Positions 1 to 64,000 of a stretch of 64,000 bases of DNA are shown here, in pieces. This DNA is from Calothrix sp. C42_A2020_038. Lineage in GTDB: Bacteria > Cyanobacteriota > Cyanobacteriia > Cyanobacteriales > Nostocaceae. Position numbers and translations under genes: made by a program. Below the pieces are notes generated by a model, which was given only the letters and a program-made list of their open reading frames with translations, was not told the origin of the DNA and did not search any database. Numbering within the stretch: position 1 is the stretch's first letter; each line of letters begins with the position of its first letter. The stretch lies in the NCBI GenBank assembly GCA_015272395.1, contig JACYLQ010000022.1, positions 186,001 through 250,000 on the forward strand, read 5' to 3'.

Positions 1-219
1 ACTTGTCAAAACTGTACCATCCCCACCTAGCACTAAAGCCAAGTCTATTTGTTGACTAACGGAAGCCAGAAATACTGGATAAGGATTATCCTTTGGCCCA
101 CTTGGTCCCATCAAGACTTGGCAGTTACGGTTTTCTAGTTGTTTAGCGCAAATTTCTGCCCAACGCTTGCTTTGAGCATCACGCGCTTTATAAGCAATAA
201 TTACCTGCTTTAGCTCCAC
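1..219 (-). CDS. nadK: NAD(+) kinase, N-terminal part (cut by window edge)
   Basis: Reading the minus strand from a GTG at 219 gives an open frame of 73 codons running off the window. It begins VELKQVIIAYKARDAQSK and contains LGGDGTV, the GGDGT nucleotide-binding motif of NAD kinases, which phosphorylate NAD to NADP in the cytosol. The start lies 7 bases after the ndhE stop, so it is probably co-transcribed with the ndh operon. No ATG is available in this frame nearby; a GTG start is my choice and a clear ribosome binding site is not visible. Family call is firm from the motif; the rest of the protein is outside the window. Confidence 0.85.
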   Translation of the reverse strand, partial: MELKQVIIAYKARDAQSKRWAEICAKQLENRNCQVLMGPSGPKDNPYPVFLASVSQQIDLALVLGGDGTVLTS

Positions 220-226
220 ACGACTA

Positions 227-532
227 CTACCATTTAAGGAGATTAAACTGCTCCATATCGACAGTATCGCGATTACGATAAATTGCCAATACTATAGCTA
301 ATCCTACCGCTGCTTCCGCTGCCGCTACAGTAATTACAAATACAGTGAACACTTGACCTTTAATTTCTGTTGGATCAAGGTAGTTAGAAAATGCCATCAA
401 GTTCAGGTTTACCGCGTTCAGCAGTAATTCGATCGACATTAGCACTCGGACGGCATTACGGCTAGTAATTAATCCGTAAATTCCGATACAAAATAGTGCG
501 GCTGCAAGTAGTAGAAAGTACTGAAGTTGCAT
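227..532 (-). CDS. ndhE: NAD(P)H-quinone oxidoreductase subunit 4L (NdhE)
   Basis: The 101-residue protein has three hydrophobic helices and the conserved [16 protein letters not shown] stretch in the second helix, typical of NuoK/NdhE. It is a small proton-channel membrane subunit of cyanobacterial NDH-1, which works in respiration and cyclic electron flow in the thylakoid membrane. Length equals the usual family length. It is last of the ndhA-ndhI-ndhG-ndhE series on the minus strand, about 210 bases after ndhG, with nadK directly behind it. Confidence 0.97.
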
Positions 533-544
533 AAATTTATTTTC

Positions 545-740
545 AAAAGTTGGAAGTTGGAAGAGACGCTTCGGTTCCTCGCGTCTGTAAGGAGTTGGGA
601 ATTTGGAGTTGGAGTTAGGAATTGGGAATTGGGAGTTAGGAAGTTAGAATTCATAACTGATAACTCATAACTGATAACTCCATACAGAAGCTAGGAACCG
701 AAGCGTCTCTACTCCTAACTCATAACTCATAACTCCTAAA
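545..740. repeat. Degenerate short tandem repeats between ndhG and ndhE
   Basis: This spacer is built from variants of 7-10 base units such as AGTTGGAAGTTGG and AACTCATAACTGATAACTC. It also carries two opposed copies of GAGACGCTTCGGTTCC-type sequence (near 565 and 690), which pair as an inverted repeat. The same units recur at 1,960-2,085 and 5,935-5,998. Such low-complexity intergenic repeats are common in filamentous cyanobacteria. No coding sequence is seen here. Confidence 0.8.
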
Positions 741-742
741 TC

Positions 743-1345
743 TTATTCATTCTCGCTACCCGATGAAATTAATTCTCTGGGACGTTCGGGTAAGGTCAAG
801 ATTGTTTGTGGTAATTCCGAAGGAGTAACTTCAGGCAAGTACTCGCGACGCGCTAAGATGATTGCACCAACCATTGCAATTAGCAATAGGACAGACGCAA
901 GTTCAAATGGCAATAAATAATCACTAAAGAAATGTTCACCAATTAACACAATTGGTTGTGCTGCTGGTACAGCTGTAGATAGAGACCAAGGAGTTGCAAT
1001 TACCATTGCACTAAGTAGTGCAAATAGTCCAAAGCTGACTAATGCTGTCAATGCTTTCCGTACCCAAGCAGTAGGAAAGGGAACAAAATTCTGGCGTTTG
1101 TTTACCAGCATAATGGCAAACAAAATCAAAACGTTGATGGCGCCTACATAAACAAGTAGTTGTGCTGCGGCAACGAAGTCCGCATTCAGTAGCAAGTATA
1201 AACCAGCAATACTGACAAAAACTCCACCCAACAAAAAAGCGGAATAAACAATGTTGTCAAAAAGCACTACACCTAGCGCTGACCCAATCATCATCACCGC
1301 TAGGATAGCGAACGAAACAACTTGTACACCGGAAGCTAAATTCAC
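743..1345 (-). CDS. ndhG: NAD(P)H-quinone oxidoreductase subunit 6 (NdhG)
   Basis: This 200-residue membrane protein has five predicted hydrophobic segments and the NuoJ/NdhG hallmark in LVYVGAINVLILFAIML (about residues 63-79). It is a membrane-arm subunit of NDH-1. The start is 12 bases downstream of the ndhI stop, consistent with one transcript. The C-terminal tail after residue 170 is polar and variable, as usual for the family. Confidence 0.96.
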   Translation of the reverse strand: MNLASGVQVVSFAILAVMMIGSALGVVLFDNIVYSAFLLGGVFVSIAGLYLLLNADFVAAAQLLVYVGAINVLILFAIMLVNKRQNFVPFPTAWVRKALTALVSFGLFALLSAMVIATPWSLSTAVPAAQPIVLIGEHFFSDYLLPFELASVLLLIAMVGAIILARREYLPEVTPSELPQTILTLPERPRELISSGSENE

Positions 1346-1357
1346 TTTACTTGTCCT

Positions 1358-1942
1358 TTATTTTTCTGCTTGTTCAATTAAGTCTTCGGGACGGGCACCA
1401 GGACGAGGTGCGTCATCAGGAAGACCATGAGGTTCCATAACACCCTTCGGCAAGTAGACGAGTTCGCGTAATGGTGTCACCATTGGGTCTAAGGTTACTT
1501 TATAAGGCAAGCGACCAAGGGCAACGTTGTCGTAGTTTAACTCGTGGCGGTCGTATGTTGAAAGCTCGTACTCTTCTGTCATTGATAAACAGTTAGTAGG
1601 GCAGTATTCAACACAATTACCGCAAAAAATACAAACACCGAAGTCAATACTATAATGTTTGAGCTTTTTCTTCTTAGTTGCTTTGTCAAACTCCCAATCC
1701 ACTACAGGCAAGTTGATTGGACATACCCGTACACAAACTTCACAAGCGATACATTTATCAAATTCAAAATGGATTCGACCGCGAAAGCGTTCGCCAAGAA
1801 TTAACTTCTCGTAAGGATATTGAACAGTCACAGGACGACGTTGCATATGGTCGAAAGTTACAGAAAGACCTTCACCAATGTATTTTGCCGCTTGCACTGC
1901 TTCCTTCGCATAATCACCAACTTGTTTGAGGAATTTAAGCAT
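1358..1942 (-). CDS. ndhI: NAD(P)H-quinone oxidoreductase iron-sulfur subunit (NdhI)
   Basis: The 194-residue protein carries two CxxCxxCxxxCP motifs, with cysteines at 64/67/70/74 and 104/107/110/114. These bind the two 4Fe-4S clusters that pass electrons towards the quinone site at the junction of the NDH-1 arms. Length and motif spacing match cyanobacterial NdhI. It sits between ndhA and ndhG. A spacer of about 140 bases with degenerate repeats separates it from ndhA. Confidence 0.97.
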
Positions 1943-1959
1943 AGTGTCTCTCTCTTAAA

Positions 1960-2085
1960 GTTATGAGTTAACAGTTAGGAGTTATGAGTTATCAGTTGGG
2001 AGTTGGAAGTTAGTAGTTAAGGCTAAATAAAAACTTGTAACTCTATCTATTCTTTAACTCATAACTCATAACTCATAACTCTTTA
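1960..2085. repeat. Degenerate short repeats between ndhA and ndhI
   Basis: Variants of GTTATGAGTTATCAGTTGGG and AACTCATAACTC recur here, the same unit family as at 545-740. The insertion lies inside an operon, so transcription probably reads through it. Nothing coding is seen. Confidence 0.75.
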
Positions 2086-3201
2086 GCCTCCAAAAGCAAC
2101 GGGGAAAGCTAATTTCAGAGCCGCTGTCAACAGTAAGTTTACTAATGCTACTGGTAACAAAAACTTCCAACCTAAGTCTAGAAGTTGGTCAATGCGAACT
2201 CGTGGCACTGTCCAACGTAGCAAAATTGCCAAGAATACAAGGAAGTAAGCTTTAAGTACAGTCATAGTTATACCCAATGAGGCTGTTATTACCTGCAACA
2301 CTGGGTCTGTAACACTGACTCCCAACCAACTTGCAATCAAATTGATTGGAACTGGAAAATCCCAACCACCGAGATATAAAACTGATACAAGTAAGGCTGA
2401 GAGTACTAGGTTAACGTAGGAGCTTAGGTAAAAAAGCGCGAACTTCATGCCTGAATATTCGGTTTGATACCCTGCAACTAATTCTTCTTCAGCTTCGGGT
2501 AAGTCAAATGGCATACGTTCGCACTCTGCCAAAGCTGCTATCCAAAATATAATGAATCCTACTGGCTGGCGCCAAACGTTCCAACCTAAGATGCCATAGC
2601 CTGATTGTTGATTGACAATATCAACAGTACTAAGGCTGTTTGACATCATCGCGATTGCTAGTACTGCTAGCGCTAGCGGAATTTCATAACTGATTGATTG
2701 CGCTGCTGCTCGCAATCCACCTAGGAGCGAATATTTATTATTGGATGCATAACCTGCCATCAACAACCCAATTGGTTGAACGCTGGATAAGGCAATCCAT
2801 AAAAATACACCCATCCCAACATCAGTGATTACCAAGTTTTGTCCAAACGGTACTATCAGATAAGACAAAAATACTGGTAATACAACAATGATTGGACCGA
2901 GGGTGAATAGTAGAGGGTCTGCCAAAGCAGGAACTACATCTTCTTTAAAAACCAGTTTTAGACCATCTGCTACTGGCGCCAGTAATCCCAAAGGACCTAT
3001 ATATTCAGGACCAATCCGCTGTTGTGCTGCCGCTGAAATCTTCCGTTCGAGCCATACACAGACTAATACCCCAACAGTGGCACCAATCAGCATCAGTATC
3101 ATTGGTAAAGGCATCCAGATCGCCTTTGCAGTACCTGCTGGCAGTCCCAATTGTTTGAGGGAGTCAATAAAAGTTCCTTGCAGATCAATTCCTGAGTTCA
3201 T
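2083..3201 (-). CDS. ndhA: NAD(P)H-quinone oxidoreductase subunit 1 (NdhA)
   Basis: This 372-residue, eight-helix membrane protein is the NuoH/NdhA subunit that forms the quinone-binding chamber. Family signatures are visible: [20 protein letters not shown] near residue 60, and [20 protein letters not shown] near residue 224 with its acidic cluster. It is the first gene of the ndhA-I-G-E operon. Length is normal for cyanobacteria. Confidence 0.97.
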
Positions 3202-3553
3202 TTTTCCGCTCTTTAAGTCAACTAGAGGCTAAGGGTAACTATCCCTACGTAGTTATTGATTTATTTCGCATGTAAACAAATGTCAACTCACTCGGCTCTT
3301 TGTTAAGAACAATAAGGTAAGTTCAAGATTTTTTGCAACCCCATGCTTAGTATATCGTTGGATTGTTTTTGCCTCATCAAAACCAATACGATTTTCTGCC
3401 TATAGTATGGATTGAAGGAGTAAAAATTAGAAACTAGGAGCCAAGGGTTCCATACTTCTCGCTGGCATCGGTGTGTGACGCTACAATCATTTTTATTCTT
3501 CAAACGAAGTTTATGGTTTTGTCGCGTCACGCACCCTAGTTCCAAACTCTTAT
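3202..3553. other. Spacer between ndhA and gltA
   Basis: About 350 bases between two minus-strand genes. It should hold the ndhA promoter, but no clear -35/-10 pair stands out. An 80-codon open frame at 3,303-3,545 has no recognisable motif and a composition unlike its neighbours, so I do not call it a gene. Confidence 0.5.
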
Positions 3554-4690
3554 TTACCGCTTCTCAATCGGTATATAGCTAGCTTCATGGCGCCCGTTAT
3601 ATACTTGAGTTGGGCGAAAAATCCGGTTTTCTGCTAGCTGTTCCTTCCAATGTGCTAACCAACCTGCAACGCGGGCGATTGCAAAAATTGGAGTGAACAA
3701 GTCAGTTGGAATCCCCATTTTTCTATAAACTAAGCCGGAGTAAAAGTCAACGTTAGGATAAATACCCTTATGACTGAGCTTTTCTTCTACAACCCGCTCC
3801 ATTTCCTGGGCAATATCGAAGTATTTGTCATGCCCAAATTTGGTAAACAGTTTTTCGGCTAAATTCTGTAAAATAGTAGCGCGTGGATCTTTGACCTTGT
3901 AGACACGGTGCCCAAAGCCCATGATTTTAGCTTTGCGCTGTATACAATCCTCAATGTAAGGACGTACATTTTCAACAGAATCAATATCTTCTAGCATCTG
4001 GATAACTTCTTCGTTTGCTCCACCATGTAATGGGCCTCCCAAAGTCCCGACTGCACTTGCAACTACAGCGTATGGGTCAGTTAAAGTTGATGCTGTTACT
4101 CGCGCACTAAAAGTAGAAGCATTCATTGTATGTTCAGCGTGGAGAATCAAACATACATCAAAAACGTGAGCCGCTAATGGGTCGGGTATCTTCTCGTTCA
4201 GCATGTACAAGAAATTACCCGCATAATCAAGTTCATCATGTGGACGCACTGGATCATTACCTTTCCGCATCAGCTGAAATGCTGCTACCATAGTCGGGAT
4301 TGTTGCCAGCAAACGTACTACAGCGTCCCTAATATACGCTGGGTTATGCAAATCACGCCTTGAATAAAATAAACCTAGTGCAGCAGCAGAAGCTTGTAAA
4401 GCATCCATTGGGTGACCGCTTTCTGGAAACGATTTCATCATGTCGCGGATGCGGTATTTAATCCGGCGATGCATATTGACTTCTTCTTCAAAAGCTGACA
4501 GTTCATCTTTAGTCGGAAGTTCACCCCAAATTAAGAGGTACGCTGTCTCCAAAAACGTACTCTTCTGTGCTAGTTCCTCGATTCGGATGCCACGATATTC
4601 AAGAAGTCCTTTTTGCCCATCGACAAAACTAATGCTAGATTCGGCGGCAGGAATGCCTTCCAAACCGGGCTTGTATTCGCACACCATCAT
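3554..4690 (-). CDS. gltA: Citrate synthase
   Basis: This 378-residue cytosolic enzyme condenses oxaloacetate and acetyl-CoA to citrate. In cyanobacteria this feeds 2-oxoglutarate for nitrogen assimilation. Catalytic residues are seen in context: His222 in GPLHGGANEE, His261 in GFGHRVYK and Asp315 in PNVDFYSG; the LHAEHTMNAST substrate motif is at 183-193. Length fits the short bacterial type. Two consecutive ATG codons occur at the start; either could be used. It stands alone with no evident operon partner. Confidence 0.96.
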   Translation of the reverse strand: MMVCEYKPGLEGIPAAESSISFVDGQKGLLEYRGIRIEELAQKSTFLETAYLLIWGELPTKDELSAFEEEVNMHRRIKYRIRDMMKSFPESGHPMDALQASAAALGLFYSRRDLHNPAYIRDAVVRLLATIPTMVAAFQLMRKGNDPVRPHDELDYAGNFLYMLNEKIPDPLAAHVFDVCLILHAEHTMNASTFSARVTASTLTDPYAVVASAVGTLGGPLHGGANEEVIQMLEDIDSVENVRPYIEDCIQRKAKIMGFGHRVYKVKDPRATILQNLAEKLFTKFGHDKYFDIAQEMERVVEEKLSHKGIYPNVDFYSGLVYRKMGIPTDLFTPIFAIARVAGWLAHWKEQLAENRIFRPTQVYNGRHEASYIPIEKR

Positions 4691-4803
4691 GGCAATACCA
4701 TCAGAATAGTTAAACAGTTGCTCAGGCTTAACTTACCAGAAACACTGACCGCCATAACAGTATCCGTTCTAACAGATTTATTCTCTGAAACGTCGAATAT
4801 CTA

Positions 4804-5295
4804 TTAGAGGATGTATTTGGGTGGTATCAATAGAAACATTTGACCACGACCCAAAGGAGCAGTTTCTGGTAGCTTTATCCCGATCATACCCGCTTTTTTT
4901 AGGACTAAGCCGCCTTTGGCTGTGCCCCACACCAAAAGCTCTGCCCAGTTACCTAAATCTGGTTCGTGTCCAACAAGCACTAGCTTACTTTCAGGAGAAA
5001 AATTTTGATCAATTAGCCAATGTTCTATCCAAGCCGATAAACTACCGTCAGGCGCCAGGTAACTTGATATTTCTATTTTATCGCTAAGTCCAGCTTCCAT
5101 CAGTATTTCTGCCGTTTGATGCGCGCGCACTAAAGGACTAGTAAGAATCAAATCAAACTTTATACCTACTTCACCAATTCGGGCGGCAATTTTCTCTGTT
5201 TTGTGCCGTCCTTCTTTAGTTAGCTTACGTTTTTCATCTTCGATTGCCGAGCTTCGTTCTTCGGCGATACCATGACGAAATAAATATAGTTCCAT
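4804..5295 (-). CDS. sixA: Phosphohistidine phosphatase SixA-like
   Basis: The 163-residue protein belongs to the histidine phosphatase (phosphoglycerate-mutase-like) superfamily. The catalytic RHG motif is at residues 7-9 (LYLFRHGIAEE), a second conserved histidine is His110 in LVGHEPDLG, and TSPLVRAHQTAEIL (about 52-65) carries the conserved arginine. SixA removes phosphate from histidine-phosphotransfer proteins. Its true substrate here cannot be read from sequence. It is monocistronic, about 110 bases downstream of the gltA start on the same strand. Confidence 0.88.
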   Translation of the reverse strand: MELYLFRHGIAEERSSAIEDEKRKLTKEGRHKTEKIAARIGEVGIKFDLILTSPLVRAHQTAEILMEAGLSDKIEISSYLAPDGSLSAWIEHWLIDQNFSPESKLVLVGHEPDLGNWAELLVWGTAKGGLVLKKAGMIGIKLPETAPLGRGQMFLLIPPKYIL

Positions 5296-5526
5296 AATTT
5301 CTATTCTTTTTCATAACTTAATATGGATATATAGCAATCCTAATATGAGTTATAAGAATTATATCTACTGGTCTATGTCATTAATTTTGGGTGGTATAAA
5401 TAATATCTTGTGGTTGAGGTATTATTGCCTGAACGCTGCACAGGCAATAATGCCTTTGCGACAATCCAGTATTTACGCTCTCAAGGTATTGACCCAGATA
5501 ATTTGCCTACAGGTTGACCAAAAATC

Positions 5527-5898
5527 ATGGACGCAGAGGAATTAATACAACGCTACAAACAAGGGGAGCGTAACTTTTCTGGGGTTAACTTGAGTAAAGC
5601 CAAACTCATTGGCGCCTATTTACCCGGAATAAATCTATGGGGAGCAGATTTAACAGGTGCTAACCTCGCAAAAGCTAAACTATGGGGAGCAAACTTATCT
5701 AGTGCAAATTTAGCTTCTTCAAATTTAACGCGAGCAAATATAAGCGGCGCCAACTTGCAACAAGCCAACCTTAGAGGCGCCCGTCTCTACTATATAAAAT
5801 GCTATGGGGCTAACTTTATTGATTCTATCTATGACTCAAGTACAAAGTTTTCGCGAGGTTTTGTGCCTAGTAAATATAACATGCAACTTTTTGAATAA
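5527..5898 (+). CDS. Pentapeptide-repeat protein
   Basis: This 123-residue protein consists mostly of A(N/D)LxG-type pentapeptides from about residue 18 to 95 (for example GADLTGANLAKAKLWGANLS), which fold as a right-handed quadrilateral beta helix. The short N-terminus MDAEELIQRYKQGERNF is the standard cap seen in many cyanobacterial members. Function is unknown. The tail after residue 100 is not repetitive. Possible co-transcribed partners are absent. Confidence 0.88.
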   Translation: MDAEELIQRYKQGERNFSGVNLSKAKLIGAYLPGINLWGADLTGANLAKAKLWGANLSSANLASSNLTRANISGANLQQANLRGARLYYIKCYGANFIDSIYDSSTKFSRGFVPSKYNMQLFE

Positions 5899-5904
5899 CT
5901 CCAC

Positions 5905-5998
5905 TCCTGCGTACAGACGCGATTAAATAGCCCTGCGGGCATCGCCTGGGCGCCGAAGCGTCTCTAATCCGCGCCTCCTAACTCCTAACTCCTGCTAA
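5905..5998. repeat. Intergenic repeats before rnz stop
   Basis: The stretch contains CCGAAGCGTCTCTA and runs of CCTAACTCCTAACTCC. The GAGACGCTTCGG unit also occurs at about 565 and 690. These are dispersed cyanobacterial intergenic repeats; the last 20 bases overlap the 3' end of rnz. Confidence 0.6.
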
Positions 5999-6937
5999 CT
6001 CTTTTTCACGTCGTCGTGGGACTTCATAGGTCATGAAATCATAAGCCATATCCGTATTTGGAAAAATCGCGCGCGCTTCTAGGAGCAAGTCTTTAAGTTC
6101 CAAGCTATTACCTGGAGCATAGCGAGGGCTAAAGTGAGTCATGATTAAGCGATGGGTTCCAGATGCAAGTGCAGTTTGTGCAGCCATTGTAGTTGTGGAA
6201 TGCAAACGCTGAAAAGCCATGTCCGCATCTTGGTGAGCAAAAGTGGCTTCGTGGATCAAAACGTCTGCGTCTTTTGCTAGTTCAACGGCGCCATCACAAA
6301 ATACAGTATCGGTACAATAAGCGATTTTACGCCCGATTTCTGTTGGACCACAAAGTTCAGTGCCATTAATAATGCGTCCATCGCTCAGAGTCACAGTTTC
6401 ACCACGTTTGAGTTGACCGTAAATACGTCCAGGAGGTATCTCTAGCGCTTTGGCTTTTTCGACATCAAAGCGTCCTGGTCGGTCTTTTTCTTCAATACGA
6501 TATCCAAATGCGGGAATACGATGATGCAGTTGACCACAAACAACTCGAAATTCTTCGTCTTCCCACACAACTCCTGGACGGACAGTATGAACTTTAACCG
6601 GATAAGAGAAATGTGTGTGCGAGTAGCGCGAACAAGCTTGGAGATACTCGTTTAAACCACCTGGACCGTAAATATCAACCCGATCTACGTTACCTGCTAA
6701 ACCACAACTTGCCAAAAGCCCCATTAATCCAAATATATGGTCCCCGTGCATGTGAGTAATAAATATTCGAGACAACTGGCTAATTCTCAATTCACTTCTC
6801 AATATCTGATGCTGTGTACCCTCTCCACAGTCAAACAACCACAAATCTGCTCTCTGTGGTAATCTCAAGGCTACACTCGAAACGTTGCGCGCTCGCGTTG
6901 GTACTCCGGAACTTGTCCCTAAAAATGTTATCTGCAC
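5978..6937 (-). CDS. rnz: Ribonuclease Z
   Basis: This 319-residue metallo-beta-lactamase-fold endonuclease removes 3' trailers from tRNA precursors. The zinc motif THMHGDH (His62, His64, Asp66, His67) and the downstream [13 protein letters not shown] and MTHFSPRY blocks (exosite and metal ligands) are complete. N-terminal [14 protein letters not shown] matches the family start exactly. Length is normal for the short bacterial form. Confidence 0.96.
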
Positions 6938-8624
6938 GGTTTTTTCTTAGGCTTTTATGCTGCTTACTTAAGGCGCCTACATAATATATAGTTACATGGA
7001 AAACTCAAAATCGTCCCAAATCGATCAAAACCACTAAATTCATAATGTTACCAAAATATATCTCTCAAGATAGATGCAAATATCATTTGCCTTTTAAATG
7101 GTTATTTATTTATCTAAATACGGCAAAGTGTGTATAAACTTTTATCTAAAAATTAAGCACAAAAACGTTATATAGCAGTAAAGTAATTTACTTAAATTAT
7201 GAATAACATTATATCTCATAGTCTAGAAACCATATATATTTTTTCGATGAAATTTTTCGTTACTTTTTAGCGATAACGTGAAGATTAAGAGTTACTATTG
7301 ACAATAATCATGAAAATGTAATAATAAATACTGACAGTTTAATAAAAGTGAGACACGTAAGTGTGGTAAAGCCTACTTAACTTAAACTTTGTAATATTAA
7401 ACCTTAATAATATATGGTCAGAAAATTGCAAGTAAAATTTAAGTGGGTACTATGAGTTGCTACACACTTTTATTCGTGTTAGTTTCGACTACCTGGATTA
7501 ATGTGAAGTAATTTTGCCAATTTCCAAAAAATGCCAAAATGGCATAAAATTTCGATTTATCCAAGTAAATTCTCACTTTTTGGACTATCATAGTAGATGT
7601 CTGAATCGCCAAAGTAAATAGGCGCGGCATAGAAGCATCGCGAAGTTGTGGTTTTCCACGATTTAAGTTGTTCCCATAAGATAATTGTTTGGTTCAAATC
7701 TGATTTTGGATTTGAAACTGCTTACCTAAAGAGACTATAGTCTTAATATATTAAAAAGATAGTTAAACTTTAGAATTGGAGGTTTATCACGAAAGATTCG
7801 CTATGATGCTTTTAGCATCTGAGCTTTCTGATATACGCTAATGTCACTACAGTGAGACTGTAAATAATCGTAGGTGCCTGTTTCTGATTCTTGATGTTAG
7901 ATGTATATCTAAACCCTTGATTGAAGATTTTAAAGTCTGTCAAGCAGCTAAGTATTTTTATAAGCTCGGTACATATCGAGATAATTGAGAAACTAACTAA
8001 AAATATTTCTCAAAGCCTGTTAATTGTCAAAATGTACCTCTAATTAGGAAAACTTCCCCATAGATTGGCGATCGTAAGGGGAAGGTAACCTAATGAAGTT
8101 ACATATCACTAAAGCAGTTTACTAACTTGGCGAAGTTAGTTAACTAAGCAACTGTGACCTGGTCAGAGGATTTTATCAGTTGCCAAGAACTTTTGTGCCT
8201 GAATTTAGTTGATAGTTACTTACTTAGAATTATGTCACGAAAAGTATCAAAAAGACAAGTTTCAAGCCTAAGATTTTTGCAAAGTTATCAAAGTTGTTAC
8301 GATGGCTTTGTGAGGTTTCTCAGACAAAGGTTACAGTTGTACAGGGTTTTATAAACATTCAAAAAGCAATTCAGAATGCAAAGTCGAAATTGCTAGAGCT
8401 TAAACACAACTAAATTGTATTGATTTGGCTAATAGTTACAAATACACCCGAAATCAGCTTTCAAATAACCTTCAAATAGCAGGTTAAATGTGTATGTAAA
8501 GACTAAATTGACTATGAGCTATTTGGTTATTTTCTGATTTGCGAGAGTGCTTTTTGACTAAATCTTATGTTCATAAATTTTTGTATCAGTATTTTAAAGT
8601 TAAACTGACTTGAGAGGCTGGAAA
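6938..8624. other. Long AT-rich gene-free region upstream of the exporter operon
   Basis: About 1.7 kb without a convincing gene on either strand. A 66-codon frame at 8,154-8,354 has no motif and no ribosome binding site. A 19-codon frame at about 7,451 and a 12-codon frame at about 7,803 are also unconvincing. The stretch is strongly AT-rich and holds one good hairpin (8,117-8,144). It could contain the exporter promoter and long leader, an unrecognised non-coding RNA, or decayed sequence. Confidence 0.5.
8117..8144. repeat. Hairpin in the exporter upstream region
   Basis: GTTTACTAACTT (8,117-8,128) pairs with AAGTTAGTTAAC (8,133-8,144) with one mismatch across a GGCG loop. No T-run follows. 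It may be a leader element of the downstream transcript or a protein-binding inverted repeat. Confidence 0.5.
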
Positions 8625-11600
8625 ATGTTATCCCAGGAAGAATTGAGTCATATAATTGCCAAAGTCTTAGGCAAAAATGTTGGATTAAAAGAACTGCAAA
8701 GTTGTACTAAAGCTGCCAAAGTGCTTGATTTGCCGTTAGCGCAGCAATTTTGGCAATTAAGAGAAGCCAACGCAAGTGGTATTTATATAGTTATTGCAGG
8801 TAAAGTTAGGCTTTTAGATGATTCAGAGAATTTAATTACTACGTTATCGGTAGGGGCATCATTTGGAGAAGCCACTCTTTTTGATGAGGAGGAGTTTTGT
8901 TCATACGCAGCAAGAGCATCTCACAATTTGAGGGTATGCTACCTCAGTTTAGAGACTTTGCAGCCTTTAATGAATAATTATGCGGAGATTCGCGATCAGC
9001 TTCATCGACGGGCAGAAATCTGGGACTTAATACTTTTATGTCGTCAAAACTCGCAATTTCCACATCCGTCACTTGTTACAGGAATGCTTGAAGCATTATC
9101 GCTCTTTGAGCGACACAATTTCACAACAGCAGAGAAAAATCTGACTTTCAAAGATTGCAATATGCTGTTGTTGCGGTTTGGGAAGATGCAGCATACTGAC
9201 GGAACTTTATCAACACCAGGCAAAATTTGCACCAATCCAAAACAGGGTAGTTGGAATGTGCAGCAACCAACAGTTGTATATGTTCTTAGCCAAACGCATT
9301 ATCAGGCAGCACTACAACATTGTTATGAATTAGCGAAATTCGGTGCATCTGGCGAGCAGTCTGTTTTATCTCAAGAAGTAACTCCACGTAAGAGAAGGTC
9401 AGCAGCAGAAAGTTTTAGAGAAAGTATTAGGGAAAACATTACCTCGCCCAATCAGAAGGTGATCCCCTTTCCCACGCGCGCTAAGGAACCACAGCAACAA
9501 CCATCAAAATCACTTCCTTATTTCCCCAGTCCCAAAGTCGTAATTGGGCGTTGGTGGGGAAGACTGACGCGGCAATATCCCTTTTATGCCCAACAAAGTG
9601 CTTCAGATTGCGGCGCCGCTTGTTTGGTGATGATTGGTAACTATTGGGGTAAACGCTTTAGCGTGAATCGATTGCGAGATATGACCAACGTGAGTCGCAG
9701 TGGCGCCTCGTTGCGAGCGGTAGCTGCGGCAGCCGAAAATCTTGGTTTTGCCTCGCGTCCAGTTAAAGCGACTCTTGATAAATTTGCAGAACAACCATTA
9801 CCAGCAATTGCTCACTGGGAAGGCATACATTTTATTGTTGTTTATGAAATTACCAACAAGCATGTAATTGTTTGCGACCCAGCCCTTGGACAAAGGACTC
9901 TGACTCGTCAAGAATTTGTAGCAGGTTGGACTGGATATGCCTTGTTGCTGCAACCAACAATTGCACTCAAGAATGTAAAGGAAGAGAGTGTCGGTTTTTG
10001 GAAGTTTTTTGAGTTAATTAAACCTCACTACAAAGTACTTGCGGAAATTTTTGTTGCTTCAGTACTGATGCAAATATTCGGACTGGTAACACCTGTATTT
10101 ACCCAATTATTACTAGACCGAGTACTGGTGCAACGTAGTGTTGCTACCTTAAATGCTGTTGGTTTAGGGATGATTGTTTTTGGACTGTTCCGGGTTGCCA
10201 TGAATGGAGTCAGGTCATATTTGCTAGACCATACAGCTAACCGCGTCAGTCTTGCTCTAGTAGTCGGTTTTATTAAACATACCTTCCGCTTACCTCTTTC
10301 CTACTTTGAGTCACGTTATGTCGGTGATATAGTCTCGCGTATCCAAGAAAACCAAAAAATTCAACGCTTCCTGACTGGTCAAACATTGTCAATTATTTTA
10401 GATATGTTGACATTGGTGATTTATCTAGCGTTGATGCTTTCATATAGTTGGCGCATGACTTTGTTTACAATGCTGACAGTTCCACCATTTTTTATTTTGG
10501 CACTGGCTAGCACTAGTATTTTGCGCCGCATCTCTAGAGAAGTTTTCAATGCTGGCGCCGAAGAGAACAGCTATCTCATCCAATCTTTGACCGGAGTTCG
10601 CACAGTCCGTTCTCTAGCAATTGAACAGACTGTGCGTTGGCATTGGGAAGAATTACTAAATAATTTGATTAAAAAAGCCTTTAACGCTCAGGTAATCGGG
10701 AATCGTCTTTCTATCATTAGTGGTGTCATCGAGACCTTTACAAGTACTGCAATGATGTGGTATGGAGCTTCGCAAGTTATTAGTGGTGAACTCACAATTG
10801 GACAATTAGTTGCTTTCAATATGTTGATAGGCAATGTCCTCAGTCCTTTCCAACGACTTTCACTGTTGTGGAATGAACTGCAAGAAATTGTGATCTCCAC
10901 CGAACGTATTAATGATGTCTTGGAGGCAGAACCAGAAGAAGATTTACATAATAAACCTCGTAAAACTCTGGGTGAACTTAAAGGTAGAATTCGTTTTCAA
11001 AACGTTACGTTCCGCTATCATCCAGAAAGCCAGACTAACATTCTAGAAAATATCAATATTGAAATCAAACCAGAGCAAATGGTTGCGTTAGTCGGACGCA
11101 GTGGTTCTGGAAAAACAACGTTTAGTAAATTAATTCTAGGTTTATACCCTCCGACAGATGGCAAAGTCTTAATTGACGGTCACGATATCACTAGTGTCTC
11201 TTTGCGTTCATTACGCTCTCAAGTTGGTGTTGTCGATCAAGATACGTTTTTATTTGGTGGTACCATTCGCGAAAATATTTCCATCGCCCATCCAAATGCT
11301 TCTTTTGAAGAAATTGTTAAAGCCGCACAATTAGCAGGAGCAGATGATTTTATTCAGCAACTGCCACTAGGTTATGAAACCCAAATTGGAGAAGGTGGTG
11401 GAATGCTTTCTGGAGGTCAACGCCAACGCATTGCAATTGCCCGTGCTTTGATGGGAAATCCCCGTTTATTGCTTTTTGATGAAGCAACCAGCCACTTAGA
11501 TACAGAATCTGAGCGTATTATTCAAAACAACTTAAAAACGATTCTGAAAGGACGCACAAGCGTTATTATTGCCCATCGTCTCTCTACTGTACGTAACGCT

Positions 11601-11720
11601 GATCTAATCTTAGTTTTAGATCGAGGTGTATTAGTGGAAAGTGGTACTCATGATGAGTTAATTGCCAAACAAGGTCATTATTACTACTTAAATCAACAAC
11701 AACTCGCTCAAGCTGGTTAA
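8625..11720 (+). CDS. Peptidase-containing ABC exporter (PCAT) with N-terminal cNMP-binding-like domain
   Basis: I use the ATG at 8,625 (1,031 residues), 7 bases after AGAGG, over a TTG at 8,610. Order of domains: cyclic-nucleotide-binding-like domain (about 30-150); variable linker; C39 cysteine peptidase with Cys329 (SDCGAACL), His402 (GIHFIVVY) and Asp418 (CDPALG) all present; six-helix ABC membrane domain (about 460-750); nucleotide-binding domain with Walker A GRSGSGKTTF (about 824), signature LSGGQRQR (about 927), Walker B LLLFDEATS and H-loop IIAHRLS. Such exporters cut precursors after a Gly-Gly leader and export them across the inner membrane. It heads an operon with the HlyD adaptor and prolyl isomerase, and double-glycine peptides lie downstream. 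The N-terminal domain suggests gating by a nucleotide or a structural role; ligand unknown. Confidence 0.93.
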   Translation: MLSQEELSHIIAKVLGKNVGLKELQSCTKAAKVLDLPLAQQFWQLREANASGIYIVIAGKVRLLDDSENLITTLSVGASFGEATLFDEEEFCSYAARASHNLRVCYLSLETLQPLMNNYAEIRDQLHRRAEIWDLILLCRQNSQFPHPSLVTGMLEALSLFERHNFTTAEKNLTFKDCNMLLLRFGKMQHTDGTLSTPGKICTNPKQGSWNVQQPTVVYVLSQTHYQAALQHCYELAKFGASGEQSVLSQEVTPRKRRSAAESFRESIRENITSPNQKVIPFPTRAKEPQQQPSKSLPYFPSPKVVIGRWWGRLTRQYPFYAQQSASDCGAACLVMIGNYWGKRFSVNRLRDMTNVSRSGASLRAVAAAAENLGFASRPVKATLDKFAEQPLPAIAHWEGIHFIVVYEITNKHVIVCDPALGQRTLTRQEFVAGWTGYALLLQPTIALKNVKEESVGFWKFFELIKPHYKVLAEIFVASVLMQIFGLVTPVFTQLLLDRVLVQRSVATLNAVGLGMIVFGLFRVAMNGVRSYLLDHTANRVSLALVVGFIKHTFRLPLSYFESRYVGDIVSRIQENQKIQRFLTGQTLSIILDMLTLVIYLALMLSYSWRMTLFTMLTVPPFFILALASTSILRRISREVFNAGAEENSYLIQSLTGVRTVRSLAIEQTVRWHWEELLNNLIKKAFNAQVIGNRLSIISGVIETFTSTAMMWYGASQVISGELTIGQLVAFNMLIGNVLSPFQRLSLLWNELQEIVISTERINDVLEAEPEEDLHNKPRKTLGELKGRIRFQNVTFRYHPESQTNILENINIEIKPEQMVALVGRSGSGKTTFSKLILGLYPPTDGKVLIDGHDITSVSLRSLRSQVGVVDQDTFLFGGTIRENISIAHPNASFEEIVKAAQLAGADDFIQQLPLGYETQIGEGGGMLSGGQRQRIAIARALMGNPRLLLFDEATSHLDTESERIIQNNLKTILKGRTSVIIAHRLSTVRNADLILVLDRGVLVESGTHDELIAKQGHYYYLNQQQLAQAG

Positions 11721-11828
11721 GTACTGAAGAGCTAGTGATAGATTGTGGATTTTGAGTATTGACAAGAGCGTTCTTGTTTGCAGTACTCAATTCCTCATCC
11801 CATATCTGATTGTTTTGGGAATCATAAT

Positions 11829-13373
11829 ATGCCAAATCCATACAACAATTCTGCGCTCGCGAAAGACGAGCATAATGAATGTATAGATGACAATATTAAT
11901 AATCAGGATAATACTGATAAAAACCAAGTAACGGTTGATGATAAAGCAGACTTTCATTACGGTACAGAAGAACTACTTGATGCCTTACCCAAGGTTTGGA
12001 CGCGCGGTATATTGTATGTCTTAATTGGTTTTGCGATTGTTGGTTTACCTTGGGCTACATTATCCAAAATTGATGAAACAGGTACTGCCAGAGGACGTAT
12101 AGAACCCAAAGGCGCCACGCAAAAATTGGATATTGATGCAAGTGGAACCGTCAAAGCTGTCAAAGTGCGCGAAGGGGATAGCATAAAAGCGGGGCAGGTA
12201 ATTTTAGAATTAGATTCTGAAATTCTCCGAACCCAACTAAAAGAGACTGAAGCGAAGCTATCTGGAATTCAAAATCAAAAAGCACAACTTGACATACTCA
12301 AAAACCAACTCAAAATGACGCTAGGGGTTACTGAGCAACAAAACCAGTCTCAAGCCTTAGAAAAAATGTCTCAAGTCAACCAGGTAAAACAAGACCTGGA
12401 TGCCAAACAAAGCATTCATAACTTACAAAAATTAGAAAGAGAAGCATTAGTTAATCAAGCACAGCAATTAGTCAATACTGCTTTAAATGAAAAGAAAGCC
12501 GCAGAAGCTAGATTAGCTATAGACTCCAGACAAGTCCAACGTTTTAGTGAACTAGTCAAAGACGGTGCAGTTTCCCAAACTCAAGTTGACCAACTTAGAA
12601 AGGAAGAACAAGAAAGTCAACGACTTTACCAAAAAGCTTTATCTGACATCAAACAAGCAGAATTACGTTTAGCAGAAGAGCAAAATCGTTATCAGGCAAC
12701 GCTCAATCAGCTTTCTTCTGATATCAAACAAGCTAAACTGCGACTTGATCAGGAGCAAAACAGCTATCAAAGCGTACTCCAATCTGGTAAATTAGCAGTT
12801 TTGAAAACGACTGAGCAACTCAAAGACTTGGAAACACAATCGGGAGCGCTAAGATCACAAATCGCTCAGATTGGAAGCCAAATCACTTCCTTGAAGTTGC
12901 AATTACAACAGCGTGTTGTGCGGGCGCCGATTGATGGAGTCATTTTTGAGCTACCAGTTTCCAAACCTGGAGTAGTAGTGCAGCCAGGGCAAAGGATTGC
13001 TCAAATCGCACCCAAAAATAGTGGTTTCGTACTCAAAGCTGATATTCCGATTCAAGATAGCGGCTTCTTGAAAGTCGGAATGCCAGTCAAAGTCAAGTTT
13101 GATGCCTACCCATTCCAAGAATATGGAATTGTAGAAGGAAAAGTCAATTGGATTTCTCCTGATACCAGAATTACTCCAGCACCCGAAGGAAGAATAGAAA
13201 ACTTTGGCTTAGAAATCACTTTAAACCAACAACATATTCAATACGGAGCGAAACGTATACCATTAACCGCAGGTCAAACAGCAACTGCCGAAGTCATTGT
13301 TCGCCAGCGAAGAGTGATTGACTATATCTTAGACCCGTTCAAAAAACTGCAAAAAGGCGGTTTAGGAAGCTAG
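11829..13373 (+). CDS. HlyD-family periplasmic adaptor (membrane fusion protein)
   Basis: ATG at 11,829 is preferred to a TTG 51 bases upstream, giving 514 residues. A cytosolic acidic N-terminus precedes one transmembrane segment (about 60-78). The split biotinyl-lipoyl domain opens with GRIEPKGATQKLDIDASGTV, then come long coiled coils (about 130-355). The lipoyl half returns with RVVRAPIDGVIFELPV, followed by a beta-barrel. It links the inner-membrane exporter to an outer-membrane TolC-type channel; no TolC gene is seen here. The gene starts 108 bases after the exporter, so both likely share a transcript. Confidence 0.93.
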   Translation: MPNPYNNSALAKDEHNECIDDNINNQDNTDKNQVTVDDKADFHYGTEELLDALPKVWTRGILYVLIGFAIVGLPWATLSKIDETGTARGRIEPKGATQKLDIDASGTVKAVKVREGDSIKAGQVILELDSEILRTQLKETEAKLSGIQNQKAQLDILKNQLKMTLGVTEQQNQSQALEKMSQVNQVKQDLDAKQSIHNLQKLEREALVNQAQQLVNTALNEKKAAEARLAIDSRQVQRFSELVKDGAVSQTQVDQLRKEEQESQRLYQKALSDIKQAELRLAEEQNRYQATLNQLSSDIKQAKLRLDQEQNSYQSVLQSGKLAVLKTTEQLKDLETQSGALRSQIAQIGSQITSLKLQLQQRVVRAPIDGVIFELPVSKPGVVVQPGQRIAQIAPKNSGFVLKADIPIQDSGFLKVGMPVKVKFDAYPFQEYGIVEGKVNWISPDTRITPAPEGRIENFGLEITLNQQHIQYGAKRIPLTAGQTATAEVIVRQRRVIDYILDPFKKLQKGGLGS

Positions 13374-13418
13374 CTTCAGCTTGCACTGTAAGTCAAAATC
13401 GATTGGAGTGATTATTTG

Positions 13419-14198
13419 ATGTCAAATCTTTTGAACATTTCCAGTTCAGACATTATTGAGAGTATCAGGCTCTCATGTCAAATTCCCGATGTTGTCAAAG
13501 CCATAGCATCTAAAAAAATTATTCTTGAAGCAGCCCAGGAAGCGGGAGTTCATGTAGAAGAGGGAGAAGTACAGCAGGAGGCTGACAAACTACGGTTAGA
13601 AAAAAAACTCGTAAAAGCTAAAGATACTTGGATGTGGCTAGAAAAACACCATCTTTCTACGAAGGATTTTGAAGAACTAACTCATTACAAGGTTCTGAAA
13701 AAAAAGTTAGCGAATCATCTATTCTCGGCTGACTTGGAAAAGTTTTTTTACGAACATCGCCTCGACTATGATGCTGCCGTCACCTACGAAGTCATTTTGG
13801 AAAGCAAGGACTTAGCTTTGGAATTATTTTATGCCTTGGAAGAAGGTGAAATTACTTTCGCTGAAATTGCTCGCCAATTTATCCAGGAACCAGAACTTCG
13901 TCGCGCGGGTGGATATGTTGGACTTAAACACCGTAAAGATTTCCGCCCTGAGATTGCGGCGCCTGTATTTGCAGCTTCGGCGCCGTCTGTTCTCAAACCA
14001 ATCACGACTCCAAAAGGAGTGTATTTAATTTGGGTTGAAGAAATCATCAAATCTCAGTTGGATGAACAGTTACGCGAAAAAATCATTTCTGAATTATTTG
14101 AGCAATGGTTAAAGCAACAAATCGACTGCCTAGAAATTGTCACCAAGCTAGATTATGATCAATTGCAACCTCAAACAGAACAAATAAAGCCAGCTTAG
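13419..14198 (+). CDS. Parvulin-type peptidyl-prolyl isomerase of the secretion operon
   Basis: ATG at 13,419 follows TGGAG with good spacing; the protein has 259 residues. It has a SurA-like helical N-terminus (about 1-115) and a PpiC/rotamase domain (about 120-225). Conserved parvulin blocks are FAEIARQFIQEPELRRAGGY and PVFAASAPSVLKPITTPKGV. There is no signal peptide, so it may act in the cytosol on precursors before export. Parvulin-like proteins beside C39 exporters are a recurring cyanobacterial arrangement; a chaperone or isomerase role for the secreted peptides is inferred. Confidence 0.85.
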   Translation: MSNLLNISSSDIIESIRLSCQIPDVVKAIASKKIILEAAQEAGVHVEEGEVQQEADKLRLEKKLVKAKDTWMWLEKHHLSTKDFEELTHYKVLKKKLANHLFSADLEKFFYEHRLDYDAAVTYEVILESKDLALELFYALEEGEITFAEIARQFIQEPELRRAGGYVGLKHRKDFRPEIAAPVFAASAPSVLKPITTPKGVYLIWVEEIIKSQLDEQLREKIISELFEQWLKQQIDCLEIVTKLDYDQLQPQTEQIKPA

Positions 14199-14528
14199 TT
14201 TTTTAGCAATATTAAACTAAAGATTTTTATCACAAATTGATTTACCTAATGTAAGGTAAATTCAAACTAATTATTCTTAAATCTGATTATGTAAAGTTTT
14301 GATGCTTTACATCAAAAAAATATTTTCAACCTCAAAATTCTTTTGTATAAGCCAATTTGGGCTTATTTACTATTAAAAATAAACCTACAAAAAATTATTT
14401 AGGTAGTAAATTAATCTGTTTACTGCCTTATTTGAGTGTTTAAGTAAAACAATATGTTTATGATTAAAAACATTCCAAAAATGATGATAATTAATTAGCT
14501 ATTCTTATCAAAAAACTTTGAAAAAATT
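14199..14528. other. Spacer rich in small stem-loops upstream of the first leader peptide
   Basis: No gene is seen. Three short inverted repeats occur in quick succession: TTTACC/GGTAAA (14,241-14,260), ATGTAAAG/CTTTACAT (14,289-14,312) and ATAAGCC/GGCTTAT (14,347-14,366). The last could end the exporter transcript. The rest is AT-rich. Confidence 0.55.
14347..14366 (+). terminator. Possible terminator after the exporter operon
   Basis: A 7-base-pair stem ATAAGCC/GGCTTAT with a 6-base loop is followed by TTACT, not by a clean T-run. Position between the exporter operon and the precursor promoter supports a terminator, but the hairpin is weak. Confidence 0.35.
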
Positions 14529-14529
14529 G

Positions 14530-14557
14530 TTGACTTATTCAAAAAAACGGTTATATT
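14530..14557 (+). promoter_or_regulatory. Sigma-70-type promoter of the double-glycine peptide gene
   Basis: TTGACT (14,530-14,535) and TATATT (14,552-14,557) are separated by 16 bases, close to consensus. The predicted transcript would begin near 14,564, exactly where an 8-base-pair 5' hairpin starts. It gives the peptide gene its own promoter, separate from the exporter operon. Confidence 0.65.
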
Positions 14558-14563
14558 AAAGAT

Positions 14564-14588
14564 GTGAGAAATAAAAAAAGTTTCTCAC
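14564..14588 (+). promoter_or_regulatory. 5' untranslated hairpin of the peptide mRNA
   Basis: GTGAGAAA (14,564-14,571) pairs perfectly with TTTCTCAC (14,581-14,588). It lies at the predicted 5' end of the transcript, 40 bases before the start codon, so it may stabilise the mRNA. Function is inferred from position. Confidence 0.5.
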
Positions 14589-14629
14589 AAGTAATTCCCA
14601 AATTTCAATTAATTCCCAGGAGAAACCCA

Positions 14630-14932
14630 ATGATTATTTCTGATTTAAACTACTTGGAAAATACTTCTGAAGAAATCTTCGGTGGTCGTGGTATCAACAT
14701 CAACAGCCGATTCGTGTTGAACAAAGACGTTAATGCTACAGTAAGAGTTAACGAACAGTTCACAAAAGCATTTAACGTTAACACCGCTGGTATTAACGGA
14801 AACGTAGCTGAAGTACTCGGTAGCTCTGATGCTGTTGGCAACAACACCTTCACCAGCATCATCTTCGGAACTCAAACCGAATCAGGTAGCTCTGAGTCCT
14901 TTGTTAACGCTACTTCCGCTACCCGCAACTAA
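14630..14932 (+). CDS. Double-glycine leader precursor peptide (substrate candidate P1)
   Basis: The start is ATG 14,630, preceded by AGGAG at ideal spacing; an in-frame GTG at 14,564 is rejected because it lies in the 5' hairpin. The 100-residue product begins MIISDLNYLENTSEEIFGG, a hydrophobic/acidic leader ending in Gly18-Gly19, the kind cut by C39 exporters. The remaining 81 residues are rich in Asn, Ser, Thr and Val and lack Cys, so no lanthionine or disulfide chemistry is suggested. A GNNTFTS motif recurs as GNSTFTS in the peptide at 30,558. It sits beside the exporter and has its own strong promoter. Confidence 0.82.
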   Translation: MIISDLNYLENTSEEIFGGRGININSRFVLNKDVNATVRVNEQFTKAFNVNTAGINGNVAEVLGSSDAVGNNTFTSIIFGTQTESGSSESFVNATSATRN

Positions 14933-14949
14933 TTTTAGTCCAATGCGTA

Positions 14950-14984
14950 TAACCTCTTAATAAAGATTACTTTTTAAGAGGTTA
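14950..14984 (+). terminator. Stem-loop after P1
   Basis: TAACCTCTTAA (14,950-14,960) pairs perfectly with TTAAGAGGTTA (14,974-14,984) over a 13-base loop. A short T-rich stretch (GGTTCTTTTG) follows at about 14,988. It may terminate or stabilise the P1 mRNA, uncoupling it from downstream genes. Confidence 0.5.
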
Positions 14985-15051
14985 CATGGTTCTTTTGATT
15001 CGACCATGGCGAACTGAGAACTATAGTCATAGATTCTTAAATAATTAAGAG

Positions 15052-15079
15052 CGCTGAAAGCTTTCACAAGCTTTCAGCG
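15052..15079 (+). promoter_or_regulatory. Perfect 12-bp hairpin upstream of P2
   Basis: CGCTGAAAGCTT (15,052-15,063) pairs with AAGCTTTCAGCG (15,068-15,079) across a 4-base loop. It ends 30 bases before the next start codon and has no T-run. It could be an mRNA processing or stabilising element between two peptide genes, or an operator. Confidence 0.55.
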
Positions 15080-15109
15080 ACCAACTATTGGTGCGATAAG
15101 AGGTTAAAT

Positions 15110-15460
15110 ATGGGTGGATTGTATATTGCCGACCTCAGTTTTTGCGAAACTGCTAATGATGAACAGGTTATCGGTGGTTTATCTGTTAGAAATTTGTCTA
15201 GATCGTTAAGCTCTTTAAGAAGAGTTAGCACTCTTGGTGAAGTGTCTGTAATAGCAGAGCCTGTATTAGCGCAACCCGTTTTAGAAAAGATTTCTTCTCA
15301 AGAGAAAGGTGAGTTTCTGGTTGAAGAATTCAAAGATGAAAGCGGTGAAAATTATGCTTATAAGGCGGTAAGCAAGGATGGTAGGAAGCAAATTAGCGGC
15401 TCAGTTGGCAGTATTGGCAATCTAAACTATGCTGTCTCTAGATCTGAGGTTACTATTTAA
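15110..15460 (+). CDS. Leader-type small secreted protein candidate (P2)
   Basis: The 116-residue product has an N-terminus GLYIADLSFCE...QVIGG with Gly22-Gly23, resembling the leader of P1 (xIxDLxYxE) and of the protein at 32,590 (MQILDLSYCE). The mature part is Ser/Val/Glu-rich with no clear domain. AGAGG lies 7 bases before the ATG. It is probably another substrate of the C39 exporter; the downstream function is unknown. Confidence 0.7.
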   Translation: MGGLYIADLSFCETANDEQVIGGLSVRNLSRSLSSLRRVSTLGEVSVIAEPVLAQPVLEKISSQEKGEFLVEEFKDESGENYAYKAVSKDGRKQISGSVGSIGNLNYAVSRSEVTI

Positions 15461-15575
15461 TTCTTACCTAAAACCGATTCAAAATTTAAATTAGTCAATT
15501 CATAACTAGCATTTTGATAATGCAATTACTTTGATGTAATTGCAATTTTGTGTATTATTCAAAGGTGACATAATC

Positions 15576-15791
15576 ATGCCAAGTTATCAAGTTGTGGTCA
15601 GAAAGATAATATCATCTGATGGCACTGTTGCTGAGGCAAAGAGTGTAGTAACATCTTCTGGCAATGGTAAAAGTGAGATTAGTCAGAGTGTTTCAGTAAG
15701 TACTTCTGGCAGTAGGTCTGTTTCTTCGGTCAAATCAAGCTCTAGTTCTTGTGCTGACAACACTGATATTGAATCAAGTCCCGGCGCCTAG
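15576..15791 (+). CDS. Small serine-rich protein
   Basis: I choose ATG 15,576, seven bases after AAAGGTGA, giving 71 residues (MPSYQVVVRKIISSDGTVAE then Ser-rich). About a third of residues are Ser, including a five-serine run. There is one cysteine and no leader or signal peptide. It sits between a leader peptide and RTX genes and could be a substrate for the downstream O-glycosyltransferases; that is inference only. No family recognised. Confidence 0.55.
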   Translation: MPSYQVVVRKIISSDGTVAEAKSVVTSSGNGKSEISQSVSVSTSGSRSVSSVKSSSSSCADNTDIESSPGA

Positions 15792-15800
15792 TGGTTTGTG

Positions 15801-15950
15801 TTATGGGTTTGGGTGGGTAGAAAGATTGGCAACGGATGATGAACGGATGTAACGGTGAGACCAGGCAGCGCGGTGTCGGTTTGGGTCCCACCAAACTAGC
15901 GAACCCGAAGGGATAATTGATTTTAAATAACCAGACCTTGTTTGTAACAG
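15801..15950 (+). repeat. Dispersed element, family B copy 1
   Basis: It carries GGCAACGGATGATGAACGG, then GTAACGGTGAGACCAGGCAG and CGAACCCGAAGGGATAA. The same order of blocks recurs at 62,400-62,580 at about 90 percent identity by eye, and the first half appears inverted at 48,649-48,730. The right end is degenerate here (TTTGTAACAGATAAC). No coding potential. Confidence 0.75.
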
Positions 15951-16047
15951 ATAACAAAGTTATGGGGTAGTTCAGAGACCACTAGAAGCAGACATATAGG
16001 CTTTCTCTGCCTATCCTACAAAAATATTTTAAACGGAGACATACGAT

Positions 16048-16851
16048 ATGGCTACGATAGGAGAAATCATAGCAAGAATTAACCAGCGAACAGCAGAAAT
16101 CAGAGCTAGAGTCGGAGACACCAGAAGCGATCAAATTCTAGGAACTGAAGGAAGAGACAGACTATTTGGAACCTTCGGCGATGATGTCATACTTGGATTT
16201 GGTGGCGATGATATTATTTCAGGAGGTTTCGGTGATGATTTCCTGGATGGGGGGGATGGAAGAGACGAAATATCAGGTGGCTTTGGCAATGACTACATAT
16301 TGGGTGGCAATGGTAATGACCGATTGTTTGGCGGAGCTGGCGATGATCTAGTCTTTGGTGGCGCCGGAAATGATTTAATGGATGGAAGTATTGGTGGTGA
16401 TGTCCTCTTCGGGGGTGACGGTAACGATAACATCACTGGAGGTGTAAATGGAGACCCAGATGGGCCTGAAGAGTTCTTTGTAGACTTTTTGGTCGGGGGT
16501 AACGGCAGTGACACCTTAAATGGATTTGGCGGTGGTACAGGAACGTTTGAAAGAGATATTTTAATTGGTGGGGGTGAAGTTGACGAGAATGGATTTATTG
16601 TAGATGAGAGCGGCGATGGGGTAAGAGACATCTTTGTGCTTGGAAATAATAGAGGGCCTTTTTACGCTGTAGCTGGTGATGATGATTACGCTTTAATTTT
16701 GGACTTTGAAATTGGTATTGATCAGCTTCAGTTAAGCCCAGCTGTAAATCATGTGTTTACACCTGATCAAGGTGATACGTTAATTTACGCTAACGTTGCT
16801 ACTGGTCCCGATTTGATTGGAGTTTTAGTAGGAGTTTCTTTTAACGGCTAA
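16048..16851 (+). CDS. RTX-type calcium-binding protein, 267 aa
   Basis: From about residue 32 to 135 it consists of GGxGxDxxx nonapeptides (for example GGFGDDFLDGGDGRDEISGG), which form a calcium-binding parallel beta-roll. Such proteins are normally secreted by type I systems. The C-terminal part (about 140-267) resembles the end of other cyanobacterial RTX proteins (LILDFEIGIDQLQL). No enzymatic domain and no N-terminal signal. CGGAGA precedes the ATG. Export by the neighbouring ABC/HlyD pair or by another type I system is possible. Confidence 0.9.
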   Translation: MATIGEIIARINQRTAEIRARVGDTRSDQILGTEGRDRLFGTFGDDVILGFGGDDIISGGFGDDFLDGGDGRDEISGGFGNDYILGGNGNDRLFGGAGDDLVFGGAGNDLMDGSIGGDVLFGGDGNDNITGGVNGDPDGPEEFFVDFLVGGNGSDTLNGFGGGTGTFERDILIGGGEVDENGFIVDESGDGVRDIFVLGNNRGPFYAVAGDDDYALILDFEIGIDQLQLSPAVNHVFTPDQGDTLIYANVATGPDLIGVLVGVSFNG

Positions 16852-16876
16852 AGTCATAAAATAGACCAAGGAATTC

Positions 16877-18121
16877 ATGGCTTCAGAAACCAAATTTTTA
16901 CAACCAATTGCTTCAAATCACAATTCCATTCCCAATTTTGCTCAAGCTCAAGGCTCTGCTATTTTCTTCAACTACAGTCAAAAACCTTCTGGACTTTTGA
17001 CTACTGCCCAAACAGAGGTATTAGTTAAAGGTGGTGTAGCTGCTGCAATTGCAGAAGCATTAGCCATAGCAGAGTTTAAAAAGGATCCAAATTTCACTGC
17101 ACTTTTTACCGAAAGTATTGGTGTTGGGTTAGATGGTTCTTATGCTGGAATTGCGAACAGTGAAACAAAAGTAGTTGATAATTTCGCAGTTGGCAAGAAT
17201 CAAAGCTTTTCTTTTGACTTTGCAACAGATTTAGCGCTCAAAGTTAAAGAAATTGAAAATCCTAATGCTGAATATAATCATGCTAAAGCCAAAACAGCTT
17301 TCTTGGTAATAGATACTACAGATTTAAATAAACCCAAGATTGTTGATTATTTTGGCATTCAGGGTCAGCTAGTTTCCTCTAGGCAAAATGGAAACTTCAA
17401 GATTAAAGGTAAACGTGACGTTACTATCACTAGTCGTGAAGAAACTACTGACATTGATGGCGATAATGGTGTTGACTTCCTTACGGACAAAACTACTGGT
17501 ACTTATAAACAAACCTTCAAGCGCGATACCAACCTAACTATCGTAGAAACCAATGCCAGCACTATTGCCTTTGCAGGTGATACTTTAATCGGTAATCTGG
17601 GAAAAGATGTTATCTACGGTACCATCAAGAATGATAAGCTAATAGGCACTAACGGCGCCGATAAAATCTATGGTAGCCAAGGAGATGACAGACTTGAGGG
17701 AAAGAAAGGCGATGACATTCTCGAAGGAGGTCAAGGTAACGATGAACTGGATGGAGGTGAGGGTAACGATAAACTTTATGGCGGTTGGGGTAATGACATT
17801 CTAATTGGTGGTCGTGGTAACGACATCTTAGCTGGTGGCGAAGGTTATGACCAATTTGTTTTCAAACGCGGTGATGGGTTACTCAAGGGTGAGTCTGATA
17901 TAATTCTGGACTTCCAAGTTGGTATCGACAAGCTTGTATTCAAGAACTGGGGTAACATTAATCCTCAACAATGGTTGAATGAAATGTTTTCTCTAGGCAA
18001 TATCACTAATACCAATGATGGTGTTCTCTTCAAATTCGATGGTGGGCGTAACGAAGGTACATTGCTGCTCACAGGTATAAATTCTAACCAAATTAACTCT
18101 CAATCAATAATTTTCGATTAA
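16877..18121 (+). CDS. RTX-type calcium-binding protein, 414 aa
   Basis: Residues 1-230 form a region of beta-strand-like sequence without a known catalytic motif. About 240-325 hold RTX nonapeptides (GSQGDDRLEGKKGDDILEGG and following). The C-terminus (DIILDFQVGIDKLVF) is the common end block also present in the preceding RTX protein. It starts 25 bases after that gene, so the two are co-transcribed. It is probably a secreted or surface protein. The N-terminal region does not resemble the first RTX protein. Confidence 0.9.
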   Translation: MASETKFLQPIASNHNSIPNFAQAQGSAIFFNYSQKPSGLLTTAQTEVLVKGGVAAAIAEALAIAEFKKDPNFTALFTESIGVGLDGSYAGIANSETKVVDNFAVGKNQSFSFDFATDLALKVKEIENPNAEYNHAKAKTAFLVIDTTDLNKPKIVDYFGIQGQLVSSRQNGNFKIKGKRDVTITSREETTDIDGDNGVDFLTDKTTGTYKQTFKRDTNLTIVETNASTIAFAGDTLIGNLGKDVIYGTIKNDKLIGTNGADKIYGSQGDDRLEGKKGDDILEGGQGNDELDGGEGNDKLYGGWGNDILIGGRGNDILAGGEGYDQFVFKRGDGLLKGESDIILDFQVGIDKLVFKNWGNINPQQWLNEMFSLGNITNTNDGVLFKFDGGRNEGTLLLTGINSNQINSQSIIFD

Positions 18122-18172
18122 TAGTCTGTATCAACAGTTTTGGCAGTAAAAATTGGCAGTAAAAATAATTTC

Positions 18173-18203
18173 TTGTAGGTCAGGCATCCTGCCTGTGCTA
18201 CAA
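18173..18203. repeat. Long imperfect hairpin upstream of the giant glycosyltransferase
   Basis: TTGTAG...CAGGCA (18,173-18,186) pairs with TGCCTG...CTACAA (18,190-18,203), interrupted by a 2-base mismatch, with a 3-base loop. CAGGCATCCTGCCTG-type palindromes are frequent in cyanobacterial intergenic DNA. It could end the RTX transcript. Confidence 0.55.
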
Positions 18204-18235
18204 CCCTGCATAATATTACTTATTTTAATATAGCC

Positions 18236-21200
18236 ATGAACAAAAATACTACAGAATCTAATGTTCAATCTCTGATCCAAGCAGCAGTACAAAAGCATCA
18301 GTCGGGTCAATTGAATGAGGCTGAATCTTTATATAAACAGATATTACAACTTCAACCTGAAGTCGCAAACCAAGATTATCAAGATTATTTATTAGTAGCA
18401 ATTAGCAATCTCGGAAATATATTTGAGCAGCAGGGCAAACTAGACGCAGCTTGCGAGTCATACCAACAAGCTTTGAGTTTTAAACCTGACTATGCTGAAG
18501 CTTATTACAATCTGGGAAATGTCTTCCAGAAACAAGGTAAATTAGATCAAGCTGTAGAATCATATCAGCAAGCGTTAACCATTCGACCTGAAATTGCTGA
18601 GGCTTATAATAATTTGGGAGGTGTCTTTCACAAACAAGGTAAGTTGGAAGGCGCCGTAGAATCATACCAAAAAGCCATAAGCCTCAAGCCGAACTATGCC
18701 CAAGCTCACTACAATCTGGGCAATATTTTCCTACAGCAAGGTAAGTTAGAAGCAGCCTTAAAATCATACCAAGATACGTTAGAAATTAAGCCTGATCATG
18801 TTCAGGCTTATGAGAGTTTAGGAAATGTCTACCTGCAACAGGGCAAGTTGGGGGCTGCCGTTGAATCTTACCAGCAAGCATTAAAGATTGCACCTAACTA
18901 TGCTCAAGCTCATCATAGCTTAGGAAATGTATTCAAATTACAGGGTAAGTTTGAAGCTGCTATTGAAGCTTATCAGCAAGCCATTAGCTTTAATCCTAAC
19001 TATGCAGAAATTCATCAAAACTTAGGAAATACACTTTACGAACAAGGTTACTTAGAAGCTGCTGTCAATTCATACCGTCAAGCTTTAAAAATCAATCCTA
19101 GTTTAGCTCCAGCAAAACTCGGTATTGTCATTGGTCAACTACCCATTATTTATAAGAATTCAACAGAAATAGATAGCCAGCGCAGTAGCTATCAACAGCA
19201 CTTGGTTTCTTTAGCTCAAAGTTATGAACAAGCTAGTCCAGAAGAATTAGAGAAAGCAACAAATGCTGTTGGCTCATTACAGCCTTTTTATTTAGCTTAT
19301 CAAGGTCGCAATAACCGGGATTTACAGCAAATCTATGGCGAAATGATTGTTAAAATCATGTCAAGTCGCTATCCCCAATGGAGCCAACCCATTCCTCTAC
19401 CAACTTTACAGTCAAACGAGAAAATCCGCATTGGTTTTGTTTCCAGATTTTTCTACAATCATTCTAACTGGAAAATTCCCATTCAAGGTTGGGTAGAAAA
19501 CCTCGATCATAGCGAGTTTGAATTATTTGGGTATTGCACCAATGACTCCAAACGCGACCAAGAAACAATCAAGGCTGCGACAGCGTTTGATAATTTTACT
19601 CAAAATTCACTGTCATTAGAACAGTGGTGTGAATTAATTCAAAAAGATAAATTACATATTCTGATTTTTCCTGAATTTGGGATGGATCCAATGACGCTCA
19701 AATTGGGTTGCTTGAGACTGGCGCCTATCCAAATGACATCTTGGGGACACCCTGACACTAGTGGGCTACCAACTATTGACTATTACTTGAGCAGCGATTT
19801 GATGGAGCCAGAAAAGGCTCAAGAACACTACACAGAACAGTTAGTGAGACTGCCAAATTTATCAATTAATTACAAACCGTTAACAATCCAACCTCAACCT
19901 ATTAGTAAAGAGGAAATTGGTGTTAAAAATGACGAAACCATGTTTTGGTGCTGTCAGTCATTATTCAAATACTTACCACAACATGATGATGTTTTTCCTC
20001 GAATTACTCAAGGTTTAAATCGTCGTTGCAAGTTTGTCTTTATTCAATATAATAAAGGCACCTATGTCACAGAAGTATTTCAGCAGCGATTAAGCAACGC
20101 TTTTGGGGAATTTGGATTAAACTATCAAGACCATTGCATATTTTTGCCAGCTTTGAATAGTACAAGGTTTGCTGGAATTACAGCTATTGCTGATGTCTTT
20201 TTGGATAGTATTGCTTGGTCAGGATGTAACTCTACCTTGGAAGCAATTGCCCAGAATGTGCCAATCGTTACCTTATCAGGGGAGTTGATGCGCGGGCGCC
20301 ATACTATGGCAATACTCAAAATGATGGGCATTGAAGATACAATTGCTACCACAAAAGAAGATTACGTAAACATAGCTATTCGTCTTGGACGAGATGCTGC
20401 ATTTCATCAACAAATTCAAAAGCAAGTAGCTGAGAATAAATACAAGTTATATGGTGATTTGAAACCAGTTAGAGCGCTGGAAGATTTTTTCCTCAAAATA
20501 CTACAAAGAGAAAATCGAATTAATCAATTCCAAACAGATAGTTTTTTAGTACAAAAAACAAATATTCAATCTCTTTTAGATAGAGCCGCTGAAAAGAAAA
20601 AGTTATGTAGATGGGATGAAGTTGAGTCTTTATACAAACAAGTATTAGAAATTCAACCATCACATATCGTTGTCCACAACTCTTTGGGAGAACTATTTCA
20701 GAAACAAAATAGATTTGAGGAGGCAATTGCAGCTTACCAAAAAGTTTTAAATCTAGAGCCAAGCTCTCTGGTCGCTTCGATCGCACATAGCAACTTGGGA
20801 TATGTGTTTCAGGAACAAGGTAAATTAGAAGCGGCTCTCACATCATACCAGCAAGCCTTAGAACTTGACCCTAAGAATATTACTGCTTATATAAATTTAG
20901 GGTTGATATTCAGCGAGCAGGTAAAAACTGATGCATCATTGAAAGCTTATCAGCAAGCTTTAAATATCCAACCAGAGTACGCTACTGCTAAGTTTGGTAT
21001 TTGCATTAACCAACTGGCGATTATTTATTCGAGTGTTGATGAACTTGAGTTGAGTCGGCAAAACTATCAACGATACTTACAAAATTTAGCGAACCACTAT
21101 CAAATTGCTACTCCTGAAGAAAGATTAGAAGCTGCTAAAGCTGTTGGTGTAGTGCAGCCTTTTTTCCTGGCTTATCAAGGTCTTAATGACCGAGAACTAC

Positions 21201-24200
21201 AGGATATTTATGGGCAGATGATTTGTCAACTCATGTCAAGTCGCTACCCTCAATGGAGTCAACCTTTAGCGCTGCCTAAGTTAGAGAAGAATGAAAAAAT
21301 TCGCGTCGGTTTTGTTTCCAGATTTTTTTACAATCACTCGAATTGGAAAATTCCTTTGAAGGGTTGGATCGAAAACCTTGACAGGGGTGAATTTGAATTA
21401 TTTGGCTATCACACTAGCAACGAACGCGACCAGGAAACTGCTAGTGCTGCGAAATCTCTTGACAAATTTACTCAGGGTCTACTGCCCCTCGAAAAATGGG
21501 CTGAAATTATTCAACAGGATAAGTTACATATCCTGATTTTTCCCGAATTTGGCATGGATCCGATGACTGTCAAATTGGGTTGCTTGAGACTGGCGCCAAT
21601 TCAAATGACATCTTGGGGACATCCTAATACTAGCGGGCTACCAACTATTGACTATTACTTGAGCAGTGATTTAATGGAACCAGAAAATGCTCAAGAATAC
21701 TACACAGAGAAGCTAGTTAGACTACCCAATTTATCGATTCATTACACACCCTTAGCAATTCAAACTCAACCAACTAGCAAGCAGGCAATTGGTATCGCAG
21801 ACGACGAAATTATGTTTTGGTGCTGCCAATCTTTATATAAGTATCTACCACAACATGATGATGTCTTTCCCCAAATTGCCAAAGATTTGCCCAAGTGTAA
21901 GTTTGCCTTTATTGAGGCGCCGCAGGGCGAGTATGTTACCGAAGTCTTTCGTCAACGATTAAAACGGACTTTTGAAGAGTTCGGATTAAATTATCAAGAT
22001 TACTGTATCTTCTTACCTCGCTTGGATATCAAGCTATTTGCTGGCACTGCCGCTATCGCAGATGTTTTTCTGGATAGCATCAGTTGGTCAGGATGCAATT
22101 CTACCTTGGAAGCGCTTGCCCAAAACATACCCGTCGTTACCTTGGCAGGAGACTCCATGCGGGGACGGCACACTATGGCTATTCTCAAAATGATGGGTGT
22201 AGAAGAGACGATTGCTACAACCAAAGCAGATTACGTCAAAATAGCCATCCGTCTAGGGAAAGATGCCGCATATCGTCAACACATTCGCGAGCAATTTGTC
22301 CAGAACAAACAAAAGTTATACGGCGACTTGCAACCAGTTAAAGCTTTAGAAGACTTGTTCTTTGTAGTCACCAATAAACCAAGAAGATTTTCAGCGACTG
22401 AAGTTGCTGAAACCCTTCAACTCGCACTTCAATATCATCGAGCCAATCGTTTCCAAGAAGCTGAACAACTGTATCATCAAGTTCTGGAAAAACAACCTGA
22501 CCACCCAGAGGCTTTATATAATCTGGGGATGTTGGCACAGCAGTTTGGGCAACTAGACAATGCTGAAAAATGGTTGAGTGCGGTCTCACAAATCCAGCCA
22601 GATGTCAAGACTTGGTTTAGTTTAGGTAATTTACGTTTTGCTCAGGGGCATTACGCCCAAGCTGTCAACGCTTACCGTCAAGCTCTTGTCCTACGACCAG
22701 ACGCACTAACAATTTACAACAACCTAGGCTATGCTCTCCAACAACAAGGACTTTTGGACGAAGCCATTAGCAGCTATCAAAAAGCCTTAGAACTCAAACC
22801 AGATTTTATAGAAGCAGACGTGAATTTGGGTAATGCACTACACGCCCAAGGTAAACTTTCAAGCGAGCAAAAACTGAGATACGCACAGTTGAATTGCAAA
22901 ATGGGCGCCGCTCGCCAAAAAGCTGGTGATTTGAAAACTGCTGTAGCTTATTATAACCAAGCGATTGCTTTGCAACCTGATTTAGTAGATGCTCATTGTC
23001 AATTGGGGATGGCACTGCAAGCACAAGGCTCATTGGAAGAAGCGAAAGCTTGCTATCAACGAACCTTGGAACTCAGTCCCAACTATTCAGACTTCTTTAA
23101 CCTAGCCCTACATAAACAGCAAAATCTAGAAGAGTCCATTAATATTTATCGACAGAGGTTAGAGCTAATTAATACTTGCTATGCTAAGACAGTATTAAAT
23201 CAAGGTTCTGAAGTTTCTCAGGGATTGCCAGTTACACCAACAATTCCCCAAACAGAAGTTAAAATTGGCAACCAACTATTTCCAGGTATCGGGTTGGTAC
23301 AGTTAGAACATGAACGACCTTTCTGGAGTGTGGTTATTCCGGTATACGCAACACAAAATCGGAGGCAATACCTGCTCCAATGTCTTGCCAGTGTTTTGAT
23401 GCAATGGCCAGGTCATCAGGAGATGGAAATTCTGTTAATTGACGATGCTAGCACACCACCTTTGTATGATTTGGTAAATGCAATTGGAGGTGGAATAATC
23501 CGCTATTACCGCAATCCACAGAATATGGGCGCCTATCGTAACTTTAATATAGGTGTTGCTCTCTCGCGAGGACAATGGATTCACCTTCTTCATGATGATG
23601 ACTATGTTTTGCCTGGATTTTATGACCGACTAAAGCAAAGTTTAGAAGGTTGCCCCCAATCAGTTGGAGCAGCATTTACAGGTTATCAAAACATCAACGA
23701 AGCAGGAAAGCCAGTTTCTGTCCAACAAGCTTATGTTGATCGAGGTATAGCTCATGATTTCCTGCAAGACATAGGTGTATCCAATTCGTTAAATATGCCC
23801 GCAGTCGTGATTTCGCGGAAAGTTTATGAACATTTGGGTGGATATCTTCCTGAGTTGAACTATACCGGGGACTGGGAATTTTATAAACGCATTGCAGCTT
23901 TCTACGATTGGTGGTGTGAGCCACAAATTTTGGCTTGTTACCGTGAACATACGGATAGCATCACAACTGAATCTATATTATCTGGCTATAAAGGAACTTG
24001 CCTGCGACGCGCGATTGAGATTTCTGAAGGTTATATTCCACAAGAGATTACAGCGAAATCTCGTAGCTATCACTTCGACAGTTGCTTAAAGGAAGTTGCG
24101 ACTCGTTTGAAGTTTGGTCAGGTCGATGGCGCACTTCGCATGGTTGAAGAAGCTCTTAAAATTGATCGGTCAAATGAAGCGATGACAAAATTGCTTGCCT

Positions 24201-24274
24201 GGTTAAAACAGGATGAACTTGGTTTGTTGCGAGATGAAATTACCTCGAAGTTAATTTCACTTCCGCGTGCGTAA
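18236..24274 (+). CDS. Giant TPR / SPINDLY-like (GT41) x2 / GT2 glycosyltransferase fusion
   Basis: The 2,012-residue protein has: TPR repeats (about 10-290); a first SPINDLY/O-GlcNAc-transferase-like module (about 290-755, with KIRIGFVSRFFYNHSN near 395 and TSWGHPDTSGLPTIDYYLSS near 500); TPRs (about 780-930); a second such module (about 915-1,378, KIRVGFVSRFFYNHSN near 1,020); TPRs (about 1,385-1,640); and a GT2 domain opening FWSVVIPVY near 1,697 with the metal-binding DDD of HLLHDDDYVL near 1,785. The two SPINDLY modules are a tandem duplication offset by 1,872 bases, over 90 percent identical in places. GT41 enzymes add sugars to Ser/Thr of proteins and TPRs bind the substrate. I infer protein or peptide O-glycosylation for the secreted proteins encoded around it. 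Donor unknown. Confidence 0.85.
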   Translation: MNKNTTESNVQSLIQAAVQKHQSGQLNEAESLYKQILQLQPEVANQDYQDYLLVAISNLGNIFEQQGKLDAACESYQQALSFKPDYAEAYYNLGNVFQKQGKLDQAVESYQQALTIRPEIAEAYNNLGGVFHKQGKLEGAVESYQKAISLKPNYAQAHYNLGNIFLQQGKLEAALKSYQDTLEIKPDHVQAYESLGNVYLQQGKLGAAVESYQQALKIAPNYAQAHHSLGNVFKLQGKFEAAIEAYQQAISFNPNYAEIHQNLGNTLYEQGYLEAAVNSYRQALKINPSLAPAKLGIVIGQLPIIYKNSTEIDSQRSSYQQHLVSLAQSYEQASPEELEKATNAVGSLQPFYLAYQGRNNRDLQQIYGEMIVKIMSSRYPQWSQPIPLPTLQSNEKIRIGFVSRFFYNHSNWKIPIQGWVENLDHSEFELFGYCTNDSKRDQETIKAATAFDNFTQNSLSLEQWCELIQKDKLHILIFPEFGMDPMTLKLGCLRLAPIQMTSWGHPDTSGLPTIDYYLSSDLMEPEKAQEHYTEQLVRLPNLSINYKPLTIQPQPISKEEIGVKNDETMFWCCQSLFKYLPQHDDVFPRITQGLNRRCKFVFIQYNKGTYVTEVFQQRLSNAFGEFGLNYQDHCIFLPALNSTRFAGITAIADVFLDSIAWSGCNSTLEAIAQNVPIVTLSGELMRGRHTMAILKMMGIEDTIATTKEDYVNIAIRLGRDAAFHQQIQKQVAENKYKLYGDLKPVRALEDFFLKILQRENRINQFQTDSFLVQKTNIQSLLDRAAEKKKLCRWDEVESLYKQVLEIQPSHIVVHNSLGELFQKQNRFEEAIAAYQKVLNLEPSSLVASIAHSNLGYVFQEQGKLEAALTSYQQALELDPKNITAYINLGLIFSEQVKTDASLKAYQQALNIQPEYATAKFGICINQLAIIYSSVDELELSRQNYQRYLQNLANHYQIATPEERLEAAKAVGVVQPFFLAYQGLNDRELQDIYGQMICQLMSSRYPQWSQPLALPKLEKNEKIRVGFVSRFFYNHSNWKIPLKGWIENLDRGEFELFGYHTSNERDQETASAAKSLDKFTQGLLPLEKWAEIIQQDKLHILIFPEFGMDPMTVKLGCLRLAPIQMTSWGHPNTSGLPTIDYYLSSDLMEPENAQEYYTEKLVRLPNLSIHYTPLAIQTQPTSKQAIGIADDEIMFWCCQSLYKYLPQHDDVFPQIAKDLPKCKFAFIEAPQGEYVTEVFRQRLKRTFEEFGLNYQDYCIFLPRLDIKLFAGTAAIADVFLDSISWSGCNSTLEALAQNIPVVTLAGDSMRGRHTMAILKMMGVEETIATTKADYVKIAIRLGKDAAYRQHIREQFVQNKQKLYGDLQPVKALEDLFFVVTNKPRRFSATEVAETLQLALQYHRANRFQEAEQLYHQVLEKQPDHPEALYNLGMLAQQFGQLDNAEKWLSAVSQIQPDVKTWFSLGNLRFAQGHYAQAVNAYRQALVLRPDALTIYNNLGYALQQQGLLDEAISSYQKALELKPDFIEADVNLGNALHAQGKLSSEQKLRYAQLNCKMGAARQKAGDLKTAVAYYNQAIALQPDLVDAHCQLGMALQAQGSLEEAKACYQRTLELSPNYSDFFNLALHKQQNLEESINIYRQRLELINTCYAKTVLNQGSEVSQGLPVTPTIPQTEVKIGNQLFPGIGLVQLEHERPFWSVVIPVYATQNRRQYLLQCLASVLMQWPGHQEMEILLIDDASTPPLYDLVNAIGGGIIRYYRNPQNMGAYRNFNIGVALSRGQWIHLLHDDDYVLPGFYDRLKQSLEGCPQSVGAAFTGYQNINEAGKPVSVQQAYVDRGIAHDFLQDIGVSNSLNMPAVVISRKVYEHLGGYLPELNYTGDWEFYKRIAAFYDWWCEPQILACYREHTDSITTESILSGYKGTCLRRAIEISEGYIPQEITAKSRSYHFDSCLKEVATRLKFGQVDGALRMVEEALKIDRSNEAMTKLLAWLKQDELGLLRDEITSKLISLPRA

Positions 24275-24316
24275 TTGTGTAGCAAAATCTAGAAAATTGA
24301 TACAGGAATTTATGAC

Positions 24317-26185
24317 ATGAAAACCATTGCCGAAGCACCTCTAGTTGAACAGCATCAAGCCAATGACTTAGAACAGGCTGACTCGGAAGCTTTATATCGA
24401 TTAGGCTTACTCTCCCAACAAAATGGTCAACTTCAGGAAGCTGAAAAATATTTGACTGCGGCTATCCAGGCGCAGCCTGATATGGTCAAGGCTTGGTTCA
24501 GTTTAGGCAATTTGCGTTTCTCGATTGGTCAGTTTAAAACAGCAGAGGTCGCTTATCGCCAAGCCTTAGCTCTACAGCCTCATCTAGTCACAATACATAA
24601 TAATCTTGGCTATACCTTAGAAAAACAAGGGCTTGTAAACGAGGCTATTGCTTGTTATCAAACAGCCTTGGAAATTCAACCCAAGTGTATTGAAGCTTCG
24701 ATTAATTTAGGTAACGCACTCCACGCGCAAGCTAAACTTTCTCCAGAGCAGCAAGCTTACTACTCTGACTTGAACGAGCAATTAGGTACTGCAAGGCTCG
24801 AAGCTGGCGATGTCAAAACGGCTATTGCTTATTTCCGGCAAGCAATTGTTCTACAACCAAACTCAGTAAGAGCTACTTACAATTTGGGAGTGGCTTTATC
24901 TAAACAGGATGATCTTGAACAAGCTATCACTTGCTTTGAAAAAGTAATAGAACTTAATCCCAGTTATGGAGAAGCTTACCTCAAATTAGGTCAAATTTAC
25001 TACATACAAAAACAGTTACAAAAAGCGGTTGCTGCTTACCGACAAGGGTTAAGTACGATCAATCCTTGCTATGCCAAAGCTGTGGAAGCTGATTTTGAGG
25101 CTGATATTGCAGAGGAGGCGCCAGTTACACCCCCAATTACAAAAGGGGAAGTTATTGTTGGCCAAAGTAGTTTCCCAGCAATTCCGACCTTACCCAACAC
25201 AGGTAAGCGACCTTTTTGGACTGTGATTTTACCAGTATATCAACGCACTGAATATATTCTCGACTGTCTTGCAGGTGTACTCGCACAATGGCCAGGTGAA
25301 GACGAGATGGAAATTCTAGTCTTGGATAATGCTAGTACACATCCACTATTTGATTTAGTGAATTCTATAGGCAAAGGAATAATTAAATACTACAGGCATC
25401 CGGAAAATCTTGGGGTTGTGGGAAATGTAAATATAGGTCTTGCCTTGAGTAGAGGTGAGTGGGTTCATATTCTTCACGATGATGATTGCGTATATCCTGG
25501 TTTTTACTCCCAACTTAAGCAGAGTCTTTTGAACTGTCCCCCATCTGTTGGCGCCGCATTTACTGGTTTTAATTACATTGATGAAAAAGGGGAAAAAGTT
25601 AGTAATGGGGATATAGTTTCAGTTTATGGAGACAATAAAGGTATCCTTCAGGATTGGTTACAAGAAATAGGCGTTTGTGGTCTAATTGCAGTACCAGCAG
25701 TAGTTGTTAAAAGAACAACTCACGAATATTTAGGGGGATATTGCCCTGAAATACAAGGAATTGACGAATGGGAAATGTATAAACGCATTGCTGTTTTCTA
25801 TGATTGTTGGTACGAACCAGAAATTTTAGCGGGTTTCCGCGTCCATCCTCACAGAGAAACATCTAATAATTGGCTTTCTGGTAGTTTACCTAAAGCTATT
25901 CGCCGCGCTATCGAAATAACAGAGACTTATCTTCCTAGCAAGTGGAATGCAGAAATTACAGCAAAATCTCGCAGACACAACTTTAATTACTGTATGCAAC
26001 ACGCAATAATTCCCCTAAAGGCAGGTAATCTAGCTGCGACATTTCGTATTCTTCAAGAAGCACTTAAAATAGACCATTCCTCGGAAGCAGTCGTTAAATT
26101 ATTTGAATGGTTAAATCAAAATGAAGCAGTTCATCTGCGAGAACAAATCATTTCTAAACTTATATTGAGTTGTTTTTTATACTAG
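24317..26185 (+). CDS. TPR-GT2 glycosyltransferase, 622 aa
   Basis: TPR repeats occupy about residues 20-275, followed by a linker with VTPPITKGEVIVGQSSFPAI, the same junction as in the preceding protein. The GT2 domain starts at about 297 (FWTVILPVYQRTEYILDCL) and has the DDD motif in HILHDDDCVYPGF near 387. A helical tail of about 100 residues is shared with its two neighbours. It looks like the C-terminal third of the giant protein as a separate gene. It lies 42 bases downstream, so one transcript is likely. Acceptor and donor are not known. Confidence 0.85.
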   Translation: MKTIAEAPLVEQHQANDLEQADSEALYRLGLLSQQNGQLQEAEKYLTAAIQAQPDMVKAWFSLGNLRFSIGQFKTAEVAYRQALALQPHLVTIHNNLGYTLEKQGLVNEAIACYQTALEIQPKCIEASINLGNALHAQAKLSPEQQAYYSDLNEQLGTARLEAGDVKTAIAYFRQAIVLQPNSVRATYNLGVALSKQDDLEQAITCFEKVIELNPSYGEAYLKLGQIYYIQKQLQKAVAAYRQGLSTINPCYAKAVEADFEADIAEEAPVTPPITKGEVIVGQSSFPAIPTLPNTGKRPFWTVILPVYQRTEYILDCLAGVLAQWPGEDEMEILVLDNASTHPLFDLVNSIGKGIIKYYRHPENLGVVGNVNIGLALSRGEWVHILHDDDCVYPGFYSQLKQSLLNCPPSVGAAFTGFNYIDEKGEKVSNGDIVSVYGDNKGILQDWLQEIGVCGLIAVPAVVVKRTTHEYLGGYCPEIQGIDEWEMYKRIAVFYDCWYEPEILAGFRVHPHRETSNNWLSGSLPKAIRRAIEITETYLPSKWNAEITAKSRRHNFNYCMQHAIIPLKAGNLAATFRILQEALKIDHSSEAVVKLFEWLNQNEAVHLREQIISKLILSCFLY

Positions 26186-26204
26186 ATTGAGTTTATTCTA
26201 CTTA

Positions 26205-26368
26205 GAAGTTGTTTGAAAAGTATCAATGTTAACGCTCAAACTTAACCTCTAGCCCCTTCCTTGGTAGGGAAGGGGAGCAAGAAAAAAGCTTTCAAAGACT
26301 CTCCCCGTGTCGGGGAAAGGTTTACCAGAGGGTTGTTATATACATTTTTAGACTTTTAAAATATCCTT
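26205..26368 (+). mobile_element. MITE-like element, family A copy 1
   Basis: The element begins GAAGTTGTTTGAAAAGTATC and ends TTTAGACTTTTAAAATATCC, which are imperfect inverted repeats. Inside lie CTAGCCCCTTCC / GGGAAGGGG and CTCCCCGTG / CGGGGAAAGG hairpin arms. Two further copies occur at 31,137 and 32,416 (inverted). It encodes no protein; a miniature inverted-repeat element moved by an enzyme in trans is inferred. Confidence 0.65.
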
Positions 26369-26384
26369 TGATCTGGATATAGCC

Positions 26385-27716
26385 ATGAAGACAAAAAATA
26401 TTTTACAAACTGATGTTCAATCCTTCATCCCAGCTACGATAGAAAATCAAAATTCGCAGCAATTTGATGAGGTTGAAACAATATATGGAAAATCGCATCA
26501 ACCTGAGCGATACTTTGAATTAGGTAAAATTTATCATCAACAAAACCAGTTTGAGAAGGCAGGGGCTGCTTACCAACAGTGGCTCAAGTTGATTAATCCT
26601 CGTTACAAACAAGCAGTGGAAGCAGCGCACGAGGTGGAAATGGCTCAGGAAGTAACACCACTCATTCCTGAAACAGAAGTTACTGTTGGAGATTATCAGT
26701 TTCCGGCAATTCCTCCTGTTGCTGATAGTGAGACACGACCTTTCTGGAGTGTAGTGATAACTGTATATAATCGCACCGAATATCTATTTGAATGCCTAAA
26801 CAGCGTACTAGCCCAATGGCCAGGGGAGGAGATGGAAATTCTGGTCATGGATAATGCTAGTGATACACCCATATTTGAAATTGTCAACAGTATTGGAAAA
26901 GGTGTAGTGCGCTACTACCGCAATCCAGAAAATGTGAGTCCGGTTAGGAATATGAACGCAGGTATTGCTCTGAGTCGTGGTCACTGGATTCATGTACTCC
27001 ACGATGATGATAGCGTTTTACCTGGTTTTTATGCCCAACTTCAACAAAGTTTAGAAGGTTGCACAAATTCTGTAGGGGCAGCTTTTACAAGTTTTGAGTA
27101 TATCAATGAGAAAGGGGAAGTCCTTTCTGAGCAAAGATGCGGGTATGATGATGGGCAGAAGGGTATCGCGACCGATTGGCTATCAAAGATAGGGGTAATG
27201 TGTATAGTCATGTTATCTGCCGTAGTCATTCGCCGAACAACTTTGGAACGTTTGGGTGCTTATCACCCGCAGCTGCCAGAAATTGCTGACTGGGAAATGG
27301 ATAAGCGTATTGCTGCTCATTATGATTGGTGGTACGAGGGGACAACATTAGCTCGTTACCGACTACATACCCAAAGATTATCAAATGAATATTGGTCTTC
27401 TTGGAGACAAGTAGCTGCTTTTCGCCGCGCGATTGAAATGTCCGAAAGCTATTTGCCGACTCAGCATCGTACAGAAATTACAGCCAAAGCTAGTCTTCAC
27501 TACTTTAATACTTGTTTAGTAAGGTTAAGTAAAATCCTCAAAACTGAGGATATTAGTACTGCTTTCCGTTTACTCCAAGAAATTCTTACGCTTGACCGTT
27601 CTCCACAAGCGGCGATGAATTTATTCGTCTGGTTAACTTATAAGGAAGCGGCGCCATTGCGAGAAGAAATTGTTTCTCGGTTTCTATCAATACCCGTAGA
27701 AGAAATAGTTGCTTAA
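26385..27716 (+). CDS. GT2 glycosyltransferase with short TPR-like N-terminus, 443 aa
   Basis: The N-terminal 90 residues hold one or two TPR-like helices (ERYFELGKIYHQQNQFEKAG). The junction VTPLIPETEVTVGDYQFPAI matches the two preceding proteins. The GT2 domain starts at about 118 (FWSVVITVYNRTEYLFECL) with HVLHDDDSVLPGF near 205. The tail matches its neighbours. It is the third paralogue of one architecture in a row and appears N-terminally reduced compared with the others. Confidence 0.85.
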   Translation: MKTKNILQTDVQSFIPATIENQNSQQFDEVETIYGKSHQPERYFELGKIYHQQNQFEKAGAAYQQWLKLINPRYKQAVEAAHEVEMAQEVTPLIPETEVTVGDYQFPAIPPVADSETRPFWSVVITVYNRTEYLFECLNSVLAQWPGEEMEILVMDNASDTPIFEIVNSIGKGVVRYYRNPENVSPVRNMNAGIALSRGHWIHVLHDDDSVLPGFYAQLQQSLEGCTNSVGAAFTSFEYINEKGEVLSEQRCGYDDGQKGIATDWLSKIGVMCIVMLSAVVIRRTTLERLGAYHPQLPEIADWEMDKRIAAHYDWWYEGTTLARYRLHTQRLSNEYWSSWRQVAAFRRAIEMSESYLPTQHRTEITAKASLHYFNTCLVRLSKILKTEDISTAFRLLQEILTLDRSPQAAMNLFVWLTYKEAAPLREEIVSRFLSIPVEEIVA

Positions 27717-27728
27717 TAAACTAAAACT

Positions 27729-28988
27729 ATGGAACAGTATCAAGAACAGACAAAAGCACATGGTAATAAATGTCGATTTTGTGGTACAGAGTTACGTCAT
27801 ACATTTGTGGATCTAGGAATGTCTCCTCCGTGCGAAAGCTATCGCCAAGCAACACAGTTTAACGAAATGGAGGCTTTTTATCCACTACATGTTTACGTTT
27901 GCGAAAAATGTTTTTTAGTCCAGCTTCAAGAATATATTAGCCCCGAAAATATTTTCAGCGACTACGCCTATTTTTCTTCTTACTCAGATACTTGGTTACA
28001 ACATGCCAAAAACTATGTTGATATGGCAGTGAAACGTTTTCATTTAAACGACCAGAGTCAGGTTGTAGAAATTGCTAGTAATGATGGTTACTTACTCCAA
28101 TACTTTGTGAAAAAAGGTATACTAACGTTAGGAATAGAGCCAGCTGCTAATATTGCTAAAGAGGCAATCAAAAAAGGTATTCCAACGGTTGTGAAGTTCT
28201 TTGGAGAGCAAACAGCCAGGGAAATAGTTGATAAAGGACTACGAGCTAATTTATTGATTGGTAATAATGTTCTTGCTCATACTCCTTATTTGAATGATTT
28301 TGTCAAAGGAATGAAAATTCTCTTGAAACCGCAGGGAACCATTACGATGGAATTTCCCCATTTAATGCGGTTAATGGCAGAAAATCAGTTTGACACTATC
28401 TATCACGAACACTTTTCATATTTTTCTTTCATTACTGTTGAAAAAGTCTTTAAGGCACAGGGTTTAACTATTTTTGATGTCGAGGAATTACCTACTCATG
28501 GTGGTTCTTTGAGAATTTACGCGCGTCATACAGAAAACTCTTCCCAACCTATTACTGAGCAGGTATTACAACTTCGAGCTAGAGAAGAAGCAGCTGGTTT
28601 TACAGAATTAAAACACTATTTTTCCTTTGGTGAACAAGTCAAAGAAACAAAACGCAAATTACTCGATTTCTTAATTACAGCTAAACGAGAAGGAAAATCG
28701 ATTGTTGGGTACGGCGCCCCTGGTAAAGGTAATACTCTTTTAAACTACTGTGGGATTCGTACTGACTTTATTGATTATACAGTAGACCGTAGTCCTTATA
28801 AACAAGGTCTATTTTTACCAGGTACTCATATTCCCATTTTTAACCCCGATAAAATTCAAGAAACTAAACCTGATTATGTTGTGATTTTGCCTTGGAATCT
28901 CAAGGAAGAAATTATGGTACAAATGGCTCAAATTCGAGACTGGGGTGGTAAATTTGTTGTTCCAATTCCGGAAGTAACAATATATTAA
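27729..28988 (+). CDS. Zinc-binding class I SAM methyltransferase, sugar C-methyltransferase type
   Basis: The 419-residue protein has an N-terminal zinc-binding block (CRFCGTELRHTFVDLG and CEKCF, about residues 13-65), a SAM-binding Rossmann domain (VEIASNDGYLLQYF near 115) and a C-terminal block VGYGAPGKGNTLLNY near 330. This three-part layout is that of NDP-hexose C-methyltransferases (TylCIII/NovU type). It starts 12 bases after the GT2 gene and precedes a nucleotidyl-sugar synthesis gene, so a deoxysugar or branched-sugar role is inferred. Confidence 0.85.
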   Translation: MEQYQEQTKAHGNKCRFCGTELRHTFVDLGMSPPCESYRQATQFNEMEAFYPLHVYVCEKCFLVQLQEYISPENIFSDYAYFSSYSDTWLQHAKNYVDMAVKRFHLNDQSQVVEIASNDGYLLQYFVKKGILTLGIEPAANIAKEAIKKGIPTVVKFFGEQTAREIVDKGLRANLLIGNNVLAHTPYLNDFVKGMKILLKPQGTITMEFPHLMRLMAENQFDTIYHEHFSYFSFITVEKVFKAQGLTIFDVEELPTHGGSLRIYARHTENSSQPITEQVLQLRAREEAAGFTELKHYFSFGEQVKETKRKLLDFLITAKREGKSIVGYGAPGKGNTLLNYCGIRTDFIDYTVDRSPYKQGLFLPGTHIPIFNPDKIQETKPDYVVILPWNLKEEIMVQMAQIRDWGGKFVVPIPEVTIY

Positions 28989-29063
28989 AAAGAAAGTTAA
29001 TACACGAATATTTGATTAATATAAAAGTTAGTTAGCGTTTCAAATTATTTAGTAAATTTTAAG

Positions 29064-29861
29064 ATGAAAGTAGTACTGTTTTGCGGTGGTTTAGGAACCA
29101 GAATGCGAGACTATTCCGAAAGTATTCCTAAACCGATGGTGAATATAGGTTATAGACCGATATTGTGGCATGTAATGAAGTATTATGCCCATTATGGACA
29201 CAAAGATTTTATTTTGTGTTTAGGATACAAGGCGGATATGATTAAGAGCTATTTTTTGAATTACAACGAATGGCTCTCGAATAACTTTACTATTTCCAAT
29301 GGTGGTAATATTCAATTATTCAATCGCGATATTCAAGATTGGAGTATCACTTTTGTAGATACTGGCTTAACTGCTAATATTGGTCAGCGTTTCAAGGCAA
29401 TTGAACCGTATTTAGAAGGAGAGGAGGTATTCTTAGCTAACTACAGCGATGGCTTAACAGATTTGCATTTGCCATCATATATTGAGAATTTTTATGAAAT
29501 TGATAAGATAGCCAGCTTTTTATGCGTTAGACCAAGCCAGAGTTTTCACTTAGTCGATATGAATGAACAAGGTTTAGTCAAGAGTATTAAAAGTGTAAAA
29601 CAACGTGATATTTGGATTAATGGAGGTTATTTCATATTTAAAAAAGATATTTTTAAATATATTAATCAAGGAGAGGAACTTGTCATTAAACCGTTTCAAA
29701 GACTAATTGCCCAAGAACAGCTTTTTGCTTATAAGTACACTGGCTTTTTTGGGGTAATGGATACGTTTAAAGAAAAGCAAATGTTAGATGATATGTATGC
29801 TCAAGGTGAAAGACCTTGGGAGGTGTGGAGAGATAGACAATTAGAGACATCATATGTATGA
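29064..29861 (+). CDS. rfbF: Glucose-1-phosphate cytidylyltransferase-like
   Basis: The 265-residue nucleotidyltransferase has the sugar-nucleotide signature FCGGLGTRMRDYSESIPKPM at residues 6-25 and NYSDGLTDL (metal site) near 133. Overall match is to RfbF, which makes CDP-glucose from CTP and glucose 1-phosphate. CDP-glucose normally feeds an RfbG 4,6-dehydratase, which is absent here. It overlaps the next gene by 4 bases (ATGA), indicating translational coupling. Confidence 0.87.
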   Translation: MKVVLFCGGLGTRMRDYSESIPKPMVNIGYRPILWHVMKYYAHYGHKDFILCLGYKADMIKSYFLNYNEWLSNNFTISNGGNIQLFNRDIQDWSITFVDTGLTANIGQRFKAIEPYLEGEEVFLANYSDGLTDLHLPSYIENFYEIDKIASFLCVRPSQSFHLVDMNEQGLVKSIKSVKQRDIWINGGYFIFKKDIFKYINQGEELVIKPFQRLIAQEQLFAYKYTGFFGVMDTFKEKQMLDDMYAQGERPWEVWRDRQLETSYV

Positions 29862-30511
29862 TAAAATTAAGCTTAGACAAAACAGATAAATCTGAATATA
29901 AAATCCTTTGCCTCGGCGCCCATTGTGATGATATTGAAATTGGCTGTGGTGGTACATTATTACATCTAATTGAGAATTACAAAAAATTAGTCATCTACTG
30001 GGTAGTTTTTGCTTCTAATGAGCAAAGAGCTTCAGAAGCAACAACAAGTACAAATGTCTTCTTAAAAGAAGTACCAGAAAAAAAAGTTATCATTAAAAAC
30101 TTTCGAGATGGTTTTTTACCATTCCACGGAATAGAGGTAAAAGAATGTTTTGAGCAATTAAAGCAAGAATTTGCGCCAGATATAATTTTTACTCACTACC
30201 GAGACGACCGTCACCAAGACCATCGCTTAATTTCTGATTTAACCTGGAATACTTTTAGAGACCATTTCATTCTGGAATACGAAATACTAAAGTATGACGG
30301 AGATTTGGGAATTCCTAATTTTTTTGTTCATCTAGATGAAGCGCTATGTCGCCGTAAAATACAGTACATCTTAGATGCTTTTCAAACACAAAACAATAAA
30401 CAATGGTTTACAGAAGAAACTTTTCGCTCAATCATGAGAATTCGTGGTATTGAGTCGAATGCACCAAGTAAATATGCGGAAGCATTTTACTGTCGCAAAA
30501 TAGTTTTCTAG
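29858..30511 (+). CDS. PIG-L (LmbE-like) deacetylase
   Basis: The 217-residue protein has the metal and catalytic motif AHCDDIEIGCGGT near residue 21 and the downstream HYRDDRHQDHR with histidine ligands. PIG-L enzymes deacetylate N-acetylglucosaminyl groups on sugars or lipids. Start overlaps the rfbF stop by 4 bases. It probably acts on a sugar added or made by the neighbouring enzymes; the precise substrate is not known. Confidence 0.88.
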   Translation: MIKLSLDKTDKSEYKILCLGAHCDDIEIGCGGTLLHLIENYKKLVIYWVVFASNEQRASEATTSTNVFLKEVPEKKVIIKNFRDGFLPFHGIEVKECFEQLKQEFAPDIIFTHYRDDRHQDHRLISDLTWNTFRDHFILEYEILKYDGDLGIPNFFVHLDEALCRRKIQYILDAFQTQNNKQWFTEETFRSIMRIRGIESNAPSKYAEAFYCRKIVF

Positions 30512-30557
30512 TGACAAATAAACCATCAATCATCAAACCTTTATTTAACCCAAAGCC

Positions 30558-30812
30558 ATGATAATTTCTGATCTTGATTACTTATACTCTATTCATGAAG
30601 CAGATGCAATCGAATTAAGCGGTGGCAATGCTTATGCCGATTCGGAAGCTTTAGCAGTTGCTATTGGTAATTCAACCTTCACAAGCACCGATGCTGTAAC
30701 TTTAGCCATCAGTAATGGCCGCTTTGCCTTAGCTCTTAGTTCTACCCGCTCAAGAGCAAAATCATCTGGTGGTGGTGCCTTTGCTTATGCTTCTTCTTCC
30801 GCTTCTGTTTAA
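30558..30812 (+). CDS. Double-glycine leader peptide, Ala/Ser-rich (P3)
   Basis: The 84-residue product begins MIISDLDYLYSI and has Gly22-Gly23, closely matching the P1 leader at 14,630. The core is very rich in Ala and Ser, with GNSTFTS (compare GNNTFTS in P1) and a C-terminus ending SSSASV. There is no Cys. Ribosome binding site is weak. It is probably exported by the C39 ABC transporter, and the Ser/Thr density fits an O-glycosylated substrate (inference). Confidence 0.75.
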   Translation: MIISDLDYLYSIHEADAIELSGGNAYADSEALAVAIGNSTFTSTDAVTLAISNGRFALALSSTRSRAKSSGGGAFAYASSSASV

Positions 30813-30843
30813 TCAATATTTATCCATAATTAGGAGAATAAAA

Positions 30844-31128
30844 ATGGAAAGAAGCGCACAAAATAAGTGTACAATAGAAATCGATAACCTGATTGATGAT
30901 GCAGTTATTAATGCTGTAGCTCGCAGAGGTTTAATAGCTTTATCTGATGAAGAGGCCGCAATGGTTGCAGGTGGTCTAGGAACTGTAGACGAAAGAATTA
31001 AAGTTAAGCCACAAGATATTACAATTGCAGGTTTCAAACCAATTAAGCCACCAATAAAACCTCCTATTAAGCCAATTTGTCCACCAATAATAATTGGTTT
31101 GATAGTAATTGATGACAAACTTGCTTAA
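30844..31128 (+). CDS. Double-glycine precursor with proline-rich core (P4)
   Basis: I use ATG 30,844 (94 residues) after TAGGAG; the longer frame from 30,769 overlaps P3 and is rejected. The leader ends LSDEEAAMVAGG (Gly43-Gly44), a classic cut site. The core has Lys-Pro repeats (FKPIKPPIKPPIKPICPP) and ends GLIVIDDKLA. The ending resembles GVIVSQDKL of the Nif11-type peptide at 31,825, which suggests shared processing. One core Cys is present. It precedes a radical SAM maturase by 2 kb. Confidence 0.75.
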   Translation: MERSAQNKCTIEIDNLIDDAVINAVARRGLIALSDEEAAMVAGGLGTVDERIKVKPQDITIAGFKPIKPPIKPPIKPICPPIIIGLIVIDDKLA

Positions 31129-31136
31129 TTGTTAGG

Positions 31137-31303
31137 GGATATTTGAAAAGTATCACTATTGACTAAAAACCTAACCCCTAGCCCCTTCCCTCATAGGGAA
31201 GGGGAACAAAATAAAGGCTTCAAAGCCTCTCCCTGTTTCAGGGAGAGATTTGGAGAGGGGTTTTAATGTTTTAATGTATACTTTGTGACTTTTCAAGCAT
31301 TTT
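31137..31303 (+). mobile_element. MITE-like element, family A copy 2
   Basis: Begins GATATTTGAAAAGTATCAC and ends GTGACTTTTCAAGCATTTTC, an imperfect inverted repeat. Inside are AGCCCCTTCCC/GGGAAGGGG and CTCCCTG/CAGGGAG stems, as in copies 1 and 3. It separates P4 from the Cys-rich gene. Confidence 0.65.
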
Positions 31304-31350
31304 CTTAGCCTGCAAGTGTAACAAATATCATTTTGGTGGAGGCTTAATTC

Positions 31351-31785
31351 ATGGAAGATATTGTAACTACACTTTGCCCTAGCGCTAGACCAGAATCATC
31401 TGATGGTCTTGTGTTTGGTGTAGTAGGTGGAACTGTAACAGCACCTCGTGTAAGTTACCTTAAGCAAAAACTGCCCATTACCGATGAACTGATAGCAAAA
31501 GCTAGTCCTGTTACACCTGCCGAGATTTTTCGGACAGCTGCATCCTGTGCAACATCAAACTGTCAGCATTTTGATGGTAAAGACTGTCGTTTAGCAATGC
31601 AAATTGTCGATAAATTGCCTGCGGTAGTAGAAGAACTACCACCCTGCTCTATTCGCCGAGATTGTCGCTGGTGGCAGCAAGAAGGATATCAGGCTTGTAT
31701 ACGATGTCCACAAATAGTTACAGACCAGTATTCTGCATCCGAAAATTTGCGTCAAGCTGTAGACCCTTCTTTTTATCAGGTTTGA
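31351..31785 (+). CDS. Cys-rich protein of the peptide-maturation cassette, 144 aa
   Basis: No named family is assigned. The N-terminus has LCPSARPESSDGLVFGVVGG and is followed by a region with many cysteines: SCATSNC, KDCRLA, PPCSIRRDCRWW and QACIRCPQI. The regular Cys pairs suggest iron-sulfur or zinc binding. I recall this type of protein next to Nif11-like peptides in other cyanobacteria, which is memory and not shown here. A role as electron carrier or partner for the radical SAM enzyme is a guess. TGGAGG lies 13 bases before the ATG. Confidence 0.7.
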   Translation: MEDIVTTLCPSARPESSDGLVFGVVGGTVTAPRVSYLKQKLPITDELIAKASPVTPAEIFRTAASCATSNCQHFDGKDCRLAMQIVDKLPAVVEELPPCSIRRDCRWWQQEGYQACIRCPQIVTDQYSASENLRQAVDPSFYQV

Positions 31786-31824
31786 TCGACTGTCAATTCT
31801 TCCTTTATTTTCAAGGAGTGAATC

Positions 31825-32268
31825 ATGAGTATGCCAGAAATTTTGGAAAAAGTTAAAGACTTCCTTGTGAAACTTGTTAAAGACGAGGCTTTTCGTGCCA
31901 AATTAATGAGCGAAAAAGTTGAAGAAGCAGAACAATTCTTACAAGAAAGAGGCTATAATTTTTCTAAAGAAGAATTTGAAACTGCTGCAATTAAAATCCT
32001 GGAATTGAAAGAGCTTGGTGAGTTTCATGAACTTACCGAAGCAGAGCTAGTAGGAGCAGTTGGTGGAATAGCCAGCATCGCCCCTGAAGAAAGGTTTGTA
32101 CCGACACACGAAATTCGTCCACCCTCCAAATGGTATCCAAAGCCTTTGCCCAGACCATTACCAAAACCATTTCCTCAACCACAACCACACTACGGCATTA
32201 TAATTACTCCGTTTGACCCACATGTGCAAGCGTTATACGGAGTGATTGTCTCACAAGACAAATTATAA
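31825..32268 (+). CDS. Nif11-type leader precursor with proline-rich core and YG motifs (P5)
   Basis: AAGGAG lies 6 bases before the ATG. Residues 1-75 are an acidic helical Nif11-type leader (KVKDFLVKLVKDEAFRAKLM, then GEFHELTEAELVGAVGG) with Gly80-Gly81. The core is Pro-rich (YPKPLPRPLPKPFPQPQP) and holds HYG at 122-124 and LYG at 137-139, with the tail VSQDKL. Nif11-leader peptides are substrates of lanthionine synthetases or radical SAM maturases. There is no Cys in the core, so lanthionines are excluded, while XYG is the site used by the PlpX-type radical SAM splicease. The product here is not established. Confidence 0.83.
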   Translation: MSMPEILEKVKDFLVKLVKDEAFRAKLMSEKVEEAEQFLQERGYNFSKEEFETAAIKILELKELGEFHELTEAELVGAVGGIASIAPEERFVPTHEIRPPSKWYPKPLPRPLPKPFPQPQPHYGIIITPFDPHVQALYGVIVSQDKL

Positions 32269-32302
32269 TCAATAATCATCGAATTGATCCCAACCTCCCC
32301 AT

Positions 32303-32386
32303 TGCAACGGATGTAACGGATGATGTTGTGTGTGTTGCACCATTAAGAATTAACCATCCGTTATATCCGTTAATTGTCTGTTGCCA
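32303..32386. mobile_element. Short inverted-repeat element, family B copy 4
   Basis: GCAACGGATGTAACGGATG at the left end is mirrored by CATCCGTTATATCCGTTA and TTGCC at the right end (one mismatch in 17). Only about 85 bases lie in between, so it is a minimal version of the element at 62,400-62,580. Confidence 0.6.
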
Positions 32387-32415
32387 GTGTGTTTCCTTAC
32401 CCCATTTTTGACTCA

Positions 32416-32571
32416 GAGGATGTTTCAAAAGTCTAAAAATATACATGAAACTCCTCTGGTAAACCTCTCCCTGACATGGGTAGAGAATTTGAAAGCAGTA
32501 TTTTCTTGTTCCCCTTCCCGCATCTGGGAAGGGGTTAGGGGTTAGGTTCTTAATACTTTTCCAACATCCTC
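32416..32571 (-). mobile_element. MITE-like element, family A copy 3 (inverted)
   Basis: Ends GAGGATGTTTCAAAAGTC and ACTTTTCCAACATCCTC form clear terminal inverted repeats. The interior CCCCTTCCCGC / GGGAAGGGG arms are in reverse order compared with copies 1 and 2. It is 156 bases long and non-coding, and lies directly before the gene at 32,590. Confidence 0.7.
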
Positions 32572-32589
32572 TAAGTTGAGTCACCAGAT

Positions 32590-32931
32590 ATGCAGATATT
32601 AGATTTATCCTACTGCGAAAATATTTCAGAGCGAGAGCTAGTTTTAGGCTCTGCTGGAGTAAGTGTTGAAGGTCAGGCCGTAGGCACAATCGAAGCTTAT
32701 GTATTTACAGATACTTTTGCCAGGCGTCTGCGAAGTGGTGGCGCCATTGCAATTGGTCGAGGAGTGGCTTTTGCTAGTGGTGGTAATCCGACGGCTAGTA
32801 TTGAAGTTGCTGGTGAAGGTGATCTTGTAATTGAAGTAAACGGTTCTAGATTCCTCATGTCTAAAAAAGCAGCTATTGCATACGGTATTGTAGTCGCTAT
32901 AGATTTGCCCGACAAAAAGTCTAAGAATTAG
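32590..32931 (+). CDS. Leader-type small protein (P6)
   Basis: The 113-residue product begins MQILDLSYCENISERELVLG, matching the (I)xDLxYxE leader of P1-P3, but has GSAG where Gly-Gly is expected, so the cut site is unclear. The core is rich in Gly, Ala and Val, and ends in a charged Lys-rich tail. It lies 27 bases before the radical SAM gene, so the two are probably co-transcribed. It could be a substrate or a truncated precursor; no family is recognised. Confidence 0.6.
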   Translation: MQILDLSYCENISERELVLGSAGVSVEGQAVGTIEAYVFTDTFARRLRSGGAIAIGRGVAFASGGNPTASIEVAGEGDLVIEVNGSRFLMSKKAAIAYGIVVAIDLPDKKSKN

Positions 32932-32958
32932 TCTAAAAACTAAAATTGGGGGTTAGTC

Positions 32959-34215
32959 ATGACATATCACCGCACGAGTTATGCTGTTTGGGAAATTACC
33001 TTAAAGTGCAATCTAGCCTGTAGCCACTGTGGTTCGCGCGCAGGAAATGCACGCTCTAAAGAACTCTCAACAGAAGAAGCGTTAGACCTTGTTAGACAGA
33101 TGGCCTCAGTTGGAATTAAAGAAGTTACCCTCATTGGTGGTGAGGCGTTTCTACGTCCAGACTGGTTAGAAATTGCGGCATCGATTACAAGTGCCGGAAT
33201 GCTATGCGGCATGACTACTGGCGGCTATGGTATATCATTGGACACGGCTGCCAAAATGAAAGAAGCCGGAATTCGTACTGTTTCTGTTTCTATAGATGGT
33301 TTAGAAGAAACCCATGACCGTCTGCGGGGAAGAAAAGGCTCTTGGAAATATGCTTTCAAGACTATGAGCCATCTCAAAGAAGTTGGTATTACCTTTGGTT
33401 GCAATACTCAAATCAATCGTTTGTCGGCGCCGGAGTTTCCCAGTATCTATGAATGTATTCGTGATGCGGGCGCCCGTGCTTGGCAAGTACAGCTAACTGT
33501 ACCAATGGGCAATGCAGCCGATAACGCCCATATCCTTCTCCAACCCTACGAACTATTAGATATTTACCCAATGCTCGCGCGTGTTGCTCGTCGGGCTTAT
33601 GCTGAAGGTGTACAACTTCAAGCTGGAAACAATATCGGTTACTACGGTCCTTACGAGCGACTATTGCGAGGACGGGGAAACGAACATGAATGGTCATTTT
33701 GGCAAGGTTGCGGCGCCGGACTTTCAACTTTAGGCATTGAAGCCGATGGCGCAATCAAAGGTTGTCCTTCGCTCCCTACTACCACCTACACTGGTGGAAA
33801 CATTCGAGAACGTACACTGCACGACATTATTGAAAACACAGCCGAACTGCGAATGAATCTAGGAGCAGGAACACCGGAAGGAACAAAACACCTTTGGGGT
33901 TTTTGCAAAACTTGTGAATATGCCGAATTGTGCCGTGGAGGTTGCAGTTGGACTGCTCATGTTTTCTTTGACCGTAGAGGCAATAATCCTTACTGCCATC
34001 ATCGCGCGCTTGCTCATGCAGAGAAAGGTTTGAGGGAGCGCTTGGTGCCACTTGTGAAAGCTCAAGGATTACCTTTTGACAATGGTCAGTTTAAACTAAT
34101 TGTCGAACCGATAGATACTCCCCTACCAGAAGACCCATTACAATTTAGCTCAGAGCGCATTCATTGGTCTGCTAGTTGGGAACACGAAAGTCAAAAGGAA
34201 AAAGTTAAAAGTTAA
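32959..34215 (+). CDS. Radical SAM/SPASM peptide maturase
   Basis: The 418-residue protein has the radical SAM cluster motif CNLACSHC (Cys17, Cys21, Cys24), the GGEAFLR block near 55, and a SPASM-type C-terminus with cysteines in GCGAGLSTLGIEADGAIKGC (about 252-271) and FCKTCEYAELCRGGC (about 315-330). This matches SPASM enzymes that modify ribosomal peptides; I recall the NCBI name GDL-motif peptide-associated maturase for close relatives. GGGGG lies before the ATG. The likely substrates are P4, P5 or P6 just upstream. Chemistry (thioether, C-C crosslink, epimerisation or splicing) cannot be read from sequence. Confidence 0.9.
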   Translation: MTYHRTSYAVWEITLKCNLACSHCGSRAGNARSKELSTEEALDLVRQMASVGIKEVTLIGGEAFLRPDWLEIAASITSAGMLCGMTTGGYGISLDTAAKMKEAGIRTVSVSIDGLEETHDRLRGRKGSWKYAFKTMSHLKEVGITFGCNTQINRLSAPEFPSIYECIRDAGARAWQVQLTVPMGNAADNAHILLQPYELLDIYPMLARVARRAYAEGVQLQAGNNIGYYGPYERLLRGRGNEHEWSFWQGCGAGLSTLGIEADGAIKGCPSLPTTTYTGGNIRERTLHDIIENTAELRMNLGAGTPEGTKHLWGFCKTCEYAELCRGGCSWTAHVFFDRRGNNPYCHHRALAHAEKGLRERLVPLVKAQGLPFDNGQFKLIVEPIDTPLPEDPLQFSSERIHWSASWEHESQKEKVKS

Positions 34216-34243
34216 AAGTAAGAGGACAATAAGACAATAAATT

Positions 34244-34444
34244 ATGGCCGAACTAGAAACTACTCAAACTCAACAGCAAACAGTTGATTTTGGAACATCA
34301 CAAGGCAACTTAACCAAACTGCTTCCTCGTTCAGCTTGGAATAGCCAAGTTAGCCATTTAAAAGCAGCTTTGAAAGTAAAGCAAATCTTAGATAAAGCAG
34401 AATTGAAAGCTTTTAATCCCGATTTGCAGAAATCAAAAACTTAA
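34244..34444 (+). CDS. Small hypothetical protein after the radical SAM gene
   Basis: The 66-residue, Gln/Lys-rich product starts MAELETTQTQQQTVDFGTSQ and has a helical C-terminal half. It begins 28 bases after the maturase stop, so it could be a partner of the enzyme. There is no leader, Cys or signal, and no family is recognised. Its 3' end overlaps the convergent gene by 32 bases. Ribosome binding site is poorly placed. Confidence 0.45.
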   Translation: MAELETTQTQQQTVDFGTSQGNLTKLLPRSAWNSQVSHLKAALKVKQILDKAELKAFNPDLQKSKT

Positions 34445-35264
34445 ATACCCTAGTTTTGGTCAATACAAACATCATTCCTCCCGCAATCATCAAAATTAAG
34501 CCATTGGTATTATCTGGAACTTTAACTAGCGCGCGGTTAAATTTGACTTCCTCTAATCTTAGTCTTGTTGGTTCGGCAAAGGTTCGAGAATAGCGACCTG
34601 CTAAATCAGCTTGAGCAAATTCCTCATTACCACCAAAAAGTTTTGTCAAAGATTGTCTCGTGAAAAAGAAGTTATCAGAATTGGAGAGGGTTAAAAAATC
34701 TTCACCCCCTGAAGTGGCGATTTGACCATCGACAAAAATAAAGTCTAATAAAGTATCGCTATTTTCTTCAAATATTGTTAGTGCAATTATACCATCTGCA
34801 ACTGCGCTTCCCAGTGAGGAGTTATGGATAAAAGTTGCTAAATTCAACAAACCATCAAAATCGAAGGAAAAAGTGCCACCTTTTGGAACTAAAAAACTAA
34901 AGCCTGCAATTGTAGCGGTAGATTCGGCAATCGCAAAATCATCAGTGCGCGATCCAATCGCTATACTTTCCGAAAGATTGAAGGCAACTGATTTTTTTGG
35001 ATCGCCCTCTATGGGGAAAAATAGAGCTTCTGCATTTGCATCAGCGCTTGCTCCAGGTTGACCACTAAAGCTAATTGCGTTACTAAAGGTTTCGGTATCC
35101 ACAAGAACATCTTCTGGATTAATACTAAAGTTACTAAGGACAAATTGTGCTTCTGACAACGCGAAAGTTGCAGCACGAGCAGGTGTTGTTGCAACAAGTG
35201 AACTTGCAATAACCGGAGTTGCTAAGACTAAAAGACGTTTTGCGAATCCTAAATACTTTTTCAT
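34413..35264 (-). CDS. Secreted protein with CTERM-like C-terminal sorting tail
   Basis: ATG at 35,264 (283 residues) is chosen over an upstream start because it begins a clear signal peptide (MKKYLGFAKRLLVLATPVIA, cut near ATTPARAA). The middle is beta-rich with Ser/Phe-rich strands. The C-terminus has VPDNTNGLILMIAGG, a hydrophobic helix and a basic end, like the PEP-CTERM exosortase signal but with VPDN in place of VPEP. The protein is probably surface-exposed or in the extracellular matrix. Function unknown. Confidence 0.7.
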   Translation of the reverse strand: MKKYLGFAKRLLVLATPVIASSLVATTPARAATFALSEAQFVLSNFSINPEDVLVDTETFSNAISFSGQPGASADANAEALFFPIEGDPKKSVAFNLSESIAIGSRTDDFAIAESTATIAGFSFLVPKGGTFSFDFDGLLNLATFIHNSSLGSAVADGIIALTIFEENSDTLLDFIFVDGQIATSGGEDFLTLSNSDNFFFTRQSLTKLFGGNEEFAQADLAGRYSRTFAEPTRLRLEEVKFNRALVKVPDNTNGLILMIAGGMMFVLTKTRVFKFLISANRD

Positions 35265-35677
35265 TCGTTTGGATAGATTGTTGTATAAACTGCAAAGCAC
35301 AACCTACTGTCTTGTACGTAAAACAGCCCGTTAAATTACTAGTAAAAATTGATAATTTTAGTAAAAAAGAAAACTAAACTAGTAATTTTTCCACTTTTTG
35401 AACATGATTAAATAGCTCTGGACCAGCAAATACAAACATTTGAGTTTGATTGACTGTGTAATAAAACTTACTGTGTAGATGCGCTTATGTAATTATACTA
35501 ATCAGACAACAGCTTTTATTGTGTAAACTTAACGTAAAAATGTGTATTTTTAGCTAAAATACTTTTTATAATTTCAGTAAAGGTACTTAGGTTGTATCAA
35601 TAATTTTTGGATATGTCTCCAGTAAATATACGGTTTTTAGATGTAACTGTATATTTGCATAGTCAGAAAAAGGGGAT
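35265..35677. other. AT-rich spacer between the secreted protein and the GH3 gene
   Basis: About 410 bases without a gene. It probably carries the promoter of the secreted-protein gene and the end of the GH3 operon. No hairpin with a T-run stands out. Confidence 0.5.
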
Positions 35678-37195
35678 TTACCTTAACTCGCTTAATAATT
35701 CTTTATTAACAGGCGCCGTACTAAGAATATCGTGTTTTAAGTCACCCCATTTTTTCCCTTCGCGCGTTTTGTACAAGCTCAGAATTTCAGCCGCACGAGA
35801 GTTTACGATAATTTCAGCTGGCGCTAGTTGTCCTAAAAGTCTTGCATGGCGATATTGGGGAGACTGTTGCAGCAATGCATCTAATTTTTCAGCAAGTTCA
35901 TTAGTATCTGTATTTGCCGTATCTAGTAAAAGGATATACCGAGCTTTGGGAAAGTTTGTAGGTATGAAAGTTTTAAAGCTGGTTTCAGCCAGAGGTAAAT
36001 TATCAAGTACTTGACGCACAAACTCAGAGTGCAGCTTTTCCCCTACTAAATCACTAATTTCCTGTGTGCGTCCTATAAACTCAAGACAAGGTGTGGCTTT
36101 ATAGAAGTGGGTAACGTGAACTCGGTCTTTCATACGGTAGCGGTATAAACCACCCTTTTGAGAAATAATAATTTCGTATACTGTCCCTTGTTGAAGTTCG
36201 TGAACAAGGTGTATTTCACCTTTTTCATCTTCAAACTCGAAAAACACCTCATCTAACATCGGTACACATCCACGTGCCCCGATGAGGGGAATAGTCATCG
36301 GCGCCTCGGTTGCTAGAAGTCCTTTTCCCTGTACTAATACACCTGGAAAAAGTTTTTGCAGCATCTGGGCACTGTCAGCAGCATTGGCACTGTCCCAACA
36401 TGAAATCAATTTCAGCTGGCGCCAAAGTTGACTATATACTGGTGTTTCCAGTAATAATTTGTAACGTTCGGCTGAGATTTCCGATTGTAACTCAAAAGCT
36501 AATTGTTGGTGATGAGACTTTATGTGGTCGAGAATAACTTTAAGAAAGCTAGGACTCCATATTGAGATAATTTCCAGGTTTTCTGCTACTAACAGTGCTT
36601 GGGAAAGCTTGTGCTTAAATTCATCAGCATCACGCGCGCATTGTATTCCAGGTGGTGATATTAAGAAAGGACTAAGGACAACCCGTAACCACCCATCAAG
36701 ATATTCAGAGTCATCTTCCAAAGTCAAAATCGTATTTTTGGTTGGTTCCTGAAATTGCGGCGAAATACAAAAGTAAATTTTGCCAGTTGAAAACTTTGGA
36801 CCATTGACAATTAAATCATGTGCCCATACACAGAACATGTGATTAAAAGAGCGACGCAAAGATTGGGTATATGGAATTAATTTAGCAGCACTACGAGTTC
36901 CTGATGTTTTCTCATAAAAAATGACTTTTTCAGGAGTAAGTAACGATTTCTGAGATTCTCTTTGTTTAGTTATCCAAGTTTCGATATCTTGGTACTCAAC
37001 AATGGGAATATGGCGCCAGTTATCAAGAGATTCTATACCTAAATACTTTCCATATTCAGTTTTTACTAAGCATTGGAAAAGCTCGATTTGCAAATTGCGC
37101 TGAGTCACTTCTGGATTTTTGAGCGTATGGTAGAATTTGATGGCAGCAGGAGTAAGAAGTGTTCCAAAAATTTTTATAAATAACTGTATCATCAT
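35678..37195 (-). CDS. GH3-family acyl-amido synthetase-like protein
   Basis: The 505-residue protein matches plant-type GH3 adenylating enzymes. Visible blocks are FYEKTSGTRSAAKLIPYTQS (ATP-binding motif 1, near 93-112), ATEAPMTIP (near 303) and YRYRMKDRVHVTHFY with CLEFIGRTQEISDLVGEKL (motif 3, about 360-395). GH3 enzymes activate a carboxylate as the adenylate and join it to an amine or amino acid. It is last in the minus-strand run 44,989-35,678, so it may form the final amide of that product. Substrates are unknown. Confidence 0.85.
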   Translation of the reverse strand: MMIQLFIKIFGTLLTPAAIKFYHTLKNPEVTQRNLQIELFQCLVKTEYGKYLGIESLDNWRHIPIVEYQDIETWITKQRESQKSLLTPEKVIFYEKTSGTRSAAKLIPYTQSLRRSFNHMFCVWAHDLIVNGPKFSTGKIYFCISPQFQEPTKNTILTLEDDSEYLDGWLRVVLSPFLISPPGIQCARDADEFKHKLSQALLVAENLEIISIWSPSFLKVILDHIKSHHQQLAFELQSEISAERYKLLLETPVYSQLWRQLKLISCWDSANAADSAQMLQKLFPGVLVQGKGLLATEAPMTIPLIGARGCVPMLDEVFFEFEDEKGEIHLVHELQQGTVYEIIISQKGGLYRYRMKDRVHVTHFYKATPCLEFIGRTQEISDLVGEKLHSEFVRQVLDNLPLAETSFKTFIPTNFPKARYILLLDTANTDTNELAEKLDALLQQSPQYRHARLLGQLAPAEIIVNSRAAEILSLYKTREGKKWGDLKHDILSTAPVNKELLSELR

Positions 37196-37236
37196 TTGAG
37201 TTTTGATATCAGAGCAATGCTCACCTCAAGATATAA

Positions 37237-37899
37237 CTACTTGACTACAGGAAATGTGTCAGATATCGGTATATAAGTATTATCATCAATACACACTCCT
37301 GGTGCGACGTTATTTCCGGCGCCTAAGAAAACGTTACTACCAATTTTTACTTTTTTGACGTATAACAGTAAATCTTGTTTTTTAGGTTTGATGATGTGGG
37401 AATAAATTCCGACTTGATGACCAAATATAACATTATCACCGATTTGAATTAATCCTCTATCTGCAATTTCTATGTGTGGTGTCCAGTAAACATTTTTTCC
37501 TACCTGTGAACCCCATAACCTCAACCATAAAGAAAATCCTCCTGGTATTAAGCGTAGTATAGTCTCAAAAATAGGAAAACTAATATAAATGGCTTGAATT
37601 TGATGACTTCCCCACCACGGAGAATAATCTTTTCCACAAAGGTAACTAATTCCTTCTTGTACTGGCAAAAAATAATTATGTATTCGATATATAAGTAAAG
37701 GAAATATATAGATAGAAAAGAATAACGTACTCAGGCTCAAAATTCCTGGATGAACACAAATACATAGAAATGATGTAAATATCATGAGCATCACTAAGGT
37801 GGGGAAAAAAGAAAGCAGCGTACTCAGAACAGTCATTCCGCTTTTTCTACCTGACTGTGTAGATATTTCTATATTAGTATTTGTATCAATTTTATCCAT
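37237..37899 (-). CDS. Left-handed beta-helix (hexapeptide) acyltransferase, membrane-associated
   Basis: The 220-residue protein has two to three hydrophobic segments in the first 80 residues. A C-terminal hexapeptide-repeat domain (about 145-210: VYWTPHIEIADRGLIQIGDN, NVFLGAGNNVAPG) is typical of acetyl- and acyltransferases. It starts 4 bases after the hydroxylase gene and precedes GH3 by 41 bases. It probably acylates the product or an intermediate at the membrane. The membrane part resembles other cyanobacterial acyltransferases of unknown role. Confidence 0.75.
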   Translation of the reverse strand: MDKIDTNTNIEISTQSGRKSGMTVLSTLLSFFPTLVMLMIFTSFLCICVHPGILSLSTLFFSIYIFPLLIYRIHNYFLPVQEGISYLCGKDYSPWWGSHQIQAIYISFPIFETILRLIPGGFSLWLRLWGSQVGKNVYWTPHIEIADRGLIQIGDNVIFGHQVGIYSHIIKPKKQDLLLYVKKVKIGSNVFLGAGNNVAPGVCIDDNTYIPISDTFPVVK

Positions 37900-37903
37900 A
37901 TGT

Positions 37904-38644
37904 TCAAAAAGGTAAAAATAGCTTTTTAGTTAAGCTGAGATTTGATGTCATACCCAATTTCATCTCTGAAATGGGTATAATTTCTGGATGGCAATAAGTG
38001 CCATGAATTTTATCCCATATTTTAAAATTTGCTCCGTAGTTACCACCACTACCACTATAATTACTTGCGTGATGCCATGCATGGTCTTGTGGTAGAATTA
38101 ACCAAGCAGAAAGTAAATGGTAAATTAACGTTTTTGGTTGTGGTGAAAATATACTATGGCGCCACAAATCTAAAGCAGAAGTTAAACTGGAACCGAATAT
38201 ATACCAGCTAGGGTCTTGCAATAAGTAGATAAATAAAGAATGTACCCACAGGTAAATAATTAAGAAGCTTGTCCATAAAGTGTTGCGTGAAGTCCCTACT
38301 ACATCCATTGTCGTCACAGTGTGGTGAACTCTATGTACTGACCATAACCAAGAGGTGTGGAATAAACGATGGTTCCAGTAGTATAAATAATCTATAACAA
38401 TAAAGCTAAGGCAGAATGCGATAAAGGGGTGTAAAAAAAGAGTAGATTTTAAGCTTGGGATAAAATAATGGTAGAGGTGGAAAACCAGTGTTACTTGTAG
38501 AATCGGTATGACAATGCCTTGAAAACATAAACCAATACTATCTATTAACCAATCTTCTCGATTTTTAATGATGAAGAAATAAAAGATATTACTATTTAGC
38601 AAAGTTAAATATAATAGAGTTGAAAACGTAATGAAAATTAACAT
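37904..38644 (-). CDS. Sterol desaturase / fatty acid hydroxylase family protein
   Basis: This 246-residue, four-helix membrane protein carries the His boxes of the family: NHRLFH near 91, HRVHH near 105, and HAWHH near 201, which bind a diiron centre. The family hydroxylates or desaturates lipids; in the saxitoxin pathway the relative SxtD has a similar layout. Here it is flanked by an acyltransferase and Rieske enzymes, which suggests hydroxylation of a lipophilic substrate. Substrate unknown. Confidence 0.85.
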   Translation of the reverse strand: MLIFITFSTLLYLTLLNSNIFYFFIIKNREDWLIDSIGLCFQGIVIPILQVTLVFHLYHYFIPSLKSTLFLHPFIAFCLSFIVIDYLYYWNHRLFHTSWLWSVHRVHHTVTTMDVVGTSRNTLWTSFLIIYLWVHSLFIYLLQDPSWYIFGSSLTSALDLWRHSIFSPQPKTLIYHLLSAWLILPQDHAWHHASNYSGSGGNYGANFKIWDKIHGTYCHPEIIPISEMKLGMTSNLSLTKKLFLPF

Positions 38645-38680
38645 ATATTTCCTGTTTGCAGTGTAGCTTCTCCTGTATAA

Positions 38681-39703
38681 TCAAACCCAAAATTCAATAT
38701 TTACAGATTTATCAGGTAATTTCCTGGGGTCTTCTCCAGCAGTGATAGTATTACGAATAGACTCGACAAATACATGGATAGTATCCGCAGGAGTGTTGGC
38801 AAATTGGGCGCCGTATTTTTGAATTACTTCTGATTGAATTTTTAAAGCTTCAATATCTTGACGGATAATATATTGAGCAGTCCAGCGAACAAAAGGACGC
38901 GCGAGTTGATTCCAAATACCATAGTTATAAGTAACATCGGTGTAAACTATAGTCGAGTTTTCGCTTTCTGGAACCGACTGACTTGTAATGAAAAGTTTTC
39001 GGTGTTTGCCCATATCGTATTCAACGCTGGTAATATTGGGCATATGAAAACTGTCGATATGGCGAATTTTGTAACCTTGACGGTTGAGAAAACGCGCGAA
39101 CCAACCAAGATTATTGGTTTCGTTTTGATATTTTGCGACAACACTACCGTTTTGTCTTTGAACTAACATTTCTAAGTGTTGCTGACGAGGTTTGCGAAAC
39201 ACCCCAGGATGGACACTGACTGTGTGGGGAATATCAATAAAATTTTCAGCGCAGTTAGTCACATTGTTCTGAAAACGGTTGATGACACGTACTGTTTCCC
39301 ATCCTGGTTTTTGGTAATTAGGCATTGAAAACGGTTTAAAATCTTCGGATGGGTTACGCGATAATCTTACATACACAAAACCATCTTGTTCTATCGTGTT
39401 ATAAGCAAGTGCTTGACGTACATTACAAATGCGCGGGTTATTTCCTTCAGAAGGGATAGCTATAACTTTGCCAGTTTTGTCATAAACCCAACCGTGATAA
39501 GGACAGTGTATTTGACCTTGACAAACTTTGCCTTTAGATAAACGACTGTTCCTGTGCATACACTTATCGCGTAATGCTACAGGTTTACCGTCTGAGTCAC
39601 GAAACACTGCTAACCACTCGTTTAATACTGTTCGAGAAATAACGGTATTGGTTTTGAGTTGCCAGCTTTCGCAAACAATGTACCAAAAATCCTCAAATTT
39701 CAT
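38681..39703 (-). CDS. Rieske oxygenase 3 (terminal oxygenase), 340 aa
   Basis: The Rieske motif CMHRNSRLSKGKV...CPYHGW lies near residues 48-70 (Cys/His x2). The mononuclear iron site D-x2-H-x4-H is seen in ENFIDIPHTVSVH near 155-167. All metal ligands are present, so it is a functional aromatic-ring-hydroxylating-type oxygenase alpha subunit. It overlaps the ferredoxin gene by 4 bases and is one of three Rieske genes in the run. It belongs to a different subtype from the other two. Substrate unknown. Confidence 0.9.
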   Translation of the reverse strand: MKFEDFWYIVCESWQLKTNTVISRTVLNEWLAVFRDSDGKPVALRDKCMHRNSRLSKGKVCQGQIHCPYHGWVYDKTGKVIAIPSEGNNPRICNVRQALAYNTIEQDGFVYVRLSRNPSEDFKPFSMPNYQKPGWETVRVINRFQNNVTNCAENFIDIPHTVSVHPGVFRKPRQQHLEMLVQRQNGSVVAKYQNETNNLGWFARFLNRQGYKIRHIDSFHMPNITSVEYDMGKHRKLFITSQSVPESENSTIVYTDVTYNYGIWNQLARPFVRWTAQYIIRQDIEALKIQSEVIQKYGAQFANTPADTIHVFVESIRNTITAGEDPRKLPDKSVNIEFWV

Positions 39704-39996
39704 ACTTCTTCCGTTAAGGGAGAAATTTCAATATCATTTGTAAGTTCCACTTGACAAGCTAATCTTGCCTGATGATTTCCAGGTGCAAATATTTCTAAGA
39801 TTTCTTTTTCTTCTTCACTTGGAGGAGGAATATCACCTTTTATAGATACAAGACAAGTTCCACAAATTCCTGTGCGACAGCCAAATAAAACTGGGGAATT
39901 TTGCACTGTTAAATGTTCGGAAAGATTGTCATATTTACTGAGATATATTGCCGGATATTTATTTTGCTTAAAAGTAATACAGATATTTGTGGTCAT
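39700..39996 (-). CDS. 2Fe-2S plant-type ferredoxin
   Basis: The 98-residue protein has CRTGICGTCLVSI near residues 40-52 with the fourth Cys in RLACQVEL near 81, which gives the CxxxxCxxC...C pattern of a 2Fe-2S cluster. The 4-base overlap with the Rieske gene makes it the likely electron donor to the oxygenases. A dedicated reductase gene is not in the run, so a host NADPH reductase may serve. This arrangement recalls SxtW beside Rieske enzymes in saxitoxin clusters. Confidence 0.93.
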   Translation of the reverse strand: MTTNICITFKQNKYPAIYLSKYDNLSEHLTVQNSPVLFGCRTGICGTCLVSIKGDIPPPSEEEKEILEIFAPGNHQARLACQVELTNDIEISPLTEEV

Positions 39997-40003
39997 TTTT
40001 ATG

Positions 40004-41005
40004 CTATCTCTGAATTATTTCTTTCGACCATATTGAGGGTTGAAGTTGGTTTACATAGTGCATATATTTAACCAAAGGCTCATCTATACTTAAAAGCGCG
40101 TTTGGGTGATAACGGATATTGTCATAAATCATGCCATCTTCATCTCGAAGAAAATAATAAGCAGCTTTTGTTAATAAAAGTAATATTCTTGTTTTCAAGG
40201 TGCCAAATAAACCGTTTCTTCTTTCAGCTACATATATAGGTTGAATGCGCGTGCCTTGATCAATAGGATTATATGCATAAATCATATGTAAAGGCGCCAC
40301 ATATTTGACTTTCTTCATAATAGTTAAAAGACCAATACACCCGTGTGCATACCTCATGGTATATTCGTAGTGGTTACCTAAAATTTGCCGCGCAATTCTT
40401 TCTCGTTTCGTAGTATTGGGAAATTCCCCATTCAGGGTAAAATCAATTACATCGCCCGAAGTATTTGCCTGCAAGGATAATTTCATATTGATATTTAATT
40501 TATGTACAGTTTGTAAATGTTGAGCATCAATACCATTCATCATACAAATGTGGTGATGACAACGGCGTTCAAAGGGTTTATCAAACATTATCATTAATGA
40601 TTTACCTTTGAGTTCATCGAATTCTACTACCCCTTCAGGCGCCTGACTATCAGGATAAACCCAAATAAAACCATATTTTTCATCGGTACTGTAAGCTTGT
40701 AATTTTGCTTTTGCAGGAATAGAAGACTGACAAGGAATATTTTGACAATTTCCTTCACCGTCAAATGCCCAATGATGGAAAAAACAACGAATTAAATTAC
40801 CATCGACTTTGCCTATTCCTAAGTCAGTTCCTAAGTGTGGACAGTAGGCATCCAAGGCGTGGACTTGACCATCTTGAGTGCGAAATATTACAATCCTTTG
40901 TCCGCACAAAGTGAGTGATTTTGCTTTGCCAGCAGGAATGTCCTGACTTGGGCAAGCAATGTACCATCCTTTGGCTATGATATTGGGGTTATTGAAGATT
41001 TTCAT
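40004..41005 (-). CDS. Rieske oxygenase 2, 333 aa
   Basis: The Rieske motif CPHLGTDLGIGKV...CFFHHW is near residues 56-80. The iron ligands are seen as MNGIDAQHLQTVH near 155-167 (D-x2-H-x4-H). All ligands are kept. It shares the layout FNNPNIIAKGWYIACPSQDI at its N-terminus with the Rieske protein at 43,238, so these two are related paralogues. It overlaps the upstream diiron gene by 4 bases (ATGA). Confidence 0.9.
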   Translation of the reverse strand: MKIFNNPNIIAKGWYIACPSQDIPAGKAKSLTLCGQRIVIFRTQDGQVHALDAYCPHLGTDLGIGKVDGNLIRCFFHHWAFDGEGNCQNIPCQSSIPAKAKLQAYSTDEKYGFIWVYPDSQAPEGVVEFDELKGKSLMIMFDKPFERRCHHHICMMNGIDAQHLQTVHKLNINMKLSLQANTSGDVIDFTLNGEFPNTTKRERIARQILGNHYEYTMRYAHGCIGLLTIMKKVKYVAPLHMIYAYNPIDQGTRIQPIYVAERRNGLFGTLKTRILLLLTKAAYYFLRDEDGMIYDNIRYHPNALLSIDEPLVKYMHYVNQLQPSIWSKEIIQR

Positions 41006-42183
41006 GGTGAAAACTTTTTAAACTGTCGTGCTTGATGCGCCAAATACTTAGAAATATTATTCGACCCCATCAAAGACATTTCTTTGTTACCCTTCCACAC
41101 ATAGTCAAGCTTTTCTAGATAAACTTTATAAGATTCCATCGCTTCTCGATGTGTATTGTAGCTGCGATGAAGTCCTTCGCTTTCTTCTGTAAAACAGCGT
41201 TGCATCATCTGTTTTGCTTCGGCGCCACTCATATCAAATATAGGTGAACATAGCATTTGATAAATTGCCCCATATAAAGCTGGGTCATACCAGAAAATAC
41301 CATTGATAGCTACAGAAAAGTGATAATGGTCTTGCTGACAACCACGTAAACCTAAGTTCGCAACTACTTTTTCAAATTCTGTGGGAGGTTTAATACAGCT
41401 AATAACATCATGGGAGATAATTGTAGAACTGTTAAAGTGAAAACTCTCATCCATGAAGTGGTAGTAAGAAATCTTTGCGGGAATAGGCGCCTGTTCTGGG
41501 TGAGGATGTTTTTGGTAAAAACTACTTAGCTTGTGCTGGACTAGTTTACCGTTAAGTGTTCTGACTCCGCGCACAGTAAAGTATTGACAGGCTAAGAATG
41601 TATTATCTGCGGACAATAAACCAAAAGCTTTTAATTGTAGTGTTTTCCACTTGCGCTTGAAGTAGTTAGTGTCAGCAAAAACCATAGTCTCCGCAAACGG
41701 ACTACGCATCGGATAACTAAATATACGTTTGCCAAATAGTGCTGCTTCAACTTCGTTGGCAACAGTTTTGAAAGCATTGATATGCGCGCGTTCTTGACTC
41801 GATTCTAAATCAAGGGTGTCACAAACAATGCGAAAATCTTCCTGGGCGTAAAGTCCGGCTGCACTCGTTTGGTTAAAATAAATAGTGGCAATTTCTGCGG
41901 AGATAATTTGTGAGTAATATGCTACCCAGTAAAGCTGATTTAGAATAATTCGTTGACTTGGACTAGCTTGCTCCCAGAGAGGAGTGCCATACATCAAGGA
42001 AAACTCTTCAGGATTCCAGTATTCATTTTTACAGTCTTCATAGCAAAACGCAGAAGATGCAGCATCAAGTAATGCAGTGTGGTCTTGTTCCTTATTACGC
42101 TTATGGTTTATTTCTAATCTACGGTTAACTTTTTGATTTTCCGTAAGGGTGTTTTGTTTAGATTCTTTGAGTGTTGTAATCAT
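41002..42183 (-). CDS. Putative diiron oxygenase (AurF-like), 393 aa
   Basis: The helical protein has two EXXH motifs, SSQERAHINAFK near residue 130 and MDESFHFNSS near 250, plus other Glu and His in EESEGLHRSYNTHREAM near 340. These suit a ferritin-like carboxylate-bridged diiron centre, such as in the amine oxygenase AurF. It overlaps the downstream Rieske gene and starts 15 bases after the other diiron gene. The family is assigned by motifs only; chemistry could be N-oxygenation or another oxidation. Confidence 0.6.
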   Translation of the reverse strand: MITTLKESKQNTLTENQKVNRRLEINHKRNKEQDHTALLDAASSAFCYEDCKNEYWNPEEFSLMYGTPLWEQASPSQRIILNQLYWVAYYSQIISAEIATIYFNQTSAAGLYAQEDFRIVCDTLDLESSQERAHINAFKTVANEVEAALFGKRIFSYPMRSPFAETMVFADTNYFKRKWKTLQLKAFGLLSADNTFLACQYFTVRGVRTLNGKLVQHKLSSFYQKHPHPEQAPIPAKISYYHFMDESFHFNSSTIISHDVISCIKPPTEFEKVVANLGLRGCQQDHYHFSVAINGIFWYDPALYGAIYQMLCSPIFDMSGAEAKQMMQRCFTEESEGLHRSYNTHREAMESYKVYLEKLDYVWKGNKEMSLMGSNNISKYLAHQARQFKKFSP

Positions 42184-42198
42184 TATTAAGTGCCCACC

Positions 42199-43116
42199 TT
42201 AAACTATTACGCACTGTTCGGGTGAAAAAGGTTTGAAAGCATTCTGTTCGTCTAGCTGTTGAACTATTGTTCGTGTTTGAGGGTATATCATCAAACTGCG
42301 TAGTAAATTCAAACGACTACTGCTGTGATATTCGGCGCCTAATTCTTGAAAGATGGTGATTTTTTGCTGACGAGATAAACCACCTTTGACTTGTTCGACT
42401 GCTGCGACAACACCCTGTGGTCCAACTTGCACCATTTGCAAGAAGGATGCGAGTATCTCAAAAATCGTTTTCTGAGTTGCTTGATTTTCTATAGACATTT
42501 GTTCGCATAATCTCACACCTGTTGCATGGTGACGACTTTCATCTTCCAAAAAACTTTGTAAAATTGCTTTTAGTTGGGCGCGTTGGCAGTTTTTTGCTAA
42601 GTTACGGTAATGTGTCAACCCCCATCCTTCAAGTATTACTTGTAGTACAAATATTAATACAGCTTTATCAGAAGTTTCGGCGACCTCAGCGAGTAATTGT
42701 AGAAAAGGGTTATTTGTAGCAACAATTTCAGATGGTAAGAAAGAACTTATTTGGGCTAAATGAGTTACTTCGTCTGCGCTAAACAATGCATATAACATTC
42801 GTTCTTCGGTCGTTTCTGCCAGAAGAACCATTTTTGACATGTAACCGACACCAGCTTTCTCGATCAAGTAAGCTTCCTCTAATAGCGCTTGGTTACAAAG
42901 ATGCAGAATTTGAGCTTGCTCTTCGTGACTGCTATCTATAAAAATTTTAACTTTATTTAAATCGAAGTGTTCAGTACTCCAATACATCAAGTTATTTTCA
43001 TAACTTTCAGTCACATCTTTACCCAACTTGCTTTTGAGTGCAGAACCTAAAATTCGACGTAGTTTATCTTCTTGATCAACATGGGGTATGTCAAACCCAG
43101 CAATTTTATAATTCAT
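42199..43116 (-). CDS. Ferritin-like diiron protein, 305 aa
   Basis: A mostly helical protein with acidic/His pairs expected for a four-helix diiron bundle: EEAYLIEKAG near 76, ADEVTHLAQ near 114 (EXXH), LEGWGLTHYRNL near 162, and LEDESRHHATG near 191 (EXXH). It is related to the ferritin-like superfamily without a closer assignment. Position next to a second diiron gene, Rieske enzymes and a ferredoxin suggests another oxidation step in the same pathway. Confidence 0.65.
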   Translation of the reverse strand: MNYKIAGFDIPHVDQEDKLRRILGSALKSKLGKDVTESYENNLMYWSTEHFDLNKVKIFIDSSHEEQAQILHLCNQALLEEAYLIEKAGVGYMSKMVLLAETTEERMLYALFSADEVTHLAQISSFLPSEIVATNNPFLQLLAEVAETSDKAVLIFVLQVILEGWGLTHYRNLAKNCQRAQLKAILQSFLEDESRHHATGVRLCEQMSIENQATQKTIFEILASFLQMVQVGPQGVVAAVEQVKGGLSRQQKITIFQELGAEYHSSSRLNLLRSLMIYPQTRTIVQQLDEQNAFKPFSPEQCVIV

Positions 43117-43237
43117 ATTTTTAATCAGTTAAATAACAAGGTAATAATCAATACCTTTGTTTTTTAGCACTATACAGCATTACGTACATGAGTGCGGTTA
43201 TTCAAACAAAGAACCGCAAAGTACATAAAGAAAGAGG

Positions 43238-44263
43238 TTAATATAATTCTTCCCAAGTACCCCACAAGAGAGCTTTTTGTTTTTCTGCGTGGTGAATAAA
43301 TTGGATGATGGAATTATCAGCTTTAGTAGGTGTCTTTAAATCAAATTTAATGGTTTGGAAGATTTTGGTGTCACCTTTAGCAAAATAGTTACCTACAATA
43401 TTCGTAAGGAGTAATACTATTCTATTGAAAACCCAACCCAATATTCCCGTGCGCTTTTTAGTGATTAAAATCGTTTGTCCCTCGGTTTTTCCTCCTTCTA
43501 GTAGTCTGAGAGTAAACATAATATGGAAGTGTAGGAAGTCAGGACCAACTGTAACTGTACCAGTACTTCCATACCAATAACACATGTTATATGTAACAGC
43601 ATCTTTATAAAAAGGACGAATTAATTTGAGAAATAGTGAATCTTCTCCCCCGCGCGTTGTGTTGTTGAAGGTGATAGCGTTTTGCTTTTCTTGTTTGTCA
43701 AAGACTATTTTGACAGGGAAATTATGAACTGTGTTGAAATGGTGAGCATCGATAGCATTGACCATGACAACATTCGGATGACAGTTTTTAGTGAATCTTT
43801 TGGCTAAAGCACTATCGCATTCTGAGTTTTCTAACTCTGGAACAAAAGGTAAAGGACTTGGTTTTGCTTTACCCGTCCAAACCCACACCATACCGTATTT
43901 TTCTATCGTTATCCAAGTATTAATTTTGACAGGCAGAGCTTCACCCAAACAGGGAACTTCCACACATGTACCATCTGTAGCAAATTTCCAGTTATGGAAA
44001 AAACAGCGCAGTCCACTACCTTCAACTTTACCCTCTGCTAAGTGGGCGCCCATGTGGGGACAATATGCATCTACAGCAACGACATTATTGTCCTGTCCTC
44101 GAAAAATTGCCAAGTCACGACCCATAAGAGTTATAGCTTTAACTTGACCGATTTTGAGTTGTTTTGAAGGTATTGCCCAGTACCATCCTTCAATAAAACA
44201 GTCTGGGTTATTAAAAATGTTATTTCTTTGAACCTGGTTAAAAAGTTGAACGTTAGATGTCAT
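43238..44263 (-). CDS. Rieske oxygenase 1, 341 aa
   Basis: The Rieske motif CPHMGAHLAEGKV...CFFHNW lies near residues 67-92. The mononuclear iron ligands are VNAIDAHHFNTVH near 170-182. It is a paralogue of the Rieske protein at 40,004. A spacer of 121 bases separates it from the next gene in the run, the largest internal gap, so a second promoter there is possible. All ligands are present. Confidence 0.9.
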   Translation of the reverse strand: MTSNVQLFNQVQRNNIFNNPDCFIEGWYWAIPSKQLKIGQVKAITLMGRDLAIFRGQDNNVVAVDAYCPHMGAHLAEGKVEGSGLRCFFHNWKFATDGTCVEVPCLGEALPVKINTWITIEKYGMVWVWTGKAKPSPLPFVPELENSECDSALAKRFTKNCHPNVVMVNAIDAHHFNTVHNFPVKIVFDKQEKQNAITFNNTTRGGEDSLFLKLIRPFYKDAVTYNMCYWYGSTGTVTVGPDFLHFHIMFTLRLLEGGKTEGQTILITKKRTGILGWVFNRIVLLLTNIVGNYFAKGDTKIFQTIKFDLKTPTKADNSIIQFIHHAEKQKALLWGTWEELY

Positions 44264-44275
44264 GTAAAAATCCTA

Positions 44276-44989
44276 TTAATGACTCATTACTAACTTTTTC
44301 GACCACATCCGTCTACCTGCTTTCGTCAAGTTTTCTTCACTAACTTCAGTTATACAAACTAGCTCATCACCCAAGATATAACCTGAGTTTCGCTCTGCAA
44401 AAAATCTGATATGCGGATCTTGTAAACGTTCTGAAGGAATTTCTCTTAACCCATCGCGCAAGACGTATGGATGTTGAAAGCGAACTACCCCTGATGTATA
44501 TTTGTAAAACTCCCCAAACCGCTGATAAGCTAAAAAATGCATCAATTCAGAAATACGATTAGGTGTGGGTTTATCGTATCTTGGGTAAAACTCCTGCCAA
44601 AATATGGGCAAAAATCTATATGTCCGAAAACCACCTGAAATCAATAACCAATATAATTTACCTTCAGGATACTCGCCTCGTAGCTTCTGAACTGAGTTTA
44701 TCCAATTTCGAGAGAGTGTGGAACTTGACCAAGCACTAGGGTCTACAATTGTATCCCCAGAGTAGACGACGTTAACATTTTCCCCATTAAATTGGGTTGT
44801 ATACATTAGTAGCGTTGAAAAACCTTTCAGTTGTGTTTCATCTTCAATTAAAATAACCCAGTTTTTATTGTTCAAGTCCAATTCAAACACATCTCGCCTA
44901 ACTCCTTCAAAATGTGTGTTAAGCAATGTGTACATGGTATCTTTTTGTGAGTTTGATAAGGATTCTATTTTTAGCAAGTGACTTTTCAT
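44276..44989 (-). CDS. GNAT-like acyltransferase, unassigned
   Basis: I choose ATG 44,989 (237 residues, MKSHLLKIESL) over a TTG at 45,043. The N-terminal half resembles a GNAT fold (VILIEDETQLKGFSTLLMYT, then NVVYSGDTIVDPSAW); the C-terminal half (ISELMHFLAYQRFGEFYKYT) is not recognised. It heads the ten-gene run and ends 12 bases before Rieske 1. Acetyl- or acyl-transfer to an amine is plausible; the call is weak. Confidence 0.5.
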   Translation of the reverse strand: MKSHLLKIESLSNSQKDTMYTLLNTHFEGVRRDVFELDLNNKNWVILIEDETQLKGFSTLLMYTTQFNGENVNVVYSGDTIVDPSAWSSSTLSRNWINSVQKLRGEYPEGKLYWLLISGGFRTYRFLPIFWQEFYPRYDKPTPNRISELMHFLAYQRFGEFYKYTSGVVRFQHPYVLRDGLREIPSERLQDPHIRFFAERNSGYILGDELVCITEVSEENLTKAGRRMWSKKLVMSH

Positions 44990-45080
44990 CGGTAGATGTT
45001 TGTGAATATATAGGTGAGTGTTTAGAGGTAATTTGTAAAGCAAATCTTAAAAGCAGCAAGATTTACGTAGAACTAGAATC

Positions 45081-45160
45081 GATCCCCTGACATCCTCTTG
45101 AAAAAGGGGAACTTTACAAGGCTTTTAGCCCCCTGCCAAACGCTTTCTTGTTAGGGGATC
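45081..45160. repeat. Short inverted-repeat element
   Basis: GATCCCCTGACA (45,081-45,092) is mirrored by TGTTAGGGGATC (45,149-45,160), with one mismatch, over about 56 bases. A related half-copy GATCCCCTAACCC lies at 61,370. Non-coding; it looks like a minimal mobile or structural element. Confidence 0.55.
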
Positions 45161-45381
45161 AAAATACTTAGCCAAGTAGTATTGGAGCGGGTATTACAAA
45201 ACAGCGCCACCCCAAAAGGTTACGTTTCAGCAAGCTTAATATTTACTTTAGAAATCATCTCAACTGAGGAAATTTAAAAAGCCTTGAATGTCTTATCATC
45301 TTGACTATTAAAATATCCTCTGAGCCAGCACATAAGTGTGCTGTACTATAATAACTACTCTAATTTTCTATTGTGTACAGT

Positions 45382-45489
45382 ATGTTAACCTATGTGTCAG
45401 AAAGTGATCTGGCTGTTAATGTGATGTTTGAAAACGATGGGACGAAACAAACCCAAACAGTTGATATGGAAAATTTGTATACTAAATAA
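45382..45489 (+). CDS. Possible small ORF, 35 aa
   Basis: An ATG-initiated frame encodes MLTYVSESDLAVNVMFENDG and 15 more residues, ending TAA. There is no clear ribosome binding site and no recognised family. It could be a gene fragment. The 460-base spacer around it (45,044-45,504) otherwise holds only the inverted repeat at 45,081. Confidence 0.2.
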   Translation: MLTYVSESDLAVNVMFENDGTKQTQTVDMENLYTK

Positions 45490-45504
45490 GCCATGTTTGA
45501 GAGT

Positions 45505-47097
45505 TTATTTTGGCAAGATAATAGTGAATGCCGTGCCTTGTCCGGGGATCGAGGAACATTCTAGTTTGCCACAATGCTTTTCTATGACTCTATAGCTGAC
45601 TGCCATTCCTAACCCGCTACCTGAGCCAACGGGTTTTGTTGTAAAAAATGGGTCATAAATCCGGCGCCGAGTATCTTCGGTCATGCCACAACCGTTATCT
45701 ATAATTTTGACTACAACCTGATTTTGATTGTTAAGATGAGTAGTAATGACGATTCTTCCTTGGTACTGTCTATTTAATTTATGTTTGTAAGCTAAATCGT
45801 TAATTGCATCAATGGCGTTATTGAGAATATTCATGAAAACTTGATTGAGTTCTCCAGGGTAGCATTCGATTTTTCCGATATCTCCGTAGTCTTTAACAAC
45901 TTCAATGCCTGGTTGATCTGCTGTGGTTTTGAGACGATTTTGCAAAATTAGTAGTGTACTGTCAATTCCTTCATGGATATCTACTAGCTTCATGTCAGCT
46001 TCGTCAAGTCGTGAGAAGTTTCGCAGTGATAAAACTATTTGACGAATACGGTCGGCGCCTACTTGTATTGAGGATAAAATTTTTGGTAAATCTTCTTTGA
46101 TAAAATCAAGGTCGATGGCTTGAATTACAGTTTGAACTGCTTGTACAGGCTCCGGGTAGCATTCCCTGTATAATGAAATTAAGTTGAGTAAGTCTTGAGT
46201 ATATTCATTGATAGGATTAATATTCGCGTAGATAAAGTTGACTGGGTTATTAATTTCATGGGCAACACCTGCAACAACTTGTCCTAAAGAAGACATTTTT
46301 TCTTTTTGAATTAACTGTGCGATAGATTGCAAACCCTTAGCTAGCATCGCTTCAATTTGGTTTGAGGAATAGTCTAAGGTTTCTGACTCATATCTATTTG
46401 CATAGATAATTTGCTGTCCAGTAATGTCAAATATATATAGATTATTTCGATCTGTTTGAACTATTTCTTCATTAAATAGCTGCTGCTTAATAGCTTCTTT
46501 CACATACTTTTTATCACTGATATCCTCGATAACTTTCACTAACTCAATTGGTTCATTATTCGAGTTGCAGATTACAGAAGCAGTTAAATTTACCCATACA
46601 AATGTTCCATTTCGATGAATATAACGCTTTTCAATGCTATAACTTTTTTGTTCTAAAGATAGTAGTTTTAGCTGCAAAGGTAACTCATTTAACAAGTCGC
46701 TAGGATGGGTAATATCTTGAAATCGCATCGATAATAATTCTGCTTCTGAATATCCAAGTATTTGACAATACTTTTGATTTACTCGTAAAATATACCCATT
46801 AATGTCAGTATGAGAAATCCCTACAGCCGCTTCTTCAAAAATAATTCTAAATCTTTCCTTATCGCATTTTAAACCTGCGGCGCCTGCATCTAAAGCTTGG
46901 CTTTGTTGGTTAACCGAATTTTTCTGTGCTTCAAGCCATAGTTGTGTAACTTTGATTGCATAAATTAGCAAAAATAATGTATATGTATATACAATAAAGC
47001 TTGACTGATAAACACTATTATCAAAATCAAATACACTCAGCGATACAGTATCGATTACTAGCATAATAAACATAAATAATAATATTTTTTTAATCAA
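45505..47097 (-). CDS. PAS-domain sensor histidine kinase
   Basis: The 530-residue protein has two hydrophobic segments (about 1-60), a PAS domain (about 80-200, RFRIIFEEAAVGISHTDING), a degenerate second sensor stretch, the phosphoacceptor box VVAGVAHEINNPVNF with His near 280, and an HATPase domain with the N box NNAIDAI, G1 DNGCGM and G2 GSGSGLGMAV. It autophosphorylates and passes phosphate to a response regulator that is not encoded here. It lies downstream of the oxidase run but reads separately, so a link to it is not shown. Confidence 0.9.
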   Translation of the reverse strand: MIKKILLFMFIMLVIDTVSLSVFDFDNSVYQSSFIVYTYTLFLLIYAIKVTQLWLEAQKNSVNQQSQALDAGAAGLKCDKERFRIIFEEAAVGISHTDINGYILRVNQKYCQILGYSEAELLSMRFQDITHPSDLLNELPLQLKLLSLEQKSYSIEKRYIHRNGTFVWVNLTASVICNSNNEPIELVKVIEDISDKKYVKEAIKQQLFNEEIVQTDRNNLYIFDITGQQIIYANRYESETLDYSSNQIEAMLAKGLQSIAQLIQKEKMSSLGQVVAGVAHEINNPVNFIYANINPINEYTQDLLNLISLYRECYPEPVQAVQTVIQAIDLDFIKEDLPKILSSIQVGADRIRQIVLSLRNFSRLDEADMKLVDIHEGIDSTLLILQNRLKTTADQPGIEVVKDYGDIGKIECYPGELNQVFMNILNNAIDAINDLAYKHKLNRQYQGRIVITTHLNNQNQVVVKIIDNGCGMTEDTRRRIYDPFFTTKPVGSGSGLGMAVSYRVIEKHCGKLECSSIPGQGTAFTIILPK

Positions 47098-47676
47098 GTT
47101 ATTGAAAACGCAAATTGTCTATGGAAGATAAAACAATTACAAGATTTTTTATGATGTCAGAGATGAAAAACTAGACACATATTTGATGATGTCGTAGTTG
47201 TTTATATTCAGTACTTAGCAGTGAAATCAGGACATTTACAGTAGATGCGCTCAAGCAAGACAAAATTCATTTGCACTTGCTCGAATTAGTACATTTAAAC
47301 CACATGATTGTTGACACTGTTCTCACTTACCGACAACAGAGTTTGCCCTTGAACTTGTAAATGGTTTGTCTCAAATTCAGGTGTAGTCAGTAAGCTTTGG
47401 CTTGGCACCCGATTAAATCTAAAAAACTGATATGTTGATATGAATAGCTATTACTATTCTTATACAAATTAACAGCTTTGAGAATTAAAATATACATTTA
47501 AAATATAGATTATTCATTATGATTACGAATCTATAATCATAATCAGTAATAATTCTAGACAGATGTAACAATTACTATTAATTTATATTAACAAAACTGA
47601 ATATTTGCGCTTCAGCCAAATACTTGAAGTAAATATATTCATGCCGATATGTATTTTAGCTAGAAAGAGGATAAAA
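47098..47676. other. AT-rich spacer
   Basis: About 580 bases without a gene on either strand. It precedes the histidine kinase on one side and the recombinase-like gene on the other, so promoters should be present, but none is clear. Confidence 0.45.
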
Positions 47677-47712
47677 ATGCGTACACATACTGACCCATTT
47701 GAGTTAAAATAA
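47677..47712 (+). CDS. Tiny upstream ORF before the recombinase-like gene
   Basis: AGAGGATAAAA immediately precedes an ATG encoding MRTHTDPFELK and a stop, 29 bases before the next start. The ribosome binding site is far better than that of the gene behind it. It could be a leader peptide, or the cut-off start of a lost gene. Confidence 0.3.
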   Translation: MRTHTDPFELK

Positions 47713-47741
47713 CAACGCTATTTATACATTACCCTACAATC

Positions 47742-48113
47742 ATGACAGCAGATAACTCCCAAAAAGGAAGTATCTGGGAAAGGCTAGAACAAGGACGAAA
47801 ACTCAAAGCAGCACGCGGCGGCTATGCTGGATACGGTTCGCCACCTTTTGGTCTCACCTCAGTTAATGGTGAACTTGTGGAAGAACCACACGAACAAGCT
47901 GTAATTGAGCTAATTCGGCGCCATCACAAATCAGGAAAGTCTTTACAACAGATAGCTAACTGGCTTAATGAGCAAGGATATAGAACTAAACGTTGTCAGC
48001 TATGGAAGCGAATTTCAGTAAAAAGAGTTCTTGACCGACTTTATGCAAAACCATCAAGGATATCTGGAATAGATTTCATGAATAAAACAGACGACTACAA
48101 TGAAAATGATTAA
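47742..48113 (+). CDS. Stand-alone recombinase-domain protein (no resolvase domain)
   Basis: The 123-residue protein corresponds to the Recombinase domain of large serine recombinases: GYGSPPFGLTSVNGELVEEP, then IANWLNEQGYRTK and a WKRISVKRVLDRLYAK end. The catalytic serine resolvase domain and the zinc-ribbon are missing. It may be a domain-only DNA-binding protein, known in other cyanobacteria, or a remnant of a site-specific recombinase. No element ends were found nearby. Confidence 0.6.
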   Translation: MTADNSQKGSIWERLEQGRKLKAARGGYAGYGSPPFGLTSVNGELVEEPHEQAVIELIRRHHKSGKSLQQIANWLNEQGYRTKRCQLWKRISVKRVLDRLYAKPSRISGIDFMNKTDDYNEND

Positions 48114-48153
48114 AGGCGGCAAAATATAGGAACTTGCTTCTGGGTGACTAAAT

Positions 48154-48179
48154 TCCCGACTTCGTAAAGGTTGTCGGGA
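48154..48179. repeat. Hairpin after the recombinase-like gene
   Basis: TCCCGAC (48,154-48,160) pairs with GTCGGGA (48,173-48,179) over a 12-base loop. No T-run follows, so termination is possible but not certain. Confidence 0.35.
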
Positions 48180-48371
48180 GTTCCCAACTGTTTAGAGATA
48201 ATCTTGGCGCCCGCTAAAGAATTGCCTAATCTTTAATCATTGCTACATCATACATTAATCACTAAGTAACTATATATACTTTCAGTATAGACAATTCAGG
48301 ATAGTGGTGCCAAGCTAATGTAATTAGTACTTAAAATCGTTGGAGATATAACGGTTGAGCAATACAAAGAG

Positions 48372-48620
48372 TTGATTTTGGCTGAAGTTGTAAAAACAGG
48401 TATTGCCACCCCCATCTTCTTTTTAGTGTTTGTTATGGTACTAGCATTAATTCCTGAACTCACTATATTATTGTCGGCGCCCGTCGTGGTTGCTGGATTT
48501 AACGCTTTGTTTGGAATGAGTATTGCTTTACCAATTGTTCAGTCAGTTATCCGTCATATTGAAGCTGGAGGTTTTGGAGAAGAAGTCAAGAGCAAATATA
48601 AAAAGCTAGGTTTTTCTTAA
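48372..48620 (+). CDS. Small membrane protein, hypothetical
   Basis: The 82-residue frame (TTG start) has two hydrophobic helices, about 10-30 (ATPIFFLVFVMVLALIPELT) and 36-60, and a polar Lys-rich tail. There is no ATG for the full membrane part and no clear ribosome binding site. No family recognised; it is kept because of the coherent membrane pattern. Confidence 0.35.
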   Translation: MILAEVVKTGIATPIFFLVFVMVLALIPELTILLSAPVVVAGFNALFGMSIALPIVQSVIRHIEAGGFGEEVKSKYKKLGFS

Positions 48621-48648
48621 GATATACATTATATTATATGCATTTTTC

Positions 48649-48730
48649 GATGACGAGACCGCGCTGCCTGGTCTCACCGTTACATCCGTTCATCATCCGT
48701 TACCAATCTTTCTACCACCCAAAACTTATG
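48649..48730 (-). mobile_element. Dispersed element, family B copy 2 (partial, inverted)
   Basis: GGTCTCACCGTTACATCCGT and CATCATCCGTTACCAATCTT match copy 1 (15,801) and copy 3 (62,400) in inverse orientation. Only the left half of the element is present. It is non-coding. Confidence 0.65.
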
Positions 48731-49172
48731 ACACGAAGCATTATTTTTGCATAAACAAAGATAGTAGAGATTAGGAACCACATGCCCAATTACACCAAAA
48801 CCTAGTCTCTACTACTACAAAGAGCGTAACCTATTTGTTTCGCTCATCCATAAAACACATTTGTAGCTAAAGTAACAGAAATCTTCCACAGACACTTCAG
48901 CATTTATACGTAAGTTATAAATACCTACAGTTTGGGACTAGTAATAATACTGAATTACATAGTTTTTTTAACCAATATTCATGGGTGTTATACCATTTAA
49001 CAAAATTGTTGATATGAATGGTTATTGCAGATTTTGATCCCCCTGCTCGTGTGGTGATTTGTAACCTATTTGATTGAAATTGAACATTAATCTCAGCATA
49101 ATTACCATAACTATGTTTATGCTTCTGGGTTAGTAATGAAATAGATAATTAAACAAAACTAACATTTGCAAT
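48731..49172. other. Spacer before the DUF3352 gene
   Basis: About 440 AT-rich bases without a gene. It should include the promoter of the DUF3352 gene. A 67-codon antisense frame (49,130-49,333) has no motif. Confidence 0.45.
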
Positions 49173-51080
49173 ATGAGAAAGCTTATACAAATCGGTATGG
49201 TAGCTACCGTTGCTGGTGCATTGCTATGTATTCCATCTGTGAACACCAAAAGTGTTATTGCTGCAACTCCAAGGCAAGTCAAACCGATACAGACAAATAG
49301 CGCAACCAAGCGCATGTTAGCATTGCGGAACAAGATTGCTTTCCTAGAAAAAAACCTTAGTCTTGCTGGTACAAAACAAACTCATCAAGAACCTAAGCTG
49401 ATTGATTCTATAACTTCCAGTTCTGCTGAAATTGCAGATTTTTTTCCTGCAAACACTCCAATTCTAGCTTTTATCAGCACAAAAGCAGAAACATGGGCAA
49501 GTTTAAGTCGTTTCCATTTGTTTAAAATGGTACAGCAGGGAATATCGCAGCTGATGCCAGAAGGTGCGAATACAAATTTTGATTATGTTCGAGATGTACA
49601 ATCCTGGTTAGGAGATGAAATTGGGATTGGGTTTTTACCAAAAGTCGCCAATCAAAATGCGACGATGGAGTCTAACTTTGTTATTTTAGCTCCAATTCGC
49701 GATTCTGGGCGCCTACAGTCATTGATTGATGTAGTACAGAAAGACAAGCAACGAGTCAAAGTCAAGAAATATAACGACGCTACTATTTACGAGATAAATA
49801 CTTCCCCCGATACTAAACAACCTGCGACTTCGCTTAAAAATAAATCAATTCCGATTCCCATACCTAACAAGACGGCGCCAGATGTTCTAGTGTTAGCATC
49901 TTGGAATGGATATGTTGCTCTGGGTTTTAACGCTAAACCTATCGAGTTGCTAATAGATACTAAAAGCGCAAATGCAGCGACAATTGGACAAAAGCCTGAA
50001 TTTCAAGAGTTCACGAGGCGACAACGTGGGAATAGAGCGTTGTACTCGATGTATCAAAATCTTTCTGAGTATATAGTTTTGTTAAATGACTTAATCAAAG
50101 ATATCACCAAAGACTTACCTAGTTCTAATCAATCTGAGTCTTTACCTAATTTATCACTACTCAAACCAGAAAACCTTAAACAGTATAACAGTATTTACAG
50201 TTCAGTTACACAGCAACCTGAAGGTTTACGTTTTCAGATTCAGACGTTCTTAAACCCTAAAACAGAAGATCAACTCAAGTCAGCAAAACCAGAGCAAACT
50301 ATTGTGTCTCGAATGCCTGGTGCTACGTATACGGCTTTGACAGGTAGTAATATTAGCTTGCAGTGGCAAGCACTCACAACAATTCTAAGTGCTTCAATAC
50401 CAGAATTTGATAATGGTTTGAAAGGATTCCGTGCGTTCGTCAAAAGTTTTACTGGTTTGGATTTTGACAAAGAAATTATTGGTTGGATGGACGGGGAATA
50501 TGGATTGTTTCTGTATCCAACTAAAGGAGGATTTTTTAATATAATCAGTCCTAACTTTAATTTAGGTATCGGTTTAGTTATCAAAACTACTAATCGTAGT
50601 CTTGCAGAAAATACCCTTAACAAGTTTGGAGAGCTAATCAAAACTACTACAAAAGGTGAAGTGGTAGTAAAAAACAGTGAAATAAAAGGTCAAGCTTTAA
50701 CTAGCTGGGATGCTCCCAACGATTCTTCAAAGAGTTTACTTGCTTATAGCTGGATAGATCAAGATACTTTAATAGTCACGAGTGGATTTGGAGCAATGGC
50801 TGATCTAGTCCCCAAACCCAAGGCGCCGCTTGCTTCAACTTATAATTTTTCTAACGCTACAAGCTCGCTTCCTTATCCTAATCAAGGATATTTTTATGTT
50901 AATACAGGGTCTTTCCTATCATGGGTTTATGGTTTTGTCCCACAAGATTTTCATGCTAACGAATATTTCAAAGTTTTCAAACAAGCTGCTGGCTCAATTC
51001 ACAGTCTTTCTGCAACTACAAGCAAAATTAATCAAGGCGAACAGTTTGACTTTTTGGTAACACTGGCGCCAGCACGATAA
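49173..51080 (+). CDS. DUF3352 family exported protein
   Basis: The 635-residue protein has a signal-type N-terminus (IQIGMVATVAGALLCIPSV) followed by a long soluble region. Blocks include ADFFPANTPILAFISTKAET near 90 and GFRAFVKSFTGLDFDKEIIG near 410, which match the cyanobacterial DUF3352 family. Function is unknown; it is probably periplasmic or thylakoid-lumenal. It is monocistronic and ends at a strong bidirectional terminator. Confidence 0.8.
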   Translation: MRKLIQIGMVATVAGALLCIPSVNTKSVIAATPRQVKPIQTNSATKRMLALRNKIAFLEKNLSLAGTKQTHQEPKLIDSITSSSAEIADFFPANTPILAFISTKAETWASLSRFHLFKMVQQGISQLMPEGANTNFDYVRDVQSWLGDEIGIGFLPKVANQNATMESNFVILAPIRDSGRLQSLIDVVQKDKQRVKVKKYNDATIYEINTSPDTKQPATSLKNKSIPIPIPNKTAPDVLVLASWNGYVALGFNAKPIELLIDTKSANAATIGQKPEFQEFTRRQRGNRALYSMYQNLSEYIVLLNDLIKDITKDLPSSNQSESLPNLSLLKPENLKQYNSIYSSVTQQPEGLRFQIQTFLNPKTEDQLKSAKPEQTIVSRMPGATYTALTGSNISLQWQALTTILSASIPEFDNGLKGFRAFVKSFTGLDFDKEIIGWMDGEYGLFLYPTKGGFFNIISPNFNLGIGLVIKTTNRSLAENTLNKFGELIKTTTKGEVVVKNSEIKGQALTSWDAPNDSSKSLLAYSWIDQDTLIVTSGFGAMADLVPKPKAPLASTYNFSNATSSLPYPNQGYFYVNTGSFLSWVYGFVPQDFHANEYFKVFKQAAGSIHSLSATTSKINQGEQFDFLVTLAPAR

Positions 51081-51082
51081 TG

Positions 51083-51125
51083 TAGAGCAGGTCATGGGGG
51101 TATAAAACCCCCATGACCTGCTCTA
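51083..51125. terminator. Bidirectional terminator between convergent genes
   Basis: TAGAGCAGGTCATGGGGG (51,083-51,100) pairs perfectly with 51,108-51,125 (18 base pairs, 7-base loop TATAAAA). It lies between the stop of the DUF3352 gene and the stop of the convergent GGDEF gene, so it can end both transcripts. The stem is the strongest in the window. Confidence 0.85.
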
Positions 51126-51136
51126 TAGCTAATATC

Positions 51137-52420
51137 CTAGCTAAAAACAGTATACTTTGCCTTCCCTTCCTGCTTGGCACGGTACATAGCAATATCGGCA
51201 TCATGCAGCAGGCGTCCCGGTTCTTCGTGATTTTTTGAACTCAAAGCGATTCCAATACTAGCAGTAGTAATCAGTTCCTGCCCGTTAAGACGTAGTGGTT
51301 GCTTTAAAGCTTCTTGAATACGTTTGGCAACGCTCACAGCATCCTTTACATCTTTTATATCTTCTAGTAGCACTGCAAACTCATCACCACCAAACCGAGC
51401 AACAGTATCACCGCTTCGTAAACACAAATTTAACCGCTGTGAAATTTCAACAAGTAAATTATCTCCCATCCCATGACCGTAACGGTCGTTAATTGCCTTA
51501 AATCCATCTAAATCTAAAAACATCACGGCAAAACGATAGTTATTTCTTCTTTTCGCACGCTCAAAAGCTTGTCTTAATCTGTCTAAAAATAAAACTCGAT
51601 TGGGTAACGATGTTAACGCATCATAAAAGGCATTGCGTACTAAGCGCGCTTCCATTTGTTTACGTTGCGAAATATCTTGTAAAACTAAAACAGCACCTGT
51701 AATATTTCCATCTAAATCGCGAATCGGAGCAACGTTATCGCCGACAGGGATTGATTTACCATCTTTATTAATTAGCATACAGTTATCCGGCAAATTTAAA
51801 ACTTTACCTTGCTTGATTGCTTGTCTGACTAGGTAGTCTATTTCTTCTCCTGTTTCGTTATCTATTAAACTTAATACTTGTGTGATTTGTTTTCCCATCA
51901 CTTCTTCTTGCTTCCAACCAGTAAGAATTTCTGCTATTCGGTTTATAACCTGCACTTCTCCACTGATATCAGTAATAACAACAGCGCTACCCATACTGTT
52001 AATAACTGTCAGCATTCGCTGCTGTTCTACATCGAATTTGTTTTCAATATGATGTTTATAAAGTGCCATTTTTATAGCGTTATATAAATCTTTGTCTGCA
52101 AACGGTTTTAGGATATGGCTAAACGGTTCGCTCAATCGATTTTGATATAAATTCGGTTGTGCTGCGTATTCCATTAAGTACAATACAGGTACATGATACT
52201 TTTTCCGGATAATATCACCTGCCTGAATTGCATCTACATCTCCGACCAAGCAAGTATCCATTAACACTAAACTAGGTCTAGTTTCAGCTACTTTTTGAAT
52301 CGCTTCTTGAAGAGAATCAGTTGTATCCGAAACCCTATACCCTAATTTATACAAACTATTCCTAATATCGATAGCGAGAAATCGACAGTTCTCTACAATT
52401 AGGATTTTTGGGCAGTTCAT
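51137..52420 (-). CDS. Response regulator with PAS and GGDEF diguanylate cyclase domains
   Basis: Domain order over 427 residues: receiver (about 4-120, phosphorylatable Asp in VLMDTCLVGD near 55), PAS (about 135-255, with ITDISGEVQVINRIAEILTG), GGDEF (about 265-425) with the intact RFGGDEFAVLL motif. It would make cyclic di-GMP under control of phosphorylation and the PAS ligand. There is no EAL domain. Its kinase partner is not adjacent. Confidence 0.92.
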   Translation of the reverse strand: MNCPKILIVENCRFLAIDIRNSLYKLGYRVSDTTDSLQEAIQKVAETRPSLVLMDTCLVGDVDAIQAGDIIRKKYHVPVLYLMEYAAQPNLYQNRLSEPFSHILKPFADKDLYNAIKMALYKHHIENKFDVEQQRMLTVINSMGSAVVITDISGEVQVINRIAEILTGWKQEEVMGKQITQVLSLIDNETGEEIDYLVRQAIKQGKVLNLPDNCMLINKDGKSIPVGDNVAPIRDLDGNITGAVLVLQDISQRKQMEARLVRNAFYDALTSLPNRVLFLDRLRQAFERAKRRNNYRFAVMFLDLDGFKAINDRYGHGMGDNLLVEISQRLNLCLRSGDTVARFGGDEFAVLLEDIKDVKDAVSVAKRIQEALKQPLRLNGQELITTASIGIALSSKNHEEPGRLLHDADIAMYRAKQEGKAKYTVFS

Positions 52421-52854
52421 GTTAAGATTACCTGATTGAATTGGTTCACATGCTATTAACAGGATGAACCCAGCCTCAGAGAGATTAATTCTATCATATT
52501 AATCTTAGTTACGCTTACATTATCGGTTGCCGATAAGGCAAACTATTTATCATCTTAAACAGCTTTTATGATGTTAAACCGTTAATTTCGCTACCTTACT
52601 GAAATCAATATATACAACTACTATCAAGCTTTTAATATCCTCCTTTCGCATAATGTTGTATAAAAAGTATCATCAGTATAGATATTAGTTGTGATCAAAA
52701 AAATACAGATATATTCAGTTTTTAGTTTTTAGGATAAAAACCATTATATTAGTATTAAAGAAAATGGCAAGTGAATTTTTACTACTGTGCATATACGAGA
52801 GCCTTATTGATAAAGTCTGAAAAAAATGAGTACTTACAATACAGTTTTTATGTA
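52421..52854. other. AT-rich spacer
   Basis: About 430 bases with no gene, between the GGDEF gene start and the folB terminator. The promoter of the GGDEF gene should lie here; nothing distinctive was seen. Confidence 0.45.
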
Positions 52855-52897
52855 TAAAAAACCGGGTTGGATTAATGAAATCGCTACAAAGACCCGG
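52855..52897 (-). terminator. Intrinsic terminator of folB
   Basis: On the minus strand CCGGGT (52,897-52,892) and ACCCGG (52,867-52,862) form a stem, followed by TTTTTT (52,861-52,856). This sits about 10 bases past the folB stop and has the standard stem plus U-run. Confidence 0.7.
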
Positions 52898-52907
52898 CTT
52901 TTGCAGT

Positions 52908-53270
52908 TTAAGCTTGATTTCGTGTCACTTCGAGACTGATTTTGCCACCAAAGTCTGGAATTGGCGCCGCAGGTTTGCTGAGAATAACCTGGACTTGAGT
53001 AATCGAGTCAGATTGGGCTAAAATTGAATCTGCGATTGTTGTGACTAACTTTTCAATCAGTGCAAACTTTGATGTTTGTATCAAATGTTTTACGAGGTTA
53101 ATTACGGTACGGTAATCGAGAGTATCCTCTATCGCATCAGTCTTTCCGGCCTTGGAGATATCTAGCCATAACTTAACATCGACTTCAAACCATTGTCCCA
53201 GCACTTGCTCCTCTGGTAAGTAGCCAGTGTAACCATAAGCGCGAATACCTGTTACATGAATGCTATCCAT
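52908..53270 (-). CDS. folB: Dihydroneopterin aldolase
   Basis: The 120-residue protein has the family blocks DSIHVTGIRAYGYTGYLPEE (start), EDTLDYRTVINLVKHLI near 48-64 and LIEKLVTTIADSIL near 75-88, with the conserved Lys. It cleaves dihydroneopterin to 6-hydroxymethyl-dihydropterin in folate synthesis. Length is normal. Single gene with its own terminator. Confidence 0.92.
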   Translation of the reverse strand: MDSIHVTGIRAYGYTGYLPEEQVLGQWFEVDVKLWLDISKAGKTDAIEDTLDYRTVINLVKHLIQTSKFALIEKLVTTIADSILAQSDSITQVQVILSKPAAPIPDFGGKISLEVTRNQA

Positions 53271-53340
53271 AGATTCAGAATGTGAAATAATAAGGTGAAA
53301 TTAGCATTTTGGATTGTAATGGTTATTGAATACTGTTAAT

Positions 53341-53360
53341 AGGATGTTTGAAAAGTCATG
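53341..53360 (+). repeat. Solitary end of the family A element
   Basis: AGGATGTTTGAAAAGTCATG matches the terminal repeat of the elements at 26,205, 31,137 and 32,416, but no partner end is seen. It may be a remnant of an excised copy just upstream of menD. Confidence 0.45.
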
Positions 53361-53454
53361 AACATATGGATGTTGTAAGGTGTTCCTGTGAAAGGGTCTC
53401 CAAATCCAAAATCTAAAATCCAAAATGGTATAAGAAGAATATTGGTTTTAACCG

Positions 53455-55194
53455 ATGCCATTTACTTTGCGTAATACAAACGAGCTTTGGGCTGTTGTCC
53501 TAGTGGAAACCTTAAAAAGGTTAGGGTTGACTTGTGCTGTGATTTGTCCTGGATCTCGTTCGACTCCTTTAGCTGTCGCATTCGCTCGTGCTAGGCCACA
53601 GATTGAAGTGATTCCAATTCTCGATGAACGTTCGGCAGGATTTTTTGCTTTAGGAAGAGCAAAAGCAACGCTTACACCTGTAGCTGTTGTCTGTACTTCG
53701 GGAACAGCAGGAGCAAATTTTTATCCTGCGGTAATTGAAGCAAAAGAAAGCTGTGTCCCGTTATTGTTACTCACTGCTGATAGACCACAAGAATTACGCT
53801 TTTGTCACTCTGGACAAACTATTGACCAAGTAAAGCTATACGGTGATTATCCAAACTGGCAGGCTGAACTTGCAATTCCAGGCGCCGAACTTGGAATGTT
53901 AACATACCTACGTCAAACAGTAATTCATGCATGGGAGGGCTGTTTGTTTCCTCAAAAAGGCGCTGTACATCTAAATATACCTTTTCGCGACCCTCTCGCA
54001 CCTGTTCCAGATGAAGTTGATTTAACACACTTACAATCACAATTAAATCACGAAGATTTTTGGCGCCATATTAAACCTCTTACTTACCCCCCTAATCGTT
54101 CCCCTCTTTTTCCGATGTTTTCCCCACGTGGTATTATTATCGCTGGGATTGCCCAACCAATAGACAAGGAAAAATATTGCAGTAGTATAGCCAAGCTTGC
54201 TCTTTGTTTAAATTATCCTGTGCTTGCTGAAGGGCTTTCTCCTGTTCGTAACTACGCTGACTTAAATCCTAATATCATCTCTACTTACGATTTAATTCTC
54301 CGTTACCCTCATTTGAGAGAGAAGCTAGCACCGGAATTTGTAATTCTTGTGGGTGAAATGCCAACAAGCAAAGAACTACGCAACTGGTTACAGCAAACTC
54401 AGCCACAATTATTTATAATCGACAACAGTTCTCGTAATCTTGATTCGCTGCATCTGAGAACTGTACACCTACGCTTCGACATTTGCGAATTATCTGAATT
54501 TCCTTCTTCACCACCTAATACTTACCTTGAAGACTGGCGCCATATCGAAATCAAAACGCGCACTGCAATCGATGCAATTTTTGAAAAAACCAACGAACTA
54601 GTGGAATGCAAAGCAGCATGGTTACTTTCGCAGATATTACCACCCAAAACGCCTTTATTTATTGCCAACAGTATGCCTGTGCGCGATATCGAATTTTTCT
54701 GGAAACCGAATAATCTTGGTATTCAGATGTTTGTAAACCGAGGCGCCAATGGAATTGATGGAACTTTGTCTACTGCTTTAGGAGTAGCTCACCGTAACCA
54801 AAGTAGCGTTATGCTAACAGGAGATTTGGCTTTGCTACATGACACCAATGGATTTTTGATTAGAAACAAATTTATAGGTAACATCACAATTATCCTAATT
54901 AATAATAATGGTGGCGGAATTTTTGAAATGCTACCTATTGCCAAATTTGAGCCACCATTTGAAGAGTTATTCGCCACTCCCCAAGATATTGATTTTGCCA
55001 AACTTTGCGCTACATATGATGTTGAATATGAGTTAATTACAAGCTGGCAATTATTCAAGGAAAAAATCAGCCAATTACCAACTCAAGGAATACATATCCC
55101 AACAATACGTGTTTTAGAATTGCGAACGAATCGTAAAGTTGATGCCAAATGGCGTCAAGATAATTTAAATCCACCAAACACAGCTAAACCGTAA
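53455..55194 (+). CDS. menD: 2-succinyl-5-enolpyruvyl-6-hydroxy-3-cyclohexene-1-carboxylate synthase (MenD)
   Basis: The 579-residue thiamine-diphosphate enzyme starts with TNELWAVVLVETLKRLGLTC and has CPGSRSTPLAVAF near 25-37 and LTGDLALLHDTNGF near 450 (metal/ThDP site), then LINNNGGGIFEMLP. It adds 2-oxoglutarate to isochorismate in the phylloquinone pathway of cyanobacteria. The 3' end overlaps the convergent methyltransferase gene by 40 bases. Confidence 0.95.
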   Translation: MPFTLRNTNELWAVVLVETLKRLGLTCAVICPGSRSTPLAVAFARARPQIEVIPILDERSAGFFALGRAKATLTPVAVVCTSGTAGANFYPAVIEAKESCVPLLLLTADRPQELRFCHSGQTIDQVKLYGDYPNWQAELAIPGAELGMLTYLRQTVIHAWEGCLFPQKGAVHLNIPFRDPLAPVPDEVDLTHLQSQLNHEDFWRHIKPLTYPPNRSPLFPMFSPRGIIIAGIAQPIDKEKYCSSIAKLALCLNYPVLAEGLSPVRNYADLNPNIISTYDLILRYPHLREKLAPEFVILVGEMPTSKELRNWLQQTQPQLFIIDNSSRNLDSLHLRTVHLRFDICELSEFPSSPPNTYLEDWRHIEIKTRTAIDAIFEKTNELVECKAAWLLSQILPPKTPLFIANSMPVRDIEFFWKPNNLGIQMFVNRGANGIDGTLSTALGVAHRNQSSVMLTGDLALLHDTNGFLIRNKFIGNITIILINNNGGGIFEMLPIAKFEPPFEELFATPQDIDFAKLCATYDVEYELITSWQLFKEKISQLPTQGIHIPTIRVLELRTNRKVDAKWRQDNLNPPNTAKP

Positions 55195-55874
55195 TACTTC
55201 CAAGGAACAGCAACCGTCGTAAATCCTGCGGTTTTAAGCATTTGCACGTGTGCTTCTAAAGTTGCTAACTGGTCTTGGCTTGAATAACCATAAGTTGTGC
55301 TAGTCCCTACTTTTGCACGAACATCGGCTAATGTAGTACCTTGTTGAGCCACCCATTCTTCGCGCGCTAATTTATATACCTCCCCTAAGACAGGTGCCTC
55401 TGGTAAAGTTGGGTCTGCATTCCAAAAACAACCACCTACACTGAGGCTTTCATAAATACGTATAAATAAATTTGCCTTCATTTCATCCGTGAGGTGATGA
55501 ATTGCTAGTGATGAAATACACGCATCAAAGCTACCAATGCCAAATTGCTCAGGATGACTTGCCCATTCCCCAAAATCAGCTTCTTTTGCTGACCAACGAC
55601 CTTGGTAGCCAGCTTTTGCCACTTTTTCGCTCGCGAATTTGATCATGCGTGGCGAATAGTCAAGCACTACAATTTCTGCATCTGGACAACGTTTGAGGAT
55701 TTTGAGTGTTAACTCACCTGTTCCACAACCAAGTTCAAGAATGTTCTTACTTGTTGAAGGAACACAACGAGTAATAACTTCGAGCATTTCATCGTAACGC
55801 GGTAAAAGTTGACGAATACCGGCGTCGAAGTCGGAAGTGTTCGCGAATACCTCGCCAGGAAATATCTGTGACAT
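55155..55874 (-). CDS. Class I SAM-dependent methyltransferase
   Basis: The 239-residue protein has motif I ILELGCGTGELTLKILKRCP near 44-63, motif II EIVVLDYSPRMIKFA and post-motif CISSLAIHHLTDEM near 112-125. Substrate unknown; small-molecule methyltransferases of this type are common. It converges on menD with a 40-base overlap. It resembles trans-aconitate or quinone methyltransferases only in the general fold. Confidence 0.85.
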   Translation of the reverse strand: MSQIFPGEVFANTSDFDAGIRQLLPRYDEMLEVITRCVPSTSKNILELGCGTGELTLKILKRCPDAEIVVLDYSPRMIKFASEKVAKAGYQGRWSAKEADFGEWASHPEQFGIGSFDACISSLAIHHLTDEMKANLFIRIYESLSVGGCFWNADPTLPEAPVLGEVYKLAREEWVAQQGTTLADVRAKVGTSTTYGYSSQDQLATLEAHVQMLKTAGFTTVAVPWKYYGLAVFGGFKLS

Positions 55875-56060
55875 GGGTTTAAGTAGATGTTGCCTCAGTT
55901 TACCAGTACGGTAGGGTATACCGGATCTGGCTTATGAAATGGAGCAAAAAGCTTGTGGACAGACCCACCTCTGGCATAATTGGGTAACTAATTATGGTAA
56001 GTGGACTGGAAGAAACAAGAATTCCATCGGCTAAAAGCCGTGGGAGTGTCAATCTGTTTG

Positions 56061-58733
56061 CTAATTATGTTCGGAAGCTGATTCGATTAACTTGACAGTT
56101 GTTTGAGCTACGGGTACTTTGATTTGCGTCTTCTTGCTAAAAGATAACCCGTGATCACCTTTATCGATCACAACCGTATCTCCAGAAACAAAGGTATTTT
56201 CGAGAATCTTTGTTGCCAAAGCATTTTCGACTTCGCGCTGTATCGCACGTTTTATTGGTCTGGCGCCATAGGTTGGGTCGTAACCAACTTCAATTAAGTA
56301 GTCACAAGCAGCTTTAGATATTTCCAAGCTGATTTTTTGGTCTGCAAGTAAGTTTTCGACTCGTTTGAGTTGAATTCTAATAATTTGACCCATTTCGCTA
56401 CGGCTGAGAGGATGGAAGATAATCAAATCATCAACGCGGTTTACAAATTCGGGACGGAAGTGTGTTCTGAGTGCATCGAGTACACGGTTCCGCATTTTTT
56501 CATATTGAGTATCGTCCCCAGAAATATCGAGGATGTGTTCGCTACCGATATTGCTGGTCATGACAATTACGGTGTTACGAAAGTCTACAGCACGTCCTTG
56601 CGAGTCAGTAATTCTACCATCATCTAATACTTGTAAAAGTATATTAAATACATCTGGATGCGCTTTCTCAACTTCATCTAAAAGCACTACTGAGTAAGGA
56701 CGGCGCCGAATCGCTTCGGAAAGTTGACCACCTTCTTCGTAACCAACATAACCTGGAGGGGCACCAACGAGTCGAGATACCGAATGTTTTTCCATGTACT
56801 CGGACATATCAAGACGTACTATTGCATCGTCAGAGTCAAACATAAACTGGGCTAATGCACGTGCCAATTCAGTTTTACCAACACCAGTTGGTCCCATAAA
56901 TAAGAATGAACCAATGGGACGGTTGGGGTCTTTCATTCCTGCGCGCGCACGACGTATTGCAGCAGATACAGCTTGGACAGCTTCAGTTTGTCCGACAACG
57001 CGCAAATGTAAGTGACTTTCTAGTTGCAGAAGCTTTTGACGTTCAGATTCTAATAAACGATTAACAGGAATACCCGTCCATTTGGCGACAATTTCGGCAA
57101 TGTCAGCTTCGGTAACTTGCTCGCGTAGTAAGGTCGAACCAGCACTTTGCAAATCAATTAACTGAGTTTCTTTTGCTTCGCGCTCGCGCTGCAATCCTTC
57201 TAACTTGCCATATTTTAACTGCGCTGCTTTATTCAAATCATACGCCCGTTCGGCTTGCTCGATTTGTACCCGCAGCTTTTCTTCTTCTTGCTTTAAGGCA
57301 CTTATTGCTTCTAATATTTGTTTTTCACCTTGCCATTGTGAGTTTAATTCCTGCTGTTTATCGGTTAAAGTGTTTATTTCAGACTCGATACGCTGCAATC
57401 TTTCTTTAGTTTGCAGCGTTGCTTTCTCTTCCGCTGCTAGAGAAAGCTTTTCCATCTCTAACTGCATTAAGCGTCTGTCAATTGTTTCTAATTCCGCAGG
57501 TTTGGAGGTTATTTCCATTTTCAGTTGCGCGGCAGCTTCGTCAACCAAATCAATTGCTTTGTCGGGTAAGAAGCGGTCGGAAATATAACGTGCAGATAAT
57601 GTGGCAGCAGCAACTAAGGCACTGTCAGATATTTTGACATTATGGTGAACTTCGTAGCGTTCTTTTAAACCACGTAAAATCGAAATCGTATTTTCAACAG
57701 AAGGTTGGTCTACATATACCTGTTGAAAACGTCTTTCTAATGCAGCATCTTTCTCTATATATTTACGGTACTCATCCAAAGTGCTGGCGCCGATACACCG
57801 CAGTTCTCCGCGTGCTAACATTGGCTTGAGCAAATTTCCAGCATCCATTGAACCTTGCTGTCCAGAACCTGCACCAACAACGGTGTGCAACTCATCTATA
57901 AATAGAACTATTTGTCCGTTTGACTCAGTTACTTCACGTAAAACAGCTTTTAAACGGTCTTCAAACTCACCACGATATTTGGCACCAGCAATTAAACTGC
58001 CAATATCAAGAGAAATTAATTGACGGTTTTTTAAAGACTCAGGAACATCACCATTGACTATGCGCTGTGCTAGCGCTTCAGCAATAGCAGTTTTCCCTAC
58101 TCCTGGTTCACCAATTAAAACGGGATTATTTTTACTGCGTCGTGACAGTACTTGAATAACTCGGCGAATTTCATCATCACGTCCAATTACTGGGTCAAGT
58201 TTCCCAGCTTTTGCAGCTTCGGTTAAATCGCGTCCAAATTTTTGCAGTGCTTCATAACGAGACTCAGGATTTTGGTCACTGACTTTTTGGCTACCCCGCA
58301 CCGATTTAATCGTAGCCTCTAACTTTGCTACATCCAAATCAACATTTTTGAGAATTCGTTTGCCAATGCGTTCATCATCAACAAAACCTAAGAGCATATG
58401 CTCAATCGAAATAAATGAATCCTTCATCCGCGCGCGCGCTTCTTCTGCACGGTCAAGCATCATATCTAAACTGCGACCCAAATACAACTGTTCGCTACGA
58501 CCAACTTTGGGTTGACGACGAGCATAATCTTCGAGTTGTTGTAATATCCGATTTGCGTCAGCACCTGCACGATTAATAATACGCGCAGCCAATCCATTAT
58601 CTTGTTGTAAGGTGGCTATAAGTAAATGCTCAACATCCAACTGCTGCTGTTGGTAAGCACGAACAATATCCTGCGATTTGACAATCGCGTCCCAAGCTTT
58701 ATCTGTAAATTTATCAGGGTCTGTAGGCTGCAT
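56061..58733 (-). CDS. clpB: ATP-dependent disaggregase ClpB
   Basis: The 890-residue protein has an N-terminal double Clp repeat (1-150), AAA1 with Walker [13 protein letters not shown] near 208, the coiled-coil middle domain (about 410-520), AAA2 with Walker [12 protein letters not shown] near 610 and a C-terminal small domain. The order and M-domain identify ClpB, not ClpC. It resolubilises aggregates with DnaK. Slightly longer C-terminus than usual (Lys/Val-rich tail). It stands alone. Confidence 0.96.
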
Positions 58734-59044
58734 CGTTATAATTTTGGATTTTAGATTTTAGATTTTGGATTTTAGATTTTAGATTTTAGACATGCCCAAA
58801 TTCTCATGTGTGAGGTTTCGCGTCAAGCACAGTCAACTTTGGCATGGTGATTATATATTAGTGTGAACCTGAGAATATCCTAAACTATTATCCAAGCATT
58901 ATTAAACAGAATTGGCTTGTACCTGGAGTCAGGACTCAAAAATATTTTCCCTCTGCGGTCTATCTATCTCTGTAGAAAAAAAAGTAGCCTACATTACCAC
59001 AAAGACATGGAGAGCATAGAGAGAATAAAATGTGAGATGAATTG
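58734..59044. other. Spacer between porin and clpB
   Basis: About 310 bases. The part next to clpB (58,741-58,790) is a run of the 7-base unit ATTTTAG/ATTTTGG in seven near-perfect copies. The rest has no gene and should contain the clpB promoter. Confidence 0.55.
58741..58790. repeat. Heptanucleotide tandem repeat
   Basis: ATTTTGG/ATTTTAG is repeated seven times just before the clpB start codon. Short tandem heptamers are common in Nostocales. The repeat lies in the clpB 5' leader. Confidence 0.85.
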
Positions 59045-60688
59045 CTAAAACGAAAACACTGTTCTGAGAGTAGTTTGCCAAATTGTACTGTTATCTTTAT
59101 CGTTATCGGGGTTAGTGACAACGGTAAATATAGGAGTGACGCTGATGTTGTCACTGAGTTTAAGGTTATAAAATGCCTCAAAGTTAGTTTGAGTCGCGTT
59201 ACCTAAATCACCTGTTACAAAAGGTTGACCAACCGCAACTCCGGCAAGAGTTCCTGGGATCACAAGATTACGCTTTTGTAAACCTACTGCCCAACTTAAG
59301 GGATGAGCATCTAGATTACGGTTGATAGCAGTGTTAAATCCTTGGTAGCTACCGTATCCAACTCTTCCAAAAAACCCAGTATTTCGATCCAACCTATACT
59401 CGGCGTTAAAACCTAAAGCATTGATATCAGTATCGTTTACTTGTGCGTTAGTATATTGTACTTTTAATTTCAACTGATTGCTGGGAGCATATTCAACTTC
59501 TACACTTGCTTGCCGCTTATCACCCCATAAACCTTGGTTTGGTTGATTTCCGTCAGCAGCTATATAAAGACCGCGCGCTGCAAATTGGCTGTTTTGGGGT
59601 TGCCACACAACAGCAACACCAGCACCTCCTACACGGTCAATTTGATTTTGAATAATGAGGGGATTATTTAGAAAAACACCGGAGCTAAAATCAATTGCTT
59701 CGTCATAAGCATAAGAATTTTTGTCAATAAAATCGCGTGGTGACATTTTTGTTCCAACCGTCACAGCTAAATCATTCTGTGGACGGAAGGTGTAATACAG
59801 GCGCCTTAACTTGAAATTTGATTCAACATCGGTATAATCAAGCCCACCTGCATTCGCAAATAAACCATTACTACCCAATAAATTAAACCCTTGACGCTGC
59901 TCTTGACCAACAGCGTCACCACCGTTGTTACCTGATTCTAACTGAGTAACGAGTACATCCTTTTGATTAAAACTAGTTATTAAGTTCAAACGAGTACGGG
60001 AAACTATAGTGCTATTTGCACTACTTCCCCCAGTTATTCCGGAAACGTGTTGCCCTTGCAGTTTAGTTGTTACAGAAAATTGATTTGCTTCGAGTTGGGC
60101 AGCTTTGTACTCGGTTGTATCAATGCGCTTTCTAACTTCGTCCAAGATTACAGCATATTCTTTTTGCAGGCGCCGAATTGTAATTGCATCTTGACGAACA
60201 TACTCATCACCAATTGCATTCGCGAGTATTTCTTCAACTTTATCTAGAGTTGCCGCTAACGCTGCCGCAAACTCATACCGCGTCATTGGTTTATTACCCC
60301 GAAATGTTCGGTTCGGATATGCTGACAAAACACCGTAACGTTCTATTAACGATTTCAAGGCTTGATATGCCCAATCGCTTGGTTTAACGTCCGAAAGTTC
60401 GTTTACTGAAGGTAATTGTTCTAATGTGTTTAGGTTCGGATCTGGAGTTATTGACGGGTCAATGGCAACCTGTTGGATAGATGTACCTACACTCTCAAAA
60501 ACTGGCGCCGAGTTTGGTTGTGACTGCATAGGCAAGATGCCTGTGCTACTTGGCTGGGGCGGTATAGATGCCACTGACGGAAAACAAAATTGGCTAAATA
60601 TACTGCAAACGATACTTCCGAGAAGTAATTTTGACGGCTGCTTGTGCAAAAGCAACCGCATGTACTGCTTAAGGCTCAACTCCATCAC
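59045..60688 (-). CDS. SLH-domain OprB-type porin
   Basis: The 547-residue protein has a signal peptide (LLLGSIVCSIFSQFCFPSVA), an SLH domain (about 95-155, NELSDVKPSDWAYQALKSLI), a coiled coil (about 160-200), and a carbohydrate-selective OprB-like beta-barrel to the end, closing with TLRTVFSF. It is an outer-membrane channel that anchors to the peptidoglycan by the SLH domain. Iron-uptake porins are the usual annotation, but substrate is not readable. Confidence 0.92.
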   Translation of the reverse strand: MMELSLKQYMRLLLHKQPSKLLLGSIVCSIFSQFCFPSVASIPPQPSSTGILPMQSQPNSAPVFESVGTSIQQVAIDPSITPDPNLNTLEQLPSVNELSDVKPSDWAYQALKSLIERYGVLSAYPNRTFRGNKPMTRYEFAAALAATLDKVEEILANAIGDEYVRQDAITIRRLQKEYAVILDEVRKRIDTTEYKAAQLEANQFSVTTKLQGQHVSGITGGSSANSTIVSRTRLNLITSFNQKDVLVTQLESGNNGGDAVGQEQRQGFNLLGSNGLFANAGGLDYTDVESNFKLRRLYYTFRPQNDLAVTVGTKMSPRDFIDKNSYAYDEAIDFSSGVFLNNPLIIQNQIDRVGGAGVAVVWQPQNSQFAARGLYIAADGNQPNQGLWGDKRQASVEVEYAPSNQLKLKVQYTNAQVNDTDINALGFNAEYRLDRNTGFFGRVGYGSYQGFNTAINRNLDAHPLSWAVGLQKRNLVIPGTLAGVAVGQPFVTGDLGNATQTNFEAFYNLKLSDNISVTPIFTVVTNPDNDKDNSTIWQTTLRTVFSF

Positions 60689-60708
60689 ACCTGCATTTTC
60701 GGTAATAA

Positions 60709-61143
60709 TTACTTATTGACTAACTGTTGGTTAGTTTCATTTTGTGCAGATGAACCCTGAGTACCCAACTGAATTAGTTCTACCTTATAACCATCGGGGT
60801 CTTCAATAAATGCAATCACAGTAGTACCGTGTTTCATCGGCCCTGGTTCGCGCGTGACTTTGCCACCACGCTTTTTAACTTCTTCACAGGTAGCGTAAAT
60901 ATCATCAACTCCAAGTGCAATATGACCGTAGGCATCACCTAAATCATATTTTTCTTTGCCCCAGCTATAAGTAAGTTCTAACACCGTATTGTCAGATTCG
61001 TCACCATAGCCTACAAACGCGAGTGTAAACTCTCCACCTGGGTAGTCTTTTCGTCGCAGTAATTTCATACCCAGAATGTCGCAGTAAAATTTTAACGACT
61101 CTTCAAGATTTCCTACCCGCAGCATGGTATGTAGTAAGCGCAT
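60709..61143 (-). CDS. gloA: Lactoylglutathione lyase (glyoxalase I)
   Basis: The 144-residue protein has the metal ligands in [20 protein letters not shown] (His5), VLELTYSWG (Glu), GHIALGVDD (His) and YKVELIQLG (Glu). It isomerises the methylglyoxal-glutathione adduct. It lies 20 bases upstream of the porin start on the same strand, so it may share a transcript, though the functions are unrelated. Confidence 0.95.
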
Positions 61144-61216
61144 AAATTCACTCCAAATTGCTTCCTATCAAGATTTTAAATGCCAGTGGAGAATTGAGAG
61201 CTTGAAACTCTACAGC

Positions 61217-61357
61217 CTACAAAATCAAATGATAAGTATTTTCACCAGTTTCAGGTAGCAATATTAGCCGTTGATTGATAACATCTGGTTGAAGTCCTAG
61301 TTCTTCAAGCGGGATAACACCAACAAAATATTTATATAGAACTACTGTATCGTAGAT
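61217..61357 (-). pseudogene. C-terminal fragment of a lost gene
   Basis: Minus-strand reading gives an open frame ending VIPLEELGLQPDVINQRLIL and LPETGENTYHLIL, then a stop, with protein-like composition. It has no start and runs into a stop upstream, just before a GATCCCCTAACCC repeat (61,370). It looks like a decayed gene end between gloA and the next gene. I do not recognise the family. Confidence 0.3.
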
Positions 61358-61418
61358 CAAGTTTTATTTGATCCCCTAACCCCCACGAGTTTGGGGACAA
61401 AGAAAGAATTTCTTAAAT

Positions 61419-62282
61419 TCAAAATGGACTAATCGATAAAGATTTTACCTTTTTGGCGCCTCTAGGTGGCGTAAAGCTAAAAGTTTGCGGTGCCAGGTTT
61501 TTGACTTCAGTACGCTGTTGAATTTTTTCTATGATTGCGATATCTAACCCGTTATCTTGACCAACAATTTGCATTTGTTCAAGATTCGCAAATTGTGGGT
61601 TGACAAAAGCACTTAAAGTATATCCTTGTTTTGGATCATTGAATGAATAGACGTATAATTGCTTGCCTTCGAGATTACGTGATTCTCCTTGAATTGCTTG
61701 ATTCGCAGCAGCACTAATTTCATTGATAACATTTGGTTGGGATAATGCACCACTAGCAATATACTTACCTATACTATCAGCGAATTCGAGAAAAAATGAA
61801 GAAGAAAGGCCAATCAAAAACGAATCATTCGATTTATTAAAAGCTTGGGGTGAAATCACACTATATTGTCTTAAATCTGGTCTATGTATATAAACTTGTT
61901 TACCATCAGAGACAACAATAGCTGATTGTTTAACTGGCCTACCTTCTTGAGCAAACGCAATCTCTGACCTAAACTTGTTGTCTGAATTTACAATCGTTTT
62001 AGTCTGGATATAAAAAGTAACATCTGTACCTTGATTTGTTCCTTTTAACTGCATTTGTGATACAGTTTGATAATTATTACCCTTAAAAAAAGTTTCACCC
62101 GTCTTGATTAGCAATGGTAAATCTAACTTCTGAGTCGGATTTACTGTATTGGCCGGTTTTAACTGCGCGATTAATGCATTTGATGATGCGTGCGATGCTA
62201 AGGCGCCATTATTTCCAATACCAACTAGTACAGCAAAAATGCCAAGCGCGCTGACTATATATTTTGAAGTCATATTCCTCAC
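61419..62282 (-). CDS. LolA-like / DUF2092 exported protein
   Basis: The 287-residue protein has a signal peptide (SKYIVSALGIFAVLVGIG), then a beta-rich domain of the LolA/LppX type: TVSQMQLKGTNQGTDVTFYI, VVSDGKQVYIHRPDLRQYSV and ending FSFTPPRGAKKVKSL. Such half-barrel proteins bind lipid or lipoprotein in the periplasm. The family call is from fold pattern only. Confidence 0.65.
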   Translation of the reverse strand: MRNMTSKYIVSALGIFAVLVGIGNNGALASHASSNALIAQLKPANTVNPTQKLDLPLLIKTGETFFKGNNYQTVSQMQLKGTNQGTDVTFYIQTKTIVNSDNKFRSEIAFAQEGRPVKQSAIVVSDGKQVYIHRPDLRQYSVISPQAFNKSNDSFLIGLSSSFFLEFADSIGKYIASGALSQPNVINEISAAANQAIQGESRNLEGKQLYVYSFNDPKQGYTLSAFVNPQFANLEQMQIVGQDNGLDIAIIEKIQQRTEVKNLAPQTFSFTPPRGAKKVKSLSISPF

Positions 62283-62399
62283 ACTTAAAGTCTTTAATCA
62301 GTATTATAGTAGCGATTTTATTTTATATATTTGTATAAAATTTAATATCTATATATCCCATAGCTTGGAATAAGGGGCTAGGGATCTGTATCATCAGCT

Positions 62400-62580
62400 T
62401 GGGTGGGTTGGGCAACGGATGATGAACGGATGTAACGGTGAGACCAGGCAGCGCGGTGTCGGTTTAGGTCCCGCCAAACTGGCGAACCCGAAGGGATAAG
62501 TAGTTTTAAGTAGCTAGACGTTGTTTGTAAAAAAATAGCCCATCTGTTACATCCGCTATATCCGTTGCCAAGCAACCCAC
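62400..62580 (+). mobile_element. MITE-like element, family B copy 3 (complete)
   Basis: The ends GTGGGTTGGGCAACGGAT (62,403-62,420) and ATCCGTTGCCAAGCAACCCA (to 62,580) are inverted repeats with a 3-base insertion. Inside lie a second AACGGATG/CATCCG pair and the block GAGACCAGGCAGCGCGGTGT shared with copies 1 and 2. It is 180 bases, non-coding, and fills most of the spacer between the LolA-like gene and the activase. Confidence 0.75.
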
Positions 62581-62587
62581 CACTGTC

Positions 62588-63226
62588 CTAGTCCCTAGCT
62601 CCTATTTCCAAACCACCTTGATAACCAGTAATCAAGCGGCTACCATCTTTAAAGATGTGAACTTCAATTTGGTCGCTTGCCCAGTTAATTTGGTCTTGCA
62701 GTGCTGGGTTAAAAATGTGAACTCGCTGATTGCTCGAAGACACTGGTGAATTTGGAGAGTTTACGGCTAAAGCTTCCACATAGGCGCCATCAATCAGAAT
62801 ATCAAGTTGTGTTAATAAGTCTTTGGCGCCGGCTGGGGCATAATCAGATTGGAGCTGTTCTAGGGTAAAGCCAGTAAAGGACATAACGTTTAAACCTGCG
62901 GCTTTGACTCTTTTGGCTAGGTTTACAAGCGCAGAAGCTTGCCAAAAAGGTTCTCCACCAGAAAACGTCACTCCTTGGTTACGCGGGTCTGCAAGAATTT
63001 TTTCAGCCAGGTTATCTACAGATATGAGTTGATTAACTTCAAAAGACCAAGAAGCTTGATTAAAACAACCCGGACACTCGCGCATACAACCTTGCACCCA
63101 AACAACCGCACGTGAACCAGGTCCATTTACTTCCGATGCATCAACATAGCCCATGATATTAAGATAACCAGGTGGAATTTCAAAAAGTGAAAGATAGGGG
63201 TGGTGTTTTTGTTGATATTGAGTCAT
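62588..63226 (-). CDS. Radical SAM activating enzyme (NrdG/PflA-like)
   Basis: The 212-residue protein has CMRECPGC (Cys47, Cys51, Cys54), the CxxxCxxC SAM cluster motif, and TFSGGEPFWQA near 108. This small single-domain type activates glycyl-radical enzymes or related substrates. No glycyl-radical enzyme is seen in the window, so the target is not known. It is close to other cyanobacterial 4Fe-4S activases of unknown partner. Confidence 0.85.
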   Translation of the reverse strand: MTQYQQKHHPYLSLFEIPPGYLNIMGYVDASEVNGPGSRAVVWVQGCMRECPGCFNQASWSFEVNQLISVDNLAEKILADPRNQGVTFSGGEPFWQASALVNLAKRVKAAGLNVMSFTGFTLEQLQSDYAPAGAKDLLTQLDILIDGAYVEALAVNSPNSPVSSSNQRVHIFNPALQDQINWASDQIEVHIFKDGSRLITGYQGGLEIGARD

Positions 63227-63398
63227 TTTGTTTAGTTTCTTCTGTATTGATTAAGGGTATGGATTTACCAAAAGATTAAATGGAAATTTTGAGGACTTTG
63301 TGAGGGTGCTTAATAAATTATTTCTAATTAACTGTCAACAAAGTCCCGCACTCATCCTATGCTAGATTCTTGTGCGGCATGGAAATGTTTACTGTTAG

Positions 63399-64000
<602 letters not shown>

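Follow-up and report, generated by a model that had tools for sequence, protein, structure and literature searches.

What does a single locus make when a C39 peptidase exporter, small leader-bearing peptides, RTX proteins, glycosyltransferases and a radical SAM maturase stand side by side in it, and do these parts form one pathway? The window, that is, the whole 64,000-nucleotide stretch of Calothrix sp. C42_A2020_038 that was analysed, carries such a locus at 8625-34444 on the + strand, and profile searches together with the sequence recovered every part named in the initial annotation, all on that strand. The 26-kb extent given there kept its start at 8625, whereas its end was moved from 34215 to 34444, because a 66-aa ORF has relatives in 76 of 79 splicease-enzyme loci. 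Three modules are present, exporter, splicease and glycosyltransferases, and the reading to which we assign a probability of roughly 0.5 is that of a modular peptide-secretion locus, in which the glycosyltransferase (GT) kit would glycosylate the exported peptide pepA, the splicease would edit a different (Nif11) precursor, and the exporter is probably shared. A scan for promoters and terminators did no better than shuffles, and the only direct repeat found was the GT41 duplication.

The exporter module comprises three genes:

8625..11720, +, cNMP-C39 peptidase-ABC exporter, long type (PF00027, PF03412, PF00664, PF00005)
11778..13373, +, HlyD adaptor (PF13437, 78 bits)
13419..14198, +, PPIC-type prolyl isomerase, SurA-like (PF00639, PF13145)

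The exporter ORF opens at a TTG at 8610. As initially described, the peptidase domain (PF03412, 131.7 bits) is intact, its sequence containing the Gln...Cys, His and Asp set (QQSASDCGAACL, HWEGIHFIVVYE and CDPALG) which we take to be the catalytic residues of C39 peptidases; adaptor and isomerase were likewise recovered, the latter with 56 bits against TIGR04500, under the cut-off of 180. The cNMP-C39-ABC transporter, HlyD and rotamase genes lie together, as in a long-type C39 bacteriocin cluster, and GG-leader precursors are found near the exporter. Judged by its sequence, the module is of the cyanobacterial cluster type described in 2011.

Downstream, and again further along the locus, follow the candidate export substrates:

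14630..14932, +, pepA, GG-leader MIISDLNYLENTSEEIFGG and Asn/Ser/Thr-rich core, candidate glycosylation substrate
15110..15460, +, pepB, leader of the DLSFCE...GG type, relatives in exporter loci
15576..15791, +, pepC, short Ser-rich protein, relatives in exporter loci
16048..16851, +, RTX1 (PF00353, 5 stretches)
16877..18121, +, RTX2 (PF00353)
30558..30812, +, pepD, second MIISDL-type GG-leader peptide (from sequence and relatives)
32590..32931, +, pepE, leader of the DLSYCE type (from relatives)

By eye, the leaders at 14630, 15110, 30558 and 32590 are of the GG or GA type, and pepC (15576) has no GG-type leader; together with the Nif11 precursor at 31831, these four account for the several leader-bearing peptides noticed at the outset, and both RTX proteins were found as well. 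No Pfam or NCBIfam model matches pepA, and its predicted structure has a mean pLDDT of 57, with fair confidence in a C-terminal strand pair only; its fold is therefore left without claim. The predicted structure of RTX2 is confident in the RTX part only.

The glycosyltransferase module consists of the following genes:

18236..24274, +, TPR-GT41-TPR-GT41-TPR-GT2 protein, 2012 aa (PF13844, PF00535, TPR models)
24317..26185, +, TPR-GT2 glycosyltransferase (PF00535; HDDD motif)
26385..27716, +, GT2 glycosyltransferase, short TPR stretch at its start (PF00535; HDDD motif)
27729..28988, +, sugar C-methyltransferase-like protein (PF08484, PF08421)
29064..29861, +, nucleotidylyltransferase, glucose-1-phosphate cytidylyltransferase-like (PF00483)
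29858..30511, +, PIG-L deacetylase-like protein (PF02585)

Three GT2 proteins and two SPINDLY-like modules had been proposed; the domain counts stand, but only two GT2 domains are separate proteins, the third being fused to the GT41 protein, and both GT41 domains lie within this one chain (18236-24274). The sugar-modifying genes were confirmed as a PF08484 C-methyltransferase, a relative of TIGR02623 (211.8 bits, under the cut-off of 300.25) and a PIG-L protein. The 2012-aa protein combines a PF13844 match (184 bits over four stretches) with TPR models, the make-up of a TPR-bearing GT41 enzyme, and 5djs, 7y4i and OGT match its GT41 domains. For both domains the matches to TtOGT, SPINDLY and OGT outrank those to HMW1C-type enzymes or equal that to XcOGT, and the HMW1C/NGT equivalog model NF049992 gave 57 bits against a cut-off of 1000. 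Both domains have a Lys at the OGT catalytic place (Lys341 of TtOGT, Lys842 of human OGT), aligned with the SPINDLY Lys, and it is found in 34/34 GT41 copies spanning this place, these being copies and not independent genomes, with some loci representing one genome twice (L007 and L130, the same stretch). The TtOGT chain that was compared shows Met here and is presumably a mutant construct. To our knowledge, the bacterial targets of eukaryote-like GT41 enzymes are mostly unknown.

The last part of the locus holds the splicease kit:

31351..31785, +, 144-aa, 8-Cys protein having relatives at 27 of 79 splicease loci
31825..32268 (likely start 31831), +, spliceotide precursor, Nif11-type leader, sites HYG and LYG (TIGR03798)
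32959..34215, +, radical SAM/SPASM splicease, PlpX-like (TIGR04103)
34244..34444, +, the 66-aa ORF, a putative PlpY-like partner with an LLPRSAW motif

The one radical SAM/SPASM enzyme, as announced, scored 804 bits against TIGR04103 (cut-off 725), a model which we take to be the same as IPR026482, and the Nif11 precursor reached 34.4 bits against TIGR03798 (cut-off 32.3), spliceotide precursors having a Nif11- or nitrile-hydratase-like leader. In the comparison set (80 of 218 stretches kept, corresponding to 79 loci), 101 of 102 Nif11 precursors contain a core YG, where 21.9 would be expected, and X is mostly Leu or Met, as described for the XYG sites of the PlpXY splicease (PMC10533398). With these signatures the module seems to be a spliceotide system of known chemistry, and its radical SAM enzyme most likely acts on the Nif11 precursor, which carries XYG sites, and not on the MIISDL-type peptides; none of pepA, pepB, pepC and pepD in the window contains YG. 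The peptide pepE was considered as a further splicease substrate and rejected, because by eye its relatives lack an equivalent of its AYG in this position, and the YG of RTX2 were discarded as splice sites, since they sit in ordinary RTX repeats. That peptides of this locus are exported and radical-SAM-modified, as originally proposed, is likely.

Linkage of the modules was surveyed in 118 same-family genomes, 19 of which hold the close GT41 type. A pepA-type peptide lies <=10 kb, on the same strand, from at least one close GT41 copy in 19/19 genomes, and an isomerase <=12 kb from close GT41 in 16/19 among the isomerase matches listed (150 places), G032, G052 and G071 being those without. None of 43 distant GT41 places has pepA <=10 kb away or, among all 150 listed isomerase places, a nearby isomerase. 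Some GT41 copies lie apart from pepA, namely two in G044 and a fragment in G023. The pepA family, searched with a query built largely from GT-linked loci, is present in 58/118 genomes, 39 of which lack the close GT41, and therefore pepA does not need the GT41 enzyme; other glycosyltransferases near GT41-free loci were looked for in six loci. The splicease was found <=25 kb from GT41 in 5/19 GT41 genomes, a count from which contig ends may hide some, and on using all 150 listed isomerase places one more splicease place, in G018, lies near an isomerase. Exporter loci L177 and L179 have the splicease and no GT41 match, and each kit has decayed alone, in L125 and L176, the latter keeping a GT41 remnant. 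By gene content, relatives keep or lose the two add-on kits separately. The initial annotation had named missing linkage in relatives as evidence against itself, a check that it withstood; exporter, GT41, GT2, splicease and sugar genes stand on one strand in seven Nostocales loci (L008, L011, L013, L014, L016, L017, L018), and the linkage of the modules is more than chance because it recurs in relatives.

The composition of the pepA core was compared by phylogenetic contrasts on a 62-locus tree (68 loci minus L182, L194, L204, L211, L213 and L217, which are without a first pepA and of which none is GT-linked). At GT loci K+D+E of the core is lower (p 0.006) and Asn is higher (p 0.04); with L176 counted as GT, which was decided after its GT41 remnant was seen, the values become 0.0004 and 0.002. 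The difference persists without six 'no-GT' loci whose genomes hold a close GT41 elsewhere. The neighbouring isomerase has no such composition shift, and the pepA leader no charge loss. Ser+Thr of the core does not differ on the contrasts (p 0.25), and N-glycosylation sequons were rejected as a specific signal, since the reversed motif (p 0.09) behaves much as NxS/T does (p 0.08); the modified residue is therefore not assigned by composition. Against shuffle expectation, sequons in GT-linked pepA are near (55 vs 49.9) and in unlinked pepA below (31 vs 51.4), with no peptide found by pattern in 1/19 linked and 8/40 unlinked loci and L131 left out beforehand. The Nostoc punctiforme group has the opposite trend, Lys being 8.5% at GT loci vs 2.6%, and the charge loss at GT loci could have causes other than glycosylation. 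The peptides of L016, L017 and L018 are high in Lys.

All modules share one strand in the window and in the seven Nostocales loci, which favours the single joint pathway originally put forward, with the same peptide glycosylated and radical-SAM-modified. The small share of GT41 genomes with a nearby splicease and the separate decay of the kits argue against it, as do the XYG with flanks like those of known sites in the Nif11 precursor, the lack of YG in pepA-pepD and the isolated AYG of pepE, so that this pathway is judged very improbable. The GT kit might also glycosylate the RTX proteins, with pepA a neighbour only sharing the exporter: most of the GT41 regions fetched have RTX1- or RTX2-like matches, either between exporter and GT41 or directly behind the latter, and RTX2 is well conserved, its columns averaging 71% identity over the 11 sequences of alignment A3. 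Yet L116, L124 and L126, with exporter and GT41, have a pepA-type peptide and no adjoining + strand RTX within the fetched stretch, and the composition shift was found in the pepA core; we regard RTX targets as rather unlikely. A surface polysaccharide without peptide or protein target, its enzymes lying next to the exporter by chance cluster assembly, would agree with the frequency of GT2, C-methyltransferase, nucleotidylyltransferase and PIG-L proteins in polysaccharide clusters, known for these families, and with the weak similarity of the GT2 to EPS and hormogonium polysaccharide enzymes. TPR-bearing GT41 enzymes, on the other hand, have proteins as targets in described cases, from family knowledge and excerpts of PMC4683255, and the link of pepA to GT41 in every GT41 genome speaks against polysaccharide only, which makes this explanation quite unlikely.

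Returning to the modular locus, we infer that pepA is glycosylated by the GT kit. In the cytoplasm, the TPR-GT41 domains would attach the initial sugar to Ser/Thr, or to Asn, of the pepA core, to be extended by the GT2 domains, with the methyltransferase, nucleotidylyltransferase and PIG-L proteins supplying or altering the sugar; the C39 domain would then cut after GG and the exporter release a glycosylated peptide of low charge, which may be a component of the surface or the matrix. By analogy with described PlpXY, the splicease would excise tyramine at HYG/LYG, leaving alpha-keto-beta-amino acid residues. Both kits would act on different precursors, probably with a common exporter. A wider proposal can be made tentatively, namely a new glycopeptide class in which cyanobacterial OGT/SPINDLY-like enzymes would glycosylate GG-leader peptides in the cytoplasm before C39 export, sugars replacing charge while cores lose Lys/Asp/Glu and gain Asn wherever the enzyme module occurs. 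If true, eukaryote-like GT41 enzymes would be tied to a small, defined secreted substrate, the C39 exporter would be a stable chassis gaining and losing peptide-modifying kits, and an exporter for spliceotides would be suggested.

The initial annotation knew of no described pathway with this combination, and the literature searched, with few subscription journals in it, agrees for exporter, splicease and glycosyltransferases together; the original spliceotide papers and a survey of 939 predicted spliceotide systems, cited by PMC10533398, may show related clusters. Two of the three modules are already described, and the GT kit is apparently undescribed so far. Cyanobacterial bacteriocin clusters with a long-type C39 transporter (groups I, II and VI; PMC3140520) share with the window the CAP_ED/cNMP-C39-ABC protein, HlyD, a SurA-like rotamase and several GG-leader precursors, but the word 'glycosyltransferase' is absent from the main text of that paper. 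The pepA leader is related to the motif KIxDLxYLEx10GG of the group II HetP proteins (PMC3140520), but by eye it reads MIISDLNYLE, then 7 not 10 residues, then GG, and the window is therefore not assigned to group II. With PlpXY spliceotides, PlpX corresponding to IPR026482 (PMC11002830), the window shares a radical SAM/SPASM enzyme with a small putative partner, a Nif11-type leader and XYG sites (PMC10533398, PMC11002830), whereas its predicted splicease, unlike those described in these sources, belongs to a C39 exporter locus that also holds glycosyltransferase and RTX genes. EbfG of Synechococcus elongatus resembles the window peptides by description, as small GG-leader proteins with peptidase-bearing secretion machinery (PMC9981879, PMC4997328); the passages of PMC9981879 show no splicease or GT41 link, and they assign EbfG proteins to surface and matrix and describe amyloid formation for some. 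TtOGT, the nearest solved structure for the GT41 domains (PMC4683255), has in common with the window protein, as do OGT/SPINDLY-type enzymes, TPRs with a GT41 domain and the catalytic Lys place; unlike TtOGT, the window protein has its GT41 domain in duplicate, with a GT2 domain in the same chain, and is linked in the genome to GG-leader peptides.

On the + strand a single gene run extends from 8625 to 34444 of the window, in which profiles matched a cNMP-C39-ABC transporter, HlyD, a PPIC isomerase, two RTX proteins, a C-methyltransferase-like protein, a nucleotidylyltransferase, a PIG-L protein and a radical SAM/SPASM enzyme, as well as TPR, GT41 and GT2 domains. Genes and profile matches confirm the locus observed in the initial annotation, except that the unit extends to a small ORF ending at 34444 instead of stopping at 34215. 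Likewise, the two SPINDLY-like modules reported there as separate items sit, together with one GT2 domain, in a single 2012-aa protein. Its TPR-GT41 unit is a tandem duplication within one gene (19189-21722), in which stretches of 300 nt share 71 and 83% identity.

13419-14198, + strand: PPIC-type prolyl isomerase
14630-14932, + strand: pepA, a GG-leader peptide
15576-15791, + strand: short Ser-rich protein without GG leader, recurring in exporter loci
18236-24274, + strand: GT41-GT2 protein
31351-31785, + strand: 144-aa protein with 8 Cys, without Pfam or NCBIfam match
34244-34444, + strand: 66-aa ORF, candidate PlpY-like partner

The Ser-rich protein is present in exporter loci both with and without GT41. 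Adjoining the locus on the - strand (35678-44263) are, among other ORFs, a GH3-like protein and two Rieske-domain proteins, perhaps another small pathway.

With 804 bits, the radical SAM enzyme clears the TIGR04103 cut-off of 725, and the peptide at 31831 scores above the cut-off of the Nif11 leader model TIGR03798. Among the best 79 splicease loci kept from 218 matching stretches, a Nif11 relative occurs in 71 and a relative of the 66-aa ORF in 76; YG is found in the core of 101/102 Nif11 precursors (21.9 expected), and the X of XYG is Leu at 85 and Met at 55 of 185 sites. At least one exporter gene is matched on 53/79 of these loci, at E up to 1e-4, some matches being weak and several loci being cut by contig ends. 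Relatives of the 144-aa protein occur in 27/79, and it is possibly a third splicease partner or an unusual precursor. In Hyella patelloides (L062:6884-9952) a tandem row of at least seven Nif11 precursors, each with a single XYG, lies beside one splicease.

The glycosyltransferase set seems to be the undescribed portion of the locus. Both GT41 domains are matched best by TtOGT, followed by SPINDLY and OGT; HMW1C-type enzymes scored low, level with XcOGT in one domain. At the place of the key residue Lys341 of TtOGT, equivalent to human Lys842 (PMC4683255), SPINDLY and both window domains have Lys, as do 34/34 spanning GT41 copies from 29 loci (some repeating one genome), a count that omits a 35th row, L132, which does not cover this place.

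In a set of 118 genomes from the window's family, its own included, 19 carry a GT41 of the close type (at least 60% identity). In 19/19, at least one close copy has pepA on its own strand no more than 10 kb away. The isomerase lies within 12 kb in 16/19, a more independent figure because the pepA query was derived largely from GT-linked loci, and the splicease within 25 kb in 5/19. None of the 43 distant GT41 places in the 118 genomes has a pepA, isomerase or splicease neighbour at the same distances. pepA itself occurs in 58/118 genomes, adjoining the isomerase in 55/58. Of 194 genomes sampled across the class, two carry close GT41, both of the window's family, and 23 carry pepA, 18 of these lying outside that family.

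Modules are gained and lost singly. L125 (G059) has exporter, pepA, GT41, GT2 and methyltransferase matches, with the radical SAM gene and its small partner only as fragments, and L176 (G070) retains exporter and peptides, with GT41 reduced to a C-terminal remnant. L177 and L179 have the splicease and no GT41 match at the locus; both sets occur in L121, and in L122 with L135.

The composition of pepA was compared on an isomerase tree covering 62 of 68 examined loci, 24 of the 62 with GT41. Mean values in the first pepA core were, at GT41 loci versus those without, 4.9 vs 8.0% for Lys, 13.0 vs 19.9% for K+D+E and 11.6 vs 8.2% for Asn. Phylogenetic contrasts, uncorrected for the number of measures, gave p 0.006 for K+D+E, 0.03 for Lys and 0.04 for Asn; NxS/T (0.08), the reversed motif (0.09) and Ser+Thr (0.25) did not reach 0.05 over the 62 loci. 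With L176 counted as GT, where it was placed only once its remnant had been seen, the uncorrected values became 0.0004 (K+D+E), 0.012 (Lys), 0.002 (Asn) and 0.025 (reversed motif), with NxS/T at 0.056 and Ser+Thr at 0.38. Across 11 sister-clade comparisons, two of which have one clade in common, 10 had less Lys on the GT side, the exception being the Nostoc punctiforme group, and NxS/T was higher there in 9, equal in 1 and lower in 1. In the isomerase control none of five measures shifted at p < 0.05. The pepA leader showed no charge loss at GT loci and was more acidic there (Asp+Glu 20.3 vs 17.5%, p 0.01); SEE or NEE often stands before GG. Such an acidic leader may mark the peptide for recognition by the enzyme. 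The core shift fits, though does not prove, a replacement of charge by sugars, with O- and N-glycosylation both compatible.

Read from the genes alone, the most likely mechanism would begin with precursors synthesised with GG leaders. At loci with the glycosyltransferase set pepA would then be glycosylated by the TPR-GT41 and GT2 proteins, and at splicease loci the Nif11 precursor would be edited by the radical SAM pair; cleavage after GG by the C39 domain and export by the transporter would follow. Additional cargo, or additional targets, may be found in the RTX proteins.

Compared with known systems, the exporter belongs to a cluster type already described, in which GG-leader precursors accompany a long-type transporter, HlyD and a rotamase (PMC3140520); the spacing of the pepA leader differs from the group II motif given there, and the locus is therefore not filed in group II. 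The radical SAM part can likewise be assigned to the spliceases, a module of known kind, because the model matches, the YG cores and the Leu or Met at X agree with PlpXY, which it resembles in having a radical SAM enzyme and a Nif11 precursor, with the 66-aa ORF as candidate small partner. PlpXY acts at MYG and LYG with a mass loss of 135.0757 Da (PMC10533398), and PlpX has the small partner PlpY and Nif11- or nitrile-hydratase-like precursors (PMC11002830). By analogy, the EbfG proteins of Synechococcus (PMC9981879) suggest that the exported peptides may act outside the cell, as a component of the surface or the matrix. The earlier proposal of exported, glycosylated and radical-SAM-modified peptides holds in part. 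Splicease and exporter are known kinds, and the GT41 module linked to an exported peptide family is a new variant.
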